DNA from: Fibrella aestuarina BUZ 2 | GTDB taxonomy: Bacteria > Bacteroidota > Bacteroidia > Cytophagales > Spirosomataceae | Length of the DNA stretch: 64,000 nt | Assembly: GCF_000331105.1 (NCBI RefSeq) | Contig: NC_020054.1 | Span: 858,001-922,000 of the forward strand | Direction: 5' to 3' | Shown: positions 1-64,000 of the stretch, piece by piece | Layout: every line of letters starts with the position of its first letter | Numbering within the stretch: the first letter of the stretch is position 1 | Position numbers and translations under genes: made by a program | The notes under the pieces: model-generated | Told to the model about the DNA's origin: nothing | Seen by the model: the letters and a program-made list of their open reading frames with translations, nothing else | Database searches by the model: none

Positions 1-473
1 AGATGGACTGGCAGCAGTCGGTACCCATCAACCCGACCACGACGCTGCACTGCGTACCGGCGCAGCACTTCTCGGGGCGGGGCATGTTTGACCGCAACGC
101 CACGCTCTGGGCGGGGTACGTTATCGCCAGCAAAGCCGTTGGGAATGTGTATTTTGCGGGCGATTCGGGCTACGGGCCGCACTTCAAAGCGATTGGGGCG
201 CAGTTTGGTCCGTTGCGGCTGGCGCTCATCCCGATTGGTGCCTACAAACCCAACTGGTTTATGGCACCGGTGCACATTGGCCCTCCCGACGCCGTGCGGG
301 TACACCAGGATGTCCGTTCGGAACAAAGCGTGGCGATTCACTTCGGTACCTTCCCGCTGGCCGACGACGGGGCCAGCGAGCCCGTGACGGATATGAAAAA
401 AGCACTGGCTGCCCAACAGATTGATGCTGCGCGATTTAGAGCGTTGAAAAATGGGGAATCCGTAAATTTTTAA
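1..473 (+). CDS. Metallo-beta-lactamase-fold hydrolase (NAPE-PLD/UlaG-like), 3' part
   Basis: This is the C-terminal part of a metallo-dependent hydrolase whose 5' end lies left of the window; about 156 residues are visible. The segment PAQHFSGRG..DRN..LW.GY, then YFAGDSGYGPHF, then LIPIGAY, and finally IHFGTFPL, is the pattern of the family that includes N-acyl-phosphatidylethanolamine-hydrolysing phospholipase D. The Asp of AGDSGYG and the His of IHFGTF are expected metal ligands of the metallo-beta-lactamase fold. The in-frame ATG at position 3 is internal to the family alignment, not the true start. Substrate cannot be told from sequence; such proteins act on phospholipids or other phosphoesters. 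The gene ends 90 bp before the FKBP gene on the same strand. Confidence 0.8.
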   Translation, partial: MDWQQSVPINPTTTLHCVPAQHFSGRGMFDRNATLWAGYVIASKAVGNVYFAGDSGYGPHFKAIGAQFGPLRLALIPIGAYKPNWFMAPVHIGPPDAVRVHQDVRSEQSVAIHFGTFPLADDGASEPVTDMKKALAAQQIDAARFRALKNGESVNF

Positions 474-563
474 CCCAGCTTCCAACGTTCCTTTAAAAAG
501 TGGGGTACTTATAAAAAATGTTAATGGCTGATCCAACCGGCCATCAACCAACAATCGTTCCTT

Positions 564-1439
564 ATGCGTAAAGCCAGTATGGCGCTTGTAGCCGCCGTTT
601 TATCCGCTACAGCCTTCCTCTCGTGTAAAGACAACTACGTAGACACGACTGCCGACACCTTTGCAAAGGACACGACGGCGATTGCCGCCTTCGCGAAAAC
701 GCAGCCGCAGAACTACCTGTATGCGGGAGCCGGGGTACGTTATGCGATCACGACGCCCAACACCGCGGGGCGCCTGCCCGCCTCGGGCGATGAAGCCGAA
801 GTAACGTACCTGATTACCTCGCTCGATGGCAAGTACCGGGCCGACAGTACAAAGAAAGATTCGCTGGCCTATTTCCGGTTTAACATCGGGAGTCTGCCTC
901 CGGGTATTGACATCGGGTTGTCGAAAACGCGGGAGGGCGAGTCGGCCATTTACCTGATTCCATCGTATTCGGCGTTCCAGAATACCGAGTACAAAGGGTT
1001 GCCCGCCAACACGCCCATTCGTTTTTATACGACGCTGCGCAAACTGCGGACGGAAGATGAGCAAATCGCCGACTACATCGCTCGCAACAAGCTGACGCTG
1101 ACTACGCAGACACAGGATGGGGTTCGGATCTGCAAAACGCAGTCGGTTACGACCGGGTCAGAACTGATCAATGGGCAAACGGTGAGCGTTCGGTATACGG
1201 GTAAGCTGCTCCGTTACGGCACCGTGTTCGACTCGAACGTAGGCAAACAGCTGTTTGATGTTGCCCTGGGGTCGACGTCGGTTATCCGGGGATTTGAGTC
1301 GGGTATTCGTGCGTTGAAAGTTGGTGAAAAAGCGACGATTGTTTTTCCATCGTCAGTAGGCTACGGCACTACGGGTTACTCAAGCATTCCGGGTTACACA
1401 CCGCTTGCCTTCGATATCGAAATCGTATCGGTGCGTTAA
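564..1439 (+). CDS. FKBP-type peptidyl-prolyl cis-trans isomerase lipoprotein
   Basis: A 291-residue lipoprotein. The N-terminus has a short basic start, a hydrophobic stretch and a lipobox ending LSC at about residue 20, so it should be acylated and anchored in an envelope membrane. Residues about 190-291 form an FKBP domain: the segments VSVRYTGKL, GTVFDSN, VIRGFESGI..LKVGEKA and PSSVGYG follow the FKBP core in order, so it should catalyse prolyl isomerisation during folding of exported proteins. The region between the lipobox and the FKBP domain (about 30-185) resembles no domain I recognise. The ATG at 564 gives the complete signal peptide. It is convergent with accC and the two share a palindromic terminator. 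Confidence 0.85.
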   Translation: MRKASMALVAAVLSATAFLSCKDNYVDTTADTFAKDTTAIAAFAKTQPQNYLYAGAGVRYAITTPNTAGRLPASGDEAEVTYLITSLDGKYRADSTKKDSLAYFRFNIGSLPPGIDIGLSKTREGESAIYLIPSYSAFQNTEYKGLPANTPIRFYTTLRKLRTEDEQIADYIARNKLTLTTQTQDGVRICKTQSVTTGSELINGQTVSVRYTGKLLRYGTVFDSNVGKQLFDVALGSTSVIRGFESGIRALKVGEKATIVFPSSVGYGTTGYSSIPGYTPLAFDIEIVSVR

Positions 1440-1451
1440 ACGACCAAGTTC

Positions 1452-1497
1452 CTAACGAAAAAGGCCCTGCCAGTACTGGCAGGGCCTTTTTCGTTAG
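1452..1497. terminator. Perfect 46-bp palindrome, bidirectional terminator
   Basis: Bases 1452-1497 are a perfect inverted repeat with 23-bp arms and no spacer, centred between 1474 and 1475. Each arm carries a GC-rich stem (GGCCCTGCC) flanked by A/T runs, so it reads as stem plus U-tract on both strands. It lies between the convergent FKBP and accC genes and includes the accC stop codon (1494-1496). Confidence 0.85.
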
Positions 1498-3011
1498 TGC
1501 AACCGCTTCGTGCGCCACTGACTGGCGGGGCGGGCGGGCCCGGTAGCTGTTGTCGCGGCGGGTTTTGTCTTCTGGCTGTCGAGCAGGTACGTTGCCAGCA
1601 CAGCAGCCAATTCGGTTTCGGCGGGGCTGATGGTGGTACTGGTCAGCACGTCGGGGCGGTCCGCCGATGCGGTGAAGTAGCGGTTGACGAAATGCGTGTC
1701 GAACTGCCCCGACCGGAAAGCCTCGTGGTTCATCACGAACCGGCAGAAGCCCAACGTGGTCTGTACGCCCGAAATCTGGTACTCGTCGATAGCCCGGATC
1801 ATCTTCTGGATGGCGGCTTCGCGGTCGTCGCCGTACGTAATGAGCTTCGCGATCATCGGGTCGTAATAAATGGGAATAGCCATACCCTGCTCGAACCCAT
1901 CATCGACCCGAACGCCGTTGCCCTGCGGGCGCACGTAGGTATCTAACGTACCCACGTCGGGCAGGAAGTTGTTGGCGGGGTCTTCGGCATACACCCGGAT
2001 CTCCATCGCGTGCCCTTTGATGTGCAAGTCTTCCTGCTTGATGGTCAGGGCCTTTCCCTCGGCTACGTAGATCATCTGCTCAACCAGGTCGACGCCCGTA
2101 ATGAGTTCGGTAACGGGGTGCTCGACCTGAAGGCGGGTGTTCATTTCGAGGAAATAGAAATTCAACTGGTCGTCGACGATGAACTCGACCGTGCCTGCAC
2201 CGTAGTAGCCGCAGGCTCGCGCCACGCCTACCGCCGCCTTACCCATCGCCTCGCGGATCTCGGGCGTCAGGATGGCTGACGGGGCTTCTTCCACCACTTT
2301 CTGGTGCCGCCGCTGTACCGAGCATTCGCGCTCGAACAGGTGAATGATGTTGCCGTGTTGATCGCCCAACACCTGAATCTCGACGTGTCGTGGCGAGGTC
2401 ACGTATTTCTCGATGAATACCGACCCATCGCCAAACGACGAAATGGCTTCGCTCACGGCGCGGTCCATCTGCTCGTCGAAATCGGCTTCCTTTTCCACGA
2501 TCCGCATCCCCTTGCCACCACCGCCCGCCGAGGCTTTGATCAGGATGGGATACCCGATTCTGGCCGAAATAACTTTGGCTTCGGTCCGGTCGGTGATGGC
2601 GCTAGGTGTACCGGGCACCATCGGGATGTCGTAGTCGGCGACGGCGGCTTTGGCGGCGAGCTTGCTGCCCATCACCTCGATACTCTCGGGCGACGGCCCC
2701 ACGAAGATGAGCCCGGCTTCACGCACCGCCCTGGCAAACTGCGCATTTTCCGACAAAAAACCGTAGCCGGGGTGAATGGCGTCGACGCCCAACTGCTGGC
2801 AGATGTCGATGATGGCATCGCCGCGCAGGTAGGATTGCGACGAAGGTGCCGGCCCCACGCAAACGGCTTCATCGGCATAGCGCACGTGCAGAGCGTTGCG
2901 GTCGGCTTCCGAATAAATAGCCACGGTTTTGATACCCATTTCGCGGGCGGTACGCATCACGCGCAGGGCAATTTCGCCCCGATTGGCTACGAGCAGTTTG
3001 TTGATTTTCAT
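1494..3011 (-). CDS. accC: Biotin carboxylase subunit of acetyl-CoA carboxylase (AccC)
   Basis: A 505-residue biotin carboxylase, which carboxylates the biotin of the carrier protein with bicarbonate and ATP for fatty acid synthesis. The chain opens with KLLVANRGEIA, has the ATP-grasp glycine loop GGGGKG at 163-168, the segment FERECSVQRRHQK at about 227-238 and the signature EMNTRLQVEHPVTE. I chose the ATG at 3011 because it begins MKINKLLVANRG, the family N-terminus; an upstream start at 3113 would add 34 unrelated residues. The protein runs about 50 residues past the usual end (about 449 in E. coli), with an Ala/Thr-rich tail. No accB is adjacent, so it may serve acetyl-CoA or another acyl-CoA carboxylase. 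Confidence 0.93.
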   Translation of the reverse strand: MKINKLLVANRGEIALRVMRTAREMGIKTVAIYSEADRNALHVRYADEAVCVGPAPSSQSYLRGDAIIDICQQLGVDAIHPGYGFLSENAQFARAVREAGLIFVGPSPESIEVMGSKLAAKAAVADYDIPMVPGTPSAITDRTEAKVISARIGYPILIKASAGGGGKGMRIVEKEADFDEQMDRAVSEAISSFGDGSVFIEKYVTSPRHVEIQVLGDQHGNIIHLFERECSVQRRHQKVVEEAPSAILTPEIREAMGKAAVGVARACGYYGAGTVEFIVDDQLNFYFLEMNTRLQVEHPVTELITGVDLVEQMIYVAEGKALTIKQEDLHIKGHAMEIRVYAEDPANNFLPDVGTLDTYVRPQGNGVRVDDGFEQGMAIPIYYDPMIAKLITYGDDREAAIQKMIRAIDEYQISGVQTTLGFCRFVMNHEAFRSGQFDTHFVNRYFTASADRPDVLTSTTISPAETELAAVLATYLLDSQKTKPAATTATGPARPASQWRTKRLH

Positions 3012-3041
3012 GTTGAAAACTAAGGGTTCAGCGTTTAAAGT

Positions 3042-3091
3042 CCAAAGTTCATGGATGCTTGGCATATTATCAGAAGAAGAATGAACTTTGG
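3042..3091. repeat. Inverted repeat between accC and dipeptidyl peptidase
   Basis: Two perfect 11-bp arms (CCAAAGTTCAT at 3042-3052 and its complement at 3081-3091) are separated by 28 bp in the divergent gap. The complementarity extends imperfectly outward. It could be an operator, a cruciform or a decayed palindromic repeat. Confidence 0.5.
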
Positions 3092-3129
3092 CTTTTGAAC
3101 CGAACCGGCGCACCGGTTAAATCGACTAA

Positions 3130-5334
3130 ATGACCATCAACACACGCATTAGCGGAGCGGTACTGCTCCTCTTTGTTACGATTACGGGGTTGGCCCAAAC
3201 TGCCAAAACCCGCTACGCCGATCTGCAACAGGCGATCCGCTCGGGTAGCCAGCTCACCGGCTCCACCGGGCCACGCTCGATTAACTGGATCGACGGCGGC
3301 ACGCGCTTCTCGTATCTCGACCGGGCGGGCACGATCAAAACGCTGAATCCGGCCACGCAGCAGGAAGAAACCGTGTTCGACGCGGCGCAACTGAAGTTTC
3401 CCGGCACCGACAAAGCCTTTGCCTATGAGTCGTTCCAGTGGTCGAAAGACTCGAAGAACCTGTTTTTTCAGACCAATTTCCGGCCCGTCTACCGCCGGTC
3501 GGGTATTTCCGACTATTACGTGTACAGCCTCGCCGACAAAGTGCTGAAGCTGGTCGCGAAAGATGCCCAAACGGCGGAGCTTTCGCCCGACGGCAAGCGC
3601 GTAGGCTACGAACGGGGCGGCAACCTGTTTGTCTTTGATTTCGCCACCCAGAAAGAAACGCAACTGACGGGTGATGCCAAACCGGCGTTTTACAACGGCC
3701 GGTTTGGCTGGGCCTACGAAGAAGAATTTGGGCTGGCGCAGGCCTGGCAGTGGTCGCCGGATAGCAAGTTTATCGCCTTCTGGCAGTCCGACGAGCGCGC
3801 CGTGCCCATTTACCGCCTGACCGATTACCGGGGCTTCCGCGAAACGTACGACTCGCTGCCGTACCCCCGCGTGGGCGACCGCAATCCCAGCGTTCGAATT
3901 GGGGCGGTCGAGATCAGTAACGGCAAAATCGCCTTTATGCAGGTAGAAGGCCAGCAAGGCTACATCCCGCGCATCTATTGGACGTCGCAGGAAGGGCAAC
4001 TGGCGGTGGTACACCTGAACCGCAAGCAGAATGAGTTGACGCTCTACATGGCCGACACACGCACCGGCGCGGCCAAGCCGATCATGAATGAGACGTCGAA
4101 GACCTGGGTCGATGTGTTCGATTTCTTCGCGGGTGTCGATCACCTGTTTTACTTCCCCGAAAACGTGAAGGAATACTACTGGGTGTCGGAGCGCGATGGC
4201 TGGGCACACCTGTACCGCTACGATTACACCGGCAAACTGCTGAACCAAGTCACGTCAGGTACGTTCGAGGTGTCGACGATTCAGCACATTGACCCGAAAG
4301 CGGGCAAGGTCTATTACACGAGCACCGAAGCCTCGCCGATGGAGCGGCAACTCTATGTGATCGACGTGACAGGTAAAAATAAGCGGCGACTCACCACGGC
4401 GGCTGGCCGGCATGCGATCAACATGTCGCGCAATGGGCAGTTCTTCATCGACCGCTACTCCAACGTGCAGACGCCCACGCAGGTCGAGCTGCGCGACGTG
4501 TCGGGCAAGCTCATCAAGACGCTGGAAGACAACGCCCGGGTACGTGATTTCGTAAGCAAAAACGTGTACGCGCCCAAAGAGCTGGCTTCCTTTACGACGC
4601 AGGATGGACAGAAAATCGACATTTCGATTCTGAAGCCGGCTGATTTCGACCCCGCTAAAAAGTACCCGATGGTACTCGACATCTACGGTGGTCCCGGTGC
4701 GCAGTCGGTCTACAACGAGTGGCACGGGCAGGCCTGGCAGCAATACCTGGCGCAGCAGGGGTACGTGGTCGTGAGCACCAACAACCGGGGCAGCGGCGGC
4801 TACGGCAGCACCTTCGAGAAGATGGTGTATGAGAAGCTGGGCCAATACGAAAGCCTCGATTTTGCCGAAACGGCCCGCTACATGGCGTCACTTCCCTACA
4901 TCGACGGCAACCGGATGGCCATTCGCGGTCACAGCTACGGCGGCTACATGAGCAGCTACACCATGCTGACGCACCCCGGCGTGTTCAAGGTAGCCCTCGT
5001 GGGTGCTCCCGTCACCGACTGGCGCTTGTACGACAGCATCTATACTGAACGCTACATGGGCCTGTTACCCGACAACGATGCGGCGTATGCCAAAAGCGCG
5101 GTGTCGCCCTACGCCAAGAACCTGGCGGGTAAGATGTTCATTGCCCACTCAACCATGGACGAGAACGTACACGTACGCAACACCTTCCAGTTGATGAACG
5201 CCCTCGAAGACGCGGGCAAAGACGCCGATCTGCGCATTTATCCGCCCGGCGCCCACGGCGTCGCCTACAGCCCCACGACCTACGTGCTGCTCTATCAGCA
5301 ATACGTCGATTACCTGACCAAGAATCTGAATTAG
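3130..5334 (+). CDS. S9B family dipeptidyl peptidase IV
   Basis: A 734-residue secreted serine peptidase that removes N-terminal dipeptides, typically after proline. An N-terminal signal peptide (residues 1-22, ending near GLAQ) is followed by an eight-bladed propeller region to about 470 and an alpha/beta hydrolase domain. The catalytic triad is visible: Ser602 in GHSYGGY, Asp677 in STMDENVH and His709 in GAHGVA. The Glu-Glu motif that binds the substrate amino terminus in DPP-IV is present at 197-199 (WAYEEEFG). It is divergent from accC across a 118-bp gap that holds an inverted repeat (arms 3042-3052 and 3081-3091) and is followed by a strong terminator. Confidence 0.93.
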   Translation: MTINTRISGAVLLLFVTITGLAQTAKTRYADLQQAIRSGSQLTGSTGPRSINWIDGGTRFSYLDRAGTIKTLNPATQQEETVFDAAQLKFPGTDKAFAYESFQWSKDSKNLFFQTNFRPVYRRSGISDYYVYSLADKVLKLVAKDAQTAELSPDGKRVGYERGGNLFVFDFATQKETQLTGDAKPAFYNGRFGWAYEEEFGLAQAWQWSPDSKFIAFWQSDERAVPIYRLTDYRGFRETYDSLPYPRVGDRNPSVRIGAVEISNGKIAFMQVEGQQGYIPRIYWTSQEGQLAVVHLNRKQNELTLYMADTRTGAAKPIMNETSKTWVDVFDFFAGVDHLFYFPENVKEYYWVSERDGWAHLYRYDYTGKLLNQVTSGTFEVSTIQHIDPKAGKVYYTSTEASPMERQLYVIDVTGKNKRRLTTAAGRHAINMSRNGQFFIDRYSNVQTPTQVELRDVSGKLIKTLEDNARVRDFVSKNVYAPKELASFTTQDGQKIDISILKPADFDPAKKYPMVLDIYGGPGAQSVYNEWHGQAWQQYLAQQGYVVVSTNNRGSGGYGSTFEKMVYEKLGQYESLDFAETARYMASLPYIDGNRMAIRGHSYGGYMSSYTMLTHPGVFKVALVGAPVTDWRLYDSIYTERYMGLLPDNDAAYAKSAVSPYAKNLAGKMFIAHSTMDENVHVRNTFQLMNALEDAGKDADLRIYPPGAHGVAYSPTTYVLLYQQYVDYLTKNLN

Positions 5335-5337
5335 TTA

Positions 5338-5370
5338 AAAGGCCCCTCACCGATGTGGTGAGGGGCCTTT
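5338..5370. terminator. Intrinsic terminator after dipeptidyl peptidase
   Basis: A 14-bp stem (5338-5351 with 5357-5370), loop GATGT, followed on the plus strand by a T-rich tract. It also gives a stem with U-tail on the minus strand, so it can serve the convergent lipoprotein gene as well. Confidence 0.9.
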
Positions 5371-5393
5371 CTTTTTGCTTACTGACCAGTCGC

Positions 5394-5858
5394 TTATTGC
5401 TTGGTCAATTCCATTTTGTAGGTAGCTGATACACCATTCACAGTAGCTGTCTGATTCAGCATCAGCTTGGAGCCTGATTGGGTAAAGGTCCAATTGTTAT
5501 CAGGCTGGCCTGCTTCTTTGAATGTTAGCGTTGAGCCATTCACCGACCATTTTGCACCATTAAAGTCGTCAACCGGTGCTCCCCCTGAGTTACAGGAAGC
5601 AGGACTGTTACTCGTCGCATTCCCGTCAGCTTTTAAGGAAATGATCAGATCCTGAAAACATTTACTACCCAGGCCCGCAAAGAGCTGTATGTAGTCGATA
5701 GTCTGGTTGTTGGCCGAAGCCGTGTAGGCAGTGACTTTGTAGTTGCCCGATAGGTCGGCAGCAGCAGCCGGGTCTGAGCCTTTACAGCCGATGGTAATAG
5801 CCGCGATAACAAGTGTACTGAGAAGCAGTGAACGGATTGGTAAAAAAGAAGAACGCAT
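5394..5858 (-). CDS. Small lipoprotein, lipocalin-like
   Basis: A 154-residue predicted lipoprotein. The ATG at 5858 gives a classical lipoprotein signal (basic RSS.LPIRS, hydrophobic core, then ITIGC at about residue 25); the longer reading frame to 5960 adds 34 implausible residues. The mature part opens LSGNYKVTAYTA and ends TYKMELTKQ, with alternating polar and hydrophobic strands and a WSVNGSTLTFKE..WTFTQSGSKL section. This is the look of the small lipocalin-like beta-barrel lipoproteins common in Bacteroidota. No ligand or function can be assigned. Local base composition is more AT-rich than the neighbours, especially upstream, where a TATACTTG box on the minus strand could be part of a promoter. 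Confidence 0.65.
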   Translation of the reverse strand: MRSSFLPIRSLLLSTLVIAAITIGCKGSDPAAAADLSGNYKVTAYTASANNQTIDYIQLFAGLGSKCFQDLIISLKADGNATSNSPASCNSGGAPVDDFNGAKWSVNGSTLTFKEAGQPDNNWTFTQSGSKLMLNQTATVNGVSATYKMELTKQ

Positions 5859-6009
5859 ACAGTAAATGTGTAGAATTAACAGGTGATTAATTCTGCAAGT
5901 ATACACATTGATTACAAAACAGCTATTGGTATAGTATTCTTTACTGGTAGAATCGTTCAACTATATTTTATTAGGTGCTTAAAAGGGTTTCTAAGTAGTA
6001 AGTAAGTTG

Positions 6010-7500
6010 TCAGTCCACCAGTCCGTTGCCACTGTCGTCGAGGAAGCCATTGACCACTATGTGCTGGGTACGTTGCCCCTGTTTGAGCAGGAACGTGGCG
6101 GGTTGGCCTAAGCCGGGTGGCCGGCCGGGTAGTTTTCCTTCCCAGAGAACGTGCACGGGGGCTTTCGGAAAGGTATTTTTCTTGGCTGAGCGAACCCGGA
6201 AGGCCACGACACCGTCTTCGCGCAGTTTGGATAGGTCGAGGCGGCGCAGGCCTGAGAGTGAGTCGAGCGTGTCGGGGTGGAGGCGGGCGGGCATGAGCGT
6301 CAGGCCGGTGGCGTCGAGTTCGGTCAGGCCGTAGAAGGTTGAGAGGTCGCCGAGGTCTTCGATGGTACTGCGGTAGCTAAATGTCCGCGCCGAATCCGTG
6401 CTGACTTCATAGCGGTTGATGCCCAGATCCATCTTGTAGGGTCGCCCATTGCGCATCACCGTCGCATTGCGGATAAGCAGATCGAACAACTGCCGACCGT
6501 TTTCGGGAATGGCCTGATACTCCTGCGTTTTTTCCTGCCCGTACGACTCGTTGGCGATAGCATCCAGCGCTGTCAGGATCGCCACGAAATTGAGTCGGCG
6601 GATGCTCATTTTTTCGGGGTCGCCTACTTGCCCGCCGCTTTCGATCAGAATAAGCGTGGTGCCCCATTTCTGGATATTATCGCCAAAAGCACGCGGCTCG
6701 AACTCGTCGTCGTAGCGCGCCACCTGACCGGGGATAAACTGCTGCAACACGCGATTCATGCCCACGATCAATTGCATCGACCGGCGGCGCACGTCGTTGA
6801 CATTGCGGGCCTGATCGTAGGCCGTAGCCAGAAACGACACCACCGCCTGCCGGTTGGTGTTGCCCACGCTATAGCGCGGATTCTGGTCGTGCAGATTAAA
6901 ACCCACCAGTGGTTTCAAACTCTGCTGTAACCCTTTCAGCAACACCGATTCGGGCGATTGCAGCCGGAGGGCATCGCGGTTCATGTCGATGTCCATCGAG
7001 GTGCGGCGCTGCCAGCGTTCGGCTCCGTCGGGGTTGAGCATCGGCACAAAATAGAGCGTCGTTTTGGCCAGGATATTCTGCCGGAAGGCATCGAATTCGT
7101 CGCCCGAAGCCTGCAAAAACCGAAAAATATCGAACAGTGCCATCGTTGCCGTGGCTTCATCGCCGTGCATCTGCGACCAGAGCAGTACGGGAATTGGGCC
7201 CGTTCCGGCCTGCACCTGATGGATGCTCCGCCCCTCTGTGGATGCACCGATTTGGCTGACCGACAGCGGGCTACCGAGCGACTGCAACACCGGCACCATG
7301 TCTTTGTGCTTGAACCGGCGGTGGGTAAACGTGGTGTCTTTGAAGGTGTCGTGGGTCTCGAACAGCCGACGGGCGATGTCCTGCGACGCCGTTTGGGCCG
7401 CAGCGGGGTTAATCGAACGCATACACAAAAGAACGGCACAAAGCACAGGATACAATGCGCGGTGGTGGCTTTGCCGACGTGGTTTAGACGCGAAAATCAT
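6010..7500 (-). CDS. M14 family zinc carboxypeptidase, secreted
   Basis: A 496-residue exported metallopeptidase. Residues 1-35 form a signal sequence ending near PAAAQ. The zinc-binding HxxE is H112/E115 in QMHGDEAT, the third zinc ligand is H204 in FNLHDQN, and the likely catalytic glutamate is E287 in LILIESGG, all in M14 order and spacing. The C-terminal about 150 residues probably form a beta-rich accessory region. The expected role is trimming of C-terminal residues from peptides or cell-wall-type substrates outside the cytoplasm; substrate is unknown. It reads in the same direction as crcB, 45 bp upstream of it. Confidence 0.85.
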   Translation of the reverse strand: MIFASKPRRQSHHRALYPVLCAVLLCMRSINPAAAQTASQDIARRLFETHDTFKDTTFTHRRFKHKDMVPVLQSLGSPLSVSQIGASTEGRSIHQVQAGTGPIPVLLWSQMHGDEATATMALFDIFRFLQASGDEFDAFRQNILAKTTLYFVPMLNPDGAERWQRRTSMDIDMNRDALRLQSPESVLLKGLQQSLKPLVGFNLHDQNPRYSVGNTNRQAVVSFLATAYDQARNVNDVRRRSMQLIVGMNRVLQQFIPGQVARYDDEFEPRAFGDNIQKWGTTLILIESGGQVGDPEKMSIRRLNFVAILTALDAIANESYGQEKTQEYQAIPENGRQLFDLLIRNATVMRNGRPYKMDLGINRYEVSTDSARTFSYRSTIEDLGDLSTFYGLTELDATGLTLMPARLHPDTLDSLSGLRRLDLSKLREDGVVAFRVRSAKKNTFPKAPVHVLWEGKLPGRPPGLGQPATFLLKQGQRTQHIVVNGFLDDSGNGLVD

Positions 7501-7545
7501 AGGTCAGTATAGAGTGGCCGTTGGTTGGAGCGGGGTGAACGTGGG

Positions 7546-7935
7546 TTAGCGAGCGGAAGAAGCCATCAGGCCCCAGCCGGCCGCTGAGGCGAGCAAACAG
7601 CCCATCACGTTGAGGCCGATATTCAGGAAGGCCGCGCCATAGCGGTTCTGTTGCAGCAGCATGAGGTTGTCCTGACTAAAACTGGAAAACGTGCTGAGGC
7701 CGCCGCAGACGCCCACGCCAATCAGCAGGCGCCAGGGCTCACGGTCGGGGCGGGTGGCTACCCAACCCATCACGGCACCCAGCAGGGCCGACGCCAGGAT
7801 GTTGACGACCAGAATGGACAACGGAAAGGCGGTTCCGCCCAGGCTAGCCGGTAACTGCCGCCCGAGCAGGTAGCGCAGCATGCTTCCCAGCCCGCCGCCC
7901 ACAAAGACCAGCCCGTAGGTGTAAAATGAAGTCAT
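7546..7935 (-). CDS. crcB: Fluoride-specific ion channel CrcB (Fluc)
   Basis: A 129-residue four-helix membrane protein that exports fluoride as a dual-topology dimer. Family motifs are visible: GGGLGSMLRYLLG near the start, and GVCGGLSTFSSFSQD, the conserved segment that lines the pore, around residues 70-85. The ATG at 7935 gives the normal CrcB length (about 125-130 residues); the longer frame from 7989 adds 18 residues not seen in the family. I found no convincing fluoride riboswitch in the gap upstream. Confidence 0.92.
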   Translation of the reverse strand: MTSFYTYGLVFVGGGLGSMLRYLLGRQLPASLGGTAFPLSILVVNILASALLGAVMGWVATRPDREPWRLLIGVGVCGGLSTFSSFSQDNLMLLQQNRYGAAFLNIGLNVMGCLLASAAGWGLMASSAR

Positions 7936-8032
7936 CACGCAAAAGTTAAACGAATCCGGGCGCTGAGGTGAGTCAGCAGGGACGGTCAAAGTTGATTCAT
8001 TTCTCCCAATTGTGAAACATCAGTAGTCAAGG

Positions 8033-8061
8033 TTGTAAATGCTGTTTGATCCTTGTATCTT
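8033..8061 (+). promoter_or_regulatory. Possible Bacteroidota-type promoter upstream of FG-GAP gene
   Basis: A TTG at 8033-8035 lies 20 bp before TATCTTCC (from 8056), an imperfect match to the -33 TTG / -7 TAnnTTTG promoter of this phylum. It is about 40 bp before the ATG at 8100. The match is partial and could be chance. Confidence 0.25.
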
Positions 8062-8099
8062 CCTAATTTTACCGGATAACTCATCGGTAAAGTACCGTT

Positions 8100-11000
8100 A
8101 TGACCTTTCCTCTTCGCCTCGTTCTTTCGCTTAGTCTGATTGCATTGTTGCAGGCTTGCCAGTTTGGGCAGAAACCGCTGTTTTCGCTCCTGCCCGCCGA
8201 CGAAACCGGCATCACCTTCGCCAACCGCATTGTCGATAACGATTCGATGAACATCATCGACTTCGAATACATCTACAATGGCGGCGGCGTGGCCCTGGGC
8301 GACTTCAACAACGATGGCCGAACCGACGTATTTTTTAGCGGGAATCAGGTGCCCAACCGGCTCTTTCTGAACCAGACCGAACCCGGCTCGCACGACCTGA
8401 AGTTCCGCGACATCACCAGCGAAGCGGGCGTCGGGGGCGGCGGCAAATGGTGTTCGGGTGTAGCGATGGTCGACATCAACAACGACGGGCTGATGGACCT
8501 GTACGTTGGGGCGACCGTCAGCAAGGATTCGGTGAAACGCCGGAACCTGCTCTACGTGAATCAGGGCCTGAAGAATGACGTGCCTACCTTCCGGGATATG
8601 GCCGCCGACTACGGCATCGCCGACGACGGCCACACAACCAACGCCGCCTTTTTCGATTACGACAACGACGGCGACCTGGACCTCTATGTGCTCACCAATA
8701 CGATCGAGGCGGGCAGCCCCGGCGCTTACCATGATAAGGTCAAAGACGGTTCATCGAAAACCACCGACCGCCTGTATCGCAATGATTTCGACCCCAAACG
8801 GGGCCACCCGGTATTTACCAACGTGTCGAAGCCGGAGGGCATTCTGATGGAAGGCTACGGGCTGGGGCTGAACATCACCGACCTCAACCGCGACGGCTGG
8901 CGCGACGTCTACGTGACCAACGATTACCTCTCCGATGACCTGTTATGGATCAATCAGCATGCGGGGGGCAAACACACGGGTTTCCGCGACGAAGCGGCGC
9001 AGTACTTCAAACACACGAGCAGCTCGGCGATGGGCAACGACGTGGCCGACGTCAACAACGACGGGCTGATGGACGTTGTGGCGGTGGATATGCTACCGCG
9101 CGACAATTACCGCAAGAAGATGCTGGTGGGCCCCAACAACTACCAGACGTACCTGAACAACGAGCAGTATGGGTTTCATTATCAGTTCGTTCGGAATACG
9201 CTTCAGCTGAATCAGGGGCCGCGCCCCGGCACGATGGGCCTGAGCAGCGATACGCCACAACTGGGCATTACCACACCCAGCCCCTTCCAGCGTGTGGAGG
9301 CGGGCGCGCCGCTCTTCAGCGAAGTGAGTTTGCTGGCCGACGTAGCCGAAACGGATTGGAGTTGGTCGCCGCTGCTGGTCGATTTCGACCATGATGGCAA
9401 ACGCGATCTGCTGGTAACCAACGGCTTTCCGAAAGACGTGACCGACCGCGATTTCGTGTCGTTTCGGGCGCAGAGTTCGTCGGTCGCTACCAAGCGGTTT
9501 ATGCTCGATCAGATTCCGGTGGTGAAAATTCCGAACTACGCCTTCCGCAACCGGGGCAGCGACGACGCCAGCAACGTACCCACGTTTGAAGACGTCACCG
9601 AGCAATGGGGCCTGAAAACGCCTTCATTCTCGAACGGGGCGGCCTATGGCGACCTCGACAATGACGGCGACCTCGATTACGTGGTCAATAACATCAACGA
9701 CTCGGCGTTTGTGTACCGCAATAACCTGGTCGAGAGCAAACCCGAAGCAGCCAGTTACCTACGGCTAAAGTTTGAAGGGCCCGCCCGGAACCGGATGGGA
9801 TTGGGTGCGTTCGTCACGATTTTGTACGAAACCACCGACGGCAAAAAGCCGCAGCAACAGGTATACGAGCACAGCCCTTACCGCGGTTACCTCTCGACAG
9901 TGGAGCCGGTGGGGCATTTCGGGCTGGGCAACGTGTCGGTGATCCGCGAACTGCGCGTGGTCTGGCCCGCGCACGATGGCCAACCCGCCCGGCAACAGAC
10001 GCTCCGCAACGTGAAACCCAATCAGGTGCTGACGCTCCGGCAGCAGGACGCCAACGAAGCCCCTACACCGGCAGGTACGTTGCCAAAACCACTGATGCAT
10101 GACGTATCCGACTCGCTTGGGCTGGCGCTGTTCCATACCGAACCCGAATACATCGATTACAACACGCAAAAACTGCTGCCGCATAAGCTCTCGCAGTTTG
10201 GCCCGGCCGTGAGCGTGGGCGACATCAACGGCGATGGGCTCGATGATCTGTTCATTGGTGGGGCGCGTGGGCAGCAGGGGCGCTTTATGGTGCAAAGCAA
10301 ATCGGGCGCGTTCGTGGATACCCAATCTTTTGCGTCGCCCGTGCTACAGCCATCGCAGAAGCCCGAAGAAGACATGGGTACGTTACTGTTCGATGCCGAC
10401 GGTGATGGCGACCTCGATCTGTACATTGCCAGTGGCGGCGTGGAAGGGCAGGCCAACACGCCGACGTTCCAGGACCGACTTTATCTGAACGACGGGAAAG
10501 GTGCCTTTGCGCTGGCTCCGTCAGGTACGTTGCCGGTCAACATGACCAGCAAATCGTGCGTGAAAGCGGCCGATATCGATGGGGATGGTGACCTCGATCT
10601 GTTTGTGGGTGGTCGGGTAGTACCCGATCAGTACCCCAAGCCCACGTCGAGTCTGGTGTTGCGCAACGACAGCCGCCCCGGTCAGCCGAAGTTCACCGAC
10701 GTAACGGCTAAAATCGCGCCCACGCTGACGGACATCGGCCTTATCTGCGATGCCATCTGGACCGACCCCGACAACGACGGAGACCCCGATCTGTTGCTGG
10801 CCGGTGAGTGGATGCCCTTGACGCTGTTACAGAACGACAAAGGGCAACTAAAACCCGTCGACGCCAAACTGGGCAAAGCCAAAGGCTGGTGGAGCTCCCT
10901 GACGCCGGGCGATTTTGACAACGACGGCGACATCGACTACGTGGCCGGCAATCTGGGCCTGAACGCCCGGATGCGCGCCAGCGACCGCTACCCGGTTCGC

Positions 11001-11831
11001 ATCTACGCCGGTGATTTCGACAACAACGGCTTTTACGACGCTATTCCGACAATATACATTCCCGACGAAAAAGGGGAACCCCGTGAGTTTACCTTTCATG
11101 GTCGCGACGACCTGATTAAGCAGATGATTGTGCTGCGGGGGCGTTTCCAGAAATACCAGGATTTCACCCAGGCTAGTATCGACAAACTGCTCAAGCCCGA
11201 AGAACGACAGCAGGCGATGGTACTCGAAGCCAACGAGTTCCGGTCGATGTACATCGAAAACAAAGGGAACGGTGCGGATGGGTCGCCGCAGTTTGAGCTG
11301 CATCCGCTACCGATGCAGGCTCAACTGGCGCCTTTATTTGGGATGATCGCCGAGGATGTTGACCAGGACGGCAACCTCGATATACTAGCCGTTGGCAACG
11401 ACTATAGCGGCGAGGTGTTGGTGGGGCGCTACGATGCGCTTAACGGCCTGTACCTGCGCGGCGATGGCAAAGGCGGTTTTGTGCCCCGATCATTGGCCGA
11501 AAGTGGTTTCTGCGTGCCGGGCAACGCCAAAGGCCTCGTGTCCCTGCCCGATGCCCGTGGCAACCGGCTGCTGGTGGCTACGCAAAACCGCGGACCAATG
11601 TGCGCTTTCCGGTCAGGTACGTCGGGGCAGTTGCTGCGCGCGAAACCCAATCAGGTGGCGGCGGTGCTGACGTTGGCCGACGGCAAAAAACAACGTATTG
11701 AACTGCCTTTCGGAAGCTCGTTCCTGTCGCAAAGCAGCCGGACGCTGTGGGTGCCCGCCGGAACCAAATCGGTCGAGTGGATCGATGCGAAAGGAAAACC
11801 GGCAGGGCAGGCGGTGGTGGCGCGCCGCTGA
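8100..11831 (+). CDS. FG-GAP/VCBS repeat lipoprotein with ASPIC/UnbV domain
   Basis: A 1243-residue surface lipoprotein. The signal peptide ends in a lipobox LLQAC at about residue 20. Many calcium-binding-type repeats of the form DxNxDG or DxDxDG (DFNNDGRTD, DINNDGLMD, DYDNDGDLD, DLNRDGWRD and later copies) build one or two beta-propellers. An ASPIC/UnbV segment lies at about 555-645 (RNRMGLGAFV...VWP). A second propeller follows, with further DxDGDxDL repeats to about 1150. Such CRTAC1-like proteins are common in Bacteroidota, often near SusCD or T9SS genes, and are presumed to bind ligands or mediate adhesion. Here it stands alone. The protein has no T9SS C-terminal sorting signal that I can see. 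Confidence 0.85.
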   Translation: MTFPLRLVLSLSLIALLQACQFGQKPLFSLLPADETGITFANRIVDNDSMNIIDFEYIYNGGGVALGDFNNDGRTDVFFSGNQVPNRLFLNQTEPGSHDLKFRDITSEAGVGGGGKWCSGVAMVDINNDGLMDLYVGATVSKDSVKRRNLLYVNQGLKNDVPTFRDMAADYGIADDGHTTNAAFFDYDNDGDLDLYVLTNTIEAGSPGAYHDKVKDGSSKTTDRLYRNDFDPKRGHPVFTNVSKPEGILMEGYGLGLNITDLNRDGWRDVYVTNDYLSDDLLWINQHAGGKHTGFRDEAAQYFKHTSSSAMGNDVADVNNDGLMDVVAVDMLPRDNYRKKMLVGPNNYQTYLNNEQYGFHYQFVRNTLQLNQGPRPGTMGLSSDTPQLGITTPSPFQRVEAGAPLFSEVSLLADVAETDWSWSPLLVDFDHDGKRDLLVTNGFPKDVTDRDFVSFRAQSSSVATKRFMLDQIPVVKIPNYAFRNRGSDDASNVPTFEDVTEQWGLKTPSFSNGAAYGDLDNDGDLDYVVNNINDSAFVYRNNLVESKPEAASYLRLKFEGPARNRMGLGAFVTILYETTDGKKPQQQVYEHSPYRGYLSTVEPVGHFGLGNVSVIRELRVVWPAHDGQPARQQTLRNVKPNQVLTLRQQDANEAPTPAGTLPKPLMHDVSDSLGLALFHTEPEYIDYNTQKLLPHKLSQFGPAVSVGDINGDGLDDLFIGGARGQQGRFMVQSKSGAFVDTQSFASPVLQPSQKPEEDMGTLLFDADGDGDLDLYIASGGVEGQANTPTFQDRLYLNDGKGAFALAPSGTLPVNMTSKSCVKAADIDGDGDLDLFVGGRVVPDQYPKPTSSLVLRNDSRPGQPKFTDVTAKIAPTLTDIGLICDAIWTDPDNDGDPDLLLAGEWMPLTLLQNDKGQLKPVDAKLGKAKGWWSSLTPGDFDNDGDIDYVAGNLGLNARMRASDRYPVRIYAGDFDNNGFYDAIPTIYIPDEKGEPREFTFHGRDDLIKQMIVLRGRFQKYQDFTQASIDKLLKPEERQQAMVLEANEFRSMYIENKGNGADGSPQFELHPLPMQAQLAPLFGMIAEDVDQDGNLDILAVGNDYSGEVLVGRYDALNGLYLRGDGKGGFVPRSLAESGFCVPGNAKGLVSLPDARGNRLLVATQNRGPMCAFRSGTSGQLLRAKPNQVAAVLTLADGKKQRIELPFGSSFLSQSSRTLWVPAGTKSVEWIDAKGKPAGQAVVARR

Positions 11832-11857
11832 TCGATAAGCCGTCTTTTTCAGGGATA

Positions 11858-11901
11858 GGATGAAACCGGTTTCGTTATAGCTTCGTACACCGGTTTCATC
11901 C
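11858..11901. repeat. Inverted repeat between FG-GAP gene and methyltransferase
   Basis: Perfect 13-bp arms (11858-11870 and 11889-11901, GGATGAAACCGGT and its complement) enclose an 18-nt loop. There is no T-run behind it on the plus strand, so it is a weak terminator at best. It lies in the 84-bp gap just before the methyltransferase ATG. Confidence 0.6.
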
Positions 11902-11915
11902 CGCCCCGTCTGCTT

Positions 11916-12659
11916 ATGGCCTCGCCCGACTATTTCTCCGAACACGCCTCGATCTACGCTCGCTACCGCATCGACTATCCCGGCGAGCTGTATGATTTCT
12001 TGATGGCCAACGTACCTGGTCGGCAAACGGCCTGGGACTGTGCTACGGGCAACGGGCAGGCGGCGGTGGCGTTGTCGAACTATTTCGAGCAGGTCGAGGC
12101 GACCGATCTGAGCCTACAGCAGTTGCAGAATGCGACGCACCGCCACAACATCCATTACCAGGAAGCGACGGCGGAACAGGCCCCTTTTCTCGACGAAACC
12201 TTCGACCTGATCACGGTAGGGCAGGCGCTGCACTGGTTCGACGTACCCGCGTTTCACGAACAGGCCGACCGGGTGCTGAAACCCAATGGTGTGATTGCCG
12301 AATGGGGTTACGGTCTGAACGAAGTCACGCCCGCCGTCGACGCGCTGCTACGCTACCTATATACCAACGTGCTGGGCCCGTACTGGGACCCGCTGCGCCG
12401 CCACATCGAGACCGAGTACCGCGACTTGCCGTTCCCGTTCAAGAACGTGAAAGAGGCTCGGTTTGTCGCCCGGCGCGAGTGGCTGGTGGAGTGGTACATG
12501 AACTACCTACGTACCTGGTCGGCGGTGCAGGCCTTCCGGAAACGCAACGGCTACGACATCATCGATCAGTTCGACGGCGATTTCCGCCGCGCCTGGGGTA
12601 CACAAGGCACCCGCGAAGTCCGGTTCCCAATTTTTCTGCGGCTGGGCATGAAGAAGTAA
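11916..12659 (+). CDS. Class I SAM-dependent methyltransferase
   Basis: A 247-residue cytoplasmic methyltransferase of the type 11 fold. Motif I is AWDCATGNGQAA at about residues 40-50. An acidic motif II region (EATDLSLQQL) and the segment AEQAPFLDETFDLITVGQALHWFD follow, characteristic of the family of SAM methyltransferases acting on small molecules. The N-terminus FSEHASIYARYRIDYPGELYDFL is also typical. Substrate is unknown. It ends 6 bp before the convergent higA gene, with no obvious terminator in between. Confidence 0.85.
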   Translation: MASPDYFSEHASIYARYRIDYPGELYDFLMANVPGRQTAWDCATGNGQAAVALSNYFEQVEATDLSLQQLQNATHRHNIHYQEATAEQAPFLDETFDLITVGQALHWFDVPAFHEQADRVLKPNGVIAEWGYGLNEVTPAVDALLRYLYTNVLGPYWDPLRRHIETEYRDLPFPFKNVKEARFVARREWLVEWYMNYLRTWSAVQAFRKRNGYDIIDQFDGDFRRAWGTQGTREVRFPIFLRLGMKK

Positions 12660-12665
12660 GGCCTG

Positions 12666-13022
12666 TTACATTAACAGGGTGGCCGCAGGGATGCCTAACT
12701 CTTTGTGAAAGAACCTGGCCATGTGCAGTGTCATCGGTTTGCGACGATTCAGTACGGCGGATACGTAACTTTTGCTGCCCAGCTTACCAACAAAGTCCTG
12801 GTTCCGAATGCCTTTTTCCGCCATCTTGAGGCGTATGGCATCGATTGGGTCAGGAGGTAAGATGGGGTAGTGTTCGTCTTCATACGCTTTTACCAGCAGC
12901 AAAGACACCTGCAGGGCTTCACCTTCGGGGCTATCGGGACGTACTTTGTTGTCGAACTGCTGATCAATCCACGCCATCAGTTCGTCGTATTCCTGCTCGG
13001 TTTTGAGTGTCTTTAGTGTCAT
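12666..13022 (-). CDS. higA: HigA-type antitoxin with helix-turn-helix
   Basis: A 118-residue antitoxin and likely autorepressor. The N-terminal half (about 1-60) is acidic and helical; the C-terminal half carries an XRE-like helix-turn-helix (RLKMAEKGIRNQDFVGKLGSKSYVSAVLNRRKPMT). This arrangement, with the DNA-binding domain at the end and an N-terminal acidic segment, fits the HigA antitoxins paired with HigB-type toxins. The start ATG overlaps the toxin stop by 4 bp (ATGA), so translation is coupled. As in other higBA loci the toxin gene comes first. Confidence 0.85.
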   Translation of the reverse strand: MTLKTLKTEQEYDELMAWIDQQFDNKVRPDSPEGEALQVSLLLVKAYEDEHYPILPPDPIDAIRLKMAEKGIRNQDFVGKLGSKSYVSAVLNRRKPMTLHMARFFHKELGIPAATLLM

Positions 13023-13330
13023 GGCTTCACGTACTGCACCGTTTTTACATCAACTTTATCATACTCGGCGTGGGTGCCAAACCATTTGATCTGAATGGTT
13101 TTGTAGTCGAATACCATCCGGACAACCAGCCGATATTTGTTACCCATGATATTGAAAACGACCCGATCGTCGGCTACGACGCTGGCATTCCCGTATAAGG
13201 CTTTTAGTTCATTGAAGTTGGCAAAGGACTGTCCCTGTAGCTCGGTATACCATTGTCGAAGTGCATTGGCCGCTTGTGGATAAGACTGACAATAGTCGAG
13301 TAGCGTACGGCGAGCTATAATGTTGAACAT
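13019..13330 (-). CDS. higB: HigB-type mRNA interferase toxin
   Basis: A 103-residue RelE-superfamily toxin of the HigB_toxin type. It starts MFNIIARRTLLDYCQ and contains the family core VVFNIMGNKYRLVVRMVF and QIKWFGTHAEYDKVDV, where the basic and aromatic residues (K, R, W, H) form the presumed active site for ribosome-dependent mRNA cleavage. The protein is full length for the family. It is the first gene of the pair; a TACATTTG promoter box and a small palindrome lie directly upstream. Whether the toxin is active cannot be judged. Confidence 0.88.
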   Translation of the reverse strand: MFNIIARRTLLDYCQSYPQAANALRQWYTELQGQSFANFNELKALYGNASVVADDRVVFNIMGNKYRLVVRMVFDYKTIQIKWFGTHAEYDKVDVKTVQYVKP

Positions 13331-13343
13331 ACACCTTATCGCG

Positions 13344-13370
13344 TGAGTTTACTCATGGTGAACAAATGTA
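13344..13370 (-). promoter_or_regulatory. higBA promoter box and candidate HigA operator
   Basis: On the minus strand TACATTTG (complement of 13363-13370) is an exact TAnnTTTG -7 box of the Bacteroidota promoter. A clear -33 TTG is not visible. Immediately downstream of the box lies the inverted repeat TGAGT-TT-ACTCA (13344-13355), 14 bp before the higB ATG, well placed for repression by HigA. Confidence 0.45.
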
Positions 13371-13391
13371 TGCTTTTTCGGTAAAACACCA

Positions 13392-15071
13392 TTACAGCGC
13401 CCAGATCACCCGCACGACTTTGCCGTGCACGCCGATGGTCTCGAAAAATTGCAGCCAGTGGAGTTGTTGTGAGCCCAGGTGGTCGGTGGGCGACTTGACC
13501 TCCACGAAGCTGTATTCGCCCGCTTCGTTCCAGATGAGCAGGTCGGGGAAGCCGCGGGTGTGTTCGCGCACGTTGCGGGCCATTTCCAGCAAGATCAGGC
13601 CGAGTTGTTCCAGATCGATCAGGTCGATGAGTTGGTTGACGAGACTCAGCAGTTCGTCGTTCCAGTCGACGAGCACGTTGGTGATGCCGTATTTGCCGTT
13701 ATAAGTACGTCCCACGTGCCGCCGCCAGGCCTCCCGGCTTGTCAGTTCGGTTAGCCGCTTTTTCATCAACTCTTCGCGGCGGAGGTAGAAATCGGGCAGG
13801 TAAAAGTCTGATGGGGCGCGTTGCAACGGGTGATGAATGGCCGACACGTTGGCGTCGTAGATAATGTCCCAGAAAACGAGCCCGAAGAGCCCGCGCCAGG
13901 GGTAGTTTTCGGTAAAGGCCGCGTCGTAACCCTGCTCCAGGTAGTAGTTCATCACGCCCGCTTCGACATGGTGCCGGTAAGCCGCCGGAATATCGACGCT
14001 CTCGGCTTCCGACAAAAAGCGCGTGGTGGCTTTTCGGGTACGTTTCTTTTCGGCCGTGCCCAATATCTTCTCCCGGAAATCCTGCGCGAAGAAGCGTTCT
14101 TCGGCGTTTTGCGGCGTCACGGCGATTTCGTCCAGCAGCGCCAGCGCTTCGTCGGCCATGCCGTTGCGGAACAGCAGCCGGGCGCGGCGTTCGCGGGCGG
14201 GCGAGCGGTCGGTCAGTTCGTAGACGCTCAGGGCTTCGTCGGGGAGTTTCTGGCGTTCCAGAAAGCTCCCGACGCGGCAAACGAGCTTCTGGTAACCCGG
14301 CAGAGCGATGTCGGCCAGGTCGGGGCGGGTTTCGTTCCAGTTCAGAAACCAATTGTAAATGTCGGTGGCGGGCGTTTCGGCGTTTTTCAGGTCGTAAAAC
14401 GCTTCGTTGGTCAGCGAGATAAGCAGCTTGTCTTCAACCTCTTTCCGGTTGCGGAACCGGGCTGTCATCTTGCTGTCGTCATACTGCTCGAAGTTCATCA
14501 TGCCCATGTCGCGCATGACAAACTCGGTCATGTCGGAACCGCGGTTGCCGAAGAACAGAAACTTGAGCATCATCACCTCGGCTTCGAACGCCACCTTCAC
14601 GACGGACTCGCGGGTGGTGAGGCTGGTGACGACTTCGCCAAAATCGAGTTCGTTGAGGGCATAGCGCACCACGCCCTCCTTTTTCAGCTTGTTGAGCGCC
14701 CGAATTTCCTCCGCTTCGAGGGGCAGCAGCGCCAGCAGGTCGGCCTTGGTAAACACGTCGAGCGCCTCGCTGCCCATGCCTTCGTGGCGGGCCGATAGCC
14801 GTTCCAGAAATCCCGCCCGGATGAGTTCGTCGAGCGTAACCGGTAGCTCGTTTATTTCGCGATAATTGAATTTATTGACCCGAAAGAAGACACCTTTGCG
14901 ATTGCTGCATCGTACATACAGGCATTGCGCGTCGACGCTGAGCGCATCGAAGCGGTCGAGGAAATCGTGTTCGGCCTCGTTGAGCAGTCCGCCGTAGAGC
15001 CGCCGCACGAAATCGAGCACGTATCGGAAATTATGCCAGTAATAACGCGGCTGCAGGATGACTTTTTGCAT
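13392..15071 (-). CDS. VRR-NUC domain nuclease, FAN1-like
   Basis: A 559-residue protein resembling bacterial FAN1-type structure-specific nucleases. The VRR-NUC domain is at about 440-555: RGFPDLLIWNE supplies the metal-binding Asp, FVEVKSPTDHL supplies the E-x-K core, and QLHWL follows, all in the order of the PD-(D/E)xK fold. The N-terminal region (LQPRYYWHNFRYVLDFV...) and the central helical TPR-like repeats match FAN1 organisation. FAN1 enzymes incise branched or interstrand-crosslinked DNA, so a repair role is likely. The start ATG at 15071 precedes the family N-terminus directly. It is divergent from the DUF2157 genes across a 151-bp gap with a degenerate inverted repeat (15088-15167). 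Confidence 0.82.
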   Translation of the reverse strand: MQKVILQPRYYWHNFRYVLDFVRRLYGGLLNEAEHDFLDRFDALSVDAQCLYVRCSNRKGVFFRVNKFNYREINELPVTLDELIRAGFLERLSARHEGMGSEALDVFTKADLLALLPLEAEEIRALNKLKKEGVVRYALNELDFGEVVTSLTTRESVVKVAFEAEVMMLKFLFFGNRGSDMTEFVMRDMGMMNFEQYDDSKMTARFRNRKEVEDKLLISLTNEAFYDLKNAETPATDIYNWFLNWNETRPDLADIALPGYQKLVCRVGSFLERQKLPDEALSVYELTDRSPARERRARLLFRNGMADEALALLDEIAVTPQNAEERFFAQDFREKILGTAEKKRTRKATTRFLSEAESVDIPAAYRHHVEAGVMNYYLEQGYDAAFTENYPWRGLFGLVFWDIIYDANVSAIHHPLQRAPSDFYLPDFYLRREELMKKRLTELTSREAWRRHVGRTYNGKYGITNVLVDWNDELLSLVNQLIDLIDLEQLGLILLEMARNVREHTRGFPDLLIWNEAGEYSFVEVKSPTDHLGSQQLHWLQFFETIGVHGKVVRVIWAL

Positions 15072-15087
15072 AGGATGACTGGAACGC

Positions 15088-15167
15088 GAATGACGCCGAT
15101 TCGGGTGGACTAACGCTGGTTTTTGGTCGAAACAATGTTGTACGATCCATTAAAATTGGCGTCAATC
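15088..15167. repeat. Imperfect inverted repeat in divergent gap
   Basis: Fourteen-nt arms (15088-15101 and 15154-15167) match at 12 of 14 positions. The left side begins with GGAACGCGAA, wording that recurs in the palindromes at 43912 and 46903. It may be a decayed dispersed repeat or a regulatory site. Confidence 0.35.
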
Positions 15168-15222
15168 TGTTTCGGCTTCGTCAGCGGCGTTCCCATAGTA
15201 AACAACAAAAACCCGCCCCAAT

Positions 15223-16200
15223 ATGTCCCCAATTGATGTGCTGGAAACCCTGAAAGCGCGGCAATTACTACCGCCTGAACAGGCCGACGAGCTAGCCCGA
15301 TTTGAGCGGCAACGGCCCCTGTCGGTCAACTACGAACTGCGGGCACTGCTGTATGTGGGAATCCTGCTGCTGACGGCGGGGCTGGGGCTGCTGATCTACG
15401 AACATTACGACGAAATCGGTGACGTGGCTATTATTGGGGGCATCACGGCGCTGTGTGTGGTCAGTTTTGTGTTTGCCTGGCGCAACCGCCCGCCGCTCTC
15501 TCCCGATCCGGCACCGAGCCGATCGACATTTGGCGACTATGCGCTGTTGCTGGCGTGTTTGCTGTTTCTGTCGCTGGAAGGCTACGCGCAGTACCGGTTC
15601 AACGTGTTTGGCACCCGCTATGGGCTGGCCACGTTTCTGCCCGCCGTGCTGTTTCTGGGGCTGGCTTACCGCTTCGACCACCGGGGCGTGCTGGGTATGG
15701 GCCTCACGGCACTGGCGTCGTGGGTGGGCCTCACCGTGCGCCCGCTCGAACTGCGGCTGCGCACCAACTTTTTCGACGAAGGTACGGTGCTGACGGCGAT
15801 TGGGCTGGGTACGTTGCTGATTGCGGTGGCGATGGTGTTCGAACGGCGGCGGATCAAACCGCATTTTACCGATACGATCCTGACGTTTGCCGGTAATCTG
15901 GTGTTGCTGGCGCTGCTGGCGGGCATCTTTAATTTCGGCGGGCGACGCTGGCTGTACGCACTGACCCTGTTTGCGGTGTGTGGAGGCTACGAGTGGCTGG
16001 CCCGTCAACGGCGGTCGTTCCTGTACACGCTCATGGCGATGGTGTATGGCTACATTGGCCTGACCTACCTGTTTTTCGACGTGACCGATGGCCTGGGCTG
16101 GGCGGCTGACGCCTACCTGCTGTATGTCGTGCTGACGGGCGTGGCGGCGGTTTATTACCTGATCATACGCTATCAGGCCACGGTAAAAGAGTTGAACTAA
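15223..16200 (+). CDS. DUF2157-like membrane protein
   Basis: A 325-residue polytopic inner-membrane protein. A soluble N-terminal stretch (about 1-38, with LLPPEQADELARFERQRP) leads into about nine or ten hydrophobic helices. The pattern of a short helical cytoplasmic head followed by paired transmembrane helices (ALLYVGILLLTAGLGLLIYEHYDEIGD) is that of the DUF2157 family. Function unknown. It is followed 18 bp later by a second, similarly organised membrane protein, and the two are probably co-transcribed. Confidence 0.7.
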   Translation: MSPIDVLETLKARQLLPPEQADELARFERQRPLSVNYELRALLYVGILLLTAGLGLLIYEHYDEIGDVAIIGGITALCVVSFVFAWRNRPPLSPDPAPSRSTFGDYALLLACLLFLSLEGYAQYRFNVFGTRYGLATFLPAVLFLGLAYRFDHRGVLGMGLTALASWVGLTVRPLELRLRTNFFDEGTVLTAIGLGTLLIAVAMVFERRRIKPHFTDTILTFAGNLVLLALLAGIFNFGGRRWLYALTLFAVCGGYEWLARQRRSFLYTLMAMVYGYIGLTYLFFDVTDGLGWAADAYLLYVVLTGVAAVYYLIIRYQATVKELN

Positions 16201-16218
16201 CGTACCTGAACCCTACCT

Positions 16219-17391
16219 ATGCTTTACGATCCGGATCATATTGACGAGCGCGAAATTCTGCGGCAGGTCGATCGCTGGAAGGCGCAGCAACTGGTTACGC
16301 CCGAGCAGATTGCCGCCATCCAACAGGCCTTTCCGAAGCGCTTCCGGCAAACCAACCCCTGGCTCGAAATCGGGGCCTTTTTGTTTGCCATCCTGGCGGT
16401 GTTGAGCCTCTACGGCCTGTTTATGATTCAGTTTGAGGCCTTTTCGGTGAGTGGGTCGGTGGTCTTCGCGACCTTGTCGATCGGGTATGCCGTGGCGATC
16501 GTGTGGTTTGCCCGCTACTTCGTTCAGAAGAATCAGATTTGTCGCAACGGCACCGACAATGCCCTCTTGGTAGCGGCGGCGGGCATTGGTAGCTGGGGGC
16601 TGATCGAACTTGTGGCGAGCGGCTACGGTGGGCAGTACCCGCCGTTCTGGATGTGTGCATTATTATCCCTGCCGGTACTATTGGCGCTAATCTGGTACTC
16701 AGGCGACGTCATGCTGAGCTACCTGGCATTGGGCTTGTTTTACGGCCTCATTTTCGACCGGCTGCTCGATTTTAGCTGGGGCCAATCGGCGATGCCATTT
16801 GCGCTGATGGGCATATCCGGGCTGTTGTTTGCGCTGGTTCGGAAGGAGCCCCGGCGTGCTTATTATGCCGAAGCGTTGGGCGTGGTGCGCTGGCTATCGC
16901 TGGGGGTGTTGTTGGCGGCGGGTAACTACTTTGTCGTGCGCGAACTCAACGCCCTGTTGCTCGACCGTCGCGCACCCGTGTCGCCGCAGATTGCGCTACC
17001 CGGTTTGTTCTGGCTGTTTACCCTCGGCCTGCCCGCCACGTACCTGACGATCGGTATCCGGCAGCGGAACCGCATGCTGCTGATTCTGGGTACGTTGGGC
17101 GTGGCGGCAGCGGTGGCTACTTTCCAGCATTATTACATCAGCTGGCCCCGGTCGGTGGTGCTGGCTATCGACGGGACGCTGCTGATTGGAGTCGCCGTGT
17201 TGCTGATTCGGTATTTACGCCAGCCGCGCCAGGGCTTTACCGATGAGCCTGATGATGAGCCCCCCCACGCGCTGGTAAAGCATATTGGCACGATTGCGAG
17301 CGTACAGGCCACCGCCAACGCGCAAAATCAGCCGCATTTACGATTTGGTGGGGGTGATTTCAGCGGATCGGGTGCGGGCGAGCGTTATTAG
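16219..17391 (+). CDS. Second DUF2157-like polytopic membrane protein
   Basis: A 390-residue membrane protein with the same plan as its neighbour: a soluble head of about 55 residues (QVDRWKAQQLVTPEQIAAIQQAFPKR), then about ten transmembrane helices, then a polar tail of about 45 residues. The head segment V..EQ.....F resembles the PEQADELARFE head of the preceding protein, so the two may be distant paralogs working together. No catalytic motif is visible. Its 3' end overlaps the longest reading frame of the esterase gene, but not the start I prefer for that gene. Confidence 0.6.
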   Translation: MLYDPDHIDEREILRQVDRWKAQQLVTPEQIAAIQQAFPKRFRQTNPWLEIGAFLFAILAVLSLYGLFMIQFEAFSVSGSVVFATLSIGYAVAIVWFARYFVQKNQICRNGTDNALLVAAAGIGSWGLIELVASGYGGQYPPFWMCALLSLPVLLALIWYSGDVMLSYLALGLFYGLIFDRLLDFSWGQSAMPFALMGISGLLFALVRKEPRRAYYAEALGVVRWLSLGVLLAAGNYFVVRELNALLLDRRAPVSPQIALPGLFWLFTLGLPATYLTIGIRQRNRMLLILGTLGVAAAVATFQHYYISWPRSVVLAIDGTLLIGVAVLLIRYLRQPRQGFTDEPDDEPPHALVKHIGTIASVQATANAQNQPHLRFGGGDFSGSGAGERY

Positions 17392-17434
17392 TGTAGATAA
17401 CAAACTCCGGTCATCATCCATGGTATATCGATCT

Positions 17435-18370
17435 ATGCGCCACCTGATTTTGCTGGTTTTGCTCGGTTTTGTAACGGCCACTCACGCCCAGAATCGCCGC
17501 CGCCAACCCAATCCCAACCTACCTACTAGCCCAATGCCGGTGGTGATGGCTCCGCAGCCGCACCTGCTCGAACGGGTTTCGATGTCGAGTTCGCTGCTCA
17601 ACCGCGCCGTTCATTACTCCATCTACCTGCCCCCCGACTATTACGTATCGAACCGCCGCTACCCGGTGGTGTATCTGTTGCATGGCTACACCGACGACGA
17701 AACCGGCTGGCTTCAGTTTGGCGAAGCCGACCGGCTGCTCGACGAAGGCATCAAAAACGGCACACTGCCCCCCATGATCGTGGTCATGCCCGATGCGGGC
17801 GTCACTTGGTACATGAACGATTTCCAGAACAAGGTGCGCTACGAAGACATGTTCGTGACCGAATTCATCCCGCACATCGACTCCAGCTACCGCACCCGGG
17901 CCAAGCGCGATTTCCGGGCCGTATCGGGGCTGTCGATGGGGGGGCATGGCTCGCTGTTACTGGCGATGCACCACCCTGATCTGTTCGGCTCCTGTGCGGC
18001 GCTGAGCGCGGCGGTGTTCACGGAAGAATCCATGAAAACGATGCCCGAGGAGCAGTACAATACGGTTTTTGCCCAGCTGTTTAGCGGCCCGGTAAAGGGC
18101 GACGAGCGTATTACGGCCCACATGAAGCGCAACAGCCCGCTCACGCTGGCGTCTTCGGCACCCGAAAATGACCTCAAAAAAGTGCGCTGGTACATCGACT
18201 GCGGCGACGACGATTTTCTGAGCACTGCCAATGCCCGGTTGCACATCACCCTGACGGACCGAAAGATTCCGCACGAATACCGGGTTCGCGATGGCGCGCA
18301 TACCTGGACCTACTGGCGAACCGGGTTGCCCGATGCGCTTCAGTTTATCGGCACGGCATTTCACCGATAA
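17435..18370 (+). CDS. Secreted alpha/beta-hydrolase esterase (esterase D/feruloyl-esterase-like)
   Basis: A 311-residue exported serine esterase. The ATG at 17435 begins MRHLILLVLLGFVTATHAQ, a clean signal peptide; an earlier start at 17285 would place 50 unrelated residues in front (an ATG at 17420 is also possible). The core YPVVYLLHGYTDDETGW, then PMIVVMPDAG, then GLSMGGHGS with nucleophile Ser167, an Asp in YIDCGDDDF and a His in DGAHTWTYW, matches the family of putative esterases that includes feruloyl esterases and mycolyltransferase-like enzymes. Probable role: cleavage of ester bonds of plant-derived or cell-envelope substrates. Confidence 0.85.
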   Translation: MRHLILLVLLGFVTATHAQNRRRQPNPNLPTSPMPVVMAPQPHLLERVSMSSSLLNRAVHYSIYLPPDYYVSNRRYPVVYLLHGYTDDETGWLQFGEADRLLDEGIKNGTLPPMIVVMPDAGVTWYMNDFQNKVRYEDMFVTEFIPHIDSSYRTRAKRDFRAVSGLSMGGHGSLLLAMHHPDLFGSCAALSAAVFTEESMKTMPEEQYNTVFAQLFSGPVKGDERITAHMKRNSPLTLASSAPENDLKKVRWYIDCGDDDFLSTANARLHITLTDRKIPHEYRVRDGAHTWTYWRTGLPDALQFIGTAFHR

Positions 18371-18383
18371 GGTCTTTTTCAAC

Positions 18384-18425
18384 GCATAAAGGGCGTTAGA
18401 CCAACTGGTCTAGCGCCCTTTATGC
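18384..18425. terminator. Bidirectional terminator between esterase and NRPS
   Basis: Twenty-base arms (18384-18403 and 18406-18425) pair with a single G.U wobble and a 2-nt loop. A/T-rich ends flank a GC-rich stem. It separates the convergent esterase and NRPS genes and should end both transcripts. Confidence 0.8.
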
Positions 18426-18439
18426 ATTCAGGTACGTGG

Positions 18440-21400
18440 CTATCTGCCCCGTTTGTCGAGCACGGCCTGTAGTTTGGCGGCGAACTCTTTATCGTTTGGC
18501 GGCGCAAAAATGTAGCTGTGTTCGCCGGGTACGTCGTAGACGTGGACGCCTTTGCGGGCAAAATCGCGCCAGCCGTAGTAGTCATAGTCGTCCATGAAGA
18601 ACGTCTGGATGGTGGCCCGGAACAGGTGTACCTCCAGGTCGGCGGGTAGGAGCTGGAAGTTTTCAAGGGCCACGTCGTTGATGGCTTCGATGCGGAAGGT
18701 GGTGTCAAAAATAGCCTCCTGCTGTTGCGCCTGCCCGAATTTGAGCTGCCAATAGGCCCGAATGGCCATTCGTTGCAAGATGTGCCCGGCCCGGCGGCTG
18801 GGTTTGAGCCACCAGTATTGCTTAATCAGCTTACGGTCAATCGACTGCATTTTGTAGGAAATGCCCTGGAAGCCGTGCTGCCTGACGAGCCGGAGCGTGT
18901 GGCCGACCTTGCCCATAAACTCGCTGATGCCGTTGGCTTTGCGCTGCCACCACGGGTTGCTGCGGCCGGCGTCGTAGGCATAGGCATCGAACAGGGCCAC
19001 CAGACTCACTTCGCGGCCCTGCACCAGCAGCTGCCGGGCCATTTCGTAGGCGACGATTCCACCGAAGGAAAAGCCGCTGAGTGAGTAAGGCCCCGTGGGG
19101 TTATGCTGCACGATCTCCGATACGTAAGCCTCGGCCATCTCGGTGATGCTGCGGAATGGCTCATCGACGCCATTCAGGCCCCGCGCCTGTAGGCCATAGA
19201 CGGGCTGGTCGGGGTGAAGGTTGTTGGCGACGGCGTTGAACAGCAGCACGTTGAGGCCCGCGCCGTGTACAATGTAGAGTGGTTCGCGATTACCCGCTGG
19301 CCGGATTGGCACCAGCGATTTCCACGACCTGACCTCGGGGGCGTCTTCGTGGATGAGCGTGGCCAAGGCCCGGATGGTCGGGTACTCGAAGAGCGACGCC
19401 AAAGGCAGGCGCTTGCCGGTTTGTCTTTCGAGCCGGGTCATCACCTGCACGGCAATCATGGAGTGCCCACCCAACTCGAAAAAGTTGTCGTCGACGCCGA
19501 TGGTCTCAATGCCCAATACGCTGCTCCACACGCCTGCCAGCAGTTTTTCTTCGGGCGTGGTCGGTTGGTTGTTGGTCGATTCCGGCGCGGCCTCGGGACG
19601 AACGTCGGCCGGCGCGGGCAGGGCTTTGCGGTCGATTTTGCCGTTTGGCGTAATCGGAAAGCGGGGCAGCACCACAAAGTCGGTCGGGACCATGTAGTCG
19701 GGCAGCGCCTGGGCGGCTTCCTGCCGCCAGGTACGTAGTTGCTCCTTCGAGATGGTCGGCAGTGGCGCGTGCGGCTCGTTAACAAAGTCGCGGGGGGCCG
19801 CGTTGGTCAGGTGCAGACCCGCTGGTGGCGTTGGCAGGGCATCGGCGCGATGTTGCGGGATAAAGACCACCTCCAGCCGGTTGTCGGCCCCGTCGGAAGC
19901 CCAGCGCACGTGCGCCCGGAAGCCCAACCGCTCGGCCAGTGGCCAGAACAGATCGGGGTCGACGCCCGCAGGTACGTTGCCCAGCCTGTTTTTCAGCTCG
20001 CCCAGCGGTTGGTCATCGGCCGCGTTATCCAGCCAGCCAACAAGCGCATGGTCGGTAGCGGTACGGGCATTGGGTACGTTGGTCAGCCGTAGGGTTCGAT
20101 CTGGCAGCTGGTGCAGCTGTTGTTCCAGCGCCTCGACGGTACCAATAGACGCCCAGTCTAGCGTTTGGTCGGCCAGGAGCTGAGGCGGCACCTCATCGGC
20201 GCTTTTGCCAACGTAAAGCCAGACGTCGAAGTGGTATTTAGTGGTCTCGTTCAGAGCATGGCCTTCGCGCAGCTGCACGTCCACCGCCCCAATCGTCGGG
20301 AACAGCGTTGGCAGCAGGTAGAAGAAAGCGGGGTCGGCCATTAGTTCATCGTCGAGTTTCACCCGCCGCTCCACAATGCGGCGGAAATCGGCCACGCGCT
20401 GGCTGTCGGCAGTGCGCTGCAACTGATCGAACGTGTGGTGCTGCACCTGCAAACGGCGGCTCTGCATGTCGCCCACAAAGACGCAGCCACCCGCCTGCGT
20501 GGCGTTGACCGCCCCTTCGATTACCTTCAGCAGATACCGGACGTCGGGGAAATATTGCGCCACGCTGTGGATGAGCACCAGATCGAGCGATGCCGGTGCG
20601 ACCATCGAATAGTCGTCGGCCATGGCCACCTGCGCGCGCACCTGCCCCTTGCCAATCGGGTTGGCCTGAACGCGCTGATTCAGGTTGTCGATGGCGGTTT
20701 GGGCATAGTCAGTGGCAATATAAAGGTCGGTATCGGTGGCGAGTTCAAACAACAGTTGCCCGGCGCCCGATCCCACTTCCAGCACCCGTTTGGCATGCAG
20801 CGTCCGTAGCCGTTTCAGCGACTGGGCCAGCCACTCGTCGGCCTGCTGCCGGATATCGGTCTGGTTGGAGAGCTGTTCGGCAATGACCACGTCGAGATCG
20901 AGCTCGGCGGTGGTGTGGTCGGTCTGGCTTTTAACGCCCGCTTCGTAGATGGTATCCCAACGTTGCTGCCAGTCCATACCCGCGCTGTCGAACTGGCTCA
21001 GGTCGGGGACCACGTAGGCCACCAGCCGCTGATCGCCGGGGCGGTCTTCGCGGGCCATCACCACCGCTTCTTTGATGGTATTGCTTTTGGCCAGCGTGTG
21101 CTCAACCTCGCCCAGTTCGATCCGGAAACCGCGAATCTTTACCTGCTGATCGATACGGCCCATGTACACGATATCGCCCGTGGTGGGTGCATCGGCGGTG
21201 TTGCCGCCGTCGAGGTAACGGCCGAGGTCGCCCGTGCGGTAGATTTTCTCGGGCGTGGCCGAGAACGGATTGTCAATAAATTTTTCGGCGGTCAGTTCAG
21301 GCTGATTCAGGTAGCCATTGGATACCCCCTCACCCGCAATCCAGAGCTCGCCGGGCTGGCCGTCGGTGATCGGTTGCCCGTTTTCATCAACGACGTAAAT

Positions 21401-23821
21401 GCGGGTGTTGGCAATGGCCGAACCGATGGTGATCCGCTCATCGGTTTTGCGGATGCGCTTGCCCGTGGCGTAGATGGTCGTTTCGGTGGGGCCGTAATAA
21501 TTCCAGAGCTCGGCGCACAGATCGAGCAGCGTGTGTGCCAGATCCATCGGCAGCGCTTCGGCGCAGGAGATCACGCGCAGGGCCTTGTGGCCGCGCCAGC
21601 CTGCTTCGAGCAACACCCGGAAAGTCGCCGGGGTGGTCTGAATAAACGTGATCGACGGATCGCCGAGCACCTGCGCCAGCGCCTCGCCATTCCGGGCCGT
21701 GGCCGGGTCGATGAGTAGTAGTTCGGCCCCGACGAGCAGCGGCGTATAGATTTCAACCACCGCTAGGTCGAAGGCAATGGTTGCCAGCGCGATGGTCTTG
21801 TCCGTATGCGTCAGACCCGGCTCGTTGGCCACGCTAAACAGCACATTGGCCACGCTATGATGCCGGATCAGCGCGCCCTTGGGCCGGCCAGTCGTGCCCG
21901 ACGTGTACAGGATATAGGCAATGTCGGCGCCGGTCGGCTGCTGATCGGGGGCGGTTTGTGGGTACTGACTCAGCGTTGGCCAGAGGGTTTCGACCAGCAA
22001 CTCGCGTGCATCAGGCAGATCGAACCGGCCGGTATGCGCTGCCGACGTTAGCAGGGCTACGCAACCCGCGTCGGTCAGGATATAGTTGATGCGGTCGGTT
22101 GGATGCTGCGGATCGACGGGGATGTATGTCGCGCCGGCTTTCATAATGCCCAGCATGCCCACGATCAGCGGTAGCGATCGGTCGATGGCCAGCCCAACAC
22201 GGTCGCCCGGCCGAATACCCTGCGCGCGCAGCGCATGCCCTACTTGATTGGCCTGCTTATCCAGGTCGGCGTAGGTCAGCGATTCCTGTTTGAAGCGAAT
22301 GGCTACTTTGTCCGGGAAATGCATGGCCGTATCGGCCAGCAGCGTGGTAAGGCCTTTTTCACGGGTGTAGCCACTGCCTTTAGCCGAAATAGCCGTTGGC
22401 GCAGCCGGGCTGACTTTGGCGTGGCCGTTCAGCGGCTTTGGCGCGCTGGGGGATATACCAACCGTCGCCAATGGCTGATCGGGGTTGGCGACGACGGCTT
22501 TCAGCAGCTCAACAAACGACGAATGGAACCCGGCGATGGTTTGAGCCGAAAAGAGCTGGGCATTGTGCGACCATTCCAGAATCAGGGTCTGTTCGGAGCC
22601 CGTTGCGTTGAGCGATAGCTCGAAGTTTTCGAACGCCCGCGGGTTACTCAGCAGTTGTAGCGCCAGGCCCTCGAATGCCACACCTTCGTCGAGGCCCATG
22701 TCGACGTTGAAGACGACTGGCACAAAGGCGACGCGCGACGGATCGCGGGGGATGGGTAGCTTTTTCAGCAGCCGCCCGAAGGTGATGCGCTGATGCTCAA
22801 ACACGTCGAGCAGTTCGGTGCGGCGGCGGCGCAGGTACGTCAGGTACGTTTCGTCGCCCCGGTGCGTGCTGCGTAGAGGAAGGAGGCTGACGCAGTGGCC
22901 AACCAGCCAGTAGCGGTCGGCGACGGGTTGCCCGGCGGCGGGGAGGCCCAGCACCACGTCGGGCTGTTTGGTGAGGCGGCTGAGCCAGAGTTCAAACGTA
23001 GCCGTGAGCGTGCTCACAAAACTGCTGCCCGCTTTCACGCCTACCTGCTTCAGTTGCTGTACCAGCGCGGTGTCCAAGGCCACGTCGTAGCGGTGACTGG
23101 CGTAGGTACGTTGCCGGGGCCTGGGTACGTCGGTCGGCAGGTCAATTGGTGGGACTCCCGTCTTGTACTGATCCAGCCAGAACGCTTCGCTTTCGCGGTA
23201 AGTGTCGCTGTTCAGAAACGCCTGCTGCTCCAGCGCAAACTGGCTGATCTGTGGCGCGGGGGGCAAGCTCAACGACAGGCCCCGCACGTAGGCTGAGTAG
23301 TACTGACCCAGATCCTGCAGGAGAATCCCCGTTGACCAGCCATCGCAAACGATGTGGTGAGCGGTGAGCGTAAAATGATGGGCCGTCTCCGACAAAATCA
23401 GGAGCGTGGCTTTGGCCAGCGGTCCGTGTTGCAGGTCGAAGAGGTAGTTGGCGTCGGCTTCGGTCAGGTCAGCAACGGCCGTGGCTGCTTTGTCGGGCTG
23501 ATCGCTGTAATCGATAACCTGAAGCGGAATAGCCAGGTCGGCCAGAATGCACAGGTGTTGCCCGTCGGGACTAAAGGTGGAACGAAGCGCTTCATGGCGA
23601 CGCACCAGCATCGCCCAGGCTCGCTCAAAAGCATCAACGTCAAGCTTACCCGTAAACCGTAGCGATACCGATTCATTGTAGGCCCGACTGGCAGCATCCC
23701 CACCAAACTGACAGGCCAGCCAGATTTCGGCCTGCGATTCGGTCATAGGGACCACCCCAATCAGCTCGGGTCCGGCGAACGGATCAAAATCAACAGCGGG
23801 TAGGGGTGGTGCGATAGACAT
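18440..23821 (-). CDS. Nonribosomal peptide synthetase, C-A-MT-PCP-TE
   Basis: A 1793-residue single-module synthetase with release domain. Condensation domain about 25-440: active motif HHIVCDG at 155-161. Adenylation domain from about 480: LYTSGTTG near 638, GPTETTIY and the ELGEVE region. A SAM methyltransferase (VLEVGSGAG at 1013) is inserted between the A8 and A9-A10 parts of the adenylation domain, the position of N-methyltransferases. Carrier domain: FFELGGHS with Ser1454. Thioesterase: GFSFGG with Ser1585 and His1768. The N-terminal PMTESQAEIWLACQ resembles condensation domains that follow aminotransferase domains in PKS-NRPS hybrids. By eye the adenylation pocket reads D-L-V-Q-I-C-Y-I-Y, which I cannot assign. 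It lies 55 bp behind the Wzc-like gene on the same strand, so it is probably the last gene of that operon. Confidence 0.93.
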   Translation of the reverse strand: MSIAPPLPAVDFDPFAGPELIGVVPMTESQAEIWLACQFGGDAASRAYNESVSLRFTGKLDVDAFERAWAMLVRRHEALRSTFSPDGQHLCILADLAIPLQVIDYSDQPDKAATAVADLTEADANYLFDLQHGPLAKATLLILSETAHHFTLTAHHIVCDGWSTGILLQDLGQYYSAYVRGLSLSLPPAPQISQFALEQQAFLNSDTYRESEAFWLDQYKTGVPPIDLPTDVPRPRQRTYASHRYDVALDTALVQQLKQVGVKAGSSFVSTLTATFELWLSRLTKQPDVVLGLPAAGQPVADRYWLVGHCVSLLPLRSTHRGDETYLTYLRRRRTELLDVFEHQRITFGRLLKKLPIPRDPSRVAFVPVVFNVDMGLDEGVAFEGLALQLLSNPRAFENFELSLNATGSEQTLILEWSHNAQLFSAQTIAGFHSSFVELLKAVVANPDQPLATVGISPSAPKPLNGHAKVSPAAPTAISAKGSGYTREKGLTTLLADTAMHFPDKVAIRFKQESLTYADLDKQANQVGHALRAQGIRPGDRVGLAIDRSLPLIVGMLGIMKAGATYIPVDPQHPTDRINYILTDAGCVALLTSAAHTGRFDLPDARELLVETLWPTLSQYPQTAPDQQPTGADIAYILYTSGTTGRPKGALIRHHSVANVLFSVANEPGLTHTDKTIALATIAFDLAVVEIYTPLLVGAELLLIDPATARNGEALAQVLGDPSITFIQTTPATFRVLLEAGWRGHKALRVISCAEALPMDLAHTLLDLCAELWNYYGPTETTIYATGKRIRKTDERITIGSAIANTRIYVVDENGQPITDGQPGELWIAGEGVSNGYLNQPELTAEKFIDNPFSATPEKIYRTGDLGRYLDGGNTADAPTTGDIVYMGRIDQQVKIRGFRIELGEVEHTLAKSNTIKEAVVMAREDRPGDQRLVAYVVPDLSQFDSAGMDWQQRWDTIYEAGVKSQTDHTTAELDLDVVIAEQLSNQTDIRQQADEWLAQSLKRLRTLHAKRVLEVGSGAGQLLFELATDTDLYIATDYAQTAIDNLNQRVQANPIGKGQVRAQVAMADDYSMVAPASLDLVLIHSVAQYFPDVRYLLKVIEGAVNATQAGGCVFVGDMQSRRLQVQHHTFDQLQRTADSQRVADFRRIVERRVKLDDELMADPAFFYLLPTLFPTIGAVDVQLREGHALNETTKYHFDVWLYVGKSADEVPPQLLADQTLDWASIGTVEALEQQLHQLPDRTLRLTNVPNARTATDHALVGWLDNAADDQPLGELKNRLGNVPAGVDPDLFWPLAERLGFRAHVRWASDGADNRLEVVFIPQHRADALPTPPAGLHLTNAAPRDFVNEPHAPLPTISKEQLRTWRQEAAQALPDYMVPTDFVVLPRFPITPNGKIDRKALPAPADVRPEAAPESTNNQPTTPEEKLLAGVWSSVLGIETIGVDDNFFELGGHSMIAVQVMTRLERQTGKRLPLASLFEYPTIRALATLIHEDAPEVRSWKSLVPIRPAGNREPLYIVHGAGLNVLLFNAVANNLHPDQPVYGLQARGLNGVDEPFRSITEMAEAYVSEIVQHNPTGPYSLSGFSFGGIVAYEMARQLLVQGREVSLVALFDAYAYDAGRSNPWWQRKANGISEFMGKVGHTLRLVRQHGFQGISYKMQSIDRKLIKQYWWLKPSRRAGHILQRMAIRAYWQLKFGQAQQQEAIFDTTFRIEAINDVALENFQLLPADLEVHLFRATIQTFFMDDYDYYGWRDFARKGVHVYDVPGEHSYIFAPPNDKEFAAKLQAVLDKRGR

Positions 23822-23848
23822 GTACTACGGTCAGCTGGTGTGGTTAGC

Positions 23849-23869
23849 AAAAATAGCTTTTAATGCTAT
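23849..23869 (-). terminator. Weak terminator/attenuator-like hairpin before NRPS
   Basis: On the minus strand ATAGC and GCTAT (23865-23869 and 23853-23857) enclose a 7-nt loop and are followed by five T. It lies in the 55-bp gap between the Wzc-like gene and the NRPS start. The stem is short and AU-rich, so partial termination or chance are both possible. Confidence 0.35.
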
Positions 23870-23876
23870 GTTACTT

Positions 23877-26060
23877 CTACCCCCGGCGTTCAGTTTGAAG
23901 TTTCCGTTTTTGCTCAGGTGTTTCGATATCAGCCGCCGCGCTGGCATTATCGATGTAGTCGCCGCCGATTTTGTTTAATACCAGCAGGATCGACTGCCGG
24001 GTGATGCGTTCGTAGAGCGCCATCAGTTGCTTTTCGGCCCGGCTCCAGGTGCTGTTGGCGTCGACGATCAACAGCGAGAGTGCGGTATTTTTCAGGAGGT
24101 AAACCGGCATCTGATGGTTGACCAGAGCGGGCATTTCCAGGAAAATCCGGTCGAACTGCGTCGAATCAAATTCGTGTTCGGCGTCGATCAGGTAGTCGAC
24201 GCCCGTTACGTTCATGAAATCGGGACGGACGGTATAGGGCAGGTACGTTATGCCCAGGTTCGATTCCCGGCGTTCTTTACCGGTCGAGGCCGGGTAGCAG
24301 TAGGCCACCTGTAGGTCCGACTCTTCGGCCAGCCGCAGCAAGCCATTGGCCACCCACGTTTTGCCTTGTTTGGGTAGCACGCTGAACAACGTGATGACGG
24401 GCGGGTAAGGCTTGTCTTTGACCTGCGCGATCTCGATGTTGACGGCGTTGAACAATTGCTCGAACATCACCCGCGCTGCCCGGGCCGCTTTGGCCGTCGA
24501 TAGCGGGTTCTTCACAACCGGAAAAAACGCGGATACGGGTAACCCAATCAGGCTTTCGGCCTGCTCGGGCGATTGAATCCGCTTATCCATCCACAGGCGC
24601 AGGGCCGTTAGCAGCAACGCCAGAAAAATGCCGACGCCTACCCCGATGATCACCATTTGCTTGCGCTTCGAGGCCTGCGGTTCGAGCGGGAAATTCGGGG
24701 CGTCGAGCGTCAGTAGCTTGCCGGCTACTTCAACGTCCTGCTTGCGGGTCTGCGACTGGTCGACCTGTTGTTTCAGCGATTTGTATTCCTGCTCGGCCAG
24801 TTCGCGGTCGAGCGTTAGCTGGCGTAGTTGCGAGCCTAGCGGGCCATAGCTGTTGGTTTTGCTCTGATACTCCCGCATGCGCCGGGTGTATACCTGGAGC
24901 CGGGCTACCGACTCGTCGTACTCCAACTGCTTGTTCAGCTTGTCGGCCGCGAGGGTAGCCTGCGGCAGGGCGTCGGAGGTGCTGGTGGCGGCATCATAGC
25001 GTTGGGCGCTCGCCTTCAGTTCCTCAGCGGCCTGGCTAGCGGCAGCCTGTAGTTTAGCGATGATGTGGCGAGGCTGCCCGTAGGCCTGAGCGTTGGCTAG
25101 TTGGGTTTCGGCGGTGGCGAGTTTACGGCGTTTATCGGCCAGATCATTGTTGGCCGCCGATACGTTGCCCTGTTGCCCCATGCGTTTGTTAATAGCGTCG
25201 AGAGAGGCTTTGGCAGCGTCGCGACGCATCAACTCCTGGTTGTATTGGTCGCCGAGGGCTTCGCGGGCGGTGGCAACGTTCCGGGCTTCCTCGTCGTAGT
25301 CGAGCACCTGGTTGTTTTCGTTAAAGGCGCGCAGCCGGGCCTCGGCCTGATCGAGCTTCGTCTTGGCTTCGCCCAGCTTGGTCTGGTAGTAGTTGACAAC
25401 CGAGTTTGTCTCCGAGGTTTTGTATTGAGTGTTGCGCTGGTTGAGCACGTCGATGGCGTAGATCAACGTTTTCTGCGCTACGGCGGGGTCATTCGCTTCG
25501 TACTCCATCAGGAGCACGTCATTGTTGTTTTTGCGCGGCGACCCTTTCAGCTTCATCGTCAGGCTCTCAACCGAATACGGCGAATCGGAGGTAAAGAGCA
25601 GCGTTTTGATGGGGTTTGGCGTAGCGGCTTTGGCCAGGCTGTCCAGAGCTCTCCGCAGCCTTGGCGTGGGACCAAACAGACCCAGTTCATCGCGCATGGG
25701 CCGGGGAAGTTCCTGCTCGAGCCATTGATAACCGTTCCAGCCCAATACCAGACTATCTGACTCCCGCAACTGGAGGTGATCGGCCAGGAGATTGATACCG
25801 ACCTGCAACAGCGTTTCTTTGGAGGTCAGGGTCGTCAGCAGGTTGTCGAAGGCTCCTGTCGACCGGTCCATAAACGACGATTGCTTGTCGCTCAGTAGGT
25901 TATAGCCTGAAGCCAGCCCGGTATAGAGTGTCGACTCCGATTTGTAGACCTTCTTCTCATGGCGTGTAGCGTAGAAGGCGGTCGCCGCCGTAATGGCCGG
26001 AAGCAACACAAACAGCAGGGCGTGCTGTTTCATTAACCTTAAAAATCCGTCGAGTGACAT
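23877..26060 (-). CDS. Wzc/GumC-like polysaccharide co-polymerase with degenerate kinase domain
   Basis: A 727-residue inner-membrane chain-length/export protein. A Wzz-type N-terminus has a transmembrane helix at about 14-31, then a long periplasmic coiled-coil region (about 200-430, rich in Ala, Gln, Lys, Glu), and a second helix at about 468-488. The C-terminal part resembles a bacterial tyrosine-kinase domain, but the P-loop reads LPKQGKTWVA (GKT near 566) instead of the usual PGEGKT, the expected Walker A' and B acidic residues are not obvious, and the tail has no tyrosine cluster. It may therefore be a non-catalytic co-polymerase. The preceding gene is TolC-like and the following one is the NRPS. 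Confidence 0.82.
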   Translation of the reverse strand: MSLDGFLRLMKQHALLFVLLPAITAATAFYATRHEKKVYKSESTLYTGLASGYNLLSDKQSSFMDRSTGAFDNLLTTLTSKETLLQVGINLLADHLQLRESDSLVLGWNGYQWLEQELPRPMRDELGLFGPTPRLRRALDSLAKAATPNPIKTLLFTSDSPYSVESLTMKLKGSPRKNNNDVLLMEYEANDPAVAQKTLIYAIDVLNQRNTQYKTSETNSVVNYYQTKLGEAKTKLDQAEARLRAFNENNQVLDYDEEARNVATAREALGDQYNQELMRRDAAKASLDAINKRMGQQGNVSAANNDLADKRRKLATAETQLANAQAYGQPRHIIAKLQAAASQAAEELKASAQRYDAATSTSDALPQATLAADKLNKQLEYDESVARLQVYTRRMREYQSKTNSYGPLGSQLRQLTLDRELAEQEYKSLKQQVDQSQTRKQDVEVAGKLLTLDAPNFPLEPQASKRKQMVIIGVGVGIFLALLLTALRLWMDKRIQSPEQAESLIGLPVSAFFPVVKNPLSTAKAARAARVMFEQLFNAVNIEIAQVKDKPYPPVITLFSVLPKQGKTWVANGLLRLAEESDLQVAYCYPASTGKERRESNLGITYLPYTVRPDFMNVTGVDYLIDAEHEFDSTQFDRIFLEMPALVNHQMPVYLLKNTALSLLIVDANSTWSRAEKQLMALYERITRQSILLVLNKIGGDYIDNASAAADIETPEQKRKLQTERRG

Positions 26061-26080
26061 AGTCTTATAGCTGGTTCAAT

Positions 26081-26150
26081 GTCCAACGTTCAACGCGGTG
26101 CTGCCACGTAGCAGAGCAGCGGGCTGGCAAGACGCCGTTGAACGTTCGAC
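26081..26150. repeat. Inverted repeat between Wzc-like and TolC-like genes
   Basis: Fifteen-nt arms (26081-26095 and 26136-26150) match at 14 positions around a 40-nt loop that contains its own shorter palindrome (CTGC...GCAG). It fills most of the 99-bp gap. It may tune expression within the operon or be a dispersed palindromic element. Confidence 0.5.
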
Positions 26151-26159
26151 CCATGTATG

Positions 26160-27017
26160 TTATCGTTTCAGCCGTTGAATGGGTACCCCCATCAAGGCTT
26201 CAAAAAAGTGAACCTGTTTCAAAAAATCGCCTTTCAGTTGCTCTGATAACGATTTGGTTTGTGCGTACTGGGTAGTCGAGGCGGCAAAAGCCGTGGCTGT
26301 AATCGTTCCTTTTTGCAATTCAGCCTCGGCGATGCGGTAGGCGGCCAACGATGCTTGTTCGTCGAGCAACCGCACCTTCAAGATCTGTTGCGATGTGATC
26401 ATATCCTGATACAAGGTAATCAACTGTTGCCGTAATTGAAGTTCAAGCACGTCGAGCTGCGCTTCAGCGGCCCGCTGATTGGCAACTGCCTGCCGAATCT
26501 GGTGTTTACGGCCAAAGAGATCGAACAACGAAATACGTACGTCGACCCCCGCCCGGTAGCCATTGGACAGTTGCAGTCCCGACGTATTTGTGTTCACGTC
26601 TGGGTTGGTGCCCGGTGTACCCGGCGTAACCGGCACACTCGACCGGGTGTTGCCGCCCAGCGATTGATTGGTCCACGCGTATCCGCCCCCCGCGCTGATG
26701 TTCTGCAGGATCTGCGCTTTGGTGGTGCTGGTTGCGGCATCGGCGATGCCCACCACTTCGCGCTGATACTTCATCAGGGGCGAGTAAGCAATGGCTACTT
26801 TCAGCAGTTGCTCGAAGGGCAACAACTGCACGGCAATATCCTGATTGACGTCCAGGTACAGCGTGTCGCTGGCCAATCCCGCCGACTTGCCGAACGATAC
26901 CATGCCCCGCGCTCCTGCATTTTGCCCGTAGCCACGGACGGAGGTGAAGATAATCGCTATGATTAATAGACTGCTGGAAAAGCGATAAGAAGAACTCAAT
27001 GATACCAAGCGGTTCAT
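26160..27017 (-). CDS. Short TolC-family outer membrane protein
   Basis: A 285-residue exported protein with the helical pattern of TolC-type outer-membrane factors (LPFEQLLKVAIAYSPLMKYQREVV near the start of the mature chain, then long amphipathic helices such as AEAQLDVLELQLRQQLITLYQDM). The ATG at 27017 begins a signal peptide (SSSLLIIAIIFTSVRGYGQ); the longer frame to 27143 adds 42 unlikely residues. TolC proteins usually have two such repeats and over 400 residues; this one covers only about one repeat unit, so it may be a shortened variant. Its place in the operon suggests a role in export of the polysaccharide or peptide product, taking the position usually held by Wza. Confidence 0.7.
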   Translation of the reverse strand: MNRLVSLSSSYRFSSSLLIIAIIFTSVRGYGQNAGARGMVSFGKSAGLASDTLYLDVNQDIAVQLLPFEQLLKVAIAYSPLMKYQREVVGIADAATSTTKAQILQNISAGGGYAWTNQSLGGNTRSSVPVTPGTPGTNPDVNTNTSGLQLSNGYRAGVDVRISLFDLFGRKHQIRQAVANQRAAEAQLDVLELQLRQQLITLYQDMITSQQILKVRLLDEQASLAAYRIAEAELQKGTITATAFAASTTQYAQTKSLSEQLKGDFLKQVHFFEALMGVPIQRLKR

Positions 27018-27228
27018 GGGCGATTGAAATGGAGAACCCGACGAATGTCGACGGGGTTTTTGACGTAGGCTGTCTATCTCTTCTGACGAAAAGTGTGCCA
27101 ACCTGTCACAGCCTAGCTGCTCTACATAAGCTGGATGTGCCACCTATTTTTTTTAGGTAACGGCAAGTTACGCCGCAACGGGCGGCTCCGCGTAGGAATT
27201 GAATGGGCGGTAGGTAAGCCTGAAGTTA

Positions 27229-28443
27229 TCAGGCTGCGCGAGTGGCTTTCTCCCAGATGCCGGAAAGCCCCCCACGGCGGTAACGAACGAACCCCTGCAG
27301 CACGCACCAGTTCATGAACGTGAAATAGAAGGGGACGAAAGCGGGCTTCCAGCGGGTTTGTTGATCCTCAAGCCGGTAGCCGATCCAGGCCAGGCTGTAA
27401 AAGGCAAGTTGGCCCAGGAACATAATGGCCCAGAAGCCAATAGCCAGGCCTGACGCATTCTGGTATACCAATTGTAGCAGGATCAGCGCGTTCAGCAACA
27501 AGAGTAACGGCAGGCAAAACGGGGTTACGGCCCAGCGTAGTACCCGGTGCGATACGTATTGAAAGCTCAGCCAGCCATACCGGCTGATATTAAACAGGGG
27601 CAACAATCGGGCAATCGACTGAAAGCCGCCCGTAGCAATGCGCACTTTGCGTTTCTGCTCTTCGCGAATAGCCGCCGAGGGGCGTTCGAGGGCGTAGGCG
27701 TTAGGCTCGTACTCGACCCGATACCCGCGTGCGGCAATCCGGAGCGAAATCATGAAATCGTCGAGCAGCGTATCGGCCTCGACGGGCTCAAACAGGCCGG
27801 TGCGGATGGCAAACAGTTCGCCGGCGGCGCCCACAATCGTGTGCAACTCGGCATCGAGGCGTTTCAGAAACGATTCGTATTTCCAGTAAAGGCCTTCTCC
27901 GCTGCCAGTAGCGGCTTCGGACGCTTCCATCTGAATGCGTTTCTCGCCTGTTACGGCCCCTACGTTGGGCAGGTCGAACTTCCGAACCAGCCGCGATACG
28001 GCTTCGGGGTTAAGGTGCGTGTTGGCGTCGGTAAAGATTACGAGCGGTGTGTTCACCCGCTTCATGGCTTTATTCATCGCCACAATTTTGCCCAGCCGGT
28101 CGGTCCCCGATAAAATGGTGAGGTTGGGTACGTTGGCCCGTTGGGCCTCGAGCCACTCGGCCGAGCCGTCGGTCGACCCTTCGACCACGAACAGCAGATG
28201 TAGCCGATGGGCGGGGTAATCCTGATCAAGACAGTTCTGCAACTTGGCGGGCAAACAGTCGATCTCGTTGTAGGCGGGCACAACCAGCGTTACGTCGGCG
28301 GGTTCACCCATGGGCGGCAATACCCGCTGACCAATACCCAGCGCTCGCCGCACCCGTACAATGCCCCACAACAGCAGGCCATAGCCTAGGTACGTATAGA
28401 CGACCAGCGCAAATAGTAACCAGAAAAGAACGATGAGAAGCAT
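27229..28443 (-). CDS. Family 2 glycosyltransferase, membrane-bound
   Basis: A 404-residue processive-type GT2 enzyme. An N-terminal helix (4-30) is followed by a GT-A domain: VVPAYNE at about 50, the sugar-nucleotide motif FTDANTH, the acceptor-site ED-like segment LLDDFMISLR, and a QKRK segment where QxxRW usually stands. Three or four C-terminal transmembrane helices follow. The ATG at 28443 is preferred; a TTG three codons upstream is also in frame. It should transfer a sugar from a nucleotide donor to a lipid-linked or growing polysaccharide at the inner membrane. Lies between the sugar transferase and the TolC-like gene in the minus-strand run. Confidence 0.87.
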   Translation of the reverse strand: MLLIVLFWLLFALVVYTYLGYGLLLWGIVRVRRALGIGQRVLPPMGEPADVTLVVPAYNEIDCLPAKLQNCLDQDYPAHRLHLLFVVEGSTDGSAEWLEAQRANVPNLTILSGTDRLGKIVAMNKAMKRVNTPLVIFTDANTHLNPEAVSRLVRKFDLPNVGAVTGEKRIQMEASEAATGSGEGLYWKYESFLKRLDAELHTIVGAAGELFAIRTGLFEPVEADTLLDDFMISLRIAARGYRVEYEPNAYALERPSAAIREEQKRKVRIATGGFQSIARLLPLFNISRYGWLSFQYVSHRVLRWAVTPFCLPLLLLLNALILLQLVYQNASGLAIGFWAIMFLGQLAFYSLAWIGYRLEDQQTRWKPAFVPFYFTFMNWCVLQGFVRYRRGGLSGIWEKATRAA

Positions 28444-28548
28444 GGGAGGCAAAACGGTGAGTAATAAACGACAGGCGGTGAGGGTACGGCTGGGCCGCGC
28501 ATTTGTCGTGCGTTACGTGCTCACCGCTTAGTCCGCACCGTTGCTTAA

Positions 28549-29766
28549 TCAGACGTTTTCTTGCTGCCAGAGGCTGAAAAACGTCTTGTAAATGATCTTC
28601 ATGTCATTCCAGAACGAGAACGTTTCGACGTACTCGATGTCGAGGGCGATGCGCTCCTGCTCATCCATCTTGGCTTCGCCTTTGGCGCGTTTCTGCACCT
28701 GCCACAGGCCTGTGAGACCACTCGGACCCGCAAAGCGCTTCACCGTCTGATCGGCCGTTAGTTTTTCCGCTTCGTAGACCGGCAGGGGGCGGTTACCAAC
28801 CAGCGACATGTCGCCGCGCAGGATGTTGATCAGCTGCGGCAGTTCGTCGATGCTGCTGTTGCGCAGGAAATGGCCAAGGCGTGTAATGCGCGGATCATTC
28901 CGGAATTTGACAAAGGTGGCGCCTTTCTCGCCTTGTTTGAGGTATTGGCGCTCACAGACGAAGCGGTCGTTGTGGAAGAGCTTGCGCTGGCAAGAGGAGG
29001 CAATCAACGCGCATTCTTCGCAAATATCTTTGACCTGCGGGGTTTCGTCGGTTGCACCGTTGATGTTGTACAGATTCTCTGAGGCCATGTCTTTCAACAT
29101 CGTGGCCGCATCGGTCCGCATCGTGCGGAATTTGATCATGTCGAAAACGCGGTAGTTGGAGCCCACCCGTTTCGACTTAAAGAAGACCGGCCCTTTCGAG
29201 TCGAGTTTGATGAGGATGGCTACCAGCAGCATCAGCGGGCTGAACACAATCAGGGCCTGCAGAGAGGCCGCAATGTCGATGGCGCGCTTCCAAGTCGGTA
29301 ACTGAAACGTAAAAGCCTGCCCTTCCACCTCCGCGTCGGGCTGAGTGGCTACCCGGCGCATCAGCGTCAGAAAAAACTTGATCCGGCGCTCCAGGTGCGT
29401 TGGATCGGTCAGGGTGAGCAGGTCGGTAACGCCCGTGTGCATCGCCAGCTGGGTTACCCGGTCGGTAACGGTCTGGCAGAGCAGCAGAATCGGCACACTG
29501 CGTTGGATAGTGAGGTCGCGCAGGGCCGCGAGTGAATCGGCTCTGGCTTCGGTTTCGTTGATGATGATGAGTGAGGTGGAACGGCGGTCACGTACCCAGG
29601 CGATGGCATCGTCCATCCGTTGGTACCAGCGGATCAGGCAGGAAGAATCCAGCCAGTTGCTGATTTGGCTAAATACGGCCTCATTTTTATCAACCAGCAC
29701 TAGACATGGCGCTTGTTGCCCATTCATAGTCGGTGATGTGTTGTGGTGTGTAGGATAAGCAGACAT
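28549..29766 (-). CDS. Initiating sugar-phosphate transferase with receiver-like N-terminus
   Basis: A 405-residue protein. Residues about 155-405 are a bacterial sugar transferase (WbaP/ExoY type): [49 protein letters not shown], which moves a sugar phosphate to undecaprenyl phosphate and starts polysaccharide repeat assembly. Residues about 18-140 resemble a response-regulator receiver, but the position of the phospho-acceptor is Asn70 and a second acidic residue is lacking, so it is probably not phosphorylated. An insertion at 247-271 carries four cysteines in the pattern C-x2-C-x6-C-x11-C (249, 252, 259, 271), a possible metal site. Only one transmembrane hairpin (about 165-187) is evident. 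It stands next to a stand-alone receiver protein. Confidence 0.85.
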
Positions 29767-29821
29767 GGTTACCGGCGGCTGTTACCAGGGGCAATGAGGC
29801 AATTGACCTGGTACGGTTCGA

Positions 29822-30292
29822 TTATAGATTCAGGGAACCGGGTGACCAGAACCGCTTCAGCAGCGCTGAATGAACGGGCACAGCCTGAGCTTCAGCCTTT
29901 TCCAGGCCAAACACCGAGCGGCCAGTCATCGACTGAAGCTTCACTTTCACTTCGAGCGGGTTGAACGGCTTGGCAATGTGCCCATCGGCACCGGCTTCGA
30001 GGCAGGCAATCCGAGTGTCGCTGTCAAACGCTTCTGATAAAACAAGAATGGGGGTGCGGCCCATGAGCTTGCTCATACGGACCAGCTTGATCAATTCTAA
30101 GCCGTCGAAAAAGGGCAGGTCGAGTTCGGTGATCACGCAATCGAACTTACGGCCCTGTATCAACATACGAACCGCGTCGCGGCTATTGGTGGCTACGGTT
30201 ATTTGGTAATCTGCTCTTAAGGTTTGGGTTAAAACCGTTACGATGTGTGGGTTTTCCTCAACGATAAGCAAGTGTTTCAATGACGTTTTCAT
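29822..30292 (-). CDS. Single-domain response regulator with Glu at the phospho-site
   Basis: A 156-residue receiver-domain protein with a short C-terminal tail and no output domain. The ATG at 30292 gives KTSLKHLLIVEEN; the longer frame from 30448 is non-homologous. Acidic pair Glu12/Glu13, Ser86 and Lys108 (IAKPF) are in place, but by alignment on LPFFDG the acceptor position is Glu56 (ITELDLP), not Asp. It might therefore sit permanently in an active-like state, or be a pseudo-receiver. It is the first gene of the minus-strand exopolysaccharide-NRPS run, so it may signal to the sugar transferase next to it. Asp58 near the site leaves some doubt about the alignment. Confidence 0.8.
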   Translation of the reverse strand: MKTSLKHLLIVEENPHIVTVLTQTLRADYQITVATNSRDAVRMLIQGRKFDCVITELDLPFFDGLELIKLVRMSKLMGRTPILVLSEAFDSDTRIACLEAGADGHIAKPFNPLEVKVKLQSMTGRSVFGLEKAEAQAVPVHSALLKRFWSPGSLNL

Positions 30293-30333
30293 TATGGCTA
30301 GGTTTTCCCTGCAACTTCTTTTTTGGAGAAATT

Positions 30334-30349
30334 TGGCACGACTATTGCT
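30334..30349 (+). promoter_or_regulatory. Sigma-54 (RpoN) promoter, -24/-12
   Basis: TGGCACG-ACTA-TTGCT at 30334-30349 matches the sigma-54 consensus TGGCACG-N4-TTGCW at every fixed position, with GG at 30335-30336 and GC at 30347-30348 spaced 12 bp. It points to the right and the start would be near 30360. The AT-rich flank is in keeping with a promoter. An upstream activator site was not identified. Confidence 0.6.
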
Positions 30350-30359
30350 AAATTTTCGT

Positions 30360-30463
30360 CGTGCACAACAGGCATTATGGGTGTTAAAAACTGGCGTGTC
30401 ACTTCCAAGCTGAATTGACTGTGTCGGGGACTGAATGATCAGTGCCACCGACTTCTTTTTTTT
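30360..30463 (+). ncRNA. Candidate sigma-54-dependent small RNA
   Basis: From the predicted sigma-54 start (about 30360) to the end of the T-tract of an intrinsic terminator (30463) is about 104 nt. No open reading frame of note lies within it. The layout of a sigma-54 promoter followed directly by a terminator, with no gene between, is that of small regulatory RNAs (for example the sigma-54-dependent Qrr RNAs of Vibrio). It sits between the divergent response regulator and synthetase genes. The assignment rests on the promoter and terminator alone; expression is not shown. Confidence 0.45.
30423..30463 (+). terminator. Intrinsic terminator in the divergent gap
   Basis: GTCGG-GG-ACTGA, loop ATGA (30435-30438), TCAGT-GCCA-CCGAC (to 30452), followed by TTCTTTTTTTT. 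Ten base pairs plus an internal loop and a long T-tract; strong signal on the plus strand. It would end any transcript from the sigma-54 promoter about 65 nt after it starts to be read. Confidence 0.7.
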
Positions 30464-31173
30464 GTACCTACCGGCCAGTTCGTTAAATACATGCTTTTAG
30501 ACTAGGTATTAGTTTCATACGTCACAGTGCTTAACTGCGATTTAACTGACGGTTTATTAGGCGGTCGATAACGATACTATCGGTTTCAGTCAATCGAAAA
30601 TTCAGTTTGTGCCTTACGCCGAGAGATACGCGCGCCTTCCTAAAAATGGAATTTCATTCCACGCGCTTTCCCAACAATCACTACGTAATCACTCGTTGGT
30701 TAGCTATTCATTATCAGTTATTTACTAGTTAAAATAGGCTGTATTTACCCAGTTCGAGCGGCTGAAAACCATTGTAAGTTGGAGACGACGCGAATACGAA
30801 CGAGGGTTTTGCAATAAATTTTAGAGGCTACCAGATTGAAATTGACTGAGAGGTTGCTCGTCACTTTTAAATTCCTCTATAAACACTAGTCTTTCTATAG
30901 AATGTTTAATTAGTGTATGTGCATATATATATGATTAATTTTTTGGTTTACTACAGCCAAATAATAGAGTTTTCTAAAATCGTATAACAAATTGGTTGCA
31001 TTTACTTAAGTAAAATCTCCATAGATTTTACCGATCTTATATAACTATCGCCTATTTGTTACTACAATAAGTTAACCCAATGTGGCCCAATGAGACTGAG
31101 TTCGTCTAAAGGATATAGCTATACGGGCACGGTGTTGGTACTGGCCCTGATGCCTACCTGAGCTGACTCTATT
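30464..31173. other. AT-rich gene-free region upstream of the PKS-NRPS
   Basis: About 710 bp with no plausible gene in any frame and clearly lower G+C than the rest of the window. It contains several palindromes: TGGAAT-TTC-ATTCCA (30647-30661), a perfect 14-bp palindrome TTTACTTAAGTAAA (31001-31014) and, overlapping it, a 9-bp-arm inverted repeat (31010-31031). A TA-repeat (30923-30931) also occurs. This is the likely control region of the 6.8-kb synthetase gene. I found no full TAnnTTTG promoter near the ATG. Confidence 0.5.
31001..31031. repeat. Two overlapping palindromes upstream of PKS-NRPS
   Basis: A perfect 14-bp palindrome (31001-31014) shares its right half with a second inverted repeat whose 9-nt arms (31010-31018 and 31023-31031, GTAAAATCT and complement) flank CCAT. 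The two structures exclude each other. They may be operator sites for a dimeric regulator. Confidence 0.5.
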
Positions 31174-34100
31174 ATGCAGACGAACCGGCCAACTGACACA
31201 TCCCCTTTTTCTGCAACCACCCGTTGGTTTGCGGAAGCGCAGCAGGTTCATCAACTCGTTGAGGCAATGGCTAGCCGCTATCCCGAGCAGCCCGCTGTCG
31301 TGATCGAAGGCGCTTCGCAGACTTATGCGGAGTTGAACGAAGTAGCCAATCGGATTGCCAGTCAACTGCTTCGTCAGGCCCCGGAAGCGCCTGTCATCGG
31401 TATCGATACCACCCGCCGACTGTCGCTGGTTAGTCAGCTGTTGGGCATACTGAAAGCGGGCAAGGCCTACCTGCCGCTCGACCCTACGTACCCAGCCAGC
31501 CGCCTTCGGCAACTGATCGACAATGCCCACCTGACGCATTGCCTGACGGATGGGGCTCAGAACCTATATGGCGAACTGGGCCTCTCTGTGGTGCGTACTG
31601 ATGAGGAGACAGCGACCGACGCCCCCAACCCGCTAACCCGAACGCCCTACGTCTGTGTATTGTATACGTCGGGGTCGACTGGTGTTCCCAAAGGGGTGTG
31701 TCTGGGTCATGCCGGGCTGATCGACCTGCTCCGCTGGGAGGCAACGCAGGGCCCAGCCCGGCCTGGTAGCCGTACGCTTCAGTTCTGCCACCTCAGCTTC
31801 GACGCGTCGTTTCAGGAAATCTTCCTGCCGCTTAGCACCGGTGGTACGGTTTATTTGATTGATGACAGCTACCGCCTCGACGCGGGCCGGTTGCTGCGGT
31901 TTATGGTCGATAATGCGATCAATCGGGTGTTTCTGCCCTATGTGGTGCTGCAATACCTCTGTGAAGCGGCCGAGGCGCAATCGCTGTTTCCGGCCTCGCT
32001 CGAGGAAATCATTACGGGTGGTGAACGCCTGCGCATTACGCCGCAGATCCGCCGGTTTTTTACCGAGCTGCCCACCGCCACGCTCATGAACGTGTATGGC
32101 CCCACCGAAACGAGCGTGTGGGTGACCCAATACAAACTGACCGGCGATGCGCCCAACTGGCCCAAGTTGCCGCCCATTGGCGCGCCCATTGCCAACGCTG
32201 AGGTGCTGATTCTGTCGGACACGCTGACGCTGCTGCCCGATGGCGAGGTAGGGGAGGTGTGCATTGGTGGCCCGCCCGTAGCGCTGGGTTACCTGAATCA
32301 ACCCGAGCGTACCGCCGAACGATTCATCCAATGGCAACACCCGGAGAAAGGCACCCTGACGCTTTACCGCACCGGCGATCTGGCCCGCTACGTACCTGAC
32401 GACAAGGGCACGCGGCTGCTCGACTTTCAGGGTCGGGCTGATGATCAGGTGAAAATTCGTGGCAATCGGGTCGAACTGGGCGAGATCGAGGTGGCACTGG
32501 CGCACCTGCCCGACGTGCAGCAGGCGGTGGCGGTGGCCCTCGAAAACGAAGCGGGTCTGAAGCGCATCGTGGCCTACGTGCTGATGACGCCCGGGCAGCA
32601 AGCTAACGTGGCCGACATGCGGGCCAACCTGGCGGCAACTATGCCCGATTTCATGCTGCCGGCGCATATTATCGAACTAACCGACCTGCCCCGCACCACC
32701 AGCGGTAAGGTCGACAAGCTGCGTCTGCCCAAACCCGAGTCGACCCGGCCGGCGCTGGGTACGTTGTTTCGGGAACCCGTTTCGGAACAGGAAAAGACCA
32801 TCGCGGCGATCTGGGCCGAACTGCTGCAAATCAGCCCTATTGGTCTCGATGACAACTTTTTTGAGTTGGGCGGTAACTCGTTGCTGGCGCAGAAGACCGT
32901 GGCCCAACTGGCTCAACGGGGTCAGACACTACCCATTACGAAACTATACCAATACCCAACCGTTGCCGGGCTGGCAACGTACCTGAGCGGGCAGGGGGCG
33001 ACTCCGCAGAAACAGAGTCGGCAACCAACGGCGGCCCGGCGCGCAGAGAGTGGCGATGTTGCGATCATCGGGATGGCGGGCCGGTTTCCGGGTGCCGACT
33101 CGGTGGCTGACCTTTGGGACGTGCTGGCCGAAGGCCGCGAGACCGTCACGTTTTTTACACCCGAGCAGATCGACTCGAGCATTCCGGTCGCCGTACGCAC
33201 GAATCCTGGGTACGTTCGGGCGCGGGGCATCATAGCCAGCGCCGATCAGTTCGACCCGGCTTTCTTCGGGATTACGCCCGCGCTGGCCGAAATGATGGAC
33301 CCGCAGCAGCGCATTTTCCTCGAAATCGCCTACGAAGTGCTGGAACAAACCGGCTACCTGCCGCAGGTCCGAGACGAGATCGTGGGCGTGTATGCGGGCA
33401 GCGGCAACAACACTTATTTCCTGAACAACGTCTTACCAAATCCGGCGCAGATGGCGCGGGTTGGGGCCTTTCAGGCGATGACGGTCAATGAGAAAGACTA
33501 CATCGCCACCCGAACCAGCTACCAACTGAACCTGACGGGCCCTGCCGTGAGTGTCTACTCGGCCTGTTCGACCTCGCTGCTGGCTATTGCTCAGGCGGTC
33601 GAGAGTCTGCGGAATGGGCAATGCACGGTAGCACTGGCGGGGGGCGCCTGTATTACGGCCCCCATCCACAGCGGTCACCTCTACGAAGACGGGGCCATGA
33701 TGAGCCGCGACGGCCATTGCCGCTCGTTCGATGCCGACGCGCAGGGAACCGTTTTCAGTGATGGTGCAGGCGTGGTACTGCTGAAACCCCTGGCCGACGC
33801 CCAGCGCGACGGTGACCCGATTCTGGCGATCATCAAAGGCGTTGGTGTGAACAACGACGGCGGTGGTAAAGGCAGCTTCACGGCCCCCAGTGCCGAAGGA
33901 CAGGCCGCCGCTATCCGCAACGCCCACCTCGACGGCCAGATCGACCCCGCTACCATCAGTTACGTGGAAGCCCACGGCACAGGCACACCGCTGGGCGATC
34001 CGATCGAGATCGACGGGCTACGCATGGCCTTTGGCGAACAACCCCAACGGCAATTCTGCGCAATCGGCTCGCTGAAAAGCAATATGGGCCACCTGTCGCA

Positions 34101-37100
34101 GGCGGCGGGCGTGGCGGGCGTCATCAAAACGGTGCTGGCGATGCAGCACCGCCAGTTGCCGCCGTCCCTTAATTTCAACGTACCCAACCCTGCCATCGAC
34201 TTTGGCAGCAGCCCGTTCTACGTCAACGATCGTCTCACCGACTGGAACGTCGAGGGACCCCTACGTGCTGGTGTCAGTTCATTCGGCGTTGGCGGCACCA
34301 ACGTCCATGTCGTACTGGAAGAGGCAGGGAGCACGGGGCGGGGGGCAACGGGAACTGAGGTTGTTCAGACGCAAAGCCCAGCCTTTACGCTGCTCACCTG
34401 GTCGGCAAAGAGCGACGCCAGCACAGCGGCCTACGCAGAGAAACTGGCTGATGCGCTAGCCACCGCCGATGTAGTTGATGTGGCCTATACGATGGCTACC
34501 ACCCGCCCGGCCTACGCGCACCGGCAGTTTGCGGTAGTGTCCAGCCGTGACGCCATAGACCCGGCTTTGCTGACAAAAACACCACGCGTTGTCTTGAAAC
34601 AGCAGCCCGGCGAAGTGGCGTTTGTGTTTCCCGGGCAGGGTGCCCAATACCTCAATATGGGTCGGGCGTTTTACGAACAGAAACCCGTATATCGGCAGGC
34701 CGTCGATGCGTGCGCGGCCCTGCTTGAACCGTACCTCGACGTCGATATCCGGACGGTGCTGTTCTCCGACGATGAAGATCTGGCGGCGAAAGAACTGCTG
34801 AAAAATACGCGTTACACCCAGCCTGCCCTGTTCGTGACCAACTATGCGCTGGCGCAGCTCTGGCAAAGCTGGGGCATTGAGCCGACGGTGTTCTGCGGAC
34901 ACAGCATCGGTGAGTTTGTCGCGGCGCACTTGGCGGGTGTATTCTCGCTAGCCGATGCGCTGCAACTCGTAGCGACACGCGGACAGCTGGTCAGCGCCTG
35001 CCCGCGGGGAAGCATGCTGTCAGTGCGGCTGTCGGCGGCTGACGTGGCCCCCCTCTTGCCCGAAACCCTGTCGCTGGCGGCCATCAACAGCCACAGCTTG
35101 TGTGTGGTGGCGGGGCCCGATGAAGACATCGCCGCGCTGGCGCAGCGGCTCGACAAACAGCAAACGCCAAACCGCGTGTTGCAGACCAGCCACGCCTTCC
35201 ATTCGGCTATGATGGACCCCGTGGTGGATGCGTTCCGGGCCGTTGTGGAAAAGGTACAGGTACAGCGCCCGCAGAAACCCGTTGTTTCGACCGTAACCGG
35301 CACCTGGCTGACCGATGCGCAGGCGACCGACCCGGTTTATTGGGCCAAGCATCTGCGCGAAACCGTCCGGTTTGCCGACGCCCTCGACACCCTGTTCGAA
35401 CTGCGGCAACCCGTCTTGCTCGAAGTGGGGCCGGGCTTCAGCTCAACCACGCTGGCCCGACAGCAGGCCGGTACGCGCACCGTCGTGACGGTAGCCAGTC
35501 TGCACCGACCCACCCCCGACCGAACCGAAGAGCAGGCCATCCTGATGGCCCTCGGTACGCTCTGGCAGCAGGGGCTCACACCCAACTGGGACGCCGTGTT
35601 TGCCGGTTCGGGCGGAAAACGCATTCCATTACCAACCTATCCGTTCAATCGTAAGCGGTGCTGGATCGACTCACCGGCTGGCCACATGGCCCTGATTCCG
35701 ACGCAGATGAACGTGACGTTGCCGACCGATGAGCCCATCGCACCCTCGTCTACCAACGTACCTATAACTAACTCAGATACAACCCACACGTTAGTCATTC
35801 CGGCTCCGACCGACGTACCTACGCCTATGCGAAGCGAACATTTACTCGACAAAATCAAGACGTTACTGGAAGATGCGTCTGGCATTGATCTGGTCGATCT
35901 GAATGCCAATGATACCTTCCTCGAACTGGGTCTCGATTCCCTGCTGCTGACCCAGATTTCGATCAGTCTGCGGAGTTCGTTTGGGGTGCCCATCTCGTTC
36001 CGGCAACTGAGCAGCGAACTGGATACGCCGCAGAAAGTCGCCGATTACCTCGACACCCAACTGCCTGCCGAAACGCATCAGCCCGCGCCCGCCCCGGCAC
36101 CCGTACCGCCCATGGGTAACGTACCTACGAACGTACCTACATACGGGACCACGAGCCTCGACCCGATGCCTGCCCTACCCGGCGGCGACTCAGCGCTGGG
36201 CCTCATTGCTCAGCAATTGCAACTCCTGGCCCGGCAGGTGGCGCTGATGCAGGGCGGCATGGGGCAAGGGGCAGGGAGCATGCGGCAGGGGGCGGCAACG
36301 TACCCAACGGCCGTGTCGCCTGCGCCCACAACCCCCGTTCCACCGCTACCCCCCACGCCCCCAGCCCCCCGCTTTCAGCCCGCCGCCGACATCACGCCGG
36401 AGGAAGCGGTGGAACTGAAAAAACCGTTTGGCGCTACGGCGCGGATCGAGCGGCAGAAAACGGACAACCTGACCCCAAAACAGCAGCAGTTTCTGGCCGA
36501 TCTGACGCAGACCTACAACGCCAAAACCGCTGGGAGTAAAGCCTACACGCAGAAACACCGCGCCCAGATGGCCGATCCGCGGGTGGTATCGGGCTTCCGG
36601 CCGCAGACCAAAGAACTGGTCTACCCGATCGTGATCAAGCGCTCGAAAGGAAGCAAGCTGTGGGACGTCGACGGTAACGAGTACATCGACGCCCTCAACG
36701 GATTCGGCGCGACCATGTTTGGCCATCAGCCCGATTTCATCAAGGAAGCGCTGCACGCGCAGGTCGAAAATGGCTTTGAAGTAGGACCGCAACACGAATT
36801 GGCCGGCGAAGTCTGTGAGTTGTTCTGCGACATGACCAATAACGAGCGGGCTGCCCTATGCAGCACCGGCTCGGAGGCGGTGCTGGGCACCATGCGTATT
36901 GCCCGGACCATCACCGGCCGCTCGCTGATTGTGGCCTTCACGGGCTCGTACCACGGCATTGTGGATGAAGTACTCGTGCGTGGTACCAAAAAGCTGAAGT
37001 CGTTCCCGGCGGCGGCGGGCATCATGCCTGAGTCGGTGCAGAATATGCTCATCCTCGACTACGGCACCGACGAAAGCCTGCGTATCATCCGCGAACGGGC

Positions 37101-37962
37101 GCACGAGCTGGCCGCTGTACTGGTTGAGCCGGTGCAGAGCCGCCGCGCCGAATTCCAGCCGGTGGCTTTCCTCAAGGAAGTGCGGGCTATTACGGAAGCA
37201 TCGGGCACGGCACTCATCTTCGACGAGGTCATCACCGGTTTCCGCATGCATCCGGGCGGGGCGCAGGCCTTGTTCGGAATTCAGGCCGATCTGGCGTCGT
37301 ACGGGAAAGTGGTGGGCGGCGGACTGCCCATCGGCATCATCGCGGGCAAGAAATCGTTTATGGACGCGCTCGATGGTGGTTTCTGGGAGTACGGCGACGA
37401 GTCGATTCCTGAGGTGGGCGTCACGTACTTTGCCGGTACGTTCGTGCGGCATCCGCTGGCACTGGCGTCGGCCAAAGCGTCGTTGCTGCATTTGAAAGAG
37501 AAAGGTCCCGCGCTGCAAAAAACGCTAACCCGCCACGCCGAAACTATTGCCGAAAGCCTCAATGCGGCCTTCACGCGCCTGAAGCTACCCCTGTTTGCCG
37601 CGCAGTTTGGCTCGCTGTGGCGCCTGAAGTGGACGGAAGACGTACCCTACGGCGAGCTGCTCTTCACGCTGATGCGGCAGAAAGGCATCCACATCTGGGA
37701 CGGCTTTCCCTGCTTCGTCACTGAGGCCCATACCGAAGCCGAGCTAGCCGCGATCCGCGACGCCTGTATCGACAGTGCCAACGAACTCATCCGCGCGGGC
37801 TTCTTCCCGATGGCCGTTACCGAAACAACCTCTGGTGCGTGGCTGGCGCACCAACCGCCTGTACCCGGAGCCCGTCTCGGGCGCGATCAGCAGGGTAACC
37901 CCGCCTGGTTCGTCCCCGATCCTGACCAACCCGGCAAATACCGACAGCTGGAAATCGCCTAG
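31174..37962 (+). CDS. Hybrid NRPS-PKS: A-PCP-KS-AT-ACP-aminotransferase
   Basis: A 2262-residue megasynthase. Adenylation domain about 20-510 (LYTSGSTG at 163; pocket by eye D-A-Q-F-I-G-V-V-W). Carrier protein Ser569 (FFELGGNS). Ketosynthase about 625-1055 with Cys798 (SACSTSL), His934 (EAHGTGT), His973 (NMGHLSQ). Acyltransferase with Ser1244 (GHSIGEF) and HAFHS at 1340, typical for malonyl-CoA. Second carrier Ser1589 (ELGLDS). A Pro-rich linker (1625-1750) leads to a PLP aminotransferase of the glutamate-semialdehyde type with Lys2045 (SYGKVVGGG). No ketoreductase is present, so the beta-keto group stays for transamination to a beta-amine. The C-terminal tail (GNPAWFVPDPDQPGKY) resembles the linker that joins such aminotransferases to a condensation domain, but the protein ends there; the partner is probably the NRPS at 18440-23821. 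No phosphopantetheinyl transferase is in the window. Confidence 0.94.
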   Translation: MQTNRPTDTSPFSATTRWFAEAQQVHQLVEAMASRYPEQPAVVIEGASQTYAELNEVANRIASQLLRQAPEAPVIGIDTTRRLSLVSQLLGILKAGKAYLPLDPTYPASRLRQLIDNAHLTHCLTDGAQNLYGELGLSVVRTDEETATDAPNPLTRTPYVCVLYTSGSTGVPKGVCLGHAGLIDLLRWEATQGPARPGSRTLQFCHLSFDASFQEIFLPLSTGGTVYLIDDSYRLDAGRLLRFMVDNAINRVFLPYVVLQYLCEAAEAQSLFPASLEEIITGGERLRITPQIRRFFTELPTATLMNVYGPTETSVWVTQYKLTGDAPNWPKLPPIGAPIANAEVLILSDTLTLLPDGEVGEVCIGGPPVALGYLNQPERTAERFIQWQHPEKGTLTLYRTGDLARYVPDDKGTRLLDFQGRADDQVKIRGNRVELGEIEVALAHLPDVQQAVAVALENEAGLKRIVAYVLMTPGQQANVADMRANLAATMPDFMLPAHIIELTDLPRTTSGKVDKLRLPKPESTRPALGTLFREPVSEQEKTIAAIWAELLQISPIGLDDNFFELGGNSLLAQKTVAQLAQRGQTLPITKLYQYPTVAGLATYLSGQGATPQKQSRQPTAARRAESGDVAIIGMAGRFPGADSVADLWDVLAEGRETVTFFTPEQIDSSIPVAVRTNPGYVRARGIIASADQFDPAFFGITPALAEMMDPQQRIFLEIAYEVLEQTGYLPQVRDEIVGVYAGSGNNTYFLNNVLPNPAQMARVGAFQAMTVNEKDYIATRTSYQLNLTGPAVSVYSACSTSLLAIAQAVESLRNGQCTVALAGGACITAPIHSGHLYEDGAMMSRDGHCRSFDADAQGTVFSDGAGVVLLKPLADAQRDGDPILAIIKGVGVNNDGGGKGSFTAPSAEGQAAAIRNAHLDGQIDPATISYVEAHGTGTPLGDPIEIDGLRMAFGEQPQRQFCAIGSLKSNMGHLSQAAGVAGVIKTVLAMQHRQLPPSLNFNVPNPAIDFGSSPFYVNDRLTDWNVEGPLRAGVSSFGVGGTNVHVVLEEAGSTGRGATGTEVVQTQSPAFTLLTWSAKSDASTAAYAEKLADALATADVVDVAYTMATTRPAYAHRQFAVVSSRDAIDPALLTKTPRVVLKQQPGEVAFVFPGQGAQYLNMGRAFYEQKPVYRQAVDACAALLEPYLDVDIRTVLFSDDEDLAAKELLKNTRYTQPALFVTNYALAQLWQSWGIEPTVFCGHSIGEFVAAHLAGVFSLADALQLVATRGQLVSACPRGSMLSVRLSAADVAPLLPETLSLAAINSHSLCVVAGPDEDIAALAQRLDKQQTPNRVLQTSHAFHSAMMDPVVDAFRAVVEKVQVQRPQKPVVSTVTGTWLTDAQATDPVYWAKHLRETVRFADALDTLFELRQPVLLEVGPGFSSTTLARQQAGTRTVVTVASLHRPTPDRTEEQAILMALGTLWQQGLTPNWDAVFAGSGGKRIPLPTYPFNRKRCWIDSPAGHMALIPTQMNVTLPTDEPIAPSSTNVPITNSDTTHTLVIPAPTDVPTPMRSEHLLDKIKTLLEDASGIDLVDLNANDTFLELGLDSLLLTQISISLRSSFGVPISFRQLSSELDTPQKVADYLDTQLPAETHQPAPAPAPVPPMGNVPTNVPTYGTTSLDPMPALPGGDSALGLIAQQLQLLARQVALMQGGMGQGAGSMRQGAATYPTAVSPAPTTPVPPLPPTPPAPRFQPAADITPEEAVELKKPFGATARIERQKTDNLTPKQQQFLADLTQTYNAKTAGSKAYTQKHRAQMADPRVVSGFRPQTKELVYPIVIKRSKGSKLWDVDGNEYIDALNGFGATMFGHQPDFIKEALHAQVENGFEVGPQHELAGEVCELFCDMTNNERAALCSTGSEAVLGTMRIARTITGRSLIVAFTGSYHGIVDEVLVRGTKKLKSFPAAAGIMPESVQNMLILDYGTDESLRIIRERAHELAAVLVEPVQSRRAEFQPVAFLKEVRAITEASGTALIFDEVITGFRMHPGGAQALFGIQADLASYGKVVGGGLPIGIIAGKKSFMDALDGGFWEYGDESIPEVGVTYFAGTFVRHPLALASAKASLLHLKEKGPALQKTLTRHAETIAESLNAAFTRLKLPLFAAQFGSLWRLKWTEDVPYGELLFTLMRQKGIHIWDGFPCFVTEAHTEAELAAIRDACIDSANELIRAGFFPMAVTETTSGAWLAHQPPVPGARLGRDQQGNPAWFVPDPDQPGKYRQLEIA

Positions 37963-37987
37963 GTACGTTAGACGGGGTACTAAATCG

Positions 37988-38185
37988 ATGAGTGGTAAAT
38001 TGCTTGTTTTAGGTGTCGGCTTGGTGTGCCTACTTGCCTCTTTCTGGATAAGGGAGACATTTTCGGTTCAACTTGCCGATACCTATTACGTCCTTGGTTG
38101 GGGAGCCGTTTTGCGTGGTGCCGGTCTTTTATGCTGCTTGGTAGGCTTGCTTTCCTTTTTGCGGAATTGGCTGGTCAAGCGCTAA
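37988..38185 (+). CDS. Small membrane protein, unknown
   Basis: A 65-residue protein with two hydrophobic helices (about 4-20 and 37-58) and a basic C-terminus (LRNWLVKR). The ATG at 37988 is 25 bp after the synthetase stop, so it may be translated from the same message. No motif is recognised. Its size and location would fit an accessory membrane protein of the pathway, but a chance frame is possible. Confidence 0.4.
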   Translation: MSGKLLVLGVGLVCLLASFWIRETFSVQLADTYYVLGWGAVLRGAGLLCCLVGLLSFLRNWLVKR

Positions 38186-38334
38186 CAATGAGCCTAGTAG
38201 ATCCCAAACTTTGTTGAGAAGTCGGGATTAGAGCACTCAATGGCAGATCGGTATTGGCTAGGAACGGATTAGTAAGCGGTAATCACTGGCTGTCAGTGTT
38301 TTGCGATATTGCTATTCCTTGCCCAATCAGCATT

Positions 38335-38892
38335 ATGACAACCACCCAACACCTGCTGCATGATGTCGGTCTTGCCCGTCAGCGTTACCTCGATGCGGTA
38401 GCCAATCTAGACGAGGCAGCGGCGCAGTGGAAACCGGCCCCTAGTCGGTGGAGCGCCGTCGATATCACCGAGCACCTGTTTTGGGCGGAGCAGGGCGGTA
38501 TCCTGGGCATGTGGAAAACCCTGCTGGGTATCCGGGCGGGGACGGTGAGCTACGAAGGTGTCGGCCCGAACGATGGGTTGTCCATCGAAGAGGTGATCCG
38601 GCGAACGTGGCAGGAAAACGAACGGGTACCAGCGGTCGCGGCCCCGCGTATGGGTGGGCCGTTGGCCTACTGGGCGTCGGCGCTGCACGGCCTGCAAGCC
38701 AGCCTGGCCGACTTCTGCGCTATTCTCCAGGAAGACGACTTACTGCGAAAAGCCCATCCGCACCCCATTTCGGGCTCCATGACGTTCGGGCAGCGGCTCG
38801 AATTCCTGCGCTTCCACATAGACCGGCATCGCTCGCAGGTCGAAGCGTTGACGTTGCTATGGGCCGCGCAGGATATCCATCAATCTACCTAA
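38335..38892 (+). CDS. DinB-like four-helix protein
   Basis: A 185-residue cytoplasmic protein of the DinB/YfiT-like metalloenzyme fold. The ATG at 38335 precedes TTTQHLLHDVGLARQRYLDAV, the first helix of the fold; the upstream extension to 38254 is unlikely. The three expected metal-binding histidines are plausible: one in DITEHLFW and two in FHIDRHRSQV. Proteins of this fold include thiol-dependent S-transferases and many of unknown role. A second, secreted DinB-like protein is encoded at 62601-63224. Confidence 0.8.
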   Translation: MTTTQHLLHDVGLARQRYLDAVANLDEAAAQWKPAPSRWSAVDITEHLFWAEQGGILGMWKTLLGIRAGTVSYEGVGPNDGLSIEEVIRRTWQENERVPAVAAPRMGGPLAYWASALHGLQASLADFCAILQEDDLLRKAHPHPISGSMTFGQRLEFLRFHIDRHRSQVEALTLLWAAQDIHQST

Positions 38893-38904
38893 CTCAACAG
38901 GGCC

Positions 38905-39129
38905 ATGACCATTGTCAAACAGGGTAATCTACAAGGGCAGTTTAGCGGTTTTCGTAATCGGGAAACGGTGTTTGTGTTCAGCGATGGCGAGCGCTGGCAG
39001 CAGGATGAATACTGCTACGTCGATCACTCGGTGTATCGCCCGCATGCCACCGTCAGTCAGGAAGGGAGCGCGTATTACCTTCATGTAGCTGGAGTCGCCG
39101 AAAAAGTGCGGGTCGTGAAGCGATATTGA
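38905..39129 (+). CDS. Small conserved-looking protein, unknown
   Basis: A 74-residue soluble protein (GRF/GQFSGFRNRETVFVFSDGERWQQDEYCYVDHSVYRP...YLHVAGV) predicted to be mostly beta strand. I recall similar short proteins in Bacteroidota and Cyanobacteria, without known function. It begins 13 bp after the DinB gene, so the two are probably co-transcribed. Confidence 0.6.
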   Translation: MTIVKQGNLQGQFSGFRNRETVFVFSDGERWQQDEYCYVDHSVYRPHATVSQEGSAYYLHVAGVAEKVRVVKRY

Positions 39130-39494
39130 GGCATCTACCCGCACCCTTCTATATGCCAGTACCTGATCTAACCTGGCTTTGTGGTCTGCGCGGTGCGCCC
39201 ACGGGTTGGCACGGACCGGGCAGAGGCGGGCGTTGAAGTGCGCAAAAGGGTAGTACAGGCGTACTACGATCCCTTAAATTCGTTAGGGTTGGCCGAGAAG
39301 GACACCTGCCAATCGGCCTGTATATCGCGGAGGTGAAATAAGATAGTGACCAGGTGGCCCATATGTCCGTCAAGAACTTATGGGGCTGTCAGACTAGACG
39401 CTATAGTGGATGCTAAGCGTATGCCGTCAACTCAGAACGGTTCACCAGTAGGCAATGCCAGCAGCCATACTACTAGTTGTTCAGCCCGCTAACT
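39130..39494. other. Intergenic region, no gene seen
   Basis: About 365 bp with no credible open reading frame. It contains the small inverted repeat GTAGTAC-AGGC-GTACTAC (39250-39267) and a half match to a sigma-54 element (TGGCACG at 39207 but GGGCA at the -12 position), which I do not accept. It is the leader region of the acyltransferase gene. Confidence 0.4.
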
Positions 39495-40169
39495 ATGAGC
39501 ATTAAAGAGTATATCGTACAGAAACCGGCCCTGAAGCGCTTCATGCTGTATGCGCTGGTACATCCCCGCAAAGCCAGGCCGCGCCGGTGGGTGAGTTGGT
39601 TTGTGAACCCATTCGTGCATCGTCATCACCGCACGGCCCAGATTCAATGGCGGGCGCGGTTAGATGTGCTGCCATTCAATACATTCAGACTTGGGGCGCA
39701 GTCGATCATCGAAGATTACTGCCTGGTAAACAATGGAGTAGGGTCTGTAGAGTTTGGAGACTCCTGCTTATTGGGAGTCGGCTCTACCGTAATTGGTCCT
39801 GTGTGTTTTGGCAACAATGTCATGACCGCCCAGCATGTGGTGCTGTCGGGCCTCAACCACGATTATGAGCGCATCGACGTACCTATCAAGAATCAACCCG
39901 TCTCGACGCGCCCCATTGTGGTGGAAGACGACTGCTGGATTGGGGCAAACGCCGTTGTGGTGGCGGGCGTAACCATCGGTCGGCATTCGGTGGTAGCGGC
40001 GGGAAGCGTTGTTACCCGCGACGTGCCGCCGTTTTCCGTCGTTGGCGGTAACCCGGCCCGGCTGCTCAAACAGTACGATGAAGCGTTGGGCCGTTGGGTC
40101 TCGACAAAAGGAAGGAGTGACGTGAACGCAGCGGGTAGCGTAACGACCCACTCACAAGCTAGTTCATAA
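39495..40169 (+). CDS. Hexapeptide-repeat acyltransferase
   Basis: A 224-residue left-handed beta-helix acyltransferase of the WcaF/serine-acetyltransferase type. Hexad repeats (SVEFGDSCLLGVGSTVIGPVCFGNNVM; then IVVEDDCWIGANAVVVAGVTIGRHSVVAAGSVVTRDVPPFSVVGGNPARLL) and His in SGLNHDY are typical and place it among sugar or polysaccharide O-acetyltransferases. I prefer the ATG at 39495 to the TTG at 39477. Its 3' end overlaps the convergent glycosyltransferase by 11 bp. Probable role: acetylation of a sugar in the polysaccharide repeat. Confidence 0.88.
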   Translation: MSIKEYIVQKPALKRFMLYALVHPRKARPRRWVSWFVNPFVHRHHRTAQIQWRARLDVLPFNTFRLGAQSIIEDYCLVNNGVGSVEFGDSCLLGVGSTVIGPVCFGNNVMTAQHVVLSGLNHDYERIDVPIKNQPVSTRPIVVEDDCWIGANAVVVAGVTIGRHSVVAAGSVVTRDVPPFSVVGGNPARLLKQYDEALGRWVSTKGRSDVNAAGSVTTHSQASS

Positions 40170-41352
40170 TCAACTTACCCGATAATACCTGCTCAAAGAC
40201 AGCTTCAAATTCTTTGGCTCGGTGCGCCCATGAGTTGGCGCGGGCCATATCGATACGCGCCTGAATGCGTTCCGGCGATTGGTCGGTCAGCGCGTGGCGA
40301 AGGGCGTTGGCGAACGCTTCGGGCGTTTCAGCCATACTGACGATTCCGGTAAAATCGTCGAGAATGGAAAAGGGCGTTGATACAACGGGCAGGCCGCCCG
40401 CCAGGTATTCATTAATTTTCAGGGGGTAGATGGTGTACGTGTGGGGATTACACACGAACGGAATCATGGTGGCCGACCACCCCGCCAGGAGCGTGGGTAA
40501 TTGTTCGGGCTTGTGTGGCGGCGTGAAGGTTACGTTCGGATACGTACCCAGCCGGCTTGTGATCGTCGGCTCTCTGACCTCGCCAACAAACTGAAACGTC
40601 ACGTCGGGCATGGTTTTGACGCAGTGCTCTACCAGATCGATGTCCACGCGGCTGTCGGCGGAACCCAGGTAACCCACTACGGGGCGGGTGGGCGGATGTT
40701 GGTCGATCAGCGCACGTACCTGATGAAACAGCTCAAAATTGACCCCATTTTTCACGCAAAACGCATTGGCCTGTAGCTCCGATTTTTTCTGAAGCAGCGC
40801 TTCTGACGTAGTCACAACCGCATCGACGCGGCGGAGAAATTCGCGTTCATAACGCAGGCCATGCTGCCGCATCCAGGGGGCCGCTGCCATTTCGTCAAAG
40901 CAGTAGTAGATGGTGGCCGCTTCGTTCAACTGACCCAGCATCGGTACGCCCAAAACCGGATGAAAACCATTAATGACAATCGGGTTCCGGAAGCCCAACT
41001 GATTCATGACGCCCCGCATACCTGCCAGCAACCGCGTCATGTTTAGCGAGTGCAGCCGGTCGTGGGCGGCGGTAGGTAAGGCGTTGATTGGCAACATCAT
41101 AGGCGGTTGCCACACGTGCACGGTGCTGCCCTGCTCGCCGGGTTTGGTCGTTAGTGGGCTTTCCAGCCGGGCAATTTTCCGCACAGGTACGTCTTTCTGG
41201 CGGCCCAGCGCGCCCATCAACCAGTCTTTGGCGGTATGCTGGTAATCAACATACAGAACGCGGTGCCGAACGGCCAACTCGCAGCACAACTGCACAATGG
41301 CTTTCTGATAATCGCCTTCCCAAGTGGTCTGACCTACGCAAATAATATCCAT
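40159..41352 (-). CDS. Group 1 glycosyltransferase (GT-B)
   Basis: A 397-residue cytoplasmic glycosyltransferase. The C-terminal Rossmann domain shows VVGYLGSADSRVDIDLVE and the nucleotide-sugar-binding segment IYPLKINEYLAGGLPVVSTPF, which contains the K-x-x-E-Y pattern of GT4-like enzymes. The ATG at 41352 (MDIICVGQTTWEGDY) gives the usual first strand; the frame to 41364 begins with TTG. It should add a sugar to the lipid-linked repeat. The last gene of a minus-strand run (45235 to 40159) with the polymerase and two GT2 genes. Confidence 0.85.
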   Translation of the reverse strand: MDIICVGQTTWEGDYQKAIVQLCCELAVRHRVLYVDYQHTAKDWLMGALGRQKDVPVRKIARLESPLTTKPGEQGSTVHVWQPPMMLPINALPTAAHDRLHSLNMTRLLAGMRGVMNQLGFRNPIVINGFHPVLGVPMLGQLNEAATIYYCFDEMAAAPWMRQHGLRYEREFLRRVDAVVTTSEALLQKKSELQANAFCVKNGVNFELFHQVRALIDQHPPTRPVVGYLGSADSRVDIDLVEHCVKTMPDVTFQFVGEVREPTITSRLGTYPNVTFTPPHKPEQLPTLLAGWSATMIPFVCNPHTYTIYPLKINEYLAGGLPVVSTPFSILDDFTGIVSMAETPEAFANALRHALTDQSPERIQARIDMARANSWAHRAKEFEAVFEQVLSGKLIMN

Positions 41353-41439
41353 AGTGTGTTTCAATGCACGACGTACAATGACTAAGCGCTAAACCGCAGG
41401 CATTAGTGTTAAACGTATGTTATTAGGCCGCTGCCTACT

Positions 41440-41471
41440 CATTGCCCATCGTACACTAACCATTGTACATT
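41440..41471 (-). repeat. Possible degenerate relative of the 52.3/57.1-kb repeat
   Basis: Read on the minus strand, this stretch between two polysaccharide genes contains GTGTACGATGGGCAATG, which matches 15 of 17 positions of a segment in the arm of the repeat at 57109. An inverted partner is only partly recognisable (GTACAATG at 41373-41380 against CATTGTAC at 41461-41468). Low confidence. Confidence 0.3.
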
Positions 41472-42918
41472 AGCCTTTATCCCATCGGTTGGCTGAGGCG
41501 AAGAGCATAGTATTAATATAAAGCATGGTGCTCGTCGGGAACTGCCCCAAAATGGGATTGGAATAACTCACGACGCATATACCGATGAATTCGCATAGCA
41601 GGACGAGCATCAGGGTGATCGTATTCGGGTCTTTAAGGTGCCAGAGTCGCCAGATGCCCGTCAGGATAATGCCCGCCAGCATGAACAGATACACCCCTAA
41701 CCCAACAACGCCCGTTTCGATCCAAAGCTGTACGTACCAGCTGTCGGGCGGAATTTGGGCGGCCCAGTGCCAGGGCGAGAAACGTACCCCGGCCCCCGAC
41801 GAACTACCGATACCCGTTCCGAAGGGTAGATCGGCCAGATAATGCTTGAGCCGTTCCTGGTTTTCGAGCCGCACCAAAAACGATTCATCCTGGGTGGGCC
41901 GCAACGCCGTCCGGATACGGTAAATCTGATACACGCTGTCGCCGATATGCGTGTAGAGCAAAATGGCCAGAATGGGTATGCCCACCATGGCACTGTATAG
42001 GATGGGCGCGAGCTTGCGCTGTAGGACCAGAAACGCACCAAAGCCACCCAGCAAGACAAATAACGCCGAGCGCGTACCCGATACGGCATAGCCCCAGAAG
42101 ATAAACAAAGCCAGTGCCAGGTACACGAGTCGGTAGAACCACCGCTTTTCAGCCATGAACAGGATGATGCAGACAAGGCTAACGCCCGCCATTTCGGAGC
42201 CAAACTGGCCGGCGTCGGAATAGAACGAGAAACTCCGAAGCTGCCCCCAAAGGATGTGCGTCCGGGCGGCCCCCGCCATTAGCCAGTTCATCTCTGACTG
42301 CTCCAGGTCGCGCAGGCCGATAACGTGGCCGTACTGCTGTTTAAAGCCCCAGAAAGCGGCCAGAACCGACCAGCCAATCCAGGTCTTCACCAGTAGCCAG
42401 ACATCGTCGCGGGTGATAGGGTTGACCAGCACGATGAACGACAGAAACACCCAACTGAGCGAAAACGACCGGGCGTGGTAGAACCAGGCGGGTGGGTAAG
42501 GCGAGTTGGGGTTGAAATACTCCAGAATCGTATAGAACAGCCAGATCAATACGCAGAAAAAGGCGGGGTTCTTCAGCCGGTGCCAGGCCATGCGCCGTGC
42601 GTTGAGCAACGTACCCACGAAGGTGAGCATGAGCAGCCCATCGAGTCCTAACCCAACCTGAACGTCGGTATCCAGAAACCGGACGGCGCCAATCAGAAAG
42701 CTAAGGTTGGCATACAGATAAACGCCGATCTTAGGCTCCAGCAGTACGGCCAGCAGTACGGCTATGCCAATAGGTATGGCAATAACCGCCAGCCCACCCA
42801 TAATACCCATCTTGGCGATGAGCACCCCCGCCAAAAAAGCCATACCAATGCCCATCCCCCCATAGACCCAGGGATTGTAGCGCCAGCGGCTCAGGAAAAG
42901 GGAGATGGATTCGGGCAT
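41470..42918 (-). CDS. O-antigen polymerase/ligase family protein
   Basis: A 482-residue inner-membrane protein with about eleven or twelve hydrophobic helices and a large periplasmic loop (about residues 320-400, containing RIRTALRPTQDESFLVRLENQERLKHYLADLPFGTGIGSSSGAG and PPDSWYVQLWIETGVVG). This loop pattern, with Arg and the D.WY.....E.G segment, is that of Wzy/WaaL-type polymerases. It should polymerise or ligate lipid-linked repeat units at the periplasmic face. No Wzx flippase gene is in the window. Confidence 0.82.
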   Translation of the reverse strand: MPESISLFLSRWRYNPWVYGGMGIGMAFLAGVLIAKMGIMGGLAVIAIPIGIAVLLAVLLEPKIGVYLYANLSFLIGAVRFLDTDVQVGLGLDGLLMLTFVGTLLNARRMAWHRLKNPAFFCVLIWLFYTILEYFNPNSPYPPAWFYHARSFSLSWVFLSFIVLVNPITRDDVWLLVKTWIGWSVLAAFWGFKQQYGHVIGLRDLEQSEMNWLMAGAARTHILWGQLRSFSFYSDAGQFGSEMAGVSLVCIILFMAEKRWFYRLVYLALALFIFWGYAVSGTRSALFVLLGGFGAFLVLQRKLAPILYSAMVGIPILAILLYTHIGDSVYQIYRIRTALRPTQDESFLVRLENQERLKHYLADLPFGTGIGSSSGAGVRFSPWHWAAQIPPDSWYVQLWIETGVVGLGVYLFMLAGIILTGIWRLWHLKDPNTITLMLVLLCEFIGICVVSYSNPILGQFPTSTMLYINTMLFASANRWDKG

Positions 42919-43005
42919 ACAATGAGCTTTTGCGTTTTCAGTTTTGAGCGTTCAGATGGCGTGCTTGCCGATAAACTGACGACTCGAAACCTAAAACTAC
43001 GAAAC

Positions 43006-43902
43006 TTAAACCGGTGAAGCCGTTCCGTTCCAGACGTTCCAGACGGTGGCATCGACGAAAGCTTTGGCGTGTTTCCACTGACCTTTCAGCAAATACGAGG
43101 CCATGTGCTTGGGTAGTACGGCGGTAGCAAAAAAACCGTAAAAAATAAGCCGTTGCGCCAGCGAACCGTGCCGTCGGATAAACAGAATGCGGTTGCGGGT
43201 GAGGTAGTAGGTCCGTAGCGTGCTCTCGCGCCCCACCGACGCCGACTCTTTGTGCCAGATGGTCGCCGTGGGCTGGTACTGAATCAGGAAACCGGCGTCG
43301 CGGATGCGCTGCGACCAGTCGAGCTCTTCGTAATACAGGAAAAACCGATCGGCAAACCGACCGACCCGTTCCACGACCGCCCGGCTGACGAGCATGGCGC
43401 AGCCGTGGGCGAAGGGTGTATTGGCGGGAGCGTCGAACTGCGGGCCATCGGGCTGGTTGAACCCCACCAGATGCGCCGTACCCGTGTACATGTTCATGGG
43501 TCCGTATCCGGCGAACTGCACCAGATTGGGCGCGTCGAAGAAGCGAATTTTAGGGCAAACCACCCCGACCTGCGGATTGTGCATAAACGGCTTCAGCAGT
43601 TCGTCGAGCAGGTTGGGTTCCAGCTCGGTATCGTTGTTGACGATGAAGAAATAATCGCCCTTTGCCGCCTCGATGCCGAGGTTATTGCCCCCGGTAAAGC
43701 CCAGGTTTTTCTCGCTCCGCACTAGCCGCACGAACGGGTACGTACCTAGATCGACCTGCGTACTCAGCGCGGGTGATGACGCGTTGTCGACCACAATCAC
43801 CTCGACGTTTGGGTACGTTAGGTGGCGAACCGAGTCGAGAAACAACCGCGTCATCTCGGCCTGATTGTAGTTGATCGTAATGAGCGAAATAAGTGGAAGC
43901 AT
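43006..43902 (-). CDS. Family 2 glycosyltransferase (rhamnosyltransferase-like)
   Basis: A 298-residue GT-A enzyme. The chain starts LISLITINYNQAEMTRLFLDSV, has VIVVDNASS, GFTGGNNLGIEAAKGDYFFIVNNDTELEPN (the DxD region) and later FFLYYEELDWSQRIRDAGF with the acidic ED of the acceptor site. This is the pattern of WbbL-type rhamnosyl/other hexosyl transferases. Probably adds a sugar in polysaccharide assembly. An imperfect palindrome lies immediately upstream. Confidence 0.9.
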   Translation of the reverse strand: MLPLISLITINYNQAEMTRLFLDSVRHLTYPNVEVIVVDNASSPALSTQVDLGTYPFVRLVRSEKNLGFTGGNNLGIEAAKGDYFFIVNNDTELEPNLLDELLKPFMHNPQVGVVCPKIRFFDAPNLVQFAGYGPMNMYTGTAHLVGFNQPDGPQFDAPANTPFAHGCAMLVSRAVVERVGRFADRFFLYYEELDWSQRIRDAGFLIQYQPTATIWHKESASVGRESTLRTYYLTRNRILFIRRHGSLAQRLIFYGFFATAVLPKHMASYLLKGQWKHAKAFVDATVWNVWNGTASPV

Positions 43903-43911
43903 GAAAAAAGA

Positions 43912-44036
43912 GAATGGAACGCGGATGGAGTGGATTATTGAGATTTGCGCGGATGTACATGCATGGGTTGGCGTAGTCTCTGGATTACCAAAGAATCCGT
44001 GTAAATCTTGATAGTCCGTTCATCCGTGTTCCATTC
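43912..44036. repeat. Long imperfect inverted repeat between two glycosyltransferase genes
   Basis: Arms of about 43 nt at each end of 43912-44036 pair with roughly ten mismatches. The outermost 8 nt (GAATGGAA and complement) are perfect. The wording GGAACGCGGATGG resembles the palindromes at 15088 and 46903. It fills nearly the whole gap between the two GT2 genes. Confidence 0.55.
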
Positions 44037-44038
44037 AT

Positions 44039-45235
44039 TTATGCGTTATGTGGCGTGTGCATGAACGATTTGAACGCCTTGCGCATGTTGAGCAGCGCCT
44101 TGCCAAAGCTGAGCATGAGCGTGAAAACGACACCCAGATCGCGGAACGACAGCCGTTGCCAGAGATAGGCCGGAATCGACAGCGCCATGCTCGCCATCAG
44201 GGTCAGCAGCAAAAGGGCTGATAGCAACAGCGTAGGTACGTGCCCGGCGATGGCGCAAATGAGCGTCGTCAGCAGCAGAATCCCCAGCAGCAACACCTTG
44301 GGCAATGCCATTTCCTGCACAAGCTTGATGCCACTCAGCCAGTTGCCCGACAGCAGGTTTTCCATACCCGGCCTGAAATAGTCGACCACAAACTGATACT
44401 GCGCCGCAATCCAGCGGGTACGTTGGTTTTCAAAAACAGCCCGTTTCGCTACTTTTTCATCATACACAAACGCCTTTTCGAGGTAACCAATGCGATGCCC
44501 ATCAACGGCGAGTTTCATGGCGAGTTCCTTGTCGAAACCGCCAATGGTAGTCAGCCCGCTCATGGCGGCTTTCATCAGGCCGGTTTCGATCGCCATGCCC
44601 GAGCCGATGATCGTCGCCGATAGCCCCGCCACGCGGTAACCCCGGCGGGTAATGTGGTTATTGATCTCTTCGCTGACGGCGTCGAGCACGGCCACGCGTG
44701 AGGTCTCGTAGGCCGCGGTGCTCTTGGCGACCCGGTGCCCCTGAATGGCCCGCCAGCCCGCCGCAAAGGCCGCGTTGACCCGACTCAGGAAATCCGTTGC
44801 CAGGTGATTGTCGGCGTCGGAAACCATCACGATGTCAAACTCATCGGGCGAGATGGTGGCGAGGGCGGCGTTGATGGCCTTCGTTACGGTCGAGACCTCA
44901 AACGAGACGGGCAGCACCGTTACGGGCGCCGCGGCAGCCATTTGCGCCAGCGCGTCGAGAGTATGTTGTTGAAATGAATCGGCAATGACAATGAGGCGGA
45001 AGCGATCGGCCGGGTAGTCTTGTTGCAGGTTAGCCCGCACCGAATCCAGGATGACCGCATCTTCTTTGTAGGCCGGCACCAGCACCGCAATACGCCGCTT
45101 CGGCATGTCGGGCGTGGGCGTCACGTCGTCGGCACTACCCGCCCGCCCGATGGCCGCGTAGAAGAAGTAGTGAAGCGTGTTGAGGGTCAACCCAACGAAG
45201 AAGAGGCTAACCAGGAGCCAGAAAAGCGTCTGCAT
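44039..45235 (-). CDS. Family 2 glycosyltransferase, processive type
   Basis: A 398-residue membrane GT2. One N-terminal helix (4-28), a GT-A domain with VLVPAYKED, MVSDADNHLA (DxD), and QRTRW (the QxxRW motif of processive synthases such as cellulose or hyaluronan synthase), then three C-terminal helices. It likely elongates or initiates a polysaccharide at the membrane. The first gene of the minus-strand run ending at 40159. Confidence 0.88.
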   Translation of the reverse strand: MQTLFWLLVSLFFVGLTLNTLHYFFYAAIGRAGSADDVTPTPDMPKRRIAVLVPAYKEDAVILDSVRANLQQDYPADRFRLIVIADSFQQHTLDALAQMAAAAPVTVLPVSFEVSTVTKAINAALATISPDEFDIVMVSDADNHLATDFLSRVNAAFAAGWRAIQGHRVAKSTAAYETSRVAVLDAVSEEINNHITRRGYRVAGLSATIIGSGMAIETGLMKAAMSGLTTIGGFDKELAMKLAVDGHRIGYLEKAFVYDEKVAKRAVFENQRTRWIAAQYQFVVDYFRPGMENLLSGNWLSGIKLVQEMALPKVLLLGILLLTTLICAIAGHVPTLLLSALLLLTLMASMALSIPAYLWQRLSFRDLGVVFTLMLSFGKALLNMRKAFKSFMHTPHNA

Positions 45236-45304
45236 ACGGTTTTTTAGACGCTACTTATTCTATTTGGTAACAGGGGAGAATGATGATACCATCATAAAAA
45301 CAAA

Positions 45305-45853
45305 TCAGCCTTTTCGGCTCTTAAAATACCGGATCATCTCCGGGTAGCCCAGGCCCATGGTGAAGCCCTGCACGGCCTGAGCGATGCGTTTGGTTTTGGT
45401 CTCGATGGTTTTGGCGTCGTCGATCCAGCGGCTGTAGTAGCGCTGATGCCCCGGCGTAAGCGACTCGAAGAAGGCCAGTGCGGTGGGGTCGTCGGCCAGG
45501 CAGGTCATCAGGTCACCGGAGTTGACCAGCGGTGAATCGTCGACAGCCAGGCTGACCGTAAGGGTTGCACCGGCCTCTTTGCCGATCGCTTTCCGCATAC
45601 CGGCGTTGATCGCCATGATAAAGGCTCCATTCCAGTTCTCGTCAGGATCGTCCTGCTGCCCCATCGGAATGAGCGCCACCTGACTGATCGGGTGCGCATC
45701 GAGTAATCCCTTCACCCGAAACGATGTTTTCCGGCCCGGTTTCAACGCTTCGGTTACGGCCAGTGGCAGCACGATGTATGTCCAGCCCGTTTTTTCGCCT
45801 TTTTCGGCAAAGCGCAACAGAGGTGCCGTGAAGGTGTACAGTGCATCAGGCAT
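45305..45853 (-). CDS. YdeI/OmpD-associated family protein with DUF1905-like domain
   Basis: A 182-residue cytoplasmic protein. The N-terminal part (YTFTAPLLRFAEKGEKTGWTYIVLP ... GRKTSFRVKGLLD) resembles DUF1905; the C-terminal part (DDPTALAFFESLTPGHQRYYSRWIDDAKTIETKTKRI) is the YdeI/OmpD-associated helical domain. Function is unknown. Its start overlaps the end of the WYL regulator by 8 bp, so the two are translated from one message, and it may be controlled by that regulator. Confidence 0.85.
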   Translation of the reverse strand: MPDALYTFTAPLLRFAEKGEKTGWTYIVLPLAVTEALKPGRKTSFRVKGLLDAHPISQVALIPMGQQDDPDENWNGAFIMAINAGMRKAIGKEAGATLTVSLAVDDSPLVNSGDLMTCLADDPTALAFFESLTPGHQRYYSRWIDDAKTIETKTKRIAQAVQGFTMGLGYPEMIRYFKSRKG

Positions 45854-46889
45854 GGTAGGCGGCCAGTGTTTTCTCCAGGGATGTTTTGATTTCCTGCACC
45901 AGGCTGTCGGGTTTCAGCACGCACAGGTGTTCGCCATACGAGCGCAGGTGCATCAGCAGATCGCGGTTGGGGGCCAGGCGCAGGCGCACCACGCAGGCCG
46001 AATCGGTGTCGCTGATGATTTCCTGCGTTTGGTGGATGGGTTTGGCTTTGATGTAGCGGCCGAATAGCGGGCTGAATTTCAACACGATTTCCTCGACGGG
46101 GCCGCTGCTGTCGGTGATGCCGTAGATATGCTCGAATAGCTCACTTACGTTGTCGATCACGGCTTGCGGCACGGCGCAGGGCTCATCGGTGATGCTCAGG
46201 TCGCTCATCCGGTCGAGGGCGAAGGTGCGTTCGCCGCCCGTTTTTTCGTCGTAACCGATCACATACCAACTGTCCCACACCTCGCGCAGCAGAATGGGGT
46301 GAAGCGTGCGCAAGGGTGGGGGCGGGGCCGTGCGCCGGGTCAGCTTGCCAGGTACGTCCTCGTGCTTCTGGTACCGAAATTCGATCTGTCGGTTCTGGTT
46401 CACAGCCCGGATCAGTACCGGTACGTAGTGGCGGTTACCGCCCAGAATCTTTTCCTCGACATACACCACCCGCCGCCCGGCCCCGTCGGGGTGGTCGCCG
46501 GGTTTGACTTCCCGGATGATGTCGAGGCTTTGCCGCACTTTCTGCAAGGCGCTCGTGAGTTCATCGGCGACCGAGGCACCCTGCGTAGCGGCCAGCACTT
46601 CGCGGGCGTAGTCGAGCGCTTCCATGTCGTCGGGCGTAAGCATCAGCTTCAGGAGCCTGAACTGCGGGTTGGTGTAGTAGTAACCGTTGGCCCGCTTGTC
46701 GTAGGCGATGGGGGCGTCGTGGTCTTCGCGCAGGCGCTGAATGTCTTTTTCGAGCGACGACACCGACCGGATGCCGCAGGTTTCCTGACACAGCTCGAAG
46801 AGCCGTTGCTTGGAATACTGGCGTGGGTAGCGGCTAATCACCTCATCGATCAGGCGATAGCGTTGAAAAGCAGAGCGGGTTATCGGCAT
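45846..46889 (-). CDS. WYL-domain transcriptional regulator
   Basis: A 347-residue regulator. The N-terminal winged helix (ITRSAFQRYRLIDEVISRY...SVSSLEKDIQRLR) is followed by a WYL domain (about 150-235, VNQNRQIEFRYQKH and VWDSWYVIGYDEKTGGERTFALDRMSDL) and a WCX-like C-terminal part. Such proteins bind nucleic acid or nucleotide ligands and control genes for stress, DNA damage or phage defence. I prefer the ATG at 46889 to a GTG at 46916. It forms a two-gene unit with the YdeI-like gene and is divergent from the PARP operon across a gap containing an inverted repeat. Confidence 0.85.
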   Translation of the reverse strand: MPITRSAFQRYRLIDEVISRYPRQYSKQRLFELCQETCGIRSVSSLEKDIQRLREDHDAPIAYDKRANGYYYTNPQFRLLKLMLTPDDMEALDYAREVLAATQGASVADELTSALQKVRQSLDIIREVKPGDHPDGAGRRVVYVEEKILGGNRHYVPVLIRAVNQNRQIEFRYQKHEDVPGKLTRRTAPPPPLRTLHPILLREVWDSWYVIGYDEKTGGERTFALDRMSDLSITDEPCAVPQAVIDNVSELFEHIYGITDSSGPVEEIVLKFSPLFGRYIKAKPIHQTQEIISDTDSACVVRLRLAPNRDLLMHLRSYGEHLCVLKPDSLVQEIKTSLEKTLAAYHA

Positions 46890-46902
46890 AGGAGTATGAA
46901 TG

Positions 46903-46999
46903 GAACGCGAAGGCACGAAGGGCTCGCAAAGGGCACGGCGACGTTTCGTTTTACGACAAAACGCTGGGCGCTTCGTGAACCCTTCGCGCCTTTGCGTTC
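46903..46999. repeat. Imperfect palindrome between WYL regulator and PARP operon
   Basis: Arms at 46903-46922 and 46980-46999 match at 18 of 20 positions, with further pairing toward the centre (CGTTT...AAAACG around 46941-46963). It is centred in the divergent gap and could carry control sites for both operons or be a dispersed repeat. Confidence 0.6.
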
Positions 47000-47067
47000 A
47001 CTTATTTCCCCTGAAAAATAAGTGAAAAAAAATAGCACAACGGAAAAAGATTACGTTCTGGGGGGTA

Positions 47068-47075
47068 AATCTTTG
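47068..47075 (+). promoter_or_regulatory. Possible -7 box of the PARP operon
   Basis: AATCTTTG at 47068-47075 resembles the TAnnTTTG box (one mismatch) and lies 26 bp before the ATG of the first gene. A -33 element is not clear. Weak evidence. Confidence 0.25.
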
Positions 47076-47100
47076 TACAGGACATTACAGAACGAACATC

Positions 47101-47535
47101 ATGAACCTTAGACAGCGTCCGCAAACAAACCCAATGCTAACAGCCCTGCCGGTCACCCCGGCGTCGCGCGCGCCCCGGCTGAGCCAACTCTCGGCCCGCC
47201 AATTGTTCGACGTTGAACTTGGCCTGTGCCTCCTGGCCGCCATCAGCCCCTCGGCCTCGCCTGCCACACTGCCCGATCTGCTGATCGACGGCACGGCCCA
47301 GACCGCCAAGCAACGCCGCAGCCTCGACAAAGCCCGGCTGATGCTGGCGCAACTGACGCAGCCATCCCGCCCTGGCGGGACACGCTCCCTTTGGGCCGAC
47401 CTGCTCGATCGATACGCCCGGCTCCCGCACGATACGCAAGCCTTCGACATCAGCTGCGATGGCGAGCGATTCAGCCCCAAATCGGTGGGCTTCTTTCGCA
47501 ACCGCGTCCGCACCCTGACACACCTGCTGGCGTGA
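47101..47535 (+). CDS. Unknown protein, paralog of the next gene
   Basis: A 144-residue, Ala/Leu/Arg-rich soluble protein. The central segment LFDVELGLCLLAAISPSASPATLPDLLIDG matches LLNIELGLFLLTELLPDAPPEALPDLLMGN in the next protein, so the two are tandem paralogs. A helical fold is likely. I recognise no family. It is the first gene upstream of the poly(ADP-ribose) polymerase, on the same strand, and may be its partner, target or inhibitor. Confidence 0.65.
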   Translation: MNLRQRPQTNPMLTALPVTPASRAPRLSQLSARQLFDVELGLCLLAAISPSASPATLPDLLIDGTAQTAKQRRSLDKARLMLAQLTQPSRPGGTRSLWADLLDRYARLPHDTQAFDISCDGERFSPKSVGFFRNRVRTLTHLLA

Positions 47536-47574
47536 CCCTGCTCGAACAGTACCAAACAACAACGACAACAACTA

Positions 47575-48120
47575 ATGAAAACGATAACATCTGCAACCCG
47601 CCCTTCAGCGAACCTGGCGCCAACCCGCTTTGCAGCGTCGACGGCCAGCTTCGCCGATACGCTGCCGTCATTACCCCTGCCGACATACAGCGGCAGCGGG
47701 CGTTTCGGCTGGCAGGAGCCACTGGCCACGCGCATCAAGCACCAGTATGAGCTGCACGGGCAAACGGCCAACCGGCTGCTGAATATCGAGCTGGGCCTGT
47801 TTCTGCTAACCGAACTCCTGCCCGATGCACCCCCCGAAGCGCTGCCCGATCTGCTGATGGGCAACGGCATGGTGCATCTGCGTCGGCCCGTCTGGACGCC
47901 CAAGCAACACCGGCTGCTGAGCCGCGGTCGCACGCTGCTGGCTCCTTACCAGAACCGGGCGGTGTGGTTTCAGGCCCTGGTGAAATACGCGACGTTGCCC
48001 GCGGCCGCCCGCATCTACAGCCTGAGCCAGTATGGCAGCATCACGCAGGCCCCAGCGGCTGATTCGGGCAGCTACGTTCAGCGCGAACGCCTCACGCTGT
48101 TCTGGCGGGCCATGTTGTAA
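47575..48120 (+). CDS. Unknown protein, paralog of the preceding gene
   Basis: A 181-residue protein with the same core as its neighbour (IELGLFLLTELLPDAPPEALPDLL at about 70-95), followed by a basic, helical C-terminal part (PKQHRLLSRGRTLLAPYQNRAVWFQALVKYA). The first about 45 residues are Ser/Thr/Ala-rich and look disordered. Function unknown. The gap to the preceding gene is 39 bp; the PARP start is about 80 bp downstream, after a hairpin. Confidence 0.65.
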   Translation: MKTITSATRPSANLAPTRFAASTASFADTLPSLPLPTYSGSGRFGWQEPLATRIKHQYELHGQTANRLLNIELGLFLLTELLPDAPPEALPDLLMGNGMVHLRRPVWTPKQHRLLSRGRTLLAPYQNRAVWFQALVKYATLPAAARIYSLSQYGSITQAPAADSGSYVQRERLTLFWRAML

Positions 48121-48134
48121 ATGATTGTTAGACC

Positions 48135-48186
48135 CCACAGAGGCACGCAGCGACGGGTTTTCGGCTCGCGCTCGCTGCCTCTGTGG
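48135..48186. repeat. Hairpin just upstream of PARP start
   Basis: Perfect 11-bp arms (CCACAGAGGCA at 48135-48145 and complement at 48176-48186) with additional pairing inside (GCAGCGA with TCGCTGC). It lies where the longest PARP reading frame would begin, which favours the downstream ATG at 48202 and leaves this as an untranslated structure or a dispersed repeat. Confidence 0.65.
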
Positions 48187-48201
48187 CAACGCCTTTTTCC
48201 T

Positions 48202-49569
48202 ATGCTTTCTCAGTTGATCCAACATATCATGGGCACGGCCGACCCGGCCGACGCGCTCAAAGCCGTTACCCCGACCACCAGTGCCCCGCCCACGCTGACG
48301 ACCACGGCCACTCCCGCGCCCGCCCCAATGAGGGCGCAGGACTCCACGGCCCTTCGTACCGTGAAGCTGATCATGGTCTCGGCGCAGAACAACAATAAGT
48401 ATTACGAAATGCGTGAAACGGCCAACGGCACGTTCAAGGTCGACTATGGCCGGGTGGGCAGTACCAAAAGCACGGCAACGTACCCAATCACGCTCTGGGA
48501 CAGCAAAATTCGGGAGAAGCTGGCCAAAGGGTACGTCGATCAGACGCACCTATATGCCGATGCGCCCGAATCGACGGGGACCGAAACCATCGCCGACGCC
48601 ACCGTGCGGTCGTTGGTGGATAAACTGATCGGATACGCCCGGCAGTCGATCTTCCGCAATTACGTCGTGACGGCGCAACAGGTAACGCGCCAACAGGTCG
48701 ACAGAGCCCAGCAGTTGCTCGATCAACTGGCCGGCCTGCTGAGTCTGCACGTCGATCCTGCCGTTTACAACGATACCCTCCTGACGCTGTTTCAGACCAT
48801 TCCCCGAAAGATGGGCCGGGTGAATCAGCACCTGGTGACTCAGGCTCCGCAAACCGACGCCGACCTACAGGCTCTGCGCGACCGGCTGGCCGTTGAGCAG
48901 GAAACGCTCGACGTGATGCGGAGTCAGGTGGAGTTGAACGCCGTGCCAACTGACTCTCCCGAAGACACACCGACCCCGTTGCTCGATACGCTTGGCCTCA
49001 GCATCGAACCCGTTACCGACGATCGGATACTGACGTTCATCAAACGCATGATGGGCTCCGACGCCGACAAGTTTGATGCGGCCTTCAGCGTGAGTCAGGC
49101 CCGGACCGAGGTAGCCTTTGCACTGCACATGGCCGAAGCGCGCCACCCCAAAACGCAATTGCTCTGGCACGGTAGCCGCAGCGAAAACTGGCTGTCGATC
49201 CTGAAAAGTGGCCTTGTGTTGCGCCCAACCAACGCCGTCATCACCGGCAAAATGTTTGGTTACGGCGTCTATTTCGCCGATCAGTTCAGCAAGTCGCTCA
49301 ACTACACCTCGCTCAGCGGTTCGACCTGGGCCGCTGGCCGGGAAAAAGAAGCCTATCTGGCGATTTACGAGGTGCACGTGGGCAAGCAACTGGTTGTCGA
49401 TCAGCACGAACTGTGGTGCTACGACCTCGACGCCGACAAGCTGAAGCAGCGGGGCAAACACTACGATTCAGTGTATGCCCAACGAGGCAAAAGCCTATTG
49501 AAAAACGAATTCATCGTCTATAATCAGGATCAAAGCACCATCCGGTATCTGGTTCGTGTGAAAAGCTAA
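48202..49569 (+). CDS. Bacterial poly(ADP-ribose) polymerase (WGR-PRD-catalytic)
   Basis: A 455-residue PARP. Residues about 55-120 form a WGR-like domain (KYYEMRETANGTFKVDYGRVGSTKSTATYPI; here Y-G-R replaces W-G-R). About 130-260 is the helical regulatory domain, and about 300-455 the ADP-ribosyltransferase domain. The catalytic H-Y-E triad is intact: His323 (LLWHGSR), Tyr368 (KSLNYTS) and Glu436 (KNEFIVYN), and MFGYGVYFAD follows as in eukaryotic PARP1, so chain-forming activity with NAD+ is expected. I chose ATG 48202 because the upstream frame covers a hairpin. No macrodomain or PARG gene is visible nearby. DNA-binding zinc fingers are absent. Role is inferred to be DNA-damage or defence signalling. 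Confidence 0.9.
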   Translation: MLSQLIQHIMGTADPADALKAVTPTTSAPPTLTTTATPAPAPMRAQDSTALRTVKLIMVSAQNNNKYYEMRETANGTFKVDYGRVGSTKSTATYPITLWDSKIREKLAKGYVDQTHLYADAPESTGTETIADATVRSLVDKLIGYARQSIFRNYVVTAQQVTRQQVDRAQQLLDQLAGLLSLHVDPAVYNDTLLTLFQTIPRKMGRVNQHLVTQAPQTDADLQALRDRLAVEQETLDVMRSQVELNAVPTDSPEDTPTPLLDTLGLSIEPVTDDRILTFIKRMMGSDADKFDAAFSVSQARTEVAFALHMAEARHPKTQLLWHGSRSENWLSILKSGLVLRPTNAVITGKMFGYGVYFADQFSKSLNYTSLSGSTWAAGREKEAYLAIYEVHVGKQLVVDQHELWCYDLDADKLKQRGKHYDSVYAQRGKSLLKNEFIVYNQDQSTIRYLVRVKS

Positions 49570-49572
49570 AGA

Positions 49573-49675
49573 GGTCATTTGCCTTCGGCGTCATTTGTTG
49601 TCATTGATAGTCATTCGTAGTAAAAAATAATGAATGACAACGAATGACCATTAATGACGCCGAAGGCAAATGACC
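49573..49675. repeat. 103-bp palindrome with four GTCATT units on each side
   Basis: Perfect 23-bp arms (49573-49595 and 49653-49675) with GTCATT repeated four times toward the centre from the left and AATGAC four times to the right. It starts 4 bp after the PARP stop and ends 18 bp before the next ATG. It could end or protect the PARP transcript, or be a mobile-type repeat. Confidence 0.75.
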
Positions 49676-49692
49676 AGAAATGACTACTCTCT

Positions 49693-49974
49693 ATGAAACT
49701 CAAAGCATTGAATCGTCAGGCGGTGCGCATGGCTGCTACCATGCTGATGCTGGCCGAGGGCAGCACCACCACGTTGAACGTAAAACTATATCTGCGCGAT
49801 CAGGGCTACCGGGCCGGGCAGTCGGAAGTGTCGAGTTGGCTGTTTCGGATTGCCCAGCGCGAACGGTGGGTCATCAACGACAACGGCCTGTTTAGGGTGT
49901 ATTACTTCCCCAATTTTATGAGCAAGCTGCTGATGCCCGCCTCAGCCCCAACGCAATCGCCCAGCATTAATTAA
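49693..49974 (+). CDS. Small unknown protein, possible winged helix
   Basis: A 93-residue protein, MKLKALNRQAVRMAATMLMLAEGSTTTLNVKLYLRDQGYRAGQSEVSSWLFRIAQRERW. The helix-helix-LR.QGY.A.QSEVS.WL.......W pattern resembles a small helix-turn-helix or winged-helix domain, but I cannot name a family. It is on the same strand as the PARP gene, separated by the palindrome, and followed by a terminator. Confidence 0.6.
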   Translation: MKLKALNRQAVRMAATMLMLAEGSTTTLNVKLYLRDQGYRAGQSEVSSWLFRIAQRERWVINDNGLFRVYYFPNFMSKLLMPASAPTQSPSIN

Positions 49975-49994
49975 TTCACTCGTAGGTAGTGTCG

Positions 49995-50027
49995 ATAAGC
50001 CCTCCGGACGCCTGTCTGAGGGCTTAT
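49995..50027 (+). terminator. Intrinsic terminator after the small unknown gene
   Basis: Ten-bp stem ATAAGCCCTC (49995-50004) with its complement at 50018-50027, a 13-nt loop and a T-rich tail. It ends the PARP-side transcription unit. Confidence 0.75.
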
Positions 50028-50042
50028 TTGTTGGTGAGTTGG

Positions 50043-50104
50043 GGGCGTGGGGCTGGGGGCGTAGAGCGAAGCGGTATTTTCCCCACGCCCCCAGCCCCAC
50101 GCCC
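50043..50104. repeat. G-rich inverted repeat at convergent gene end
   Basis: Perfect 20-bp arms (50043-50062 and 50085-50104) built of G-runs on one strand and C-runs on the other. It ends 1 bp before the stop codon of the convergent S41 gene. The minus strand at 50081-50104 has four G-tracts (3, 4, 5, 4) separated by 2-3 nt, so it can form a G-quadruplex. Confidence 0.75.
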
Positions 50105-50105
50105 A

Positions 50106-51617
50106 TCACCGCAGCAACTCGTACACTTTTTCGATGTCCAGATCTTGGCCGGATAAGATGGCGGGTACGGTATAGGCCACCGGTACGTCGGGCAGGACGC
50201 CGTGGCCCTGATCCTGACCGGGAATCGCCAGCACAATTTTGTAGAGCGGAAGTCGCAATTGCACGCCCGTTTGCGGCAGCGTCAGGTAAGGCGAAGTAAA
50301 GGCGTTGCAGCCATAGGCACCGCCACCCGTTTCGCGCCCGACAACCGTGACCCGGTCGGCGCTGTTGTGTTTTACCAGCGAGGCAAAAATGGAGGCCGCC
50401 GAGAACGTACCCCCGTTGATGAGCAGAAAAACACGGCCCCGAAAACCACCATGTCGGATGGGTTTTATGGGGCTAGTGGTGCCGGTGCGGCGATAGGTAC
50501 CCTCGGGCGTGCGGCGCGTGAAGAAATTGCGCAGCCAGAACCGCCAGAATTTCCAACCCAGGTAGCGATTGAATGACACGTTCCGCACGGGCGCATCCAC
50601 CTGCGTGTAAGCCTGAAACGGTTTGTCGATCAGGTATGATGCCAGTCGCAGACTCGTGCCAGAGTTACCGCCCAGATTGCCCCGCAGGTCGATTATAAGG
50701 GTTTTGATGGCCTTGTTGGCGGCAATGGCCTCGAAGCTCTGCCGAAAAAACAGCCGCTGCCCAAAGCCGGAGAATGACGACACTTTCATGACCGCTACCG
50801 ACGAATCGCGCTCAGAGAGCCAAAACTGCCGTTGCTCGTCGGGGGCTTTGTCGGGTTTGGGTTTCTTGCGGGGGCTCGACGCCGGTACGTTTCGTTTATC
50901 GAGCGAGTCGAGTCGGGGAGGGAGTTTGTCGGGGCGCGTGCGGAACGTTAGTGTTCGAATCGTGCCGGTAGTGTCGCGGAAGGTGAGGCGGCGGGCCGCC
51001 GAGTCGATGCCGCAGACAAGCGCGTAATACGACCCGAAACTGCCCGTGTTCAGCACGTAGGATTTGAACGTCTGGTTGTAGCCGTCCGACGAGATGTAGC
51101 GGTAAAACTGGTTGAGCAGCGGCTGGGCCGGGTGCCCATCAATCGCCAGAATTTCGCTGCCACGTTGAATGGTGGAATCGGTGCTGCGGTTTTCCCGCAC
51201 GTACAACCGATCGTTCAGCACGGCCACATCGACCGGAAAGGGGCGCAGCGGGTGTTTTTTTCGATAAGCCGTAAAAGATTTAGACGCGTAAAGGTCGGTA
51301 TGGCCGCAACCGATGCGGTCGACTACCGGCTCGATGACCCGCCGAAACTGAAGCTCGGTCATGGGCTTGGTAAGCTGGGCGTAGGCCGCATCGAACCACT
51401 GCGACACGCTGTCGCGTGGATGGTAGCGGTACAAGCCGGGATGCGCTTCTTCGAGGGCACGGCGCATCAGCCGGAAGTCGGTCTGTAGCTGAGCGACTGA
51501 ATAAGTCTGTGTGACTGGCGTAAACGGAAAAACCGGCTGAGGACGGCTGTTGAAGCAGCTAGCCAATAGGCCAACAAGGCCCACAAACAAACCGGTCCGA
51601 AGCAATGAAGCAATCAC
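50106..51617 (-). CDS. S41 family peptidase, predicted lipoprotein
   Basis: A serine peptidase of the tail-specific (C-terminal processing) type, about 503 residues from the GTG at 51617. That start gives a compact signal with lipobox LLASC at about residue 21; the full frame extends to 51845 but its first 76 residues overlap a gene on the other strand and look non-coding, so the start is uncertain. The catalytic core is TLIIDLRGNLGGNSGTSLRLASYL, then INGGTFSAASIFASL (nucleophile Ser) and GRETGGGAYG. The PDZ-like part is reduced. A role in envelope protein turnover is likely. Confidence 0.8.
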   Translation of the reverse strand: MIASLLRTGLFVGLVGLLASCFNSRPQPVFPFTPVTQTYSVAQLQTDFRLMRRALEEAHPGLYRYHPRDSVSQWFDAAYAQLTKPMTELQFRRVIEPVVDRIGCGHTDLYASKSFTAYRKKHPLRPFPVDVAVLNDRLYVRENRSTDSTIQRGSEILAIDGHPAQPLLNQFYRYISSDGYNQTFKSYVLNTGSFGSYYALVCGIDSAARRLTFRDTTGTIRTLTFRTRPDKLPPRLDSLDKRNVPASSPRKKPKPDKAPDEQRQFWLSERDSSVAVMKVSSFSGFGQRLFFRQSFEAIAANKAIKTLIIDLRGNLGGNSGTSLRLASYLIDKPFQAYTQVDAPVRNVSFNRYLGWKFWRFWLRNFFTRRTPEGTYRRTGTTSPIKPIRHGGFRGRVFLLINGGTFSAASIFASLVKHNSADRVTVVGRETGGGAYGCNAFTSPYLTLPQTGVQLRLPLYKIVLAIPGQDQGHGVLPDVPVAYTVPAILSGQDLDIEKVYELLR

Positions 51618-51792
51618 GGTGAGGAGGTAGAATAGGGTGCCAAAGGTAATGCCCGTCTGTTTAGCCGCAAGCCGATTTGGGATGAACAATCTGCGCAAAC
51701 AAGGCGTTGACGAAACGGTAGATAGTTCGTAGTTTGCTGATCGTATGTGAGTGAAAACCAGCAAACACCAAACGTCAAACGTAAACTTCAAA

Positions 51793-52272
51793 ATGGCACG
51801 TCCCAATCCGGAACTGATCGACGCTTTACGCCGCACGGCCCGCAAATTGGCCGAAGGAGCTCCCTACCAGTGGGGGCACATGGGTGGCTGTAACTGTGGT
51901 AACCTTGCCCAGGAATTAACAAAAATGACGCGTGACCAAATTCACCAGTATGCCATGCAACGCTATGGCGACTGGAACGAACAGGTGGCTGATTACTGCG
52001 ACACGAGCCAATTACCCTTCGATGTCATCATTAACCAGATGCTCGGCGCGGGTCTGGCGTTGGAAGACCTGAAACATTTAGAGAAGCTCGACGACCGCGA
52101 GGTACTGGTGCGGTTGCCGCTCGAACGGCGCTTTCTGAAACACAACCGCCGCGACGACGTGGTAACGTACCTGAACGAGTGGGCCAATCTGCTTGAAGAG
52201 AAGCTGTTGGCAAAGATCACCCTCCCCGCCGACCTGATGCAGGTCCGGGAACCAGTGGCAGTGAATGTATAG
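51793..52272 (+). CDS. Conserved protein of unknown function
   Basis: A 159-residue cytoplasmic protein. The ATG at 51793 gives MARPNPELIDALRRTARKLAEGAPYQWGHMGGCNCGNLAQELT; the frame from 51751 begins with GTG and is less likely. The motif GGCNCGNLAQ with two cysteines two apart may bind metal. The rest is mainly helical. I recall similar proteins in Bacteroidota but no function. Its stop codon lies inside the palindrome that follows. Confidence 0.7.
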   Translation: MARPNPELIDALRRTARKLAEGAPYQWGHMGGCNCGNLAQELTKMTRDQIHQYAMQRYGDWNEQVADYCDTSQLPFDVIINQMLGAGLALEDLKHLEKLDDREVLVRLPLERRFLKHNRRDDVVTYLNEWANLLEEKLLAKITLPADLMQVREPVAVNV

Positions 52273-52403
52273 TGTATAATGAATAATGCACAATGGGGCC
52301 GGGCGGCGAACCGCTGACGCAAGAGTAAGACGCGTCAGCGGTTCGCCGCCCGGCCCCATTGTGCCCGGCCCCATTGTGCATTATTCATTATACACTATAC
52401 ATT
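52264..52403. repeat. 140-bp palindromic repeat (family copy 1), convergent terminator
   Basis: An almost perfect inverted repeat covering the whole gap between convergent genes and both of their stop codons. The core at 52313-52339 is GCTGAC..CAAGAGTAAGAC..GTCAGC, identical apart from compensating R positions to the core at 57143-57169. The outer 35 nt of the left arm match the left arm of the copy at 57109 at 27 positions. The right arm carries a 15-bp tandem duplication (52349-52378). It can act as a bidirectional terminator. Confidence 0.85.
52349..52378 (+). repeat. 15-bp tandem duplication in one arm
   Basis: CCCGGCCCCATTGTG occurs twice in a row (52349-52363, 52364-52378) in the right arm; the left arm has one copy only. 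This is probably a recent slippage or repair event in the palindrome. Confidence 0.8.
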
Positions 52404-53622
52404 ATTTCAGCGTCGCTACGGCGTCTTTAATCCGCTGTACGGCTTCGGCGAGAGCTTCGTCGGAAGCGGCTGTGGAGATACGCAGGCAGTTGGGCGCGCC
52501 AAAACCAGAACCGGCTACGGTCGCAACAAACGCCTTGTTGAGTAACCACGTCGCAAAATCGTCGGAGTTGTGGATCGTCGTGGTCCCGTCCGACTTACCG
52601 TAGTAAGCGCTGATGTCGGGGAAGGCGTAGAAGGCACCCTGGGGTACGTTCACCTTGAAGCCCGGTACCTCTTTCAGCAGTTTCACTACCAGGTCGCGGC
52701 GGCGCTGATAGGCCTGCGCCATCTCGCGGCTGGGTTCGAGCGAGCCATTTAGGGCGGCTACGGCGGCTTTCTGGGCAATCGAGTTGGTGCCCGACGTTAC
52801 CTGGCCCTGTAGTTTCTCAACGCCTTCGGCAATCCATTTGGCGGCACCAATGTAGCCAATACGCCAGCCCGTCATGGCGTAGCCCTTTGCCACGCCGTTG
52901 ACGGTGATGACCCGGTCGTGGATCTCGGGCATCGAACCAATGCTGAAATGGCCTTCGGGCGTGAAGTTGATGTATTCGTAGATCTCGTCGGCCAGCACGT
53001 AGACGTTCTCGTGGCGGGCAACCACCTCGCCAATGGCCCGCAGTTCGGCTTCGGTGTAGACCGAGCCGGTGGGGTTATTGGGCGACGCAAACATCACCAC
53101 CTTGGTGCGGTCAGTGATGGCGGCTTCAAACTGCTCGGGCGTTACTTTAAAGTCGTTTTCGAAGGGGCCGTCGAGCACCACCGATACGCCTTCGGCCAGC
53201 TTCACCATCTCGGAGTAGCTTACCCAGTAGGGCGAGAATATGATCACTTCGTCGCCGGGGTTTACCAGCACCTGCAACACGTTGGCCAGCGAATGTTTGG
53301 CGCCTGTGGACACCACTACGTTTTCGGGTTTCCAGTTGAGGCCGTTGTCGCGGTTGAATTTATCGGCGATGGCTTTCCGTAGGTCGGGGTAACCGGCGAC
53401 GGGGCTGTAGCCGTGGAAGCCGTCGTCGATGGCTTTCTTGGCGGCTTCGCAAATGTGGGCGGGCGTTTTGAAATCGGGCTCACCCACGCTGAGGCTGATG
53501 ACTTTATGACCCTGAGCCGCGAGTTCACGGGCCATCTTGGTCATGCCCAGCGTCGACGATTCTTCGAGGGCGTTGATCCGATCGGCCAGCAGACTGGCGG
53601 GGCTTGCTACGGCGGCAGACAT
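52402..53622 (-). CDS. Class I aspartate aminotransferase
   Basis: A 406-residue PLP-dependent aminotransferase of the I-gamma subgroup that converts aspartate and 2-oxoglutarate to oxaloacetate and glutamate (or closely related substrates). Motifs: VISLSVGEPDFKTP near residue 40, FASPNNPTGSVYTE, DEIYEYINF, and the PLP lysine in NGVAKGYAMTGWRIGY. ATG at 53622 is close to the family start. It is convergent with the gene at 51793 across palindrome copy 1. Confidence 0.92.
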   Translation of the reverse strand: MSAAVASPASLLADRINALEESSTLGMTKMARELAAQGHKVISLSVGEPDFKTPAHICEAAKKAIDDGFHGYSPVAGYPDLRKAIADKFNRDNGLNWKPENVVVSTGAKHSLANVLQVLVNPGDEVIIFSPYWVSYSEMVKLAEGVSVVLDGPFENDFKVTPEQFEAAITDRTKVVMFASPNNPTGSVYTEAELRAIGEVVARHENVYVLADEIYEYINFTPEGHFSIGSMPEIHDRVITVNGVAKGYAMTGWRIGYIGAAKWIAEGVEKLQGQVTSGTNSIAQKAAVAALNGSLEPSREMAQAYQRRRDLVVKLLKEVPGFKVNVPQGAFYAFPDISAYYGKSDGTTTIHNSDDFATWLLNKAFVATVAGSGFGAPNCLRISTAASDEALAEAVQRIKDAVATLK

Positions 53623-53855
53623 AGTTTCTGTCGTTTTATTGAAAATTTAGCAACTGAACGGCCGCAAAATTAGTGAATCACAAGCGGTTAAGGCGTGTTT
53701 TTGTGAGAATTTAATTGAGCGACACAGCTATGACACAGAGATTCGCAGAGGGGTACCGAGATACACGGAGGGCCGCGAGGTGATGGGTTAGGGCCTTATT
53801 CAGAAAAAAATAGGGGCGCTTCGGCGAGTCGATATACAGAGATAGCTGGGTATGT
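53623..53855. other. Intergenic region with degenerate repeat wording
   Basis: About 230 bp without a gene. It contains ACACAGAGATTCGCAGAGG and related wording (53730-53780) of the kind that recurs as decayed repeats in Bacteroidota, and resembles the CACAGAGGCA arm at 48135. No clear palindrome, terminator or promoter was recognised. Confidence 0.35.
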
Positions 53856-54371
53856 TCAGCATTTGCGTACGTCGCTCACGTCGGTGCAGTCGGCCAGTAG
53901 CTTGGCTACGGTTCTGCCAAGTACCGGATGGAGCCAATTGGGGGCGATGTCGGCCAGCGGGGCCAGTGTGAAGCGGCGCTCGTGCAGGAGCGGATGGGGC
54001 AGTGTAAGTGTGGGCGTCTGTACCACCTGATCGTCGTAGAACAACAAGTCGATGTCGATAAGGCGAGCGCCCCAGCGTTCCAGACGCACCCGGCCCAGTG
54101 CCTGCTCGATCGCCTGGGTACGTTCCAGCACAGCATAGGGTGGGAGCAACGTACCCAGCCGCAGCACCTGATTCAGGTACGTTGGCTGATCGGTTACGCC
54201 CCAGGCGGCGGTTTCGTAGAGCGCGGACGCCTGCTGAATGTCGCCCACCTGCTCGGTCAGTTGCTGTCGGGCGTCGGCAAACGTCTGGCGTGGATCGCCG
54301 AGGTTAGCGCCCAGGAGCACGAAAAGGGTGTGCAACGTTGGGGACGGTTGATCAGGCATGGGTAACTTCAT
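53856..54371 (-). CDS. folK: HPPK, folate biosynthesis (FolK)
   Basis: A 171-residue 2-amino-4-hydroxy-6-hydroxymethyldihydropteridine diphosphokinase, which transfers pyrophosphate from ATP to the pterin in folate synthesis. The chain shows FVLLGANLGDPRQTF at the start, YETAAWGVTDQPTYLNQV, and the signature RLERWGARLIDIDLLFYDD (with the two metal-binding Asp of D-x-D) followed by PHPLLHERRFTLAPLADIAP. It is complete. It lies 10 bp after the Wzi-like gene on the same strand. Confidence 0.93.
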   Translation of the reverse strand: MKLPMPDQPSPTLHTLFVLLGANLGDPRQTFADARQQLTEQVGDIQQASALYETAAWGVTDQPTYLNQVLRLGTLLPPYAVLERTQAIEQALGRVRLERWGARLIDIDLLFYDDQVVQTPTLTLPHPLLHERRFTLAPLADIAPNWLHPVLGRTVAKLLADCTDVSDVRKC

Positions 54372-54381
54372 TCAACGAACA

Positions 54382-55896
54382 TCAATACGTAGTGGACCGG
54401 CTTAGCAGCCCCGTTTTGCGAAGAGCCACATAGACGCCCACGCTGGTGGGTAACAAACCGCCCAGATCTACGCCCAGCGACCCGCTCAGGGTGGCGCCGC
54501 CAAACGCCGATACGGGCAGCGCTGCGCTGAATAGCCCCGAAAACTGCATCGGCTGGGTGGGGTAGCGAAGCGCATACGTACCCAGGTTGCGCGACAGCGA
54601 GAGGCGGGTCGTCAGGTCGACGCGGCCGTTGACCAACGCTTTAGCCGCCACGTGCCCTACGCTGACTCGGTTGTTGACTACGCCCACGCGTTGCGGGAGC
54701 GACGGGCGGGTTTCGTTGGGCAGCGAGAAAAACGGCGTCCCAATAATCCGGTTTCGGTACTCCCAGCCGTCGAGGAATTGGGCGTGGTTAAAATAATCAT
54801 CGCGCCCCCGCAGGTCCGAATCGTCAATCACGAAGGCATCGCCCCCCTGGCTGGCACTGTACAGAAACTCCAGGGTGATCTGTTGCAGAAAAAAGGCCTC
54901 ACCATCGGGTTGGCGGCGGTTTTTGAGCCGTAGGCCGTTCAACCCATCGGCCAGGTTGGTGCCGTAAAAAAGCGAACCGTCGTCGTAGAAAAACTGGCGA
55001 TAGGCATACAGATTCCAGTGGCTCAAGTTCACGTCGGCCCCGAAGTCGAGTGAGCCGAGGTGATTACCAATGCGGTTATCTTCAAACGAGGTCACGTTGG
55101 GGTCGGCGGGCTTCCACTGACCACGCGACCCGAACACGACGGCCCGATAATACTCGATACCTGTAGGCAGTTGACCATCCACAGACACCAGGTTATTCAG
55201 CACGCCGGGGTCAGCCCGGCCGCCCCAGATTACCTGGTGGTTGAAGCCACCGTAGAGCCGAAAAGGCCAGGTAGGTTTGCCCAGGCGGCCATAGAGGTAT
55301 TTCTGATGCAGGTAAGAGCCTTTCACCAGCCGCCCGTCGTTTTCAAACCAGCCGTGAGCAAACGCACCCAAAAAAGAGACAATACCCTTCGTGAACGGTA
55401 CAGGTGTGTACTGATACAGCCCTATTTGAATTTTGGGGATCGGCAGCGCATTGCCCGACCAGGCATAGGCGCCCGTGGTGAGCAAGGTATCGACCAAACC
55501 AACCACTTCCCGCTTCCGGCCTGCATAAAGTTCGAGGTTACCCAGCCGAGCTTTCACGTGCGCTTCGGGCAACAGCAACTGGTTCGTCGCGCCCACGTTG
55601 GCGACGGCGTCGAGTGCATAGCCCCAGTCGACGGTGGGCCGTGCCCCGGTGCTGTCGCCCAATTGGTAATCGGATCGGAGCCCGGCCTGTAGCCGCAAAG
55701 CCGGTCCTTTCAACGGAACGATACCGTATTGATTGGCCCGCAGCCAGAAGGGCGTCTGATCGGTGGCCAGCAACGCCCCGGCCTCCGCCTGATACTGATG
55801 CTGACGCGGTGCCTGCGCCGTTGCCGGGTACGTTAGTATGACGCCGATCAGTAGACTAAAAAAAGAGGAGGTGGTACAGCGAAGCGGATAAAGCAT
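54382..55896 (-). CDS. Wzi-like capsule assembly outer-membrane protein
   Basis: A 504-residue beta-barrel protein of the capsule assembly Wzi family. The ATG at 55896 (the frame to 55902 begins TTG) starts a signal peptide ending TYPATAQA; the mature chain opens with HQYQAEAGALLATDQTPFWLRANQYGIVPLKG, the family N-terminus, and continues with aromatic-rich alternating strands (YLYGRLGKPTWPFRLYGGFNHQVIWGG). Wzi binds polysaccharide at the cell surface, so it may serve the exopolysaccharide made from the locus at 23-45 kb, though it is 9 kb away. Confidence 0.85.
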   Translation of the reverse strand: MLYPLRCTTSSFFSLLIGVILTYPATAQAPRQHQYQAEAGALLATDQTPFWLRANQYGIVPLKGPALRLQAGLRSDYQLGDSTGARPTVDWGYALDAVANVGATNQLLLPEAHVKARLGNLELYAGRKREVVGLVDTLLTTGAYAWSGNALPIPKIQIGLYQYTPVPFTKGIVSFLGAFAHGWFENDGRLVKGSYLHQKYLYGRLGKPTWPFRLYGGFNHQVIWGGRADPGVLNNLVSVDGQLPTGIEYYRAVVFGSRGQWKPADPNVTSFEDNRIGNHLGSLDFGADVNLSHWNLYAYRQFFYDDGSLFYGTNLADGLNGLRLKNRRQPDGEAFFLQQITLEFLYSASQGGDAFVIDDSDLRGRDDYFNHAQFLDGWEYRNRIIGTPFFSLPNETRPSLPQRVGVVNNRVSVGHVAAKALVNGRVDLTTRLSLSRNLGTYALRYPTQPMQFSGLFSAALPVSAFGGATLSGSLGVDLGGLLPTSVGVYVALRKTGLLSRSTTY

Positions 55897-56115
55897 GAAC
55901 AAAGGTATAAGCGTTGAGCAACAATGCCTTCGGCGTAATTCATGCGAAAGGCTTTAGGTAAAACGGACTGTTTAGGCGCTGTCGTACAGGTGTACCGGCC
56001 AACTTACCCAATGGCAATGGCACGGTCGCTAACTATTCGACGGGCGCCGAACCAATTGACCCACTCCCGCTTGTTCTGCCAGTGAATCAGGTAGCGTAAT
56101 CAACGAATCACCACT

Positions 56116-57105
56116 ATGACTATGAAAACCCTTGGCCAGAGTGGCCAATCTGTATCGGTATTGGGGCTTGGCTGCATGGGCATGACCGACTTTTATGGCC
56201 AACGCAACGACGACGAATCAATCGCTACGATCCACGCGGCGCTCGATGCGGGCATCAACCTGCTCGATACGGCCGACATGTATGGCCCCTACACGAACGA
56301 AGAACTGGTTGGCAAGGCCATCCGCGACCGCCGCGACGAGGTCGTCCTGGCGACTAAGTTCGGTATTGTCCGTGACCCCAACGACCCCACCAAACGGAGC
56401 ATCAACGGCCGGCCCGACTACGTGCGGCAGGCGTGCGAAGGCAGTCTGAAACGGCTCGGCGTCGACCATATCGACTTGTATTACCAGCACCGCGTCGACC
56501 CGAATACGCCCATCGAGGATACCATCGGCGAAATGAGCCGACTGGTTGAGGAAGGGAAGGTGCGTTTTCTGGGGCTGTCGGAAGCCGGAGCCGATACCAT
56601 TCGACGGGCTAATGCGGTGCACCCAATTGCCGCCGTGCAGTCGGAGTATTCGCTCTGGAGCCGCGACATAGAAGATACCGTATTGCCGACGGTGCGCGAA
56701 CTGGGCATCACGCTGGTGGCCTACAGCCCGCTGGGCCGTGGTTTCCTGACGGGCCAGATCAAGCGGTTTGAGGATCTGGATGCTGACGATTATCGGCGCC
56801 ATTCACCGCGTTTTCAGGGTGAGAATTTTCAGAAGAACCTCGACGTGGTGAAGCAGATCGAAGCACTGGCGGCCGACAAAGGCGTCACCGCGTCGCAACT
56901 GGCGCTGGCCTGGATTCTGGCCAAAGGAGAGGAGTTTCTGCCCATCGTCGGTACCAAACGCCGGACGTACCTACAGGAGAATATCGGCGCGCTCGACATA
57001 ACGCTGACGCCCGATGATCTGGCCCAAATCGAAGCCATTTCCCCCAAAGACGCCGTCGCCGGTCTGCGCTATCCTGAGGCCATGATGAAGTTGGTGAACG
57101 CTTAG
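56116..57105 (+). CDS. Aldo/keto reductase
   Basis: A 329-residue NADPH-dependent oxidoreductase with a TIM-barrel fold. [23 protein letters not shown] and the catalytic residues Asp51, Tyr56 (DTADMYG), Lys81 (LATKFG) and a His in YYQHRVD are in place. The C-terminal [32 protein letters not shown] binds the cofactor. Substrate unknown; typical of carbonyl or general stress reductases. An ATG at 56116 or 56122 both serve as starts. Convergent with the TspO-like gene across palindrome copy 2. Confidence 0.9.
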
Positions 57106-57108
57106 ATG

Positions 57109-57203
57109 AATGAATACTGTATGATGGGCAATGTATAATGGGGCTGACACAAGAGTAAGACACGTCAGCCCCATTATACATTGTCCATCATACAGTATTC
57201 ATT
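57109..57203. repeat. 95-bp palindromic repeat (family copy 2), convergent terminator
   Basis: An inverted repeat with one G.U wobble from 57109 to 57203, spanning the gap between the aldo/keto reductase stop (57103-57105) and the stop of the convergent gene (57203-57205). The core at 57143-57169 (GCTGAC..CAAGAGTAAGAC..GTCAGC) is shared with copy 1 at 52313-52339. It lacks the extra GC-rich segment of copy 1. Confidence 0.85.
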
Positions 57204-57991
57204 TACACAGTAGCCCGTTGCTGGCGGGGGGCAAATAAGCCGTAGAGGGCCAATAGGGCTGCAATCACAGCTCCGCCGATGGCAACAAATTTTACCGTGG
57301 GCAGGTCGGTCTGCTTAACGGCGATGGCCGCGTAGGCCCAGGTAAAAACCAGCATGTAGGCGGCGCTGCGGTAGCGGTTGAACAATACAGCTCCGGCGAT
57401 GAGGCCGATAACCAGCACGCCAACCGCCCAGATTGGCTCCGAAATACCCGACAGATCGAAGCGGGTGGCCCGGAACCAGACCGTGATATTCAGAATGGTA
57501 GCCACAGTGAGCCAGCCGAAATAGATCGAAAAAGGCACGCGGGCCAGCCACGTCTCACCCACCTTGACGGGGCGCATCATGGCCATATCCGTGCGGGGGT
57601 TGATGCGCAGGTGTTCCATCACCATAAACAGGCTGGCAAACATGACCAGAATAACGGCCAGGGCAAGGCCGATCCAGCCCTGATTGAAAATGGGACTCCA
57701 GATAGCGTTACAGATACCGTTGACGATATACCAGGGGCCGGCCGTTCGGAATCGGGGGTTGTGCCGTTGGCTGGGCAGCGCCTGGTAGATGGAGAAGCCC
57801 AGCAGCCCCAGAAAAATGAGGCCCCAGATCGAGAAGGCATACCCGGCGGGCGTCACCAGCGTGTCGTATTTGGCCGAGATATCAGCGTTGGTAGTCGGCC
57901 CAAACGCGCGAACGTTGGAGAGCCCGTTCATGACGATCAGCGAAACGGTGACGAAGACAACCAGAAATTGGCGTAGACGGTCGTTCAACAT
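57203..57991 (-). CDS. TspO/MBR-like tryptophan-rich membrane protein
   Basis: A 262-residue inner-membrane protein with seven or eight hydrophobic helices. TPAGYAFSIWGLIFLGLLGFSIYQ and GICNAIWSPIFNQGWIGLALAVILVMFAS are typical of the TspO/MBR superfamily, in longer form. TspO proteins bind porphyrins and cholesterol-like ligands, but a function here is not established. The ATG at 57991 removes 18 extra residues present in the longer frame. Confidence 0.75.
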   Translation of the reverse strand: MLNDRLRQFLVVFVTVSLIVMNGLSNVRAFGPTTNADISAKYDTLVTPAGYAFSIWGLIFLGLLGFSIYQALPSQRHNPRFRTAGPWYIVNGICNAIWSPIFNQGWIGLALAVILVMFASLFMVMEHLRINPRTDMAMMRPVKVGETWLARVPFSIYFGWLTVATILNITVWFRATRFDLSGISEPIWAVGVLVIGLIAGAVLFNRYRSAAYMLVFTWAYAAIAVKQTDLPTVKFVAIGGAVIAALLALYGLFAPRQQRATV

Positions 57992-58096
57992 GGCAGGTTT
58001 GTCGTTTTCGGTTTGTAATGGGTAGGAGGTCCCGATGAGAGGCAATTATCGGTATTAGACCGCTACAAAGAACAAACTACAAATAACAAACCTCTG

Positions 58097-59212
58097 TTAA
58101 GGTTGATACGTAAGTGGCAGCAGATCGCCCATCTTTTCCCACCCCCAATACCCCTCAAAAGCCAGCCCGAGCGGTTCGTAATAATTACCGTTGGCTTCGA
58201 GCATCACCATCGGTTTGGTGAGGCGAATCAAGGACGTTTGCACCCCCGCCGTGCGCCCGATCGTGCTCTGCCCCGCGACCGGAACATCCTGGTACTCGGC
58301 TGGTTCGGGTTCTCCTTTGAACACAACCTGAATGGGCGTGTCGAATGTCAGGGCTTTGGCCGTCTCGGTCGATTCTCGATCATCGACCAGAAAGGTGGGC
58401 GGTAGCGGGTCTTTCACCAGAAAACGGGCCTTACGTACCTGCCAATCCCCGTTGACCCGGCTCGAATCGGTTGCCCGCTCGAGCACCCGCCGAATGATGA
58501 AACCCTGCTCGTTGGTTTTTCGGGCATACAGCGCCCGCAGAAAATGCAGGGCCGAGCCCGCGTAGGTATCGAGCCGGGCGCGTTGCCAACGCAACTCTTC
58601 GCGCCGATTTTTGGGTTTGATATCGTCGAAAACCGGGTAGCCCAGGTACGTTACCGCCTGCTGGTTGGGCTCGGCCTCGAACCGGTCGAGCACATACTGA
58701 ATCCGGTAGCCCAGCGCTCTGTTTTCGATCACGAGCGGTTTGCGTGCGCCGCCCGTAAGCCGCCCGGTGGCGGGGTCCTGCTCAAACCAGATGGCCTTCG
58801 GGTTCAGAATCTGGCATTCTTGTGCGTTTTTGCTGGTACCCAGAAAAAACTGCCTGAACAGGTCATATTGTTTCTCCCACTCGGGACCAAACGCGTTAAC
58901 CTCCACCTCCTTCAACTGCGTGGTAGTGGGTTTGATCCGAATGAGCAGCGCTTCGTCGGATTGGCCGGTCAGGCGTTTTGTCCAGGTTTCAAAGCCCACG
59001 CTCGATACCACAAGTTCGTAGCGGCCGTCAGGTACGTTGGTCAGGGCGAAGGCGCCATTTTCGTCGGCGGTGGTGCCTTTGTTGGTATTGGCCAGAAACA
59101 CGCTGCAAAACGGCACGGGCTGTTCATCGGCCGCGTTGATGACACGTCCCCGGAGGGTGCCCTGCGCCTGCGCGGCAAGCGCGATGAACCAGAAAAGTAC
59201 AGCAATCCTCAT
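58097..59212 (-). CDS. Carboxypeptidase-regulatory-like domain protein
   Basis: A 371-residue exported protein. Signal peptide 1-17 (ending QAQG), then a CarboxypepD_reg-like beta-sandwich (TLRGRVINAADEQPVPFCSVFLANTNKGTTADENGAFALTNVPDGRYELVVSSVGFE) to about 100. The rest is a soluble domain with no family I can name, rich in R and E. Proteins with this domain are often periplasmic or surface-located in Bacteroidota. It lies downstream of the OmpA-type gene, with two hairpins between them. Confidence 0.75.
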   Translation of the reverse strand: MRIAVLFWFIALAAQAQGTLRGRVINAADEQPVPFCSVFLANTNKGTTADENGAFALTNVPDGRYELVVSSVGFETWTKRLTGQSDEALLIRIKPTTTQLKEVEVNAFGPEWEKQYDLFRQFFLGTSKNAQECQILNPKAIWFEQDPATGRLTGGARKPLVIENRALGYRIQYVLDRFEAEPNQQAVTYLGYPVFDDIKPKNRREELRWQRARLDTYAGSALHFLRALYARKTNEQGFIIRRVLERATDSSRVNGDWQVRKARFLVKDPLPPTFLVDDRESTETAKALTFDTPIQVVFKGEPEPAEYQDVPVAGQSTIGRTAGVQTSLIRLTKPMVMLEANGNYYEPLGLAFEGYWGWEKMGDLLPLTYQP

Positions 59213-59281
59213 TGCGCTTTAGACGGACAAATGAGAAAAGGGTCATTGTCTTTGCTTGCCTTAACTGGGTCAGGCGACTCA

Positions 59282-59314
59282 TGAAAAAGCCCCGCCAGCG
59301 AACGGGCGGGGCTT
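59282..59314 (-). terminator. Intrinsic terminator downstream of the OmpA-type gene
   Basis: Ten-bp GC-rich stem (59305-59314 with 59287-59296), 8-nt loop and a run of T on the minus strand (complement of 59284-59288). Together with the hairpin at 59319-59351 it closes the OmpA-type transcript and separates it from the next gene. Confidence 0.8.
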
Positions 59315-59318
59315 GAGC

Positions 59319-59351
59319 AAACCTATAAGGTTTCCAAAACCTTATAGGTTT
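59319..59351. repeat. 15-bp-arm hairpin
   Basis: Arms 59319-59333 and 59337-59351 (AAACCTATAAGGTTT and complement) with a 3-nt spacer, located 12 bp after the OmpA-type stop codon. AT-rich; likely an RNA hairpin that protects the 3' end or assists termination. Confidence 0.7.
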
Positions 59352-59363
59352 GGGTGGTTTGGT

Positions 59364-61412
59364 TTACAAGGCCAGCACTTTAAACTCGGTGCGGCGGTTG
59401 CGTTGGTGCTCTTCCTCGGTGCGGGCCCGTTTTACGATCAACTGGGTTTCGCCGTAGCCTTTGGCCGTGAGCCGGTCGGCGTCGATGCCTTTCGAGATAA
59501 TATAGTCTACGGCCGCTTTAGCCCGGTTTTGCGACAGCGTCATGTTGTAGGCATCGGCCGCGCGCACGTCGGTATGTGAACTCAGCTCGATTTTGAGCGT
59601 CGGGTTGTCTTTCAGGATCGTCACGAGCTTGTCGAGTTCTTCGGCGGCGTCGGGGCGAATAGTATACTTGTCAAGGTCGTAATAGATATTCTCCAGCACG
59701 AAGGTCTTGTTCAATTCGACCTTATCGAGCAACAGCGACACATTGAACGTCGTGTCAGTCTCGGGTTTGGTCAGGAACATTTCGGGTACGCTACGGCCCT
59801 GCATCGTAAAGGGCTCGCGGCGGGTGAGGTAACCGGGGCGTTCGGCCACCACGCTATACGTTTTACCCTCCTGCACCGGAAACTTCCCGAAGGTACCCGG
59901 CTGGCCCGTTGTCGCTTCGGCTACGGTCGCCTCGTTTGAGTCGTCGATAATCCGAACGCGGGCCGAGTCGAGCGGCGCATTGGGCGTGCTGTTGGTCGCT
60001 ACGGTACCCGCCAGGAAATAGCGAACGATTCTGGTTGAGCCGGGCTTTGGCGGATTCTGCGCAATGGTTGTCGAATCGCCGGGCGTTTTGGGGGAATCAG
60101 CGCCGGTTTCGACGAGGTAGATGTCATCGTCGCCCTTGCCGCCCGGTCGGTTGCTCGCCATGTAACCCCGGTTTGGTTCCGGGAACGTCAGTCCGAAATC
60201 ATCGGCGGGGGAGTTGATCGGAACGCCCATGTTTTCGACCCGAATAACGCCCTGCGAACGCGTGGCCACGAAAATGTCGAGCTTACCAAGGCCGGGGTGC
60301 CCGTCCGACGAGAAGTAGAGCTTGCCGTCGGCAGCCACAAAAGGAAACAGCTCATCGCCCGGCGTGTTGATGTCGCGGCCCATATTCACGGGGCGGCCCA
60401 ACCGGCCCGAGGCGTCCATGTTGGCGCGGTAGAGGTCGATGCCGCCAACGCTACCGGCGCGGTTCGAAGCGAAATAAAGCGTTTTGCCATCGGCCGAGAA
60501 CGCAGGCGAGCCATCCCAGGCGGTCGAGTCGGAAATGGGCAGCCGGAAGGGCATACCCCAGTTGCCGCCCTGATCCTGCCGACTCATGTACAGGTCGACG
60601 TCGAGGCCGCCTTTGCGCTTGCCGTTGTTACCCCGGGCGAAGATCATGATCTTGCCGTCTTTTGAGAAAGCGGGCGTGCCTTCGTTTACATCGTTCTGAA
60701 AGACCGATCCGCTGAAAAGTTGCGGCCCACCGGCCCCCGTTTCGTCGGCCGTTTGGCCCACTTTGGCTTTGTAAAGGCCGGTCATGGCCAGGCCATTGTT
60801 TTTGTAAATAACGTCTTTGCGCGAGGCGGTAAACACCAACTCATCGCCGCGCAACACGGGCGCATACTCGGTGCCGGGCGAGTTCAGCCCACCAAGGTTG
60901 GTAAGGCGATAATCGGTTTGCTTCGACGAAATAAGGTTGATCGCTTTCAGCGTTTCGATCTCGCGTTGCGCTTTGGCCAGCCCGACTTTGTTTTTGGGGC
61001 GGCTGTCGAGGTATTGCTGCAACTGACCTTGCGCCGCCGCGTAATCGCCACTCGCTTTCAGCGCGTAGGCGTAGTTGAGGCGCAGGTCCGGGTCGGCCAC
61101 CCCCGCTTTGGGTGCGGCGGCATCGGCAGCTACGGCCGCACCAGCTCCCGCGTCGATGGCTTTCTGGTAGAAGGGCACCGCCTGCGCGATGCGGTTGGAG
61201 AGGCGATACGACTCGGCGGTGTAATAATTGAGACGCGCCGCATCGATCGTGCCTTTGCTGGCTTTGTCAAACTGACCCAGCGCCAGGTTGTATTCGCCCG
61301 CCTCGAAATGGCGAACCCCTTTTTTATAAGCCTGCATGGCTGAGTTGCACCCGCCGAGGCCAATGGCCGCACCCAGTATCAACAGCAGTGAGGCCTGCGT
61401 AAAGAATCTCAT
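59364..61412 (-). CDS. OmpA-family lipoprotein with TPR and PD40 repeats (PorE-like)
   Basis: A 682-residue lipoprotein of the outer-membrane/peptidoglycan interface. Lipobox LGGC at about residue 22; TPR-type repeats (AMQAYKKGVRHFEAGEYNLALGQFDKA) to about 150; WD40-like PD40 beta-propeller repeats (about 205-430, GTPAFSKDGKIMIFARG..., GSPAFSADGKTLYFASN, FVAADGKLYFSSDG); a carboxypeptidase-regulatory-like segment (about 455-540); and a C-terminal OmpA domain (about 565-682, NIYYDLDKYTIRPDAAEELDKLV... ELSSHTDVRAADAYNMTLSQNRAKAAVDYIISKGI). This domain order matches PorE-type components of the type IX secretion system. Whether it is the PorE of this genome or a paralog is not known. Confidence 0.87.
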   Translation of the reverse strand: MRFFTQASLLLILGAAIGLGGCNSAMQAYKKGVRHFEAGEYNLALGQFDKASKGTIDAARLNYYTAESYRLSNRIAQAVPFYQKAIDAGAGAAVAADAAAPKAGVADPDLRLNYAYALKASGDYAAAQGQLQQYLDSRPKNKVGLAKAQREIETLKAINLISSKQTDYRLTNLGGLNSPGTEYAPVLRGDELVFTASRKDVIYKNNGLAMTGLYKAKVGQTADETGAGGPQLFSGSVFQNDVNEGTPAFSKDGKIMIFARGNNGKRKGGLDVDLYMSRQDQGGNWGMPFRLPISDSTAWDGSPAFSADGKTLYFASNRAGSVGGIDLYRANMDASGRLGRPVNMGRDINTPGDELFPFVAADGKLYFSSDGHPGLGKLDIFVATRSQGVIRVENMGVPINSPADDFGLTFPEPNRGYMASNRPGGKGDDDIYLVETGADSPKTPGDSTTIAQNPPKPGSTRIVRYFLAGTVATNSTPNAPLDSARVRIIDDSNEATVAEATTGQPGTFGKFPVQEGKTYSVVAERPGYLTRREPFTMQGRSVPEMFLTKPETDTTFNVSLLLDKVELNKTFVLENIYYDLDKYTIRPDAAEELDKLVTILKDNPTLKIELSSHTDVRAADAYNMTLSQNRAKAAVDYIISKGIDADRLTAKGYGETQLIVKRARTEEEHQRNRRTEFKVLAL

Positions 61413-61714
61413 AGTAACGAAGTGAGCGATAACCGATTAACCCGCCCAAGATAATAACGTTTTCGACCGGCTATTTCGTAGTACCTTATTTAAACGATTT
61501 TGGGCTGGATTTATGATGGAGTGTCGCGCCAGACTGATGCGCAACATGCATTTTATTCCCGGATAAAACGCAGCTGCTAGTCACGAGCCGCGCCCGCTGC
61601 CAAATCGCCGACCGCCAGACCCCGTACGGCCCGTGAAGATTGACACCATTTACTAAAGTAGTGATGTCGGCTAACCCACTAGTTTGGTAGCTTCATGGCT
61701 TGACGATCAGGTCT
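61413..61714. other. Intergenic region between divergent genes
   Basis: About 300 bp without a plausible gene. It presumably holds the promoters of the OmpA-type lipoprotein gene and of the AraC-family gene. I saw no clear TAnnTTTG box, terminator or operator; a near-palindrome TTACTAAAGTAGTG lies around 61650. Confidence 0.4.
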
Positions 61715-62530
61715 ATGCACTACCAGAAACACAAACCGGCCCCGCAGCTGGCTCCTTTTGTGGAGTGCTATTTCGTGTGGGAAAAACAGGATCGGCTGGT
61801 AGCGCCGCTTCGGATCGAGTCGCCGCCGTCGGGCTTCGCCTCGATGGTATTCGTCTACGGCGATCCGTATCAGGTACGTACCGGGAACACGATGACCACG
61901 GTTCCGACGGCTTTCCTGACGGGGCAGGCCACCCGGCAGTATGAACTCCAACTCGTGGGGCAAATCGGCATGGTGGGCATCGTGTTTCGCCCGGCGGGCC
62001 TGAGCACGCTTTTTGGGCTGCCGATGTACGAATTCAACGACGAGCGCGTGAGCCTGACCGACGTACTGGGCGGGTCGATAACGTACCTGCACGAACAAAT
62101 TGGCGACTGCCCCACGAATGCGGGTCGAATCGCCCTGCTCGACCAATTTCTGAACCGTCAGCTTCTGCGCCGGGGCAATGGCTTCGACCGGACCGATTTT
62201 GCGGCTAACCTGATCGTCGACCGGCGGGGTATGCTCACCATCAACACCCTGCTGGACGATCTGTACGTTTGTCGGCGGCAGTTCGAGCGGCAGTTTCTGC
62301 AAAAAGTGGGGGTGAGCCCTAAATATTACGCCCGCATCCGGCGCGTGGGGTATCTGTGCGCGCAACTGGCGTCGCAACGCTGGCAGGTAACCGACTGGCA
62401 GGACGTGATCTTTCAGGCAGGTTACTACGACCAGTCTCATTTCATCCGGGAGTTCACGCAGTTTACGGGCAAACGCCCCACGTTGTACGTAAAAGACAAT
62501 GCCGAACTGAGCCACTACCTGTCGCGGTAA
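61715..62530 (+). CDS. AraC-family transcriptional regulator
   Basis: A 271-residue regulator. The N-terminal part (PQLAPFVECYFVWEKQ ... GIVFRPAGLSTLFGLPMYEFND) is the sensor domain seen in DUF6597-type AraC proteins, and the C-terminal double helix-turn-helix (INTLLDDLYVCRRQFERQFLQKVGVSPKYYARIRRV ... DVIFQAGYYDQSHFIREFTQFTGKRPTLY) is clear. I choose ATG 61715; the frame from 61700 starts with TTG. It reads into a secreted DinB-like gene and a SnoaL-like gene which may be its targets. Confidence 0.9.
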   Translation: MHYQKHKPAPQLAPFVECYFVWEKQDRLVAPLRIESPPSGFASMVFVYGDPYQVRTGNTMTTVPTAFLTGQATRQYELQLVGQIGMVGIVFRPAGLSTLFGLPMYEFNDERVSLTDVLGGSITYLHEQIGDCPTNAGRIALLDQFLNRQLLRRGNGFDRTDFAANLIVDRRGMLTINTLLDDLYVCRRQFERQFLQKVGVSPKYYARIRRVGYLCAQLASQRWQVTDWQDVIFQAGYYDQSHFIREFTQFTGKRPTLYVKDNAELSHYLSR

Positions 62531-62600
62531 TGTCGCATTTGTACAATCTGACGCGGGGGAGACTAGCGACTTTTGATCCACACACAAACCTCCCTTTGTT

Positions 62601-63224
62601 ATGCACCTTGTTCATGGCTGCCTCGTCTTCCTGCTGACTGTCAGTACGATCGCGGCCCAACCTACCCCCAAGCTCTGGACTGAAACCGACCGGACTTACA
62701 CGCTCGACAACCTCAAACGCACCCGCGACGCGTTAACCCGCGAAACCGAAAACCTGACCCCGGCGCAGTGGGCCTTTCGTGAAGCGCCCGACCGGTGGAG
62801 TATCGGTGAGGTGGTCGAGCACCTGGCCCTCTGGGAGATTATCTGGGCGCGGGAGGTGGGCGAAGGCATCGGCAACAAACCCCAGCCCGAACTCAATCAG
62901 ACCAGTCGCCCGGATAGCTACTACAAGGAATGGATTATGGAACCCGCGCCACACAACGCCCCCGATTTTGCCAAACCCAGTGGTTTCATCGACGGCAAAA
63001 ACAACCTGACGTTCTTTCTGCGGTTGCGCAATCAGACCATCGATTTCGTGGGCAAAACAACGGCCGATATGCGCGCCCACTTTGAACGAACAGCCACTCC
63101 AAATCCGCGCAACATGCACCAGGTCTACATTTTCCAGTGGGGCCACGTCGACCGGCATCTGCGCCAGATCGCCAAGATTAAACAGCACCCTAACTACCCC
63201 CAAGCATCACTTTCTGCCAAATAA
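62601..63224 (+). CDS. Secreted DinB-like protein
   Basis: A 207-residue protein with a signal peptide (1-19, FLLTVSTIAAQ) and a DinB four-helix fold. NLKRTRDALTRETENLTPAQWAFREAPDRWSIGEVVEHLALWE carries one metal-binding His, and HVDRHLRQIAKIKQH near the end carries the other two. Function unknown; it lacks detectable sequence closeness to the cytoplasmic DinB protein at 38335 beyond the fold. It probably forms a unit with the SnoaL-like gene 12 bp downstream. Confidence 0.8.
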   Translation: MHLVHGCLVFLLTVSTIAAQPTPKLWTETDRTYTLDNLKRTRDALTRETENLTPAQWAFREAPDRWSIGEVVEHLALWEIIWAREVGEGIGNKPQPELNQTSRPDSYYKEWIMEPAPHNAPDFAKPSGFIDGKNNLTFFLRLRNQTIDFVGKTTADMRAHFERTATPNPRNMHQVYIFQWGHVDRHLRQIAKIKQHPNYPQASLSAK

Positions 63225-63236
63225 ACCCCCATCACT

Positions 63237-63677
63237 ATGCAGACCACCCAACAGGAAGCTGTTTCCGCCCTGAGCCGCAAAGGCGCTTGTCTGGCCTTCT
63301 TCACGGCCTACGACGACCTCGATACTGCCCGGATGATTGGCCTTGCCGCCCCCGACGCTACCGTGCATTTCTTACCCCTCGGCGAAGCGGGGCTGGGTAC
63401 GTTCTGGACGTTTGGCAAAGCCGTCTGGGACTCCCTCATCGATTGCTTCCCGGACATCAGCAACACCGTCGATCAGTTGGTGGCTGATGAGGATACCGTA
63501 ACGGCCAACGTGACCATCGGTGGCACCCAGGCGAAGGAGTTCATGGGTATTCCCAGCAAAGGCCTGCGGTTTGGCAGCGACCACGTGTTTGTGTTCACCT
63601 TCAATGACGCCGACCAGATTCAGAGCCTGACGATCAATTGGGACGCGGCCAGCTTTGCCCGACAGTTGGGTGCATAA
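63237..63677 (+). CDS. SnoaL-like / nuclear transport factor 2-fold protein
   Basis: A 146-residue cytoplasmic protein of the SnoaL-like ester cyclase type. The chain contains an Asp-rich N-terminal helix, LAAPDATVHFLPLGEAGLG, WDSLIDCFPDISNTVDQLVADEDTVTANVTIGGTQAKEFMGIPSKGLRFGSDHVFVFTF, characteristic of the alpha+beta barrel. Catalysis is not assured. Convergent with the Nramp gene. Confidence 0.78.
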   Translation: MQTTQQEAVSALSRKGACLAFFTAYDDLDTARMIGLAAPDATVHFLPLGEAGLGTFWTFGKAVWDSLIDCFPDISNTVDQLVADEDTVTANVTIGGTQAKEFMGIPSKGLRFGSDHVFVFTFNDADQIQSLTINWDAASFARQLGA

Positions 63678-63692
63678 GCGAACCATCAGCTG

Positions 63693-63734
63693 AGCGAGTT
63701 CACTGTTGGTTGTCTGACCAACAATGAACTCGCT
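63693..63734. terminator. Bidirectional terminator between SnoaL-like and Nramp genes
   Basis: Eighteen-nt arms (63693-63710 and 63717-63734, beginning AGCGAGTTCA) pair with one mismatch around a 6-nt loop. A/T-rich flanks are modest, so its efficiency is uncertain. Confidence 0.65.
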
Positions 63735-63742
63735 GTCGTTCG

Positions 63743-64000
63743 TTACGAGGCAATCGCCAGCCAGATATTCCAGCCACCGAGCACAGCCGTGACCAGCACT
63801 ACCAGCCCCATCGCCAGATTCTGACTGAGTGAATTGACGTGCTCGCCCAGCAACGCCCGGTCGTTGACGGCCCGAAACAGAAAAACCGTCACGAAGGGTA
63901 ATAGAATGCCGTTGATCGCCTGCACGGCCACAATCACCGGAATGGGCGTGGCGTTGGCCAGCCCAAAACCGATGCCTGTAGCCAGTACCAGCGCCCAGAT
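63743..64000 (-). CDS. Nramp-family divalent metal transporter, 3' part
   Basis: The C-terminal about 85 residues of a membrane protein whose start lies right of the window. Two helices are visible: LANATPIPVIVAVQAINGILLPFVTVFLF and MGLVVLVTAVLGGWNIWLA, with VNDRALLGEHVNS between them. This hydrophobic, Q-A-I-N-G-x-L-L-P segment and the following R-A-L-L-G-E-x-V-N are features of the last helices of Nramp (MntH-type) proton-coupled Mn/Fe transporters. The reading frame continues unbroken to the window edge. Confidence 0.72.
   Translation of the reverse strand: MWALVLATGIGFGLANATPIPVIVAVQAINGILLPFVTVFLFRAVNDRALLGEHVNSLSQNLAMGLVVLVTAVLGGWNIWLAIAS

What the first reader, a model, noticed from the sequence alone, without database searches (positions are those of the whole stretch)
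18440..37962. Split PKS-NRPS assembly line on opposite strands, halves 7.4 kb apart
Seen: one protein ends with an aminotransferase domain (A-PCP-KS-AT-ACP-AMT) plus a tail GNPAWFVPDPDQPGKY, and another begins directly with a condensation domain (C-A-MT-PCP-TE) whose start PMTESQAEIWLACQ resembles condensation domains that follow aminotransferases. From known families (microcystin McyE and iturin/mycosubtilin-type synthases) these two parts are normally one chain with that linker between them. Inference: an ancestral single synthetase was broken at the AMT/C linker and the halves separated by inversion, or the two proteins recognise each other with docking tails.
Basis: partly seen in the sequence, partly recalled or inferred. 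Interest (0 to 1): 0.85.

Follow-up and report, generated by a model that had tools for sequence, protein, structure and literature searches.

The report
Two-protein assembly line, separated docking halves
Two giant enzymes that probably build one small molecule together are encoded apart in this bacterium, and each ends in a short matching motif, also found in other bacterial groups, that may let the two proteins find each other.

Summary
A-PCP-KS-AT-ACP-AMT (31174-37962 +) and C-A-MT-PCP-TE (18440-23821 -) lie 7.35 kb apart on opposite strands of a Fibrella-type genome. P0002 holds the only condensation domain found there, so it is the only visible partner.

The 'broken single chain' reading is not supported. 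In the family the genes are adjacent in 56 of 66 cases (two of them fused); in this genus in 0 of 5. The Spirosoma fusions are derived. What moved is a gene, in one genus, within an exopolysaccharide locus. Inside the genus the two gene trees agree at the deep forks; outside they conflict, so one half was probably exchanged.

The 'docking tails' reading gains support. The quoted tail is a C-terminal element (about 33 aa), missing from 19 of 22 in-cis AMT-C junctions (the other three are fusions of this family), present when AMT ends the protein (42 of 45), and kept in 8 proteins without AMT. Partner proteins carry an N-terminal F-D/N-P-F motif. One fusion has lost half the tail and the head motif. 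AlphaFold models the tail as three strands and the head as disordered: the reverse of SLiM/beta-hairpin docking. Binding, product and coexpression are untested.

The parts
31174..37962 (+). PKS subunit A-PCP-KS-AT-ACP-AMT-tail, 2262 aa (P0001)
36619..37572 (+). AMT domain (Pfam Aminotran_3, residues 1816-2133); best solved match mycosubtilin AMT 6kfm
37816..37839 (+). low-confidence linker between AMT and tail (residues 2215-2222)
37855..37959 (+). C-terminal tail PPVPGARLGRDQQGNPAWFVPDPDQPGKYRQLEIA, candidate donor docking element; three predicted strands
18440..23821 (-). NRPS subunit head-C-A-MT-PCP-TE, 1793 aa (P0002)
23762..23794 (-). N-terminal head VDFDPFAGPEL (residues 10-20), candidate acceptor motif; mostly low-confidence (disordered) in the model
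22445..23758 (-). condensation domain, the only one found in the genome
23877..26060 (-). Wzc-like polysaccharide chain-length protein, 55 bp upstream of the NRPS gene; only match of its kind in the genome
26160..27143 (-). OEP outer-membrane efflux-type protein
27229..28452 (-). family 2 glycosyltransferase
28549..29766 (-). Bac_transf polyprenyl sugar-phosphate transferase
29822..30448 (-). response regulator receiver-domain protein, first gene of the minus-strand run
30449..31173 (.). 725-bp divergent intergenic region between the regulator gene (-) and the PKS gene (+); candidate shared control region, no promoter shown

Best explanation
This is a two-subunit PKS-NRPS assembly line that works in trans. 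The PKS protein loads an amino acid (A-PCP), adds one malonyl unit (KS-AT-ACP) and turns the beta-keto group into an amine (AMT). Its last ~33 residues, tethered by a flexible linker, form a small beta element that grips the N-terminal F-D/N-P-F motif of the NRPS protein, so that the chain passes to the C domain; the NRPS joins it to a second amino acid (probably N-methylated by the embedded MT) and the TE releases it. Domain order, terminal elements and their distribution are shown; docking, substrates and product are inferred. The two genes were ancestrally adjacent, in Spirosoma-type relatives downstream of OEP-Wzc in an exopolysaccharide locus; in Fibrella the PKS gene ended up outside that operon (by relocation, or by duplication and reciprocal loss), and near the base of the genus one of the two halves was exchanged for a relative. 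Shared docking elements would explain why both changes were tolerated.
For: One C domain, one tail and one Wzc match in the genome. Family of 222 genomes: 56 of the 66 NRPS places I kept (genus included) lie 24-368 bp after a PKS match on the same strand, two of these in one ORF; genus g1 0 of 5. Wzc then NRPS in 5 of 5 genus genomes; OEP-Wzc directly upstream of the PKS in 13 of 21 adjacent-pair loci read. Tail, one locus counted twice removed: AMT last domain 42 with / 3 without; AMT-C in cis 3 with / 19 without; AMT followed by another domain 0 of 5. Sample of 392 genomes of the phylum (window and three family members among the hits): 18 hits, 16 of the 17 I could read are C-terminal, and 14 of those 16 have a head just downstream (11, 3 more); the other two are the window and G113. 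192 of 192 database proteins have it within 25 aa of the C-terminus (all chosen by likeness to P0001 or its tail). Tail kept without AMT in L101, L119, L177, L231-L233, P0283, P0298. Head: first C after a tail ORF 33 yes / 3 no; other C domains 13 yes / 95 no. Fusion G371 keeps 18 of 34 tail positions and no head motif. Gene trees agree at the deep forks within Fibrella. Models: tail pLDDT 82-84 with three strands, head residues 1-14 below 50.
Against: No residual tail-head covariation once KS and C distances are removed (partial r -0.05, p 0.65, 30 pairs), so either the code is universal or the pair does not bind. Two fusions keep the tail whole. L136 and L094 follow a tail ORF but lack the head pattern, and L125 has a split AMT without tail. 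The tail profile was built from 25 of the tails counted. G110 keeps the NRPS in the exopolysaccharide locus but has only a distant lone PKS. Coexpression is unknown; the terminator scan finds no more sites than shuffles (18 against 22) and the promoter scan is weak (10 against 6.9). The exchange of a half rests on clades named after seeing the trees and hidden paralogs are not excluded.
Confidence: 0.7

Rival explanations
1. One reading: one ancestral synthetase was broken at the AMT/C linker and the halves were separated by inversion.
For: Fused versions exist: G196 (3978-aa frame) and G215 (3971) in genus g33, and G371 (3451) elsewhere in the phylum.
Against: The g33 fusions are sister to an adjacent two-gene pair (Larkinella punicea, 100*) and nested among two-gene pairs, with two-gene Pseudomonadota outside (midpoint root). 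19 in-cis AMT-C junctions outside the family have no such linker. Wzc-NRPS order is kept in 5 of 5 genus genomes. G371 was not in the trees.
Confidence: 0.08
2. The tail is a structural cap of the AMT domain or an ACP-contacting element, not a docking element; its link with split proteins is inherited from one ancestor.
For: Nearly all tail proteins belong to one PKS family; 118 of the 120 listed hits of the tail search (of 145) carry AMT. No tail-head covariation.
Against: Tail kept in 8 proteins without AMT, among them Myxococcales, Pseudoxanthomonas, a Larkinella-type genome (G133), three genomes of family f7 and a Sumerlaeota bacterium; variable linker between AMT and tail; the mycosubtilin AMT match ends before it; the partner head appears with it.
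Confidence: 0.22
3. The separated genes no longer work together: the NRPS serves another, lone AMT-PKS or the exopolysaccharide pathway, the PKS is a relic.
For: Lone 'type II' tail-bearing PKS genes without adjacent NRPS occur in relatives; G110 has the NRPS without the usual PKS.
Against: The window genome shows no other tail protein and no other C domain; Fibrella proteins keep their motifs and the trees agree at the deep forks over eight Fibrella pairs.
Confidence: 0.1

Closest known systems
Mycosubtilin/iturin- and microcystin-type AMT-containing PKS-NRPS
   Same: AMT domain family: mycosubtilin AMT 6kfm, E 1e-115 and best fold match; KS-AT-ACP-AMT then C logic (recalled for these systems)
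   Different: AMT and C are on two proteins; extra tail and head; short line ending in TE; 19 sampled in-cis AMT-C junctions lack the tail
Split AMT | C junction described in Pseudanabaena galeata (PMC11356792, passages seen)
   Same: a C-terminal AMT hands the chain to a C domain opening the next ORF: the split junction as such is already in print
   Different: genes adjacent; the passages seen do not discuss a tail or head motif; its sequences were not compared here
SLiM / beta-hairpin docking (tubulysin, epothilone, rhabdopeptide; PMC9113145 section 14 read, PMC13324335 passages)
   Same: short element at the C-terminus of one subunit pairs with an N-terminal element before a C domain
   Different: fold order looks reversed: the C-terminal element is about 33 aa with predicted strands, the N-terminal one a short disordered motif; no alpha-beta-beta-alpha-alpha domain before the C domain
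COM and PAX docking (PMC9113145 section 11 read)
   Same: terminal pairs at subunit borders of NRPS
   Different: COM donors are helices after E domains and PAX pairs are helix bundles; here predicted strands after AMT or ACP

Membership tests
AMT-containing PKS-NRPS | class III aminotransferase domain downstream of KS-AT-ACP | tested here: met
AMT-containing PKS-NRPS | AMT followed by C in the same chain (mycosubtilin/McyE type, recalled) | tested here: not met
   separate ORFs
AMT-containing PKS-NRPS | makes a beta-amino acid unit | not testable with these tools
   no product data
SLiM/beta-hairpin docking | N-terminal alpha-beta-beta-alpha-alpha domain before C | tested here: not met
   only ~21 residues before C, pLDDT below 50 for 1-14; no docking family in the Pfam scan
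SLiM/beta-hairpin docking | C-terminal disordered motif under 15 aa | tested here: not met
   conserved ~33 aa with three predicted strands at pLDDT 82-84
COM domains | C-terminal donor helix after an E domain | tested here: not met
   no E domain; strands, not helix, in the model
COM domains | acceptor hand formed with strands inside the C domain | tested here: inconclusive
   head precedes strand 20-25 of the C model; no complex modelled
PAX three-helix docking | helices at both termini | tested here: not met
docking pair in general | elements at the ends of split subunits, absent when the junction is in cis | tested here: met
   tails 42/3 against 3/19; heads 33/3 against 13/95
docking pair in general | the two ends bind and binding is needed for transfer | not testable with these tools
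   no complex prediction or assay available

The most novel reading that the evidence does not exclude
The tail and head are a new, phylum-crossing class of docking pair in which a C-terminal three-stranded mini-domain of the PKS captures a disordered N-terminal F-D/N-P-F motif of the NRPS: the reverse polarity of SLiM/beta-hairpin docking. Its near-universal code lets one NRPS serve several PKS donors (including lone AMT-PKS genes elsewhere in the genome) and let one half be exchanged and the genes drift apart in Fibrella.
Probability: 0.45. Interest if true: 0.75.

Novelty: new variant of a known kind. Interest (0 to 1): 0.6.

Why it matters
Docking elements decide which megasynthases talk to each other and are the parts used to recombine them. 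A portable, conserved pair seen in Bacteroidota, Pseudomonadota, cyanobacteria, myxobacteria and others, with natural examples of partner exchange, gene separation and decay after fusion, would be a ready tool and makes it testable how trans assembly lines tolerate rearrangement. The link to an exopolysaccharide operon in part of this family also suggests where to look for the unknown product.

Tried and rejected
Exopolysaccharide link across phyla: pooled neighbour scans looked rich in polysaccharide genes (5 Bac_transf, 5 Polysacc_synt among 80 ORFs of 11 loci outside Bacteroidota, out of 153 ORFs of 16 loci listed: 9 GT2, 6 PPTase among 90 ORFs of 9 Bacteroidota loci, out of 169 of 14), but AMT+ and AMT- loci of at least 24 kb did not differ by likeness to the window's genes (17 of 45 against 3 of 15, p 0.34). 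I claim the link only for part of the family.

Tail-head covariation: none (30 of the 31 pairs prepared, Xenophilus dropped because the script's pattern missed its tail). G196 as a second 'separated' pair: rejected, its PKS is adjacent but frameshifted or diverged. Substrate prediction from A-domain pockets: considered, not run. Shared promoter: inconclusive. In one search two strict patterns missed the KS histidine and ACP serine in most Fibrella rows; looser ones show the ACP serine in 11 of 11 and the KS histidine in the 5 of 11 looked at.

Rows dropped: PKS tree took only proteins of 2100-2600 aa with a tail-like end, plus the two fusions; NRPS trees only those with F-D/N-P-F in the first 110 aa and 1100-1850 aa (G205 and G125 fell out; G125 was added). 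One search counted G189 twice (L077, L095); one search recounts without it. Literature: listings only; passages of PMC12181424, PMC13324335 and PMC11356792; sections 11 and 14 of PMC9113145.

Full report
Setting. The window lies at G000:C2:858001-922000 of a 6.94-Mb genome; its closest named relatives are Fibrella. Between them lie Wzc-like, OEP, glycosyltransferase, sugar transferase and response regulator genes, all on the minus strand, with the NRPS last (55 bp after Wzc) and the PKS divergent from the regulator gene across 725 bp.

Partners. PF00668 finds one condensation domain in the genome, in P0002. The tail profile finds one place, the end of P0001. An A-PCP-TE protein 2.2 Mb away, 59-67% identical to parts of P0002, has no C domain, so it is not a rival acceptor.

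How relatives arrange the genes. In 222 genomes of the family, 59 have an NRPS match (E up to 1e-100) and 56 a PKS match (E up to 1e-200). Of 66 NRPS places kept for the count, 56 in 49 genomes lie 24-368 bp after a PKS match on the same strand (distances between matched stretches); two of these are one ORF. The ten others: all five genus genomes, G196 (later found adjacent to a damaged or diverged PKS), G197:C10, G199, and two in fragmentary assemblies (G206, G170). In the genus, G000 and G112 have the divergent layout, G113 has both on one strand 21 kb apart, G110 and G111 have them on different contigs.

What moved. In many g33 (Spirosoma-type) genomes and in G156 the order is GT-OEP-Wzc-PKS-NRPS. 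OEP-Wzc sits directly upstream of the PKS in 11 of 19 upstream flanks of adjacent pairs, and in G156 and G189. In 5 of 5 genus genomes Wzc is followed directly by the NRPS and the PKS is elsewhere. That looks like removal of the PKS from the middle of an operon, or duplication with reciprocal loss; I cannot tell which. The genome has one match to this Wzc.

Histories. In the PKS tree (64 rows) eleven Fibrella proteins form one clade (98*) among adjacent pairs, and the two g33 fusions are sister to Larkinella punicea, an adjacent pair. In trees of 30 paired genomes the Fibrella order is the same for both proteins at the deep forks: G111, G113 and a metagenome pair against G000 plus G112, F. arboris, F. 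aquatica and another; the last four are resolved differently. Outside, PKS puts Fibrella with G193/G199 (98*), NRPS puts it with G156, G189, G201, G192 and G211 (100/99*); each dataset rejects the other's grouping (NRPS held with G193/G199: p 1.8e-30; PKS held with the five: 7e-113; PKS held with G156, G189, G201 only: 1.3e-5). The groups were named after seeing the trees. One half was therefore probably exchanged near the base of the genus; I cannot say which.

The tail. The last ~33 residues are conserved from Bacteroidota to Lysobacter, Variovorax, Nostoc and Corallococcus, after a linker of variable length. Recounted without a duplicate, over 1321 ORFs of the window and 96 loci the profile hits 51 ORFs, 48 at the C-terminus and three inside AMT-C fusions; 25 of these tails built the profile. 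AMT as last domain: 42 with, 3 without (two stand-alone cyanobacterial AMTs and L125). AMT-C in cis: 3 with (fusions G196, G215, G371), 19 without. AMT followed by another domain: 0 of 5. In 392 genomes of the phylum drawn by the tool 17 have it, the window among them; of 18 hits 17 were readable by my pattern, 16 end the protein 28-36 residues on, and one is the G371 fusion. Of the 16, 14 have a head just downstream (11, three more); the other two are the window and G113. All 192 database proteins examined that carry it, chosen by likeness to P0001 or its tail, have it within 25 residues of the end. Eight proteins without AMT keep it: L101, L119, L177, L231, L232, L233, P0283, P0298. No PDB chain carries it (one spurious hit at E 0.53).

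The head. C domains that open a protein just after a tail ORF have F-D/N-P-F in 33 of 36 (one of the three misses, L142, reads HDPF); other C domains in 13 of 108. Of those 13 (listed) I read ten as partners in a less close or unusual arrangement: the window, the lone NRPS of G197, two cyanobacteria, Maribacter, the two g33 fusions, and three ORFs whose frame runs far upstream (L107, L150, L154); L085 is unclear and two in L121 look like chance. In the NRPS homolog list 95 of 100 proteins with an N-terminal C have it; the five without are long NRPSs of 2886-3121 aa. In the G371 fusion the junction reads LGRDEEGNPIWQNTEKLQQLSYEGPSIETVFPVTESQKEIW: half the tail is gone and so is the head motif. 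In the g33 fusions both are kept.

Models. AlphaFold2 gives AMT plus tail a mean pLDDT of 78, the tail blocks 82-84 with strands at 445-448, 454-459 and 467-469 of the fragment, and a low linker at 426-433. The head plus C model has mean 82 with residues 1-14 below 50. The alignments were shallow (26 and 13 rows) and no complex could be modelled. The AMT model's best fold matches are the mycosubtilin AMT entries.

Against docking specificity. Distances of tails and heads over 30 pairs do not correlate once KS and C distances are removed (partial r -0.05). A universal code would look like this, and would fit the exchange and the lone PKS genes; so would absence of binding.

Lone AMT-PKS genes. 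Four sampled lone relatives (G110, G156, G189, G197) form one clade (100*), keep the tail, have no NRPS beside them in the stretches read, and follow a small ORF with a shared start motif. Among the genomes with a lone PKS, G190 alone has no NRPS match at the cut-off, and its PKS match has an in-frame TAG. I infer that lone PKSs feed the NRPS of the other locus; this is not shown.

Mechanism. From domain order: amino acid, malonyl, beta-amination, condensation with a second amino acid, probable N-methylation (MT embedded in A), release by TE. Two PPTase matches lie elsewhere in the genome. Substrates and product are unknown.

Known systems. A C-terminal AMT handing over to a C domain on the next ORF is already described for a cyanobacterium (PMC11356792, passages). 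The NRPS and hybrid docking classes in the 2021 review (sections 11 and 14 read) are COM, PAX and SLiM/beta-hairpin; none has a strand-forming C-terminal element and a disordered N-terminal motif before C. The PKS-only classes of that review were seen in the section list only. The listings of my searches of the open library showed no paper on the motif or on this cluster type; most subscription papers are not in it.

Noticed in passing
L070:9554-12304 (G000:C2 ~3.05 Mb): Stand-alone A-PCP-TE protein, a relative of P0002 without C domain and MT.
   Followed up: partly
window 18440-23821 and NRPS relatives: The embedded MT is absent in some Fibrella NRPSs (F. arboris, F. aquatica, G110) and present in close kin; at least 5, 7 and 8 changes on the C, A and PCP-TE trees.
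   Followed up: partly
L069, L072, L076, L078: Lone tail-bearing AMT-PKS genes without an NRPS next to them, each preceded by a small ORF beginning with a conserved (I/L)-(D/E)-C-G-x-C-x-(I/V)-R-S-W motif.
   Followed up: partly
L231, L232, L233: Three genomes of family f7 have A-PCP-KS-AT-ACP-tail without AMT, followed by a C-A-PCP-TE with head.
   Followed up: partly
L235:4810-15162: Single-chain version (3451 aa) with half-lost tail and lost head motif at the junction.
   Followed up: yes
window 40159-45235: A second exopolysaccharide gene group (GT, Wzy, GT, GT) close by; seen whole in G110 and G113, in part in G111, not in the stretches read of G112.
   Followed up: partly
L199: The PKS next to an NRPS in G196 shows a frame change within the KS region; described only.
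   Followed up: no
window 48121-49569: PARP catalytic-domain protein.
   Followed up: no
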